The translations under genes were made by a program, and so were the position numbers. From positions 1-23,320 of the IMG/VR virus record IMGVR_UViG_3300025314_001329: 23,320 nt of DNA, one strand, 5' to 3'. The notes under the pieces were generated by a model that ran no database searches, was not told the DNA's origin, and saw nothing but the letters and a program-made list of their open reading frames with translations. Source of the DNA: a virus. Shown here piece after piece: positions 1-23,320 of the stretch; position 1 is the first letter of the stretch; the number at the start of each line of letters is the position of its first letter.

Positions 1-280
1 CGCCGCTCGCCTCGAAGGCCAGGGTCCCGCTCCACGTACCCGTCACATGCAGCCCGAGGCCGCCGTGCCCATGGGTGTTCGCGATCGCGACCGTCTGTGC
101 GGCGGCGGTGATCGTCCCCGTCATCGCGTCCACTACCAGCGGGTCGCTCACACTCACCACCTCCTTCGTCTCCGAACGGACCTGCCGCGCCCACTCGTCG
201 AGGTCGAGGAGCGCGGTTCGTAGGGCCGGGTCCTTCAAGGCCCCGATCCCGATCACGCCTCGAAAGGGCCGCCAGGGCAT
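1..280 (-). CDS. N-terminal part of a probable virion protein (runs off the left edge)
   Basis: An open frame begins with ATG at 278-280, one base after the TAA stop of the tailspike gene, and stays open for 93 codons to the window edge, so only the N-terminus is visible. A GGAGG lies 12 nt upstream. The protein begins MPWRPFRGVIGIGALKDPAL, followed by a short helical-looking acidic/basic stretch (about residues 20-45). It then becomes Thr/Gly/Ala-rich and beta-prone (about 46-93), ending with GTWSGTLAFEAS. That last pattern resembles the beta-sandwich repeat seen in many phage tail or decoration proteins, but the family is not certain. Its place directly after the tailspike suggests a tail accessory or second adhesin. 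Function unknown. Confidence 0.7.
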   Translation of the reverse strand, partial: MPWRPFRGVIGIGALKDPALRTALLDLDEWARQVRSETKEVVSVSDPLVVDAMTGTITAAAQTVAIANTHGHGGLGLHVTGTWSGTLAFEASG

Positions 281-281
281 C

Positions 282-2213
282 TTAGGTCATTGCCTCCGCG
301 CAGAAGACCGCAAACTCGCCGGTGCCGGAATAGTTCGTTGCGACCCCGACCGTATAGAGCGTCAGATAGCCCATGTTTGCGGTCGAGGAACCCGCCCCCG
401 CCCCCGTCGCCGTGCCCGAGACATTCGCCCCGAGCTTGTGGAACCATCCGCCGGCACTCCCACTCATCAACTGGGCTGCCGCCGTGATGTCCATCGGCAC
501 GAGCGAGAGCACCCGGGTCACCGAAGTGATCCGGTTCGAGGCGACCCGGGTCTCGGTCGTTGAGACCGAGCGGGTCCGGCCAACGATCCAGAACCCTCCA
601 TACTGGTTCGCCCCGTAGTCCGAGTTCGTCTGCATCGGGTAGGCATGGAACCCACCACCCCCGCCAAGTCCGGCTCCGGCCGAGGAAGCGATCCGGCTTT
701 GGCGGAAGACGTTGTGCTTGCCGCGATCGAAGAAGAGTGCGGTTGCCTCCCCGCTTGAGATGATGTCATCGACGATGATCTGCTTCGTCCCTCCCTCGAG
801 CCCGACTGCGTGGCTCATCAGCGCGCCACCTGAGTCATCGGTGACAATCGGGCGGATGATCTGGCCGAAGCGGCAGCGGGTCACGTCCGAGTTGTCGTCC
901 AGGTTGTTCGAGACGATCGCTCCCTGGCAGTAGATCCCATAGCCCGCGGCGGCGTTACAGTTGTTGTAGAGGACCGGAGTGACGACCTGGAAGTAACTCA
1001 CTCGACCGAGGATCTGGATCCCCGTCGCTCGGTTCCTCGCAATGATCGGGCTCGCGATGACGACGTTTCTGATCCGCGGGCCGTTCCCCGGGTTTGTCGT
1101 CTCGCTTGCGTTGAGGCGGATCCCGGACATGCCGTTATCGGAGTAGTGCCCGCCGTTGAGGTCAACCTCTGAGACCGTCGTACCATTCGACAGCAGGCAT
1201 TCGATGAGAAGCCCGTCGTAGGCCGTGCCGCCGTTGGCGATCACCGAGCACTCGTCGAGCTTGATCCGTTTCACGGTCGCGACCGTCGCGGTGCCGATCA
1301 GCGCGATCCCTTCCCGGGGGTTATTCCGTGCCTGGCACTTGGAGAGCGTGAGATCATCGAACGGCGGCTCGAAGCGGAAGCCGTTCTGCCGGGTGAAGGT
1401 GACGACACTGGTCCCGTTCGAGTCGGCGAGACAGTCATCGAAGGTCACCCGCGCCGGGAAGGCGACCGCATCGACCGAGAACCCGTGTCCATAGTTCGTC
1501 GTTGAATGCACTCGGCGGAAGGTCGTGTCGGTAGCGCCAGTCGCCCTCAACCCGTCACCCTTGACATTGATGATGAGCAAGTCCTCGAAGAGACAATCAG
1601 AGCAGGAGCTCTGAAGATCGAGGCCGTAATATGGGCCCGCCCCCGATTGGTTGCCGGCGTTGCCGCTAATGGTAAAGTTCCGAATGGTAAGCCGGGTACC
1701 GGCGAGATCGAACACATCGCAGTTGGCATTGGTAGCAAGGGTGACGACAATGCCACGATTTGCGCCTTCGATCACGAGGTCTGCCTTGTTGACATTGAGT
1801 ACTGCCGAGGAGGTCACGTCATCATCGATGATGATCTTCGTCCCCGGGGTTGCAGCATCGATCGCCGCCTGGAACGTCGCATACTCGGAGACGTAGAAGA
1901 TCGAGTCGTCGTGGTGGGCGCTCTCGTCCTGGATCGTGAAGGTGGTGAACTGTGGCTGGTTCGGATCAAGCGACTGCTGGATGAAGAGGTCGAAGGTACG
2001 ATCCTGCGAGCGAACGTAGAACTGGAGGCGCGCGTCGGTGCCGAGGGTCACCGGCTGGGTGATGAGGGTCGTCCCGGCCGAGTCGGAGTAGATGTTTCGA
2101 TTGTTCGTCGTGTCGGGCGCGTAGACGTTGATCCTCGCGCCGGCGGCCGCAACGAGGACCCCGGAGGTGTTAATGACGAGGATTGACTCTGTGTACTTGG
2201 CAAGCCTTGGCAC
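282..2213 (-). CDS. Tailspike-like protein with a parallel beta-helix
   Basis: 643 aa, start GTG four bases after the preceding TAA, with a purine-rich GGGAG about 10 nt upstream. Residues 1-100 form a separate N-terminal domain (VNVYAPDTTNNRN-type loops, SAGTTLITQPVTLGTDARLQ) like the particle-binding domain of tail fibres. From about residue 108 a pectate-lyase-3-type start (FQAAIDAATPGTKIIIDDDV, then VIEGANRG) leads into irregular beta-helix coils rich in N, G, I and V (about 105-515). There are recurring short strands such as LTIRNFTISGN, CLFEDLLIINV and IRNVVIASPIIARN. A Gly-rich hinge (about 515-521) precedes a C-terminal beta/Ala-Gly domain. Such proteins sit at the tail tip of podoviruses and bind or cleave host surface polysaccharide. 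No catalytic residues can be assigned by eye, so enzymatic activity is inferred only from the fold. Confidence 0.8.
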   Translation of the reverse strand: MPRLAKYTESILVINTSGVLVAAAGARINVYAPDTTNNRNIYSDSAGTTLITQPVTLGTDARLQFYVRSQDRTFDLFIQQSLDPNQPQFTTFTIQDESAHHDDSIFYVSEYATFQAAIDAATPGTKIIIDDDVTSSAVLNVNKADLVIEGANRGIVVTLATNANCDVFDLAGTRLTIRNFTISGNAGNQSGAGPYYGLDLQSSCSDCLFEDLLIINVKGDGLRATGATDTTFRRVHSTTNYGHGFSVDAVAFPARVTFDDCLADSNGTSVVTFTRQNGFRFEPPFDDLTLSKCQARNNPREGIALIGTATVATVKRIKLDECSVIANGGTAYDGLLIECLLSNGTTVSEVDLNGGHYSDNGMSGIRLNASETTNPGNGPRIRNVVIASPIIARNRATGIQILGRVSYFQVVTPVLYNNCNAAAGYGIYCQGAIVSNNLDDNSDVTRCRFGQIIRPIVTDDSGGALMSHAVGLEGGTKQIIVDDIISSGEATALFFDRGKHNVFRQSRIASSAGAGLGGGGGFHAYPMQTNSDYGANQYGGFWIVGRTRSVSTTETRVASNRITSVTRVLSLVPMDITAAAQLMSGSAGGWFHKLGANVSGTATGAGAGSSTANMGYLTLYTVGVATNYSGTGEFAVFCAEAMT

Positions 2214-2217
2214 TTCG

Positions 2218-4323
2218 TTACGCTCCCTTTCGCGAGAAGTGTTCTAGTCCGACAAAGTGGATCGGCGCAAAGCCTTGCACCCGGATCGCGATCCCGGGTG
2301 CCGTGACATGCTTCTCGATACGGCTCATGACCCCAGGCTCGAAGGCCCGCTGGAACCCGTTCGACTTCGGCGCGCCACCGATCGGGCGAGTCAGGAACCC
2401 GAGGATCTCGACCTGGCGATCGGGGATCGGCACCGAGCCCGATAGTACCCAAAAACGCTCGGCTACGACCTCACCATCCAGCCCCCCGAGATGGAGGAAC
2501 CGGCTCTCAATCGCCACCCCGCAGGAGGAGATGAGCTCGGCCGAAGCGATGTCTGCCGGGCTGAGTTCTTGATGATCCTCGGTCCTGACCTGCCCGTCGT
2601 AGCCTCCCGTGTAGAGCCGCCCCGAGACCGGGTCATAGTCGGCACTCGCCGCCGAGAGCGAGACCGGCCCCGACATCTTCAAGTAGCGACCTTTCAAGTG
2701 CTCGGCTGAGTAGGAGAAGGTCAACGCCTTGAGCCTCGTCGTCGCGACCGTCTGCACCCCGCCGAGGATAACTGTCCTCGGGACATAGAACAGGAAGAGC
2801 GCCTGCAAGCTCTCGATGTTCAAGAGAATCGTTTGCGCGAGCGAGGATTCCTCCTGGCGGATAGTTGCCTGCCAGTCGAGATCGGTCGTCAGCGAATCGA
2901 TCGTGAGGCCATCGGTCGAGTAGAGTCCGTCCCGGGAGACGAAAGCGAGCCGCGGGATGTCACCGATAAGTGAGTAGCCCGCGGTGGCGTTGGGCCCGAC
3001 GATCCCGTGATCGCCTGAGATTAAGTCCTTGACCCGTGTGGCATCGAACTCGGCATCTCCGCTCCGCGGCAGAAAGTTCACCCGCCAAATCGCCCCCTTC
3101 TGGCCGACGACGAGCTTGTTCCCGAGAGCACGGATCAAGGTCACATCGTCTAGTCGCCGCGTGTCGAAGAGGATTGTGTAACGGGACGGGAAAGAGTGGA
3201 TGAGCCCGGATTCCGAGTAGTGGATGATCGAGCGATCGGTCACGTCATTCGTGACGAGCGACTCCTCAAAAATGTCGGCAGTCGTGAACTTCCAGGTCGG
3301 AGGCGGGTCACGGTCGATCGCCGTGTCGATGCCGGCCGCGCTGATGATGACGACCGGATAGGGCACCGCCGAAGCGAAGCCGTAGTCCCAGCGCGTGACC
3401 TCGGCGGGTACGGCCGGGATCGGGATGTCGATGAGTGCAGTCGCGGTGTCCGCGTCCTCGACATCGTAGGTCGTGATTCGCACCCCATCGGGGAAGGGAT
3501 TATAGATGTGAGTGTCCTGGGTCGAGGTCATGAGTGGCTGGATCTGGGCGGGTGAGCGGTAAATCCGCCAATGAGTTGCGTTCTGATTCACCTTGACTGG
3601 ATAGTTGTTCGAGCCGTAGCGGATGGTGATGAGGTGGACTCGCCCTCCGACCGAGCCATAGACCGCGCGGCAGAGCGAGAACTCGCCGTAGCGGCCGATG
3701 TAACTCGATTCGATCGCGTTCACCGAATCGTACTCAGTGATCCAGTACCAGTGATAACCGGGCGGGTTCGGCCAGGTGACATTCACCGGAGGATTTGGAC
3801 TCAAGGCGACCGTAAAATCCACGTTCGTGACGCCGGCGACGGGCTGGGGAGTTCCTGTCGAATCCTTGAGACCCGCAACGAGTGTCATACCAAGAGGGAT
3901 ACGGGTCAGATTCGGCGCCAGCACATGCTGCGAATCGACACCGTTCGCGAGCACGTAGCGGTTGCCGTACTGCACGGCCTCGATCCCGAGCCCGGGGGTC
4001 CGCTGGCTCACGTCCGGGAGGATCGTCCAAGTGCCATCGGTCTGCGGCCCATAGCGCCAGCGCCTACCCTCGCCGTCGGAGATCAAGGTCCGTGCGGCGG
4101 CGCCCTCGAAGATGAGCCGGCGGAGCCCCGTGATCGCGTAGGGAAGCCCCGTGTTCGGGTTCTTCTGCTGGAGCCCTTGCTTCAGGCGATAGCCGATCGG
4201 ATGGAGGGCCTGCGAGTTCGGGCGATAGAGGGCTTCATCGGTGCGCTGGAGTTCGCCCTCTTGGAGGAGGCTCGGGTCCCGGCTTGTAACTAGTCCACGG
4301 TTAACCTGTTCTACGTGCAGCAC
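2218..4323 (-). CDS. Tail nozzle / stabilisation-like protein (T7 gp12 or P22 gp10-like)
   Basis: 701 aa, GTG start immediately after the TAG of the upstream adaptor-like gene. No signal peptide or membrane segment. The N-terminus has the pattern common in podovirus nozzle proteins (SLLQEGELQRTDEALYRPNS near residues 18-37). About residues 398-485 hold a well-conserved blade-like segment: LVVGQKGAIWRV, GDHGIVGPNATAGYSLIG, LAFVSRDGLYSTDGLTIDSL and TTDLDW. This is typical of the beta-propeller-containing proteins that follow the tail adaptor in T7-like and P22-like tails. The C-terminal third is beta-rich and may dock the tailspike encoded next. The order adaptor, nozzle, spike supports this role. 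Sequence similarity to the named prototypes was not tested and may be very remote. Confidence 0.6.
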   Translation of the reverse strand: MLHVEQVNRGLVTSRDPSLLQEGELQRTDEALYRPNSQALHPIGYRLKQGLQQKNPNTGLPYAITGLRRLIFEGAAARTLISDGEGRRWRYGPQTDGTWTILPDVSQRTPGLGIEAVQYGNRYVLANGVDSQHVLAPNLTRIPLGMTLVAGLKDSTGTPQPVAGVTNVDFTVALSPNPPVNVTWPNPPGYHWYWITEYDSVNAIESSYIGRYGEFSLCRAVYGSVGGRVHLITIRYGSNNYPVKVNQNATHWRIYRSPAQIQPLMTSTQDTHIYNPFPDGVRITTYDVEDADTATALIDIPIPAVPAEVTRWDYGFASAVPYPVVIISAAGIDTAIDRDPPPTWKFTTADIFEESLVTNDVTDRSIIHYSESGLIHSFPSRYTILFDTRRLDDVTLIRALGNKLVVGQKGAIWRVNFLPRSGDAEFDATRVKDLISGDHGIVGPNATAGYSLIGDIPRLAFVSRDGLYSTDGLTIDSLTTDLDWQATIRQEESSLAQTILLNIESLQALFLFYVPRTVILGGVQTVATTRLKALTFSYSAEHLKGRYLKMSGPVSLSAASADYDPVSGRLYTGGYDGQVRTEDHQELSPADIASAELISSCGVAIESRFLHLGGLDGEVVAERFWVLSGSVPIPDRQVEILGFLTRPIGGAPKSNGFQRAFEPGVMSRIEKHVTAPGIAIRVQGFAPIHFVGLEHFSRKGA

Positions 4324-5100
4324 CTACCATCCGTCAAGTGCGAGAAGCGCCGCGTAGGGGTGAGTCAAATCATAGGCGCCCACCCGGTCGCGCGCCGTCG
4401 AGAACCCAAGATCCCGGTCGGGGTGCTCCTGGTCATCGGACTTCATCTGCATGAGAAGCCGATCGGCCTTCCCCTGCCAATAGGCGATCCGATCCTCGTT
4501 CCCGCCGTGGTCGGAAAGCATCATCGCCTTCGCCTGGTAGATCGGCCAGTACTGGTAGCGCCGTGGGAGATCGAGGGTGTCGCCGTCATCATTGATGATC
4601 CCGAGTGGCCGGTAGTACTTGAGAATCAGCGTATCGGTCGAGGTCGGGGTCGGGATGAGCCGGATCGTCGTCTTCGAGTGCTGGGGGGTGGCTCCTGTCG
4701 CCACGGTCCCCGGAAACATCGTGAAGTGGGTCGGGGTGCCAGTAGTCACCACGGTGACGATTCGGTCATAGTCCCGCTGCTCGGCGTAGGCGAGCGGGCG
4801 CTGGTTCGTCCCGAGCCTGGCCGTGTAGGGCTTCTGGCAGTCGCTCGGGAGCTCGTAGTCGGCGGTCCCCGCGACGACCGCGATCGTGGCCGCGGTCTTC
4901 AAGAGGAACTCCCAGTGGTGGAGCGACAGCTCCTCAAGCGAGGCGAGGATCAAGTCACCCGCCTCATCGAGGAGCGTCTCATCGGTCACGTCGCCGATCG
5001 CCCGAGCGACGAGCTGCTTCGCGCGGAGGAAGGAAATCTGCCCGGAATCGATGAGTGGGGTGGTTACGGCGGCTGCTGAGCCGTCGACAACGATCGGCAT
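4324..5100 (-). CDS. Tail tubular / head-tail adaptor-like protein
   Basis: 258 aa, ATG start with GGAGGG 8 nt upstream. The N-terminal half is helical, with an alternating pattern ending in SLEELSLHHWEFLLKTAAT (about residues 53-71). It is followed by a VAGTADYELPSD turn and a beta domain containing TIRLIPTPTSTDTLILKYYR. A helical C-terminal part follows (IYQAKAMMLSDHG, AYWQGKADRLLMQM). This helix / VAGTxxYxLPxD / LxYYR / C-terminal helices layout is that of T7 gp11-like tail tubular protein A and gp6-like adaptors found right before the nozzle gene. It would form the ring joining the portal to the tail. It is the first gene after the sugar module, separated from it by a 51-nt gap, so virion genes resume here. 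Confidence 0.6.
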   Translation of the reverse strand: MPIVVDGSAAAVTTPLIDSGQISFLRAKQLVARAIGDVTDETLLDEAGDLILASLEELSLHHWEFLLKTAATIAVVAGTADYELPSDCQKPYTARLGTNQRPLAYAEQRDYDRIVTVVTTGTPTHFTMFPGTVATGATPQHSKTTIRLIPTPTSTDTLILKYYRPLGIINDDGDTLDLPRRYQYWPIYQAKAMMLSDHGGNEDRIAYWQGKADRLLMQMKSDDQEHPDRDLGFSTARDRVGAYDLTHPYAALLALDGW

Positions 5101-5151
5101 CGGCTAAACCCTCCGAGAGTCGCCCTATCCTCTTACCCCGCTTAGTCCCTG
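5101..5151. other. 51-nt intergenic gap before the tail module
   Basis: This is one of only two gaps above 50 nt. On the minus strand it separates the stop of the methyltransferase gene from the adaptor-like gene. It contains a GGAGGG ribosome-binding site near the downstream start. I see no strong hairpin with a U-tract and no convincing sigma-70 promoter. Confidence 0.6.
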
Positions 5152-5907
5152 TCAAGCGGTGAAGTACCAGATCCGGCCCTGGCCGACCCGCCCGAACTCG
5201 GAGCGGGGGAGCCTCCTGGCGAGCTGGTTCACGGGGGCGTCGTAGAGGGGCTCGGCCGGGGCGGCGATAGCCGCGTTCACGACCCGGCTCAGGAAGTAGT
5301 AGAGGTCCGAGTAGTAGGTGATTTCAAGCCGATGTCCTGGGAGCACCGAGGCCATGTCCTCGTCCCGGAGGTAGAGGTTGTGCGCCGGGGGCTCGATCGC
5401 CTCGAGCCCCACTGCGCGGCGGAGGGCGTTCAGGTTATCGAGGCCGTCCTGGGAGTTCTCGCAGAGGAGGATCCGGGGCGCGACCTTGGCGAGCCAGGCG
5501 ATCGTCCGTGCCTGCTCCTCCCAGCTTGGGAGGTTCTGGAGCATGCGCTCGGTATAGGCGAGGTCGATCCTGGGGGGAAGACTGAGAAGCCAGCCACTCC
5601 CAAGGCCAGTCACAAACTCGACCGTACCTTCGAGCTTCGGCTCGGCCCGAAGCCTCTCCTGGGCGATCTCGATCATCTTTGGCGAGATGTCGTAGCCGAT
5701 CACCCGCACCTGGAAGTCACGCGCGAGCGCGACCGCGGTCTCTCCCGTGCCACAGCCGAAGTCGAGGACAGTATCGATGTCGAGGGTGATGAAGGAGCGG
5801 ATGGCCTCGATCTCAAGCGCCTTCGCGATCCGATCCCGGGTCCCCGCCTCCTCGCCAAGAGTCTCGGCCCGCTCATCCCAGAAGGCGCGGAGCGCTTCAG
5901 TTCCCAT
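5152..5907 (-). CDS. Class I SAM-dependent methyltransferase
   Basis: 251 aa. The open frame extends further upstream, but ATG at 5907 is chosen because GGAGG lies 4 nt before it and the protein then starts naturally (MGTEALRAFWDERAETLGEE). Motif I is clear at about residues 47-55 (VLDFGCGTG), followed by an acidic motif II region (VIGYDISPKMIEIA). Then comes a post-motif helix-strand pattern (PPRIDLAYTERMLQNLPSWEEQARTI), where the second strand is expected. The C-terminal third (about 175-251) is a substrate-specific region with aromatic residues (YYSDLYYFLSRVVNAA). It overlaps the NeuB-like gene by 11 nt, so it is probably co-translated with the sugar genes and may methylate the sugar or glycan. 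The substrate is inference; DNA or protein methylation cannot be excluded, but no DNA-methylase catalytic motif is seen. Confidence 0.8.
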   Translation of the reverse strand: MGTEALRAFWDERAETLGEEAGTRDRIAKALEIEAIRSFITLDIDTVLDFGCGTGETAVALARDFQVRVIGYDISPKMIEIAQERLRAEPKLEGTVEFVTGLGSGWLLSLPPRIDLAYTERMLQNLPSWEEQARTIAWLAKVAPRILLCENSQDGLDNLNALRRAVGLEAIEPPAHNLYLRDEDMASVLPGHRLEITYYSDLYYFLSRVVNAAIAAPAEPLYDAPVNQLARRLPRSEFGRVGQGRIWYFTA

Positions 5908-6712
5908 GGAGCCTCCGAGTCTCAGGGCAAGGGCTGTGGTGAAAGGCCCCGAGGATTGGATCGATTGCGTTGTAGATCTCTGAGAGATCCGCCACGTAAT
6001 CCTCGAACGCTCTCGGCTCGAAGGCATGCTCGGCAGTATCCGGCCCTCCTTGTTGGTCCTTGAGCTTCAAGTGATGCTCGATGACCCGAGCCCCGAGGGC
6101 GATCGCGGCTGCGGCAGCGACCGAACTCGTGGTGTGGTCTGAGAATCCCACGCGATCAGTCCTCGTCTTGAGCAAAGCCAGGCGGGCGAGGCTCGCGTGG
6201 CACAGCTCGGTTGGGTATTCACTCACGCAGTGGAGCCAATGGGCCTTGGGATCCCGCGCGAGAAGCCCGTCAAGATCCTCATCCGCGACTTGGCCCAGAG
6301 AGACGATTCGAGGCTTGTCCGCGGTCGCCTCCCAGAGGGCGGGATCGAGAGCCTCGAAGCTGCCGATCTTCCACACCTTGACGTAGGGGCGGAGGACGTC
6401 GCAGGCCCAAGGGGCAAACGGCGTACAGAGGAAATCAATCCCGTAATCTGATGCTTGTTTCGCCAAGGCCACGACCCAGTCGGGCTTGAGTTCCCATCGC
6501 CTATAGCTCCTCGGGAACTCGCGCAGGATGTCCTCGGCGTGAAAGAGCTGGAACTTGACCGCGTCGGCACCACTAACCGCCGCCGCCTCGACCAGCGCCT
6601 TCGCGGTGTCGAGCTTCCCCATGTGGTTCGATCCGGCCTCGGCGATCAAGTAGAGGCTTGGGCAAAAATCCTCTCCCCCACTCGGATCACGTCCTCTAGC
6701 GGTGCATTCCAT
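5897..6712 (-). CDS. NeuB/SpsE-like sialic acid (nonulosonic acid) synthase, lacking the C-terminal SAF domain
   Basis: 271 aa. Enzymes of this family condense phosphoenolpyruvate with a 6-carbon N-acyl amino sugar to a 9-carbon nonulosonic acid. Family motifs in order: IAEAGSNHMGKLDTAKAL (residues 23-40), ADAVKFQLF (49-57), FLCTPF (94-99), CVSEYPTEL (162-170), VGFSDHT (188-194), GARVIEHHL (207-215) and GPDTAEHAFEP (223-233). The histidines in SDHT and EHH correspond to the metal ligands of NeuB. The usual I-S-T-G-M strand reads IVSLGQV. The protein ends soon after the TIM barrel, so the antifreeze-like SAF domain that normally makes these enzymes about 340-350 aa is absent. The ATG start lies inside the cytidylyltransferase gene (67-nt overlap) and is supported by GAGGAG 5 nt upstream. 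Confidence 0.85.
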   Translation of the reverse strand: MECTARGRDPSGGEDFCPSLYLIAEAGSNHMGKLDTAKALVEAAAVSGADAVKFQLFHAEDILREFPRSYRRWELKPDWVVALAKQASDYGIDFLCTPFAPWACDVLRPYVKVWKIGSFEALDPALWEATADKPRIVSLGQVADEDLDGLLARDPKAHWLHCVSEYPTELCHASLARLALLKTRTDRVGFSDHTTSSVAAAAAIALGARVIEHHLKLKDQQGGPDTAEHAFEPRAFEDYVADLSEIYNAIDPILGAFHHSPCPETRRLHGN

Positions 6713-7326
6713 GGCAACTCCTCGTATATCGACCGCACGAACTCAAGGTCCTCCTCGGTATCGATCGAGTACTTGGCCTTGGCATCATAGGGGAAGTGCT
6801 CGACATGTGTCCTCCAAGTCGGGATGTCATAGAAGATCGTCGTCCCATCACGGCGGAAACTCACCATGGCGGCCGAGGCTTCTTTGAGCGCCTGTCGAGT
6901 CACGACTCGGACCTCGAACCCGCTGATCCCGATGATACCCAGGAAGTCGAGCCCCATCGCGCGGTGATCGGAGATCGCGTGGTCGATCGTCTGTGGGTCA
7001 ATGAAGGGGCAGTCCCCGGTGATCTCGACCACAGTATCGAGGTTCAGGCGATCCGCTGCGCTAAGAAGCTCGGCCATCAAGTCGCCTCGCTCCCACCACC
7101 TCAGGCCCTGTACGTAGCGGATGTTCGATTGAGCGAGGAAAGAGGCTTGTGCCATATCTCCATGCGGTATAAGCACATGGGTCTCGACCGTGGTCCCTGA
7201 TGCAAGGCCCACCCGCCGGTAGACTACATCAATGAGTGCCCCATGGCCTAGTGCCTCGAAGCACTTCCCAGGGAACCGGCTCGACCCGGTACGCGACTCA
7301 ATCAGAACCCCAATCCGCTCTCCCAT
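6646..7326 (-). CDS. SpsF-like cytidylyltransferase (nucleotide-sugar activating enzyme)
   Basis: 226 aa, ATG start, overlapping the dehydratase gene by 29 nt. It has the GT-A-type nucleotidyltransferase signature: GVLIESRTGSSRFPGK (about residues 6-21) is the nucleotide-binding loop with the R-x3-S-x-R-x-P-G-K pattern. ERGDLMAELLSAADRL (79-94) and VVEITGDCPFIDPQTID (99-115) supply the metal/ribose-contact region with a D-C-P-x-I-D-P motif. YSIDTEEDLEFVRSIYEEL (186-204) is the family C-terminal end. These enzymes transfer CMP from CTP to a sugar acid such as a nonulosonic acid. Bacillus SpsF is the nearest named family; NeuA/PseF are functional equivalents. Adjacent to the synthase, it would form CMP-nonulosonate in the cytoplasm. 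The true sugar is not determinable. Confidence 0.85.
   Translation of the reverse strand: MGERIGVLIESRTGSSRFPGKCFEALGHGALIDVVYRRVGLASGTTVETHVLIPHGDMAQASFLAQSNIRYVQGLRWWERGDLMAELLSAADRLNLDTVVEITGDCPFIDPQTIDHAISDHRAMGLDFLGIIGISGFEVRVVTRQALKEASAAMVSFRRDGTTIFYDIPTWRTHVEHFPYDAKAKYSIDTEEDLEFVRSIYEELPWNAPLEDVIRVGERIFAQAST
6718..6723 (-). promoter_or_regulatory. Ribosome-binding site deciding the NeuB-like start
   Basis: GAGGAG on the minus strand, 5 nt before ATG 6712, inside the cytidylyltransferase gene. It supports the longer N-terminus over an in-frame TTG at 6649, which would give a 4-nt TTGA overlap but cut off part of the first barrel strand. The hexamer is also part of a Glu-Glu codon pair, so chance cannot be excluded. 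Confidence 0.55.
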
Positions 7327-8170
7327 CGCTCCTCCAAGGGACTCGCTCGACGAGGTTCCCGCGGTATGGGTCCGGGTGGATCACGAAGTAGTGGCCGTGG
7401 GAGTCTGTCCGTCGGAGCTCGTCCTCGCCGATCAGAGTCTCGTGTTTCCTCTCGGTCCACCGGAGCCCGATCAGTTCGACCTCCGTGCCGTCAGGGATCA
7501 AGTCGCCCAGGCGCCGGGCGGGGAGACGGGGCACAAAGATCTCCCCGCCCTTCATCTCCTCGAGGACGAAGTCGATGAACTTGACCGCTGCCTCGAGCGT
7601 GATCCAGAAGCGCGTCGAGTCGGGATCGGTCACGGGAAGCACCTCTCCCGGCTCAAGTTCGCGGATCCTCGTCAGAAAGGAGCCTCGTGAGTGCTCCACG
7701 TTACCGTAGCGGACAGCCGAGATCGTGGTCTCAGACCAGCGGTTGGCCTGGACGGCGAGGTGCTCCCCGATGAGCTTCGTCCCGCCGTAGAGGGTCGTCG
7801 GCTCGACCCCCTTGTCGGTCGAGATGAAGAGCACGCGCTTCACCTTGGCAGCGATCGCCGCGTGGAAGACATTCGCCGTACCGACGATGTTCGTCTTGAT
7901 GAACTCGTCGGGGTTGTAGCTGCCGTTCGGGATGATCTTGAGTGCGGCCGCGTGGATCACGGTCTCGATGCCTTGCATCGCGCGCGTGAGCTTCTCCGGA
8001 TCCCGGACATCGCCGAGGACGAACTGGACTCCTGACTCAGGGGGCAGCGCCCGGCGCATCGCATCCTGCTTCTGCTCGTCCCGGCTCAAGATCCGGATCC
8101 GGCCCTCGTAGTCCGTATAGGTCAAGAAGGCGCGACCGAGGCTCCCGGTGCCGCCCGTCAGGAGGAGCAT
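7298..8170 (-). CDS. PseB/CapD-like UDP-sugar 4,6-dehydratase (extended SDR)
   Basis: 290 aa, ATG directly after the TAG of the 90-aa gene. Rossmann motif TGGTGSLG at residues 5-12. The PseB/FlaA1-type signature follows: ILSRDEQKQ (27-35), HAAALKIIPNGSYNPDEFIK (73-92), STDKGVEP (117-124) and catalytic YGGTK (128-132). Then come RYGNVEHSRGSF (154-165), TRFW (186-189), GGEIFVPRLPARRLGDL and, in place of the usual R-P-G-E-K-x-H-E, WTERKHETL. The family removes water from UDP-GlcNAc to give a 4-keto-6-deoxy sugar, the first step of pseudaminic acid and related pathways (PseB; Bacillus SpsM). It is shorter than the usual roughly 330 aa and has STRF where PseB proteins usually have MTRF. Alternatives: other CapD/FlaA1-like dehydratases or epimerases. 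The NAD(P)-linked family is secure; the exact product is not. Confidence 0.85.
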   Translation of the reverse strand: MLLLTGGTGSLGRAFLTYTDYEGRIRILSRDEQKQDAMRRALPPESGVQFVLGDVRDPEKLTRAMQGIETVIHAAALKIIPNGSYNPDEFIKTNIVGTANVFHAAIAAKVKRVLFISTDKGVEPTTLYGGTKLIGEHLAVQANRWSETTISAVRYGNVEHSRGSFLTRIRELEPGEVLPVTDPDSTRFWITLEAAVKFIDFVLEEMKGGEIFVPRLPARRLGDLIPDGTEVELIGLRWTERKHETLIGEDELRRTDSHGHYFVIHPDPYRGNLVERVPWRSDGRADWGSD

Positions 8171-8443
8171 CTACCGAACCATGTTGGGCGGAGTAGGCAG
8201 ATCTCCCGCATTCACAAGCAGCACCAGCCCAAAGTCGGTTTCGTAGGTAGTCACCGCGTCGAGGCCCTCGGGACCGTTCTTGCCCCACTTGGCGCCTTCT
8301 TGTCTAATCTGGGTGAGGTTTCCACCGAAGACGAAAACGACCTCGGCGAGGGTGTTGATCGCCTCCTCCGCAAGCCGTCGATAGTGAGCCATCGCTCGCT
8401 TGGTTAGGCGGCCTCGGTAGTAACTGCGCTTTAGGCTATGCAT
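8171..8443 (-). CDS. Small protein of unknown function in the sugar module
   Basis: 90 aa. The frame is open upstream to a GTG at 8470, but ATG 8443 is preferred because the upstream stop codon runs straight into AGGAGGA, 5 nt before it. The protein is basic at the start (MHSLKRSYYRGRLTKRAMAH), with a likely helix (residues 15-35, AEEAINTLAEVVFVFGG), then a beta-prone C-terminal part (TTYETDFGLVLLVNAGDLP). No membrane segment, cysteine motif or known domain is recognised. It sits between the GT-B protein and the dehydratase and is directly joined to the latter (TAG then ATG). This suggests co-expression with the sugar genes, but gives no clue to its activity. Confidence 0.75.
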   Translation of the reverse strand: MHSLKRSYYRGRLTKRAMAHYRRLAEEAINTLAEVVFVFGGNLTQIRQEGAKWGKNGPEGLDAVTTYETDFGLVLLVNAGDLPTPPNMVR

Positions 8444-8448
8444 CGGAC

Positions 8449-8455
8449 TCCTCCT
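8449..8455 (-). promoter_or_regulatory. Ribosome-binding site AGGAGGA for the 90-aa gene
   Basis: The minus strand reads TAAGGAGGAGTCCGATG: the stop codon of the GT-B gene is fused to a near-perfect Shine-Dalgarno sequence, 5 nt before ATG 8443. It fixes the start of the 90-aa protein and shows termination-reinitiation coupling. Confidence 0.75.
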
Positions 8456-9525
8456 TAGTGCCCCGAGCACACGCGGATGATCTCCTCGGCGATTGCTTGT
8501 GTTGCCTCCCCGGGGCCGTTGAACCAGAGCTTCCCGGCTTCACGCTCAAGCCGGAGTTCCTCCCCGAACTCCTCATCGGCGAGGGCTCGGAGGACAAGCG
8601 GCGCGATCTCCTCGGGCGCCCGCGCCGCACGGATCCCCTTCTTCTCCCAGGCCCAGGTATCGAGCTGGGGCCGGAAGTCGACGATGAGTGCTGGCCGATC
8701 CATGAGGACAGCCTCGGCCGCGGCGGACCCCTTCGGGCTCACGACACAGTCCGCGGCCGGGATTAACTCCGCAAGTCCATGCTCTGTCGTTACATAGGAG
8801 TCGTCGAGCCCGATCAGTTTCAGGTCCTCGCTGACCGCCTTCGGGTTCCACCCCATACCAGCACGGATCGTATAGACGAGCGTGAAGGGAATGGCCTTCC
8901 GGAGTGTCTTCATCGCTTGGAGGAACGAAACCTCCGCATCCCGGCAGACCGAGTCGAAGTCCGACCAGCGGCTCATCCCGTGGGTCCAGGTCGTCGTTCG
9001 GAGGACCAATGGGGGGTGGACCGGGAGCCCGCCGAGCGCTTCGCGACCTTCCTGGGGGGTCATCTTCTCAAGGAAGTCGTAGAAGGGGCGCCCGGTCTCG
9101 TAGAGCTCGCCCGTGTAGCCGTAGGCGCGGAGGAAGGCTGCTTCCTCCGGGCTTGAGAAGATGTGAGTCGAGGCGGGATCGGACTCGAAGTGCCCGTGGA
9201 GGTAGGTGGCGAAGCACCCGTGGTCGACCTCGAAGGCGGGGAGGCCGCGGTGCCGTGCTGCAAGCGCCAGCGCCCGGGTCGCCGGCTGGACCGAGTTCCA
9301 CACGAGGACCCCGACCAGGTCCTCGAGTTCGAGGATCCCGTCGATCGTCTTCCCGACGACGGGCCACCACCCTTCGGCGACTTGGAAGGGGAGGCCCGGA
9401 AACTCGGGCGGCGGATCGGGGCGCCCGAGGCAGAGTTCCTGCTGGGTGAGGATCGTGAAGTGCGGGGCAAGAAGGGTCACGAGTGGCGCCAAGTCGTCCC
9501 GGAAGTTCAGGACGAGCGTCTTCAA
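8455..9525 (-). CDS. GT-B-fold glycosyltransferase / sugar-nucleotide enzyme-like protein
   Basis: 356 aa, TTG start overlapping the stop of the zinc-binding-like gene by 4 nt (TTGA). The first half has alternating strands and helices ending in an HG turn (FEVDHGCFATYLHGH, about residues 98-112). It is followed by STHIFSSPEEAAFLRAYGY and TGRPFYDFL (144-152), like the THIFxWG / xGxPxxD region of CDP-glycerol- or UDP-GlcNAc-2-epimerase-type GT-B proteins. The second half has LAELIPAADCVVSPKGSAAA (251-270) and EAVLMDRPALIVDF, a typical GT-B nucleotide-binding lobe. It could be a glycosyltransferase (SpsB-like), a hydrolysing epimerase (NeuC/LegG-like) or a UDP-sugar hydrolase (PseG/SpsG-like); the motifs seen do not decide. 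The N-terminus does not look like PseG. Its place between dehydratase and acyltransferase-like genes makes a pathway role likely. Confidence 0.6.
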   Translation of the reverse strand: MKTLVLNFRDDLAPLVTLLAPHFTILTQQELCLGRPDPPPEFPGLPFQVAEGWWPVVGKTIDGILELEDLVGVLVWNSVQPATRALALAARHRGLPAFEVDHGCFATYLHGHFESDPASTHIFSSPEEAAFLRAYGYTGELYETGRPFYDFLEKMTPQEGREALGGLPVHPPLVLRTTTWTHGMSRWSDFDSVCRDAEVSFLQAMKTLRKAIPFTLVYTIRAGMGWNPKAVSEDLKLIGLDDSYVTTEHGLAELIPAADCVVSPKGSAAAEAVLMDRPALIVDFRPQLDTWAWEKKGIRAARAPEEIAPLVLRALADEEFGEELRLEREAGKLWFNGPGEATQAIAEEIIRVCSGH

Positions 9526-9725
9526 AGGATGAGCCTTACCGTTTGCGAGTAGACGTCCCCGAGCCGAATCCCGCGGTACTCGACCGGGAGCGTCTTCACC
9601 CGCATCTGCTCCTCCCAGGCTTGGTGATCGGTCTCACAGCGCTTGCAGTCCTCATGCTCGAGGAAGGAACGGATGCAGCCATCGCAGATCCGCCGCTCAA
9701 TGGGTAGGCGGTAATCCTGGCTCAT
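9522..9725 (-). CDS. 67-aa four-cysteine (zinc-ribbon-like) protein
   Basis: The frame is open to 9803, but ATG 9725 is chosen because it overlaps the upstream TGA by 4 nt (ATGA), the prevailing junction in this operon. The protein has C14, C17, C27 and C30 in a C-x2-C-x9-C-x2-C arrangement (ICDGCIRSFLEHEDCKRC), consistent with a small structural zinc site. It is followed by a helix and a beta-prone tail (LPVEYRGIRLGDVYSQTVRL). No other domain fits in this length. It lies between the FemAB-like and GT-B genes. A scaffold or regulator of the glycosylation enzymes is possible, but this is a guess; no function can be assigned. Confidence 0.7.
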   Translation of the reverse strand: MSQDYRLPIERRICDGCIRSFLEHEDCKRCETDHQAWEEQMRVKTLPVEYRGIRLGDVYSQTVRLIL

Positions 9726-10495
9726 ATGAGTCTCATCCCGTAGGCGGTGCGGAGCGTGCCGCCGAACCCACGCTTGAAAATCGCCCTCGCTGGCGAGTTG
9801 CACCCGACGAGATCCGAGACATCGTGGCTCCGGATGAGACGCAGGAGGACGTTCGTCGGCCGGCCGACCGAGCCCAGGTAGTAGCCTCGCTCAGCACCAT
9901 CCCGGCCCCAGACGACCGTGCCATCGCCGTCTGTCCACACCGAGACCGAATCCATCCCCGCGATCTTGGCCATCGTCGCCTCATACTCATCGGTCACCCA
10001 CGGCTGGCTCTTCCAGCGCTGGAACCAGTCACCGGATTTCGTCTCCTCGACTGGCTTCTCAGTCACGTTCCGCTGGCAGCGAGGCTCGAGCTGAGTCGTC
10101 GCGGCCGTCATATACGTGTAGCGTATATCCGGCTGCCAGAGCACTTGTGCGTCGAACCATCGCCAAGTGAAGGGCCGGATGTCAATCAATGACGGGGGGT
10201 TCCAGACCGAGATCGGGCGGCCGCGCTTCTCGGCCCAGGCGATGAGGGCCTGGGCGACCTCGCGGTCCTCGCGCCGGCGAAGCAGCATCCCCTGGTAGGG
10301 CACGAATGGGAGCGGGGTGAGGGAGTGCGTGACGACGATGCCACCTTGTACCTCCGTGCCGTCATAGGCGAGCGCTGCTTCAACCGGATGGAGCGAGAGC
10401 CATTCAGGGAGGACATAGAGGGTCGCCTGATGGGAGTGGTCGACCAAGTAGCGCCATGGCTTCTCGGTCGGATTCGCTTGCTCGACTCGGATCAC
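9722..10495 (-). CDS. FemAB/GNAT-like aminoacyl or acyl transferase
   Basis: 257 aa, GTG start overlapping the glycosyltransferase stop by 4 nt (GTGA). The N-terminal part has TLYVLPEWLSLHPVEAALAY followed by GGIVVTHSLTPLPFVPYQGM (about residues 51-70), the pattern of FemAB-like and related GNAT proteins. The C-terminus has GYYLGSVGRPTNVLLRLI, then VGCNSPARAIFKRGFGGTLR (230-249), matching the G-x-N-x(2-4)-I-x-x-F-K-x-x-F-G ending of that family. Relatives attach amino acids or acyl groups to lipid-linked or nucleotide-linked sugars. Here it could N-acylate the 4-amino group created by the DegT enzyme, the role PseH or SpsD fills in other pathways, but PseH is a different, single-domain GNAT. 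Direct evidence for the acceptor is absent. Confidence 0.55.
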   Translation of the reverse strand: MIRVEQANPTEKPWRYLVDHSHQATLYVLPEWLSLHPVEAALAYDGTEVQGGIVVTHSLTPLPFVPYQGMLLRRREDREVAQALIAWAEKRGRPISVWNPPSLIDIRPFTWRWFDAQVLWQPDIRYTYMTAATTQLEPRCQRNVTEKPVEETKSGDWFQRWKSQPWVTDEYEATMAKIAGMDSVSVWTDGDGTVVWGRDGAERGYYLGSVGRPTNVLLRLIRSHDVSDLVGCNSPARAIFKRGFGGTLRTAYGMRLI

Positions 10496-11766
10496 CGCGC
10501 TTCCTCGATCACCTGGCGATAGAACTGGATTAAGCCGGGGACGGTCCGCTCCGCCGACCGGAAATCCCGGACCCAGTCCTTCGCGTTCTCGGCAAGGCGC
10601 TTCCTGAGCGTCGCATCCTCGATGAGCTCGCCTAATCGCGCCTCGAACTCCTCCGGAGTCTTCCAGAGGAGCCCCGTCTTACGGTCCTCGATTTCAAGGT
10701 AGGGGCCAACGGCTTGCGCGAGGGTCGCGGCTGGGCGATGGACCGCCGAGCTCTCGTACCACTTGATCGCCGACTTGGCGCGGTTGAACTTGGTCTGGGC
10801 GAGGGGGCAGAGGTTCACGTCATGCCCGATCGTCGAGAGCTTCAAGATGTAGGCATCGTGCGGCATCCACGGGATCCACTCTCTGCGAGTCGCGGGGATG
10901 ATGCCGTGGACCGACTGATACTGCATGCCCCAGAAGATGAAGCGCGCCTGCGGGTAGCGCTCGGAGACCCGCCCCAAGGCATCGCGGAGCGGGAACCAGT
11001 CCCGGTAGTGACTCCACCCGCCCTGCCAGAGGATCTTGACTTGCCTGGGGTTCGTCCGCAGCGAGATCCGGGGGTAGTCCTGGAAGCGGACCGAGTTCGG
11101 GAAGACGTAGACCCGCTTCGCCCCAAGCGCCCGGAAGCTCGTCGCTAGGTTCTCGTTCGTGACCGTACAGGCGTCCGCCATTCTCGCCGTTGCTCGGTAG
11201 AGGTGGAGCCGCTTCCAGTTGTCGACAATGTCGAACTTCTGCCCGCCCTGGTAGATCTTCCCATCGCACCACTTCTCGATCGCGTCCCCTGAGTCATCGA
11301 GCTGCATCATAATGCGGTCGCCACGGCCGAGCGGAGTACCATCGACGTGATGGGTGCCGAGGCTCACGAACTTGGGGTTCATCGGGTCGACGGTCGCCAA
11401 ATCATCGTCCGAATCGAAGATCACGACGGGCGGGATCCCGACCTGTTTCCTGACCGGGTCCCAGATCTTCGGGAGTTTTTGCAGGAGCTTGATGCGTTTC
11501 AGAAGCATCTTCGACAGGATCAGGTAGTACATGTGGACGTCGCATTGGGGCGCATAGGCGACCCGCGCCTCGTCACACATGGTCTCCTGGTCATCGATCT
11601 CGTAGGTCCCGAGCCCCATCTCTTGGGCCGTCTTCCATGGGGTCAGGAGCCGGTAGTAGACGCAGGCCGAGTTGAGATTCTCCTGGATCGTATAGAGCTT
11701 GAGGGGTAGGGGCTGGCCGAGCGGGCGGAGGCGGAAGGGAGTGAGTTCCTGGGTTCGCGCGGACAT
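10492..11766 (-). CDS. GT4-type (GT-B fold) glycosyltransferase
   Basis: 424 aa, ATG start. Family features in order: SACVYYRLLTPWKTAQEMG (about residues 33-51), FDSDDDLATVDPMN (117-130), DACTVTNENLATSFRALG (198-215), VYVFPNSVRF (219-228) and LWQGGWSHYRDWFPLRDAL (246-264). Then come FIFWGMQYQ, NRAKSAIKWYESSAVHRPA (328-346) and a C-terminal helical end (LGELIEDATLRKRLAENAKD). These match a GT4-like retaining glycosyltransferase subgroup common in phage and polysaccharide clusters, using a nucleotide-sugar donor. The usual second E-x7-E donor site appears partly as YESS. No signal peptide; cytoplasmic. It is the first gene of the long sugar module and may transfer the sugar made by the downstream enzymes. 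Donor and acceptor are unknown. Confidence 0.8.
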   Translation of the reverse strand: MSARTQELTPFRLRPLGQPLPLKLYTIQENLNSACVYYRLLTPWKTAQEMGLGTYEIDDQETMCDEARVAYAPQCDVHMYYLILSKMLLKRIKLLQKLPKIWDPVRKQVGIPPVVIFDSDDDLATVDPMNPKFVSLGTHHVDGTPLGRGDRIMMQLDDSGDAIEKWCDGKIYQGGQKFDIVDNWKRLHLYRATARMADACTVTNENLATSFRALGAKRVYVFPNSVRFQDYPRISLRTNPRQVKILWQGGWSHYRDWFPLRDALGRVSERYPQARFIFWGMQYQSVHGIIPATRREWIPWMPHDAYILKLSTIGHDVNLCPLAQTKFNRAKSAIKWYESSAVHRPAATLAQAVGPYLEIEDRKTGLLWKTPEEFEARLGELIEDATLRKRLAENAKDWVRDFRSAERTVPGLIQFYRQVIEEAR

Positions 11767-11781
11767 CGGGGGTTCTTTGGC

Positions 11782-12120
11782 TCAGTGACCTCGGATGATG
11801 GTGCGCCCGACCCGGTACTCAGGGTGCTTCCGCATGAAGGCGTAGAAGGCTTTCCGCTCAAGGAAGATCTCGGGGTGCCGGTTCATCAGCACGGCCCACA
11901 CCGAGAGCGGCATGTTGCCGATGTGCTGCATGCGGCCGCCTTGGGAAAGACCGATCGCCGTCGACCCCATCTTCGTCCGGGCGGCTTCAGCAATCGCCTT
12001 CCGGTAATCCTGAAGGGGATCGAAGTACCCGCGGGCGAAGCGCGGGATCCGGCGCGCAAGGTTCTCGGGCTCGATTGCGCGATCGACATCGGTCCGGAGC
12101 CCGTTCAAGTAGAACCCCAT
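11782..12120 (-). CDS. Small protein of unknown function near the capsid genes
   Basis: 112 aa, ATG start sharing one base with the preceding stop (TGATG). The N-terminal half is charged and helical (RTDVDRAIEPENLARRIPRF). The middle carries AIGLSQGGRMQHIGNMPLSV and the end is basic (FYAFMRKHPEYRVGRTIIRG). No known domain is recognised. It closes the row of short genes after the major capsid gene and lies 15 nt upstream of the glycosyltransferase, so it could be a head-completion or accessory head protein. Capsid-linked assignment rests on position only. Confidence 0.7.
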   Translation of the reverse strand: MGFYLNGLRTDVDRAIEPENLARRIPRFARGYFDPLQDYRKAIAEAARTKMGSTAIGLSQGGRMQHIGNMPLSVWAVLMNRHPEIFLERKAFYAFMRKHPEYRVGRTIIRGH

Positions 12121-12281
12121 CAGTCTTCGATGACGACCTTGACCGTGATATTGAGCTCCTGTGGCACGGCGACGGCTGCGGGTGGCTTCGGTTTCCGCGC
12201 CTTCCGCTTTCGGCGCCGGAGGCCAGCGAAGCGGTCCATGTCTTCCGAGCGATCGGCGGGTTCGCGGTTCGCCTGGGCCAT
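12120..12281 (-). CDS. 53-aa basic protein
   Basis: The frame is open to 12374, but ATG 12281 is chosen because it follows the upstream TGA by one base. The central segment is strongly basic (GLRRRKRKARKPKPP), and the C-terminus is beta-prone (QELNITVKVVIED). This is the composition of a nucleic-acid-binding or capsid-interior peptide, but no family is recognised. It is tightly coupled with its neighbours. Confidence 0.6.
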   Translation of the reverse strand: MAQANREPADRSEDMDRFAGLRRRKRKARKPKPPAAVAVPQELNITVKVVIED

Positions 12282-12282
12282 C

Positions 12283-12513
12283 TCAGTATCCGCGCTTCTT
12301 CTTCTGCTTCTTCTTCGCCTGAAGCGAGATCCGGCGGTGGACGGTCTCGGCCCCTGCGGTCCCACCCCGGTCAACGATCACGAGTTCTCCGCCGCCACCG
12401 CCGGGGGCGGTCGACGGGTCGCCCTTCGGATCCCCGGCATGGACGATCGAAGGGGTATAGCCCTTCTGGCCTTGGATCTTGGGCCTCGCCCCGGTCTTCG
12501 GCTTCTTAGCCAT
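12283..12513 (-). CDS. 76-aa basic, Gly-rich protein
   Basis: ATG start with GAGGGGG 6 nt upstream. The ends are lysine-rich (MAKKPKTGARPK; QAKKKQKKKRGY), with a flexible Gly-rich middle (PSTAPGGGGGELVIVDRGG). Probably a disordered, DNA- or capsid-associated peptide. No domain is recognised. It is preceded by an 87-nt gap that holds a strong hairpin, so it may begin a separately regulated part of the transcript. Confidence 0.65.
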   Translation of the reverse strand: MAKKPKTGARPKIQGQKGYTPSIVHAGDPKGDPSTAPGGGGGELVIVDRGGTAGAETVHRRISLQAKKKQKKKRGY

Positions 12514-12600
12514 CGTCTTCCCCCTCGGGGGCCGGGCAGGCGGGGAGAAGGTCGCCTTGCCCGGCCCCTGGGGTGCGCTCCGTACCCTCGGGATCCGGAG
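12514..12600. other. 87-nt intergenic gap with a GC-rich hairpin
   Basis: This is the longest non-coding stretch in the window. It carries an imperfect inverted repeat (12528-12568, see separate entry) and a ribosome-binding site for the 76-aa gene. I see no AT-rich promoter and no tRNA. Confidence 0.7.
12528..12568 (-). terminator. GC-rich stem-loop without U-tract (possible attenuator or processing site)
   Basis: Arms 12528-12542 and 12553-12568 are complementary over 15 base pairs with a single bulged base, and are separated by a 10-nt loop (12543-12552). In the minus-strand transcript the hairpin is followed not by a run of U but directly by the GAGGGGG ribosome-binding site of the 76-aa gene. 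It is therefore not a classical Rho-independent terminator. It could attenuate, stabilise mRNA 3' ends after the capsid module, or limit translation. High GC raises the chance of random pairing, but this length in the only large capsid-side gap is notable. Confidence 0.45.
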
Positions 12601-12774
12601 CTAGCTGTTCTTCCCGTGCTTGGCGACCGCCGCTTCCCGGGAGTTCTTGTAGGGAAGCGGGGTCACCGAGTCGAAAAGAGTCTCCGGCACCGCTTCCGCG
12701 GTCTTCTTCTTCATCGGTCCCTGGCCGCCGCCGGTGCCGAGGGGAGTCTTACCGACCGAAGTTCGCTCCGCCAT
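12601..12774 (-). CDS. 57-aa small protein
   Basis: An open frame starts with ATG at 12774, sharing one base with the upstream stop (TGATG), and ends in TAG at 12601-12603. Translation begins MAERTSVGKTPLGTGGGQGP, followed by a lysine run and a tail PYKNSREAAVAKHGKNS. It is short, basic and probably disordered, and fills the space between the 94-aa gene and the hairpin gap. Its support is the coupled junction and the continuous tiling; no family is recognised. Confidence 0.6.
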   Translation of the reverse strand: MAERTSVGKTPLGTGGGQGPMKKKTAEAVPETLFDSVTPLPYKNSREAAVAKHGKNS

Positions 12775-13058
12775 CAGTACTCACCTCCGTAGTTCGGTTT
12801 CCGGCCTCGGTGTCTCGGGCGGGGCTTCGGTGCCTCAACCGCTTCGGCGAGATGCCCCACCGTATCGCCCTCGATCTTCTCGTCCAAGTCGAACCCTGGA
12901 CTGAAGTAGGCCCCGAGGACATCGATCATCTTGACCCGCCCGTCCCATCGCCGCTCGGGCCCGTGACCACCCACTCCCTGGTCCCGCGCCGAGCGCGGGA
13001 TGTCGTGGTAGGCCTGGGGCGGGAAGGGCTTCCGCCGGACCTCTGGGTTCTTTCCCAT
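12774..13058 (-). CDS. 94-aa small protein after the capsid gene
   Basis: ATG at 13058, 5 nt after the major capsid stop; the longer frame upstream lies inside the capsid gene and is rejected. Contains KMIDVLGAYFSPGFDLDEKI (about residues 43-62) and a basic C-terminus (KPRPRHRGRKPNYGGEY). It may be a head decoration or accessory head protein judging from position only. No known domain is recognised. Confidence 0.65.
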   Translation of the reverse strand: MGKNPEVRRKPFPPQAYHDIPRSARDQGVGGHGPERRWDGRVKMIDVLGAYFSPGFDLDEKIEGDTVGHLAEAVEAPKPRPRHRGRKPNYGGEY

Positions 13059-13063
13059 GAGAA

Positions 13064-14068
13064 TTAGCCCTGCGCGCCCGCGTAGTTCGAGACGCCCCAG
13101 AAGGAGCCGTGGGTCTTCTCGTTGATCGGGCACACGGTGAGTTCGCCGACGACCATGCCTCGGGTCGCGTCCCCCACAGCCGCGAGCGGCACATGGCGGA
13201 TCGGCCGGAGGATCTTGTAACGGATGTTCGGGGTCTCGATGAACCACGCGCGCCCGATGCGGCTCGTGTGGCTGATGTCCGTGTTCGCCGCCTGCCGGAC
13301 CCAGCGATCGAGGACGATGTTGATGATCCCGACATCGGAGTCGTACATGTCAACGGAGGCGATGAGCTTCTTCTCGGCCATGGTGATGTTCCGGCGGCTC
13401 GCCCCTTGGCCCGAGAAGCCGGAGATCTGACGCTTGGTCGCCGCCGAGACGTAGGCCGAGTCCGGGTTCCCACCCGTGTTGAAGATCTGCTCCAAGATCC
13501 CGTTGAAGCGATCCTCGGTCATCAAGGTCGCCGAGGCCGAGGCACCAGCGACACCCGCGTTCAAGCCCCACTCGCCCGTATTCGCGGGGTTGACGTTCGT
13601 CGTCACCATGTCCTCGAGGGTCTTCATGTGGCGCGCGGTGCCAGTCGTACCCTGGGCACACACCCCTGAGGCCCCGAAGGACTTGACCTCGATGTTCCGG
13701 ACGACTTGCCTGAGCGACTTGTAGGCCTCGTAGCCGTAGGCGTCCTTGGCGCCGGCCATCAAGACTGCGCGCTGGGTGTTCGTGACCTTGAAGTCGTCGC
13801 GAAAGATCTGGCAGTAGTTGAACTTGCGAGAGGGGGCCGTGCGATCGGAGGGGTTAAAGTCCCCGCCTTCGGTGGCGCCCCCGGTTGAAGTGGCAGCGAG
13901 GGTGTCCTCGAGCCACTCGACGGTTACGTGGTTAGCGTCTTCCTTGGGGCTAGCGACGTAGAGCGGCGTTTCCCAGGGGTCGACGATGCCTATGAAGTCG
14001 GCAAGGTCCTCCCGGTTCGCCGAGCCAGCGCCGAAGCCGTAGAGATAGGTCGAGGGAGTGCCAGCCAT
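13064..14068 (-). CDS. Major capsid protein, SU10/DUF5309-like (HK97 fold)
   Basis: 334 aa, ATG start with GAGGG upstream. The N-terminus has the family pattern: DLADFIGIVDPWETPLYVAS (residues 21-40), VTVEWLEDTL (48-57), a variable loop with TEGGDF, then RKFNYCQIFRDDFKVTNTQR (81-100) and the long helix region KDAYGYEAYKSLRQVVRNIE. This is the layout of the SU10-type major head protein family (DUF5309), which adopts the HK97 fold. The C-terminal half carries the axial beta strands (IGIINIVLDRW; WFIETPNIRYKILRPIRHV). It follows a scaffold-like gene and builds the icosahedral shell. Expect high copy number. No maturation protease is seen nearby. Confidence 0.8.
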   Translation of the reverse strand: MAGTPSTYLYGFGAGSANREDLADFIGIVDPWETPLYVASPKEDANHVTVEWLEDTLAATSTGGATEGGDFNPSDRTAPSRKFNYCQIFRDDFKVTNTQRAVLMAGAKDAYGYEAYKSLRQVVRNIEVKSFGASGVCAQGTTGTARHMKTLEDMVTTNVNPANTGEWGLNAGVAGASASATLMTEDRFNGILEQIFNTGGNPDSAYVSAATKRQISGFSGQGASRRNITMAEKKLIASVDMYDSDVGIINIVLDRWVRQAANTDISHTSRIGRAWFIETPNIRYKILRPIRHVPLAAVGDATRGMVVGELTVCPINEKTHGSFWGVSNYAGAQG

Positions 14069-14092
14069 AGTGAGCCCTCACGAGCCCCCGGT

Positions 14093-14965
14093 CTACTCGT
14101 CCGCGTCAGCCCATTTGATCTTCGAGAAGCTCGGGATGTACTTGATCCGCTCCCGGATGTAGCGGGTCGGATCCTTGGCCATCACGGCATCTTCGCGGAG
14201 CTTTTCGAGCCGGGCGGCAATTCGGTCCGCCGATTCCACCTGACCCGAATCGCGTCGCTCACGGCTTCCTCTCGGGGTGACGACTCGGCCCGTCTTGCGG
14301 GCTTCGCGCTTCATCTGGTTCACCTCCTCGGATTCCGCCTCAAGCTCGGCTTCGCCTCGTTGCCCTGTAGCCTCCCGGTACTTGAGGAGAGCGTATTCAT
14401 GGGCACCAAGGGGGTCAGCTCTGAGCATCGACTCGTAGCGGGCCTGAGCCGTGGGGTTCTCATCCAGGTAGCGGAGGATCTCGCGCCGGGGGTACTCCCC
14501 GAACTCGGTCTCGAGCCGGCCCTGCGCCTCCCAGGTCCGAAGGAGCGGGTCCATCAGTTGGCGGACCTCGTGGGCCGCCGCCTGCGCCCCCTCTCTCCGG
14601 ATGAGATCGACGATCACGGGCACGGCTTCCTCGGGCACGCCGCGTTCGGAGAGCGTTTGCCGGACCGCTTCGTTCGGGTCCGGGGCCTCACTGCGTTGGC
14701 GGGCCTCGAGGGCCTGGAGGAGGGCTCGCTCGCGCTCCTGCGCGTGGCGGTTCTCCTCGAAGAGCCTCCGGCCTTCCTTGGACGATTCCTTGTAGCGGGT
14801 CTCGAGTTCCCTGAACCGGCCCTCTAGGGTTTGGAGCCGCTCTTCGGGGTCGGGACCTTCGGGCTCGCCCTCTTGATCTTCCTCGGGCGGAGCTTGGGGC
14901 TCAGCTTCCTCTTCTGGAACTTCCTCGGCGGGGACTTTGGGGTCCTCGGGGTCCTCACCGTTCAT
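14093..14965 (-). CDS. Scaffolding-like protein
   Basis: 290 aa, ATG overlapping the preceding stop by 4 nt (ATGA). Residues 1-45 are an acidic, Pro/Glu-rich disordered tail (EEVPEEEAEPQAPPEEDQEG). About residues 45-100 form a predicted coiled coil rich in E, R and L (RLQTLEGRFRELETRYKESS). Residues 105-200 are helical and the C-terminus is basic (KMKREARKTGRVV-like; YIRERIKYIPSFSKIKW). Acidic N-terminus, coiled coil and basic C-terminus just before the capsid gene is the typical scaffold layout, where the basic end touches the capsid interior. No protease motif is visible. Confidence 0.7.
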   Translation of the reverse strand: MNGEDPEDPKVPAEEVPEEEAEPQAPPEEDQEGEPEGPDPEERLQTLEGRFRELETRYKESSKEGRRLFEENRHAQERERALLQALEARQRSEAPDPNEAVRQTLSERGVPEEAVPVIVDLIRREGAQAAAHEVRQLMDPLLRTWEAQGRLETEFGEYPRREILRYLDENPTAQARYESMLRADPLGAHEYALLKYREATGQRGEAELEAESEEVNQMKREARKTGRVVTPRGSRERRDSGQVESADRIAARLEKLREDAVMAKDPTRYIRERIKYIPSFSKIKWADADE

Positions 14966-15315
14966 TCTTCTCCTTCGGCGCTCGTTTCTGGGAGGAAGGG
15001 GCTACGGTGTCCGTAGCGGAGTTCGTGCTCCTCCGCCCGCTCAAGCGTCGCACCTCGCTGATCTTCCTCAGCCTTGAGTTGAAGTGCAAGCTCAAACTCC
15101 TCGATCTCTTTCCACGGCCAGGCGAGGACCCATTGGAGGCTCGCCGACTCGCCGAGGATCGAGCGGAGCTCGCCTTCGGAGAGGCTCCCCCGGCCCGCGA
15201 GTGCCTTGTAGGTGAGGCCCTCGAGACGGCGCTGGGCCTCGGGGGCGAGGACCTCCTCCCACCCTGGGGAGGCGAGCATCGCTCGGAGCGCGTCGATTCG
15301 GTGCGGGTCGTCCAT
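14962..15315 (-). CDS. 117-aa protein between portal and scaffold
   Basis: ATG start, 3 nt after the portal stop region and overlapping the scaffold start by 4 nt (ATGA). The protein is mainly helical and acidic (DALRAMLASPGWEEVLAP; LQWVLAWPWKEIEEFELALQ; LKAEEDQRGATLERAEEHEL). It resembles, in size and position, the small helical proteins often found next to portals in podovirus operons, but no family is recognised. Possible portal or scaffold partner; inferred from position only. Confidence 0.65.
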   Translation of the reverse strand: MDDPHRIDALRAMLASPGWEEVLAPEAQRRLEGLTYKALAGRGSLSEGELRSILGESASLQWVLAWPWKEIEEFELALQLKAEEDQRGATLERAEEHELRYGHRSPFLPETSAEGEE

Positions 15316-15318
15316 GGC

Positions 15319-17217
15319 CTACCCGGGGGCGAGCGGCGGGAGTCCCGCCATACCCGCGGCGAGGCTCACGGGGGGCCCTGGGCCCTCGGGCCCCTGTCCG
15401 CCGCCGTTCCCGGTCGGGGACCCACCGAGCGGCGAAAGTCCTTGAGTCATCTGAAGTTGCGCCATTTGCCCGGGGGGTGGGTTGAGTAGCTCCTGTACAT
15501 TATAGAGTTCATTGGCGAGGAACATCTCCCGGAAGAAGGCCGCCCAGTTGATGAGGGCCGCCCCCGCGGGGTGGGCCGAGAACATCTGGAAGAGCATCGA
15601 GAGCCGCTGGCTCCGTTCCTGCTTCCCCAAGGCCTGGGTCGCCCCCATCGCCCGGACGTCGTAGTCCCGGTAGAGGTCCCCCATCTCGACGACTGGGTTC
15701 TCCTGGATGGCCTGGCCGGTGACGGGGTCTAGGACCGCGTTCATCCCGAGGATCTTGAGTTCCTTCGGCACGGTGAGGAGTTGGCGGTTCAAGGCCCGGA
15801 AGATCTGGGCCAGGGGCTCAATCCACATCTCCTCGGCGAGCCTCGACTCGAGGAGGAGCCTCACCGAGACGTTCTCCTGGCGGCCCATGAACTCGCGGGC
15901 GGTGACCCGGGACCCGGCCCCCATCCCCATGACGACGTCTTCGATGATACCTGTCGACTGCTGCATCCACCGCCAGAGGTCCTGGATCTCCTGGTAGGCG
16001 TTCTGGACTCCCTGCATGTTGGGGACCAGGGCCTGGATCGCCTCGGGCGGGGGCACATCGGACTCGATCACCCCGCCAGGGCGGGTGCGGAGCTTCCGGC
16101 GGTCGATACCAGCGTTCCGGTTGGCGACGAACATGGGGTCGATGAAGAGGTCCAAGGCATCGAGCTTCTGGCAGGCGATCTTGTTGGCCGAGACCTGGAG
16201 CTTTTCAGAGACCTCGGCTTTGCCCGGGCCGAAGAACTGGTGGGGGTCCCGCATCGGGGAGTAGTGGAGGAAGGGTTTGCGGGCATGCCACCAGGGGTTC
16301 GGGCGGTTGCGGAGGAGGACGTTCCCGTTGGCGATCGTGATGACGCGCTGAGTGCCGCCGTCGTCGGGGATGAACTCCTGGGGGACGGTCCCCCACATAT
16401 GGAGGATCTCGACTGGCTTTGAGTATTTCTCGCGCTTGGGGCTCGGGACGTCGTAGCCCGCCCGTATTGCCGGGCGGCGCTCGTAGAAGTCGCCCTGAGA
16501 TTCCGAGAAGAGCCGCCCCAGTTCGAGCTTCTTCAGTCCCTTGCGGTCATAGATCTTCGCTTCGACGAGGACCCGGACGTCATCCAAGTCGGGCCACTCG
16601 CGATAGATGAACCAGGCCATATCGTGGATGTCATGGACGTTCGGCTGGGGGAAGGAGTCGAGGATATCGAGGACATCTAAGTCGGGGCCGTCGAAGGTGG
16701 TGACTGGCTCGACCCGCATCTTCTCCATGTAGCGGCCCGTGAGAGGAGCTGCGACCTGGTCCCGGCGCAGCAACATCTCCTCGTCGTAGCGCCACCCGTG
16801 GTGGAGGATCCCGGTGCCGTAGAGGTCGGAGGCGAGCGTGAAGTCATAGGCCTTCAGCAGGATCGCCGCGTCGCGCATCTGGGCCGAGAGGAGGAGTTCG
16901 TTCCTGCGGGCGATGGGTGCATCCTCGGGTCCGTAGCCGAACATGCCGACGTAGGGCCAGACGCCGAAGGCGGTATTCAGCTTCCGGGCGACGTCGGACT
17001 GCACGGTCGAGAAGACAAGCGGGATCGTGATGTAGTTCCGGTGGGCCTCGAACTCGCCTTTGAAGATCATCCGGTAGAGCTCGTACCAGCGGACGCACTT
17101 TCGGTGGTAGGAGAGGTGGGCCTGTTGGGAGTGCTTGAAGCGCGAGTTCACGAGGTCGAGGATGCCCTCGTCGGTCGCCGGTGCGGGATGGGTGAGCTCC
17201 GAGTACCGGGTCGCCAT
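15319..17217 (-). CDS. Portal protein (podovirus-type)
   Basis: 632 aa from ATG 17217, which shares one base with the methyltransferase stop (TGATG); the frame is open further upstream but lies inside that gene. The N-terminus is helical with a WYELYRMIFKGEFEAHRNYI stretch, then a conserved portal pattern: VARKLNTAFG, then YDFTLASDLYGTGILHHGWR (about residues 127-146), the usual aspartate/glycine turn of portal wings. PGGVIESD and STGIIEDVVMGMGAG / RVTAREFMGRQE are typical C-terminal clip/stem regions. The C-terminus is Gly/Pro-rich and disordered (GGGQGPEGPGPPVSLAAG). Twelve copies would form the packaging and head-tail ring. Family prototype not determined. Confidence 0.8.
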   Translation of the reverse strand: MATRYSELTHPAPATDEGILDLVNSRFKHSQQAHLSYHRKCVRWYELYRMIFKGEFEAHRNYITIPLVFSTVQSDVARKLNTAFGVWPYVGMFGYGPEDAPIARRNELLLSAQMRDAAILLKAYDFTLASDLYGTGILHHGWRYDEEMLLRRDQVAAPLTGRYMEKMRVEPVTTFDGPDLDVLDILDSFPQPNVHDIHDMAWFIYREWPDLDDVRVLVEAKIYDRKGLKKLELGRLFSESQGDFYERRPAIRAGYDVPSPKREKYSKPVEILHMWGTVPQEFIPDDGGTQRVITIANGNVLLRNRPNPWWHARKPFLHYSPMRDPHQFFGPGKAEVSEKLQVSANKIACQKLDALDLFIDPMFVANRNAGIDRRKLRTRPGGVIESDVPPPEAIQALVPNMQGVQNAYQEIQDLWRWMQQSTGIIEDVVMGMGAGSRVTAREFMGRQENVSVRLLLESRLAEEMWIEPLAQIFRALNRQLLTVPKELKILGMNAVLDPVTGQAIQENPVVEMGDLYRDYDVRAMGATQALGKQERSQRLSMLFQMFSAHPAGAALINWAAFFREMFLANELYNVQELLNPPPGQMAQLQMTQGLSPLGGSPTGNGGGQGPEGPGPPVSLAAGMAGLPPLAPG

Positions 17218-17792
17218 CAGCTTGGCGCCTCGCAGTCCCCAGGGTCGGGGACCTTCTCGCATTTGGCGAGGATGTAGATGACACCATCGGTTGAGGGATC
17301 GGAGATCCCAAGCGCGATCCGGTAGGCGCACTTGATGAGGTAGGGGGCATAGATCCGGCGGAAGGGGTGGCTTTCGAGGCGCGGCGGCCCGCCGTTTTCG
17401 TCTTTGACCTCCCGCACCGAGTAGTAGAAGAAGCTGTTCGGGTTCCAGAAGGAGACGTGGGTCGGGTCCTGGAAGGCGCCGCGGCCGTCGGTCGAGGGGA
17501 CGAGGATATGGAAGATGCCGCCTACGCGGAGGACCCGCCAGGCTTCGTTCATTGTGTGGATCGGGTCTCGGAGGTGCTCGACCAGGTCGTTAGCTTGGAT
17601 AAAGTCGACCGAGTCCGAGGCCCAGGGCCAGGGTCCCTCGAGATCGACAACACAGTCGATCCCGGGGAAGCGGAAGCGGTCGACGTTCACGAACCCGGGT
17701 TCGGGGTGCCGGTTCGCACCGAGGTTCAGCTTCAACTGGGTCTTGGGGGCCCGCGATTTGCCTTTCCGAGGGAGGAGGGCGCCGGTCGTCAA
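17217..17792 (-). CDS. Class I SAM methyltransferase (type-11-like)
   Basis: 191 aa, TTG start overlapping the aminotransferase stop by 4 nt (TTGA). Motif I region LKLNLGANRHPEPGFVNVDR (residues 20-39) and DCVVDLEGPWPWASDSVDFI lead into ANDLVEHLRDP, then MNEAWRVLRVGGIFHILVPS, the hallmark post-motif segment of small type-11 methyltransferases. A conserved QDPTHVSFWNPNSFFYYS segment follows. Proteins of this type occur in both phage genomes and sugar clusters. Coupled to the DegT gene, it may modify the sugar or a glycan intermediate. The substrate is not shown by the sequence; it precedes the portal gene directly, so it is co-expressed with virion genes. Confidence 0.8.
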   Translation of the reverse strand: MTTGALLPRKGKSRAPKTQLKLNLGANRHPEPGFVNVDRFRFPGIDCVVDLEGPWPWASDSVDFIQANDLVEHLRDPIHTMNEAWRVLRVGGIFHILVPSTDGRGAFQDPTHVSFWNPNSFFYYSVREVKDENGGPPRLESHPFRRIYAPYLIKCAYRIALGISDPSTDGVIYILAKCEKVPDPGDCEAPS

Positions 17793-18871
17793 ACTCTCGC
17801 GACACCTCGGTAGAAGTGGATCAAGGCTTCGGCTTTGAGTGTAGCTTCCTCGGGGCTCTCAGGAGGATCGGTCGTCAGGATCGAGGCCACGAACTCATGG
17901 GCTCCGAGGAGACAGCCGTCTGAAAAGCGGCGTTTGAAGTAGGGGATGCAGCAGAGCGGGGTCGCGTAGCCTCGGCGCCAGCCCGCTGGGGCAGGTTCCG
18001 GCGGCCCAAGGTCCTGGACGTAGAAGACATAGGGTGGATTCACGAGCTCCTGGGGCCGCACGGATTCAATCGAGAGAAGCCGCGCGCGGAGGAGTTCGGA
18101 CGACACCTTGCGGGTGAACTGGCGGCTGAAAAGTTCCGAGATCTCGGCATAGGCGACGGCGGCCTCGAGTTCGGTCATCCGGTAGTTCGAGCCGAGGACG
18201 TCTTCGGAGTGGTTCTCGCCATGGTTACGGGCGAGGCGGAGTCGCTCGGCGAGCTTATCGCTTCGCGTCATCGCAACTCCACCCTCGCCACACTGGATCA
18301 CCTTGTGCTGGTTCAACGAAAGCACCCCGATTGCGCCCGTGGTCCCTGCAAACTCGCTCTCCGAGTCGACGCACGCAGGCGCCTGGGCTGTGTCCTCGAC
18401 GATCTCAAGCCACGGAAACTCGTTCCGGATCGGGTAGGTGTCGGCGACTTGGCCGAAGAGGTGAACCAAGACCAGAGCCGAGGGCCGGATCGGACTCTCG
18501 TCGGCGGAGCGGGAGAGCGCCTCTCGGATCGTCTCCATGGTCACGAGCCCGGTCGACTTCGAGACATCGACGAAGACAGGGGTGGCACCCAAGTGGGCGA
18601 CGGCCGCAGCCGAGGCCGTCATCGTGAGGCCGGAGACGAGGACGCGGTCAGAGGGGCCTATCCCGAGTGCCCGCAGTGCCCCTTCGAGCGCTGTGGTCGC
18701 GCTTGAGTAGGAAACAGCATGGGGGACTCCAAACATGGCCCGAACTTCGGTCTCCAAGAGGTTGAGGAACTTTCCTCCGCGGGGGCGGCTGACCCGCATC
18801 CCGGAGAGGATTCCGGATTCGATGACTTCATCGAGGTACTTTCGCGAGAGGGCCTTCGTCTCTGGGCTCAT
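17789..18871 (-). CDS. DegT/DnrJ/EryC1-type PLP aminotransferase (sugar aminotransferase)
   Basis: 360 aa from ATG 18871, which overlaps the oxidoreductase stop by 4 nt (ATGA); the longer frame is rejected. Signature elements: ILSGMRVSRPRGGKFLNLLE near the N-terminus, SYSSATTALEGALRALGIGP (about 54-73), EDTAQAPA (159-166) and SLNQHKVIQCGEGGVAMT (185-202), where K190 is the expected PLP lysine and GEGG contacts the cofactor. ARNHGENHSEDVLGSNYRMT follows, as in the family. These enzymes add an amino group from glutamate to a keto sugar; PseC and SpsC are relatives. It would act on the 4-keto sugar from the dehydratase encoded about 9 kb away. Substrate regiochemistry cannot be read from the sequence. 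It lies between terminase and portal genes. Confidence 0.85.
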   Translation of the reverse strand: MSPETKALSRKYLDEVIESGILSGMRVSRPRGGKFLNLLETEVRAMFGVPHAVSYSSATTALEGALRALGIGPSDRVLVSGLTMTASAAAVAHLGATPVFVDVSKSTGLVTMETIREALSRSADESPIRPSALVLVHLFGQVADTYPIRNEFPWLEIVEDTAQAPACVDSESEFAGTTGAIGVLSLNQHKVIQCGEGGVAMTRSDKLAERLRLARNHGENHSEDVLGSNYRMTELEAAVAYAEISELFSRQFTRKVSSELLRARLLSIESVRPQELVNPPYVFYVQDLGPPEPAPAGWRRGYATPLCCIPYFKRRFSDGCLLGAHEFVASILTTDPPESPEEATLKAEALIHFYRGVARV

Positions 18872-19575
18872 CGGTGGTCTTTGAGCGTCGCCTCGATCGC
18901 CCGGATCGCGTCGTGCGGCGGGCATTGGGGCTCGGTCCCGTACTCGATCGCAGAGATCAAGTCCGAGATCGCCTTCCCCATCGTATTCTGGCGGATCCGG
19001 CCCCACAAGGGCACTGAGTCGGAAAAGAGGCCGGGCTCTCGGCCATCCGGGAGGACGCGGGGGCGGTCCTTATAGAGCCCGGCGAGGTGGTGGGCGTGGA
19101 CATCGTTTCGCCACGGCCCCCCACCGTAACGGATGGTCTCGGGCCGAGGCATCCGGCGGACATCGAGATCCCAGGCCCGGGCGTGGTTCACCTGGACCGA
19201 GATCCCGAGTTCTTCCGAGCGCTCGGCGATCTCCCGGGCTCCCGCGACCGTCGTCGCGAGCGGCTTCTCGATGAAGAGGCCGAGGGGGGTGAAGAAGCCA
19301 AGGATCCGCCGGAAGACCTCGAGGTGGGTCTTCTCGGGGGTCGCAATCGAGATCAAGTGCGGGCACCATAAGGAGAGGAAGGAGAGATCGCTCGTGAGCC
19401 CGACTCCCGGTGGGATGGTCCCGGAGAGGCGGAGCCACTCGAGCCTCTCCTCTGAGGTATCGATGAGTCCCGCGAGTTCGGTCCGGGGGTGCTCCAAGTA
19501 CCCCTGGGCGTGGTTTTGGGGCATCTCGACCCCGGCGAACCCGGCGCCCACGACTACGGCTCGATAGCGACCCAT
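18868..19575 (-). CDS. Gfo/Idh/MocA-type oxidoreductase, shortened
   Basis: 235 aa, ATG start, overlapping the large terminase gene by 22 nt. Rossmann motif VVVGAGFAG (residues 7-15), ATPEKTH (78-84) and the family-defining EKPLATTVAGAREIAE (103-118) followed by VQVNHAR. The C-terminus has the usual closing helix (ISDLISAIEYGTEPQCPPHD). The family oxidises or reduces sugars with NAD(P). Most members are 330-390 aa; here the beta-sheet substrate domain between about residues 130 and 195 is strongly reduced, so the active site may be atypical or dependent on partners. It is directly coupled to the DegT gene, a pairing common in nucleotide-sugar pathways. Confidence 0.8.
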   Translation of the reverse strand: MGRYRAVVVGAGFAGVEMPQNHAQGYLEHPRTELAGLIDTSEERLEWLRLSGTIPPGVGLTSDLSFLSLWCPHLISIATPEKTHLEVFRRILGFFTPLGLFIEKPLATTVAGAREIAERSEELGISVQVNHARAWDLDVRRMPRPETIRYGGGPWRNDVHAHHLAGLYKDRPRVLPDGREPGLFSDSVPLWGRIRQNTMGKAISDLISAIEYGTEPQCPPHDAIRAIEATLKDHR

Positions 19576-21251
19576 CTTGTCTCCTCCTCGACGAGCGTAT
19601 CATAGGCATCCCGTGCCACCTCATCGGTGATCTTCCCCGTGAGCAGGTACTGGTCGAAGGGGCGCCGGGGGGCGTCGATCCCGGCTTCTTCTCCGAGCGG
19701 GATCATGGGCCGGTAGATGTCGGGGTGGAAGGCGTCGGCTGCGGCGTCGGCCCAGTCGTCGTGGGCCGAGACGCCGATCTCGAGCATCTGCCGGACCAGG
19801 TTATCGACTCCCGAGGCGCCGCGGACGAGCTTCATATGGCCCTCGGCCCAGTAGCCTGCGGCTTCGGTGATGCGCACATGCTTTCGGGTGCCTGAGCGTT
19901 GGAGCTGGATGAACTGGGGCATGTAGAGCCCGGCATCGGCGAAGCGGCTCCGGAGGTGGGTCTCCCAGAGCCCTTGTTTGCCCCCGAGTGCAATCTCGTC
20001 GGTCACGGCCCGGATCCGGCGGAGCTGCGAGCGGTAGCGCTGGACGATCGTGACGAGCTTGTGGCAGAACTCATCGATCTGCCACTCGTTCGAGCCGTGA
20101 CCCTCGATGTAGTAGACGTCCCCGGTCCTGCCGCCGACGTCATGGCCGAAGACGAGGATCACGGACTCATCCCCCGCCGACTTCCGCTTCATGTCCTTGA
20201 AGGCGGTATCCAGGTGGATCGTATAGTGCATGTGGCGGGCGAGGTCTTTGCGGTCGATCCACATGAGATCAATCTGTTCAGCGGTAAGCGGCATATGTTT
20301 CCCCGTGCCCGGCGCGCACATCATCTGGGCGGCGAAATCCTGGGGCTTCTTCTTCTCGTAGAGATCGAGTTCCCGCTTGGTCCATGCCCGCGGCAGAATC
20401 GACTCCCCGCGTGCGTCCCGCGCTTGGAGGTAATATAGCACCCACTCGCCGTCGGGGGACGGTTCAGGGAAGGTCGGCGGGAGCTTCATGCCGTGGGCCT
20501 CGCGGATGCCGTCCGTTCGGAGCAGCATCGAGATCACGTCCGCGTTCGTGTAGGGCGTGCCGACGTAGAGGAAGAAGGAATCGGTGCGAAGTGCCGGGAT
20601 CAAGGCGTTGGTGTGCTGGATTGAGAGCTGGATCCAGTTTCCGCGCTCCCGGATCTTCTCCTGTGAGATGGGGTCATCGAGGACGAGGAGGTCGGGATGG
20701 GAACCCGTGGTGCCGGTCTCGACGGACGCCGTGTCGAAGGAGGGTTCGGTGAGGGCCATCTGGCGGCGGAGCGCGTGGGTGAACTGAGCGTTCGTCCACA
20801 GGCGCGCCGGGTCGTGCCAGACGCCGTAGGTCTGGGCGAAGAGTGAGTACGGGTCTCCTCCCTCGAGCAACACCTTGATCGAACTCACGAACTCGACGGC
20901 CTTCTGGGCGGACTCGGAGTCGACAACGCAGGCGAGATCAGGGTCATGGAGGTGGAGCCAGAGGGGGAAGGCCTTGGTGACAATCACGGTCTTCCCGAAG
21001 CCGCGGGGGATGACGCACATGACTTTGGTGCGGCCCTGTTCCTGCTTTCGGCGGCGTTCGAGCCAGGCGAGGCCCTCGCGTTGGAGAAGTTCGGCGATGG
21101 GGCGGTGGACTTCTTCTGTGAGCCAGCGGCCGCGAGGGTTCCGTGCGACCCCGAAGGCGTACTTCAAGAAAAGCCAGAACGAATCGCGGCAGGCGATCGC
21201 CAGGGTCTCGCGTTCGATCTCAAGGTCCCAGCCCAGTGGATCGAGGCGCAC
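19554..21251 (-). CDS. terL: Terminase large subunit
   Basis: 565 aa, GTG start sharing a base with the preceding TAG (TAGTG). ATPase: Walker A-like IPRGFGKT (residues 81-88), Walker B LLVLDD (188-193) and coupling motif VGTPY (230-234). Nuclease: first acidic residue in HLDTA (D348), second acidic stretch AGDESV (around 359-364) and C-terminal HDDWADAAAD (497-506). The motor cleaves concatemeric DNA and pumps it into the prohead through the portal. Length fits the family. Its C-terminal end overlaps the oxidoreductase gene by 22 nt, so that gene is integrated tightly in the packaging operon. Confidence 0.92.
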   Translation of the reverse strand: MRLDPLGWDLEIERETLAIACRDSFWLFLKYAFGVARNPRGRWLTEEVHRPIAELLQREGLAWLERRRKQEQGRTKVMCVIPRGFGKTVIVTKAFPLWLHLHDPDLACVVDSESAQKAVEFVSSIKVLLEGGDPYSLFAQTYGVWHDPARLWTNAQFTHALRRQMALTEPSFDTASVETGTTGSHPDLLVLDDPISQEKIRERGNWIQLSIQHTNALIPALRTDSFFLYVGTPYTNADVISMLLRTDGIREAHGMKLPPTFPEPSPDGEWVLYYLQARDARGESILPRAWTKRELDLYEKKKPQDFAAQMMCAPGTGKHMPLTAEQIDLMWIDRKDLARHMHYTIHLDTAFKDMKRKSAGDESVILVFGHDVGGRTGDVYYIEGHGSNEWQIDEFCHKLVTIVQRYRSQLRRIRAVTDEIALGGKQGLWETHLRSRFADAGLYMPQFIQLQRSGTRKHVRITEAAGYWAEGHMKLVRGASGVDNLVRQMLEIGVSAHDDWADAAADAFHPDIYRPMIPLGEEAGIDAPRRPFDQYLLTGKITDEVARDAYDTLVEEETRWVAIEP

Positions 21252-21415
21252 TACTTCTTCTTACCGCGGACGGCACCGAGGAAGCCCTTCTGCTTCTTGG
21301 TGAGCTTGTGACCGCGAGTCTCGCCTTCCTCGAGCATCATACCGGCCTTATGGGGTGTGAGGCTTGTCGTCTCCGAAGGCAGGGCCCTCATTCGGGTCTT
21401 CGCTTTCTTCGCCAT
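21251..21415 (-). CDS. 54-aa conserved small phage protein upstream of terL
   Basis: ATG 21415 is chosen: a GGAGA lies 6 nt upstream and the longer frame (to 21547) lies inside the neighbouring gene. Sequence features: MAKKAKTRMRAL start, a TPHKAGMMLEEGETRGHKLT core and KKQKGFLGAVRGKKK end. The pattern K-A-x-x-M/I-L-x-x-G-x-x-x-G-x-x-L-T-x-K-Q-x-x-F-x-G-A is a recurrent small phage protein of unknown role, recalled from general familiarity and not checked by search. Position next to terL suggests a packaging accessory. Confidence 0.65.
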   Translation of the reverse strand: MAKKAKTRMRALPSETTSLTPHKAGMMLEEGETRGHKLTKKQKGFLGAVRGKKK

Positions 21416-21421
21416 TCTGAT

Positions 21422-21426
21422 TCTCC
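21422..21426 (-). promoter_or_regulatory. Ribosome-binding site of the 54-aa gene
   Basis: GGAGA on the minus strand, 6 nt before ATG 21415. It decides the short start in favour of the 54-aa product. Confidence 0.6.
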
Positions 21427-22254
21427 TCAATCGACAGCCGACCTCTGCACGTGGGCCCGCGCGTAGGCTTCCTCGAGCGCGGCTCCCTCGCTGCGGGTCG
21501 TAAACGCAATCCATTTGCCCGAGCCCTTCCATAGCGCCAGTCCCCAATCGACCGACCAGTCGACTTCAACAAAGGGCGCGAGCACGGTCGACTCATGTTC
21601 CAAGTAGAGCTGCTCCTCATGGTCGAGCGGATACCATTCGGGGTGTTCCAAGTAGATCGGCGGCGAAGGGGTGCGATCACCGTTGACGACCACTGGATGC
21701 GGAGCGATCATCTGACGAAGCATCGTCAGGAAGTCGCCGATCATCCGTTCCCAGCGATACCACTTGGAGCCGGGGAAGTCCTCGATCTTCGCTGCCTCGA
21801 GGCCCTCGGGTGTGCGATCGCCGAACATCCAATCCCGTGGCATCATCCAGAACTGATCGAGGAAGACTCCGGCCTCGGGCCCCGAGAGCTCCCGGATCTT
21901 TCGGGCGAGGTTCTTAAGTCGCATGCGTGTCCACAGGGACCAGTCCCAGAGGGCCCGCGCACCGTACTCCCATTGGCTCGGGAAGTAGGCTCCGAGCCCA
22001 TCGGCGCGGCGGAGCGGGACGACGGAAGAGCGCACGTAGTCGAACCAGGGATCGTGCCAATCAGGGGCGGGCATGGTGAGCACATTGAAGTAGCGCAGGG
22101 ACATCTTCCCGGCGTCTTGAAGCTCCCGCACCGTGTCCTCTTCGGTGCCGATGTGCCCGTAGACGAAGCCATCGAAGGTGTCGAGCTGAGGCCCGGTTCG
22201 CCGTCGGATCTGCTCCAGGTCTCGTACCTCGAAATGGCGGAGGATCTTGTCCAT
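21427..22254 (-). CDS. TIM-barrel glycoside-hydrolase-like protein (GHL15-type)
   Basis: 275 aa from ATG 22254 (TGATG overlap with the upstream stop); a GTG one codon earlier would also fit. Visible elements: TFDGFVYGHIG near residue 27, LRYFNVLTMPAPDWHDPWFD (about 53-72), RALWDWSLWTRMRLKNLARK followed by AGVFLDQFW (about 130), then VVVNGDRTPSPPIYLEH (about 195-211). Alternating strand/helix with an F/V-L-D at a strand end and a late N-G ... L-E pair is the pattern of hypothetical glycoside-hydrolase-like barrels (GHL families, GH114-like). It may cleave a host glycan or simply bind sugar. No signal peptide, so it would act intracellularly or as a virion part. Activity is not proven; position between terminase subunits is unusual. 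Confidence 0.5.
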   Translation of the reverse strand: MDKILRHFEVRDLEQIRRRTGPQLDTFDGFVYGHIGTEEDTVRELQDAGKMSLRYFNVLTMPAPDWHDPWFDYVRSSVVPLRRADGLGAYFPSQWEYGARALWDWSLWTRMRLKNLARKIRELSGPEAGVFLDQFWMMPRDWMFGDRTPEGLEAAKIEDFPGSKWYRWERMIGDFLTMLRQMIAPHPVVVNGDRTPSPPIYLEHPEWYPLDHEEQLYLEHESTVLAPFVEVDWSVDWGLALWKGSGKWIAFTTRSEGAALEEAYARAHVQRSAVD

Positions 22255-22697
22255 CACGGTACGCGGCTGACCAGCGAGACGGTGGCCGAGACCCCGGTCG
22301 CGGCGCTGCCGGCGGAGGTGATTCGGAGCCGGAAGAAGTCCGACACCGCGGGATAGACCTGGGCAGCGACCGCCGGCGTGCCCGCCGCCGGCAAGAGAGT
22401 CGGCGGGTCCACCGCAACCGCGTTGATCTCTTTGAGGGGGAACCAGACCACGGCCGTCGGGTCATTGGGGTCCGTGATCCCGTACTCGGGGTTGAGGGTG
22501 GCCGAAACCCCGGCGGCGGTGACGGTGTTGGCGCCCATGCTGGCGACGGTCGTCAAGAGGGCGACCGTTCTGTAATTGGCCGTGTTGACGCTGTCGGAGG
22601 TCGCTGACGCCGAGGCGCCGCCGTAGAATGTCTGCCGGGACAAGCTCGGCCGCAGGTCAACGACGCTCGCTCCAGCGTTAGATTGCGGGGTCGCCAT
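22254..22697 (-). CDS. 147-aa structural-like protein of unknown function
   Basis: ATG start, overlapping the upstream gene by 20 nt. Small residues dominate (A, S, T, V, G), with beta-prone repeats (SDSVNTANYRTVALLTTVAS; TVTAAGVSATLN) and a C-terminal strand run FFRLRITSAGSAATGVSATV. No signal, membrane segment or cysteine. Composition resembles phage head decoration or tail accessory beta-sandwich proteins. No specific family is recognised. Confidence 0.65.
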   Translation of the reverse strand: MATPQSNAGASVVDLRPSLSRQTFYGGASASATSDSVNTANYRTVALLTTVASMGANTVTAAGVSATLNPEYGITDPNDPTAVVWFPLKEINAVAVDPPTLLPAAGTPAVAAQVYPAVSDFFRLRITSAGSAATGVSATVSLVSRVP

Positions 22698-23320
22698 GAG
22701 TATGTATCTCCTTTCGGAAGCTCTTCCAGAGGAGTCCCCTCACTCGCGGCCCCACACACTCAAGAAGCACTTGGAGCCTTTCCGCCTTCTCCATGTCGGT
22801 CCGCGGCACGGTCATCTGGGCGAGCTCCTGGGGGCGCCTACGGCTCCGGAGGTCATTGAGGGCCTTCACTGCCTGGACCTGGATCCCGGGGATCTCGGAC
22901 TCGGCGAGCTTCGAGAGTACGCGCTCCATCTCCTCGTCGGTCAAGATCTTTCCCTGCTTCTCGCGTTCCTCCTCGCTTCGGAGCCGCACGTTCTCCTCGA
23001 TCCTCTGGATCCCCTCCTCGGTGACCGTCTCCCAGTTGACGCCGCGGCCCCTCTCGCCGGCCTCAGCGCCGGCGATGTCGAGGAGGCGGCGGCGGGTGCG
23101 GACGATCGTCCCCATATCGGTGCCGGCGAGCCGATGGATCTCTGAAAGCGAGAGTCCCTCGCCGTGGGTTCGGAGGTGCTCGAGGAGGAGCCCCAGGGTG
23201 CGGATCTTCCGCATCTCTTTGGGGAGCTTGTTGGGGTCAGTCTTTCGGCCTGGGGGCCGGCCCCTCGCGCGAGGGGGTGGGGAGGGGTCGGAGGAGGCCG
23301 TGGGGGCGGGGGGGGGGGCG
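22678..23320 (-). CDS. Candidate terminase small subunit, with possible AT-hook, open to the right edge
   Basis: The frame runs from the TAA at 22678-22680 to the right edge with no stop, 213 residues visible. An ATG exists at 23214 (178 aa), but it has no well-spaced ribosome-binding site. The 35 codons before it are open and read PPPRARGRPPGRKTDPNKLP, a GRPPG(R/S)K AT-hook-type motif common at the start of phage DNA-binding proteins. No other start codon is seen in that stretch, so the gene probably begins outside the window. Then come a helical HTH-like region (LSLSEIHRLAGTDMGTIVRT), a charged helix and a coil (ESEIPGIQVQAVKALNDLRS), typical of small terminases in shape. It lies three genes upstream of terL. 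Identity as terS is inferred; another DNA-binding regulator is possible. Confidence 0.55.
   Translation of the reverse strand, partial: APPPAPTASSDPSPPPRARGRPPGRKTDPNKLPKEMRKIRTLGLLLEHLRTHGEGLSLSEIHRLAGTDMGTIVRTRRRLLDIAGAEAGERGRGVNWETVTEEGIQRIEENVRLRSEEEREKQGKILTDEEMERVLSKLAESEIPGIQVQAVKALNDLRSRRRPQELAQMTVPRTDMEKAERLQVLLECVGPRVRGLLWKSFRKEIHTHGDPAI
23253..23276. repeat. Two overlapping GC-rich palindromes near the right edge
   Basis: 23253-23264 is a perfect 12-bp palindrome (GGGGCCGGCCCC) and 23261-23276 a perfect 16-bp palindrome (CCCCTCGCGCGAGGGG). The two share four bases. They lie inside the open frame just upstream of the ATG at 23214, next to a candidate DNA-binding packaging protein, so a recognition site is conceivable. 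High GC content makes such palindromes more likely by chance. Confidence 0.6.
23302..23320. repeat. G-rich homopolymer stretch at the right edge
   Basis: Five G, one C, then eleven G (23308-23318). Such runs are prone to sequencing and assembly error, so the reading frame beyond it is uncertain. It could also mark a contig end. The frame between 23215 and 23307 does not depend on it. Confidence 0.7.

Follow-up and report, generated by a model that had tools for sequence, protein, structure and literature searches.

Does a small tailed phage make a nonulosonic acid (NulO)-type sugar of its own and, if so, on what is it spent? The question is raised by a 23,320-nucleotide stretch of viral DNA (IMGVR_UViG_3300025314_001329; hereafter the window). 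From its letters, an earlier note had recognized a set of sugar enzymes within a virion operon, and had proposed that the phage makes a CMP-activated acidic sugar for its virion or for the surface of the infected cell.

Sugar genes in two gaps of a virion operon

Every open reading frame named in the earlier note is present at its coordinates on the minus strand, to which all positions below refer. All the sugar genes share this strand with those for the terminase large subunit (terL, 19554..21251; phrog_38, 4.1e-51), the portal protein (15319..17214; phrog_332, 7e-19, and phrog_1216, 6e-14) and the major capsid protein (13064..14068; phrog_1328, 1.1e-58), as the note had claimed; an adaptor-like protein is also confirmed by a PHROG profile match. 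Most of these genes overlap their neighbors: junctions mostly overlap by 1-82 nt or are spaced by at most 51 nt. The sole larger gap noted (653 nt, 12121-12773) lies between the gene after capsid and g112, a small gene (11782..12120; 26 loci) that precedes the GT4 glycosyltransferase gene in many relatives. The sugar genes are split over two gaps of the operon, terL-portal and capsid-adaptor, and the DegT gene lies about 10 kb away from the NeuB/SpsF block. A second assembly (L002) repeats the run terL-Gfo-DegT-MT-portal-capsid at 99.5-100% identity to the window; the terL-to-capsid half is therefore no assembly chimera.

Enzyme families of a probable sugar pathway

NCBIfam matches of the pathway proteins all fall under the equivalog cut-offs, so that the following assignments hold for the family, not for the exact function. 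The protein at 7298..8170 (290 aa), described earlier as a PseB/CapD-like dehydratase, is a PseB-type UDP-GlcNAc 4,6-dehydratase: its best match is TIGR03589 (4.2e-79; 266 bits against a cut-off of 408, which makes the family clear but not the exact function), its closest solved chain is the UDP-GlcNAc C6-dehydratase 2gn4 (2.3e-59), and YxxxK is present. The DegT assignment of 17789..18871 (360 aa) is likewise upheld by PF01041 (3.6e-50). This DegT/DnrJ/EryC1 PLP aminotransferase conserves the PLP-lysine motif NQHK..CGEGG, and its best NCBIfam match is the LegC-family TIGR04181 (8e-42, 143 bits), with PseC at 124 bits, both below cut-off.

The enzyme list of the note did not include a short Gfo/Idh/MocA oxidoreductase encoded at 18868..19575 (235 aa; PF01408, 3.8e-14). 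Copies in two other records (L264 and L003) are 46-51% identical and keep EKPLAT, VNHARAWD and WRNDVHAHHLA. Of 64 bacterial loci with a SAF-length NeuB, 17 have a relative of this protein close to it, as do 9 of 31 virus loci with a short NeuB. We consider it a candidate sugar dehydrogenase, paired with DegT.

The synthase (5897..6712, 271 aa) belongs to the NeuB family (PF03102, 8.3e-39; TIGR03569, 1.8e-42). Its TIM-barrel catalytic domain is present (PF03102), and the active-site residues E25, K53, K115, H193, E212 and H214 are kept; almost all members of a set of 152 homologues have them too. No Pfam match to the C-terminal SAF (antifreeze-like) domain was found, and the tail past the metal His measures 57 aa, against about 105-120 aa in SAF-length bacterial homologues. 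In studied synthases, SAF contributes to the active site. SAF-less NeuB proteins form a virus-rich lineage (support 86), and other phages carry such a NeuB beside PseB and SpsF, often also Gfo. The neighboring SpsF-like cytidylyltransferase (6646..7326) is of the CTP_transf_3 type (PF02348, 7.6e-11); with the cytidylyltransferase 6oew as closest solved chain (1e-10) and the SpsF-type motifs RTGSSRFPGK and TGDCPFID, it falls at family level among PseF/SpsF CMP-sugar synthetases. Synthase and cytidylyltransferase, which the note had asked to be checked for membership of unrelated families, thus both lie in the expected ones, with the expected motifs.

These enzymes probably make a NulO-type sugar. 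We may also hypothesize that NeuB and SpsF act on a substrate other than a nine-carbon one, giving another kind of acidic or amino sugar, such as an octulosonic-type or a 3-amino one: the best NCBIfam matches of the cytidylyltransferase are KDO cytidylyltransferases, although far under cut-off, Gfo and DegT resemble WbpB/WbpE pairs, WbpE being among the solved-structure matches of the DegT profile, and the substrate may shift with the loss of SAF. However, the synthase is clearly of the NeuB family and retains its catalytic residues, and a PseB-type dehydratase and SpsF accompany NeuB in many other phages; a different sugar therefore seems unlikely.

Candidate acyl transfer, a NeuC-like fold and further genes

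Of the earlier label 'FemAB/GNAT-like transferase' for the protein at 9722..10495, the first half stands and the second does not. Its AlphaFold model (pLDDT 85) shows a FemA/FemX fold, with VIA Z scores of 15-18.6 across FemX, FemA and Sba18 (9wqy 18.6, FemX 6snr 17.6, FemA 1lrz 17.0), and a PseH-type GNAT identity was rejected on this ground. The protein has no Pfam match. None of the ten cassette proteins scanned, all from the present fragment, is a GNAT N-acetyltransferase for the PseH role. As modeled, the protein is a candidate aminoacyl-tRNA-dependent N-acyl transferase. Other phage cassettes encode CelD-type proteins, one of which weakly matches PF13480; shared ancestry with the FemAB protein of the window was undetectable by hhalign and is not claimed.

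The 'GT-B sugar-nucleotide protein' of the note (GTB, 8455..9525) has the fold of the NeuC/UDP-GlcNAc 2-epimerase superfamily (VIA Z 23.5 to 7vz6 and 20.3 to NeuC 5zlr), and hhalign against a NeuC-type profile gives P 97% and E 8e-11. However, its family-profile matches are otherwise weak, a sequence-profile search against solved structures returned no match, and its motifs are altered: the NeuC GGE/DE..RH motif is absent in the hhalign alignment, itself uncertain at 14% identity. GTB is a candidate nucleotide-sugar hydrolase/epimerase or transferase. The small gene g93 (9522..9803), with a CxxC...CxxC pattern and no confident Pfam match, always stands immediately before GTB, and a similar protein is found next to GTB in L262 and L099. 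Another small open reading frame within the cassette, g99 (8171..8470), had no match in Pfam and PHROG scans.

The GT4 glycosyltransferase (10492..11766) is confirmed by phrog_7162 (5.5e-25). It occurs in about 89 loci, in nearly every case with capsid on one side and adaptor on the other, and is a core gene of the phage group. Since FemAB and GT4 are also present in related phages that do not carry the pathway, neither is dedicated to it. Both predicted methyltransferases proved to be SAM methyltransferases: MT_A (5152..5907, its start near 5907 picked by eye; PF13649, 3.6e-13) and MT_B (17217..17792; phrog_6636, 8e-8), the latter with relatives in 11 loci within the phage group.

Conservation in related phages

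No relatives were recovered when viral contigs were scanned with NeuB, GT4 and PseB one protein at a time; with alignments as query they were. A tblastn search of cultured phages yielded two records for NeuB, six for PseB and none for GTB. The relatives are environmental podoviruses with genomes of about 42-46 kb. The closest of them (IMGVR 3300009506_001321) shows the order terL-Gfo-DegT-MT_B-portal ... capsid-g112-GT4 ... FemAB-g93-GTB-PseB; its contig ends before the SpsF and NeuB positions, so that the comparison stops at PseB. L003 keeps terL-Gfo-DegT-MT_B-portal, and in L099 the same capsid-adaptor gap contains GTB, CTP_transf_3 and a NeuB without SAF. Much of the set is thus kept at the same two gaps, the co-occurrence for which the note had proposed a search. 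Among 50 NeuB-bearing virus records (including L099), CTP_transf_3 is found above cut-off in 43 and Polysacc_synt_2 in 37.

Within the phage group, NeuB is present in 1 of 50 records and DegT in 7 of 50, many of these records being fragments. Such variability would suit passive morons, that is, host genes captured recently and of no lasting role. Against this, the cassette has diverged at the pace of terminase and capsid: between 3300009506_001321 and the window, pathway genes are 48-61% identical, and GT4, capsid and terminase 44-60%. Recent capture was rejected for this reason. The pathway genes of 3300009506_001321 are free of internal stops and have pN/pS of 0.46-0.60; cassette genes stay open, overlap their neighbors and hold their position. 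Passive carriage has, in our opinion, the slightest chance of all of being right. Hypermodification of phage DNA by the sugar, or by an aminoacyl-sugar, is also very improbable: cassettes in L180, L163 and L132 lie near genes resembling, by eye, DNA methyltransferases or ParB-like proteins, but 25 records of relatives contain no thymidylate-synthase/hydroxymethylase homologue, and the genes of the window belong to a virion operon.

A proposed pathway and its possible target

From the families, active-site motifs, operon position and conservation in relatives described above, we infer an order of reactions, a sugar and an acceptor. The PseB-type enzyme would yield a 4-keto-6-deoxy UDP-amino sugar, into which Gfo and DegT, as a dehydrogenase/aminotransferase pair, would introduce an amino group. 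Acylation, possibly with an amino acid, may fall to the FemA/FemX-fold protein or to a host enzyme; GTB may free or epimerize the sugar, or act as a transferase. The SAF-less NeuB would then condense the sugar with phosphoenolpyruvate, and SpsF would activate the product with CMP. Soluble glycosyltransferases, including the core GT4, would place it on a co-produced protein, most likely a virion protein.

An alternative destination of the same CMP-sugar is the surface polysaccharide of the infected cell, reached through host export machinery and serving receptor masking or superinfection exclusion. Phage-encoded NulO-modifying enzymes of Acinetobacter prophages alter capsule sugars (PMC12053666), and LPS/CPS sugar genes, NeuA among them, are found in marine viruses (PMC5332604). 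Moreover, the other phage cassettes with SAF-less NeuB stand, where examined, among early replication genes, so virion use is not general. In the window, however, the sugar genes stand among virion genes, of which GT4 is a core member, and a hydropathy scan found no membrane-spanning stretch in any protein; this operon thus shows neither a Gtr-type flippase nor a membrane transferase, the window covering about half of the genome. We hold a cell-surface target possible, though not probable.

We lean toward a phage that carries a NulO-type CMP-sugar pathway in its late operon and spends the sugar most likely on a virion protein; taken alone, the virion as target is about an even call. Of the proposal that the phage makes its own CMP-activated acidic sugar, the presence of a NulO-type gene set in a virion operon is supported by families, motifs and relatives. 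Its one-for-one match to canonical Pse/Leg/Sps enzymes did not hold up: no GNAT was seen, the acyltransferase candidate has a FemA/FemX fold, GTB shows no NeuC motif in the hhalign alignment, NeuB is without SAF, and DegT is paired with an additional Gfo/Idh enzyme. A more specific version is doubtful. In it, tailed phages would have evolved a reduced pathway of their own, in which NeuB has no SAF, Gfo/Idh works with the aminotransferase, and FemA/FemX-type aminoacyl transfer replaces acetylation by a GNAT; the resulting aminoacylated NulO would cover the virion, and the pathway, through its place in the late operon, would belong to particle assembly.

If our preferred reading is true, small tailed phages make a sialic-acid-like sugar de novo, timed with virion assembly, and phage particles could be glycoproteins with a negative charge, able to resist or to direct adsorption and recognition. 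The locus would also offer a compact source of nonulosonic-acid enzymes, with natural SAF-less synthases that test the purpose of the SAF domain.

Comparison with known systems

We found no description of an operon for phage nonulosonic-acid synthesis in the open-access literature, subscription papers lying outside the search. Bacterial Pse/Leg and Bacillus sps-type clusters share with the phage the PseB-type dehydratase, DegT, NeuB and SpsF, and Gfo/Idh lies near bacterial NeuB. In contrast to them, the phage set is split over two late-operon gaps, with a SAF-less NeuB, a FemA/FemX-fold transferase where no GNAT is seen, and a NeuC-fold protein in which the alignment shows no NeuC motif. The single run of Bacillus SpsC-G (aminotransferase-GNAT-synthase-cytidylyltransferase-SpsG) has no equivalent here, DegT being distant and a GNAT not seen.

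We know of no dedicated sugar-acid synthesis pathway in mycobacteriophage virion glycosylation. There, phage glycosyltransferases decorate the capsid and a tail-tube protein (Freeman et al. 2023, as cited in PMC12619734), a role like the one proposed here for GT4. EpaA and EpaB of Acinetobacter prophages are likewise phage-encoded and have a nonulosonic acid as substrate, but they only convert host-made pseudaminic acid (PMC12053666), whereas the present phage has a near-complete synthesis set among its virion genes. FlmG offers a model for a soluble transferase that places a CMP-NulO on an assembling protein; it acts, however, on bacterial flagellin, by cytoplasmic O-glycosylation with pseudaminic acid (PMC7591256), and no match to FlmG or Maf was found within the window. 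Giant viruses also encode nucleotide-sugar synthesis, which they use for virion glycans (PMC10117803, PMC9614988). They infect eukaryotes and make other sugars, whereas here a small tailed phage is concerned; if our reading holds, its pathway would be the bacterial-virus counterpart of theirs.

A sugar gene set within the virion operon

HMM searches confirmed the enzymes that an earlier note had read from the sequence: a PseB-type dehydratase (PseB, 7298-8170), a DegT aminotransferase (17789-18871), a NeuB synthase (5897-6712), a CTP_transf_3 cytidylyltransferase (SpsF, 6646-7326), a glycosyltransferase (GT4, 10492-11766) and methyltransferases (among them MT_B, 17217-17792). They also revealed a Gfo/Idh/MocA oxidoreductase (Gfo, 18868-19575), absent from that list, between TerL and DegT. 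NCBIfam scores all lie under the equivalog cut-offs, so that families, but not exact substrates, are supported.

The window, a 23,320-base IMG/VR virus record, is a fragment in which terminase, portal, capsid and an adaptor-like protein were confirmed, and the sugar gene set indeed lies in a virion operon. Relatives of the capsid are LUZ24-type podoviruses (identity about 30%). All cassette and virion genes occupy the minus strand. Overlaps of 4 nt join Gfo to DegT, DegT to MT_B, GT4 to the FemAB gene (9722-10495), and g93, encoding a small protein (9522-9803), to GTB (8455-9525); TerL/Gfo and PseB/SpsF overlap by 22 and 29 nt. Most cluster junctions overlap or are <52 nt apart, the single long gap (653 nt, 12121-12773) falling between the gene after capsid and g112, encoding a small protein (11782-12120); it holds only small basic ORFs. 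Common strand and mostly overlapping or close junctions make late expression of the cassette together with the virion genes likely. A tail-fibre or spike-like protein with a repeated strand-like pattern (282-2213; no PHROG match) is a possible receptor-binding protein.

Conservation in related phages

TerL and GT4 scans revealed about 100 virus loci with the common order terL-[gap 1]-portal-scaffold-capsid-g112-GT4-[gap 2]-adaptor-tail, GT4 being a core gene. The usual occupant of gap 1 is an RNase H/exonuclease-like gene (for example, L024:2951-3529), sometimes together with a glycosyltransferase or methyltransferase; the window has Gfo and DegT there instead. Related phages do keep the pathway genes together, a point on which the earlier note let its reading depend, but only in a minority (NeuB in 1/50 records, DegT in 7/50). 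Relative L003 preserves Gfo-DegT-MT_B in gap 1. Contig 3300009506_001321 preserves both halves, with Gfo, DegT and MT_B in gap 1 and FemAB-g93-GTB-PseB in gap 2, where it ends; its pathway genes (48-61% identity to the window) are about as diverged as its virion-side genes (44-60%), with no stops and a pN/pS of 0.46-0.60, though pS is near saturation. In relative L099, gap 2 contains g93, GTB, a CTP_transf_3 enzyme and a NeuB lacking the C-terminal SAF domain; the same gap (9241-13049) also holds a methyltransferase, a GT2 glycosyltransferase, a PF01467 cytidylyltransferase and additional ORFs lacking a Pfam match.

A wider subset of relatives, without the pathway, has FemAB after GT4. In locus L262, an ORF (8105-8764) that is sulfotransferase-like by eye, without Pfam match, lies between a methyltransferase and FemAB. 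In two other members of the group, a strong DegT (2e-110) or epimerase-like gene lies between portal and capsid (L035:4455-5540; L058:4424-5323), indicating that sugar genes insert at several places.

Variant enzymes and their companions

Window NeuB retains residues invariant or nearly so across 152 homologues and stops where SAF would start. This short form occurs in 32/80 virus versus 8/72 bacterial sequences (odds ratio 5.3), counts of sequences rather than independent events, including near-copy virus rows, sampled with one query profile itself built from two short proteins. The short form as such is not unique to viruses, since a 290-aa NeuB-family protein has been solved (6ncs). In a FastTree tree, the NeuB proteins of the window and L099 branch together (84) within a 14-row virus group (86), subject to a long-branch warning.

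The predicted GTB structure (moderate quality, pLDDT 70) groups with UDP-GlcNAc 2-epimerases including NeuC (Z 20-23.5). With hhalign, GTB matches a NeuC-type profile, built from proteins adjoining NeuB in the loci of this analysis (P 97%, E 8e-11); the NeuC motif is not preserved in this alignment. The g93 product, possibly a metal-binding partner, has a CxxC...CxxC pattern and its gene always lies immediately ahead of GTB (also L262:9810-9995 and L099:7944-8042). The FemAB model (good, pLDDT 85) falls with FemX, FemA and Sba18, a synthase that depends on aminoacyl-tRNA (Z 17.0-18.6).

Among 50 NeuB-bearing virus records, 43 have CTP_transf_3 and 37 Polysacc_synt_2 over cut-off. Within the window NeuB lineage, several distinct contigs (L131/132/134, L163/165/166, L173/178), some bearing phage terminase or replication genes, cluster PseB, Gfo, SAF-less NeuB, GNAT, a CelD-like protein, SpsF and a class III aminotransferase, in compact cassettes such as L132:7858-14079, L163:8132-14402 and L178:8841-15463; L131 is a near copy cut off ahead of PseB. 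Gfo relatives also lie near NeuB in 17/64 bacterial loci. Gfo is thus a recurring companion of nonulosonic-acid genes, and the window Gfo/DegT pair more likely belongs to the pathway than is an accidental neighbour; most simply, the pair would oxidise the sugar and then aminate it.

Product, target and comparison with known clusters

The cassette would most likely yield a CMP-nonulosonic acid, or a close analogue of one, for transfer by soluble enzymes; we saw no membrane-spanning protein in the window operon. We favour the virion as target, given that the cassette lies in the virion operon and that GT4 is core; FlmG, which glycosylates flagellin (PMC7591256), and mycobacteriophage virion glycans (cited in PMC12619734) are precedents. 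Modification of the cell surface, of the EpaA/EpaB kind (PMC12053666), is a serious rival: other phage cassettes are placed among early genes, those of L132 and L178 having replication or recombination genes, not virion genes, close by. Use in DNA hypermodification is unlikely in this phage.

The observation of the earlier note is confirmed, and its reading, that the phage makes its own CMP-activated acidic sugar, is supported in part. In contrast to canonical Pse, Leg and Sps clusters, the window fragment has no GNAT, its NeuB lacks SAF and the GTB motif is changed; the cassette is best described as nonulosonic-acid synthesis in a phage variant.
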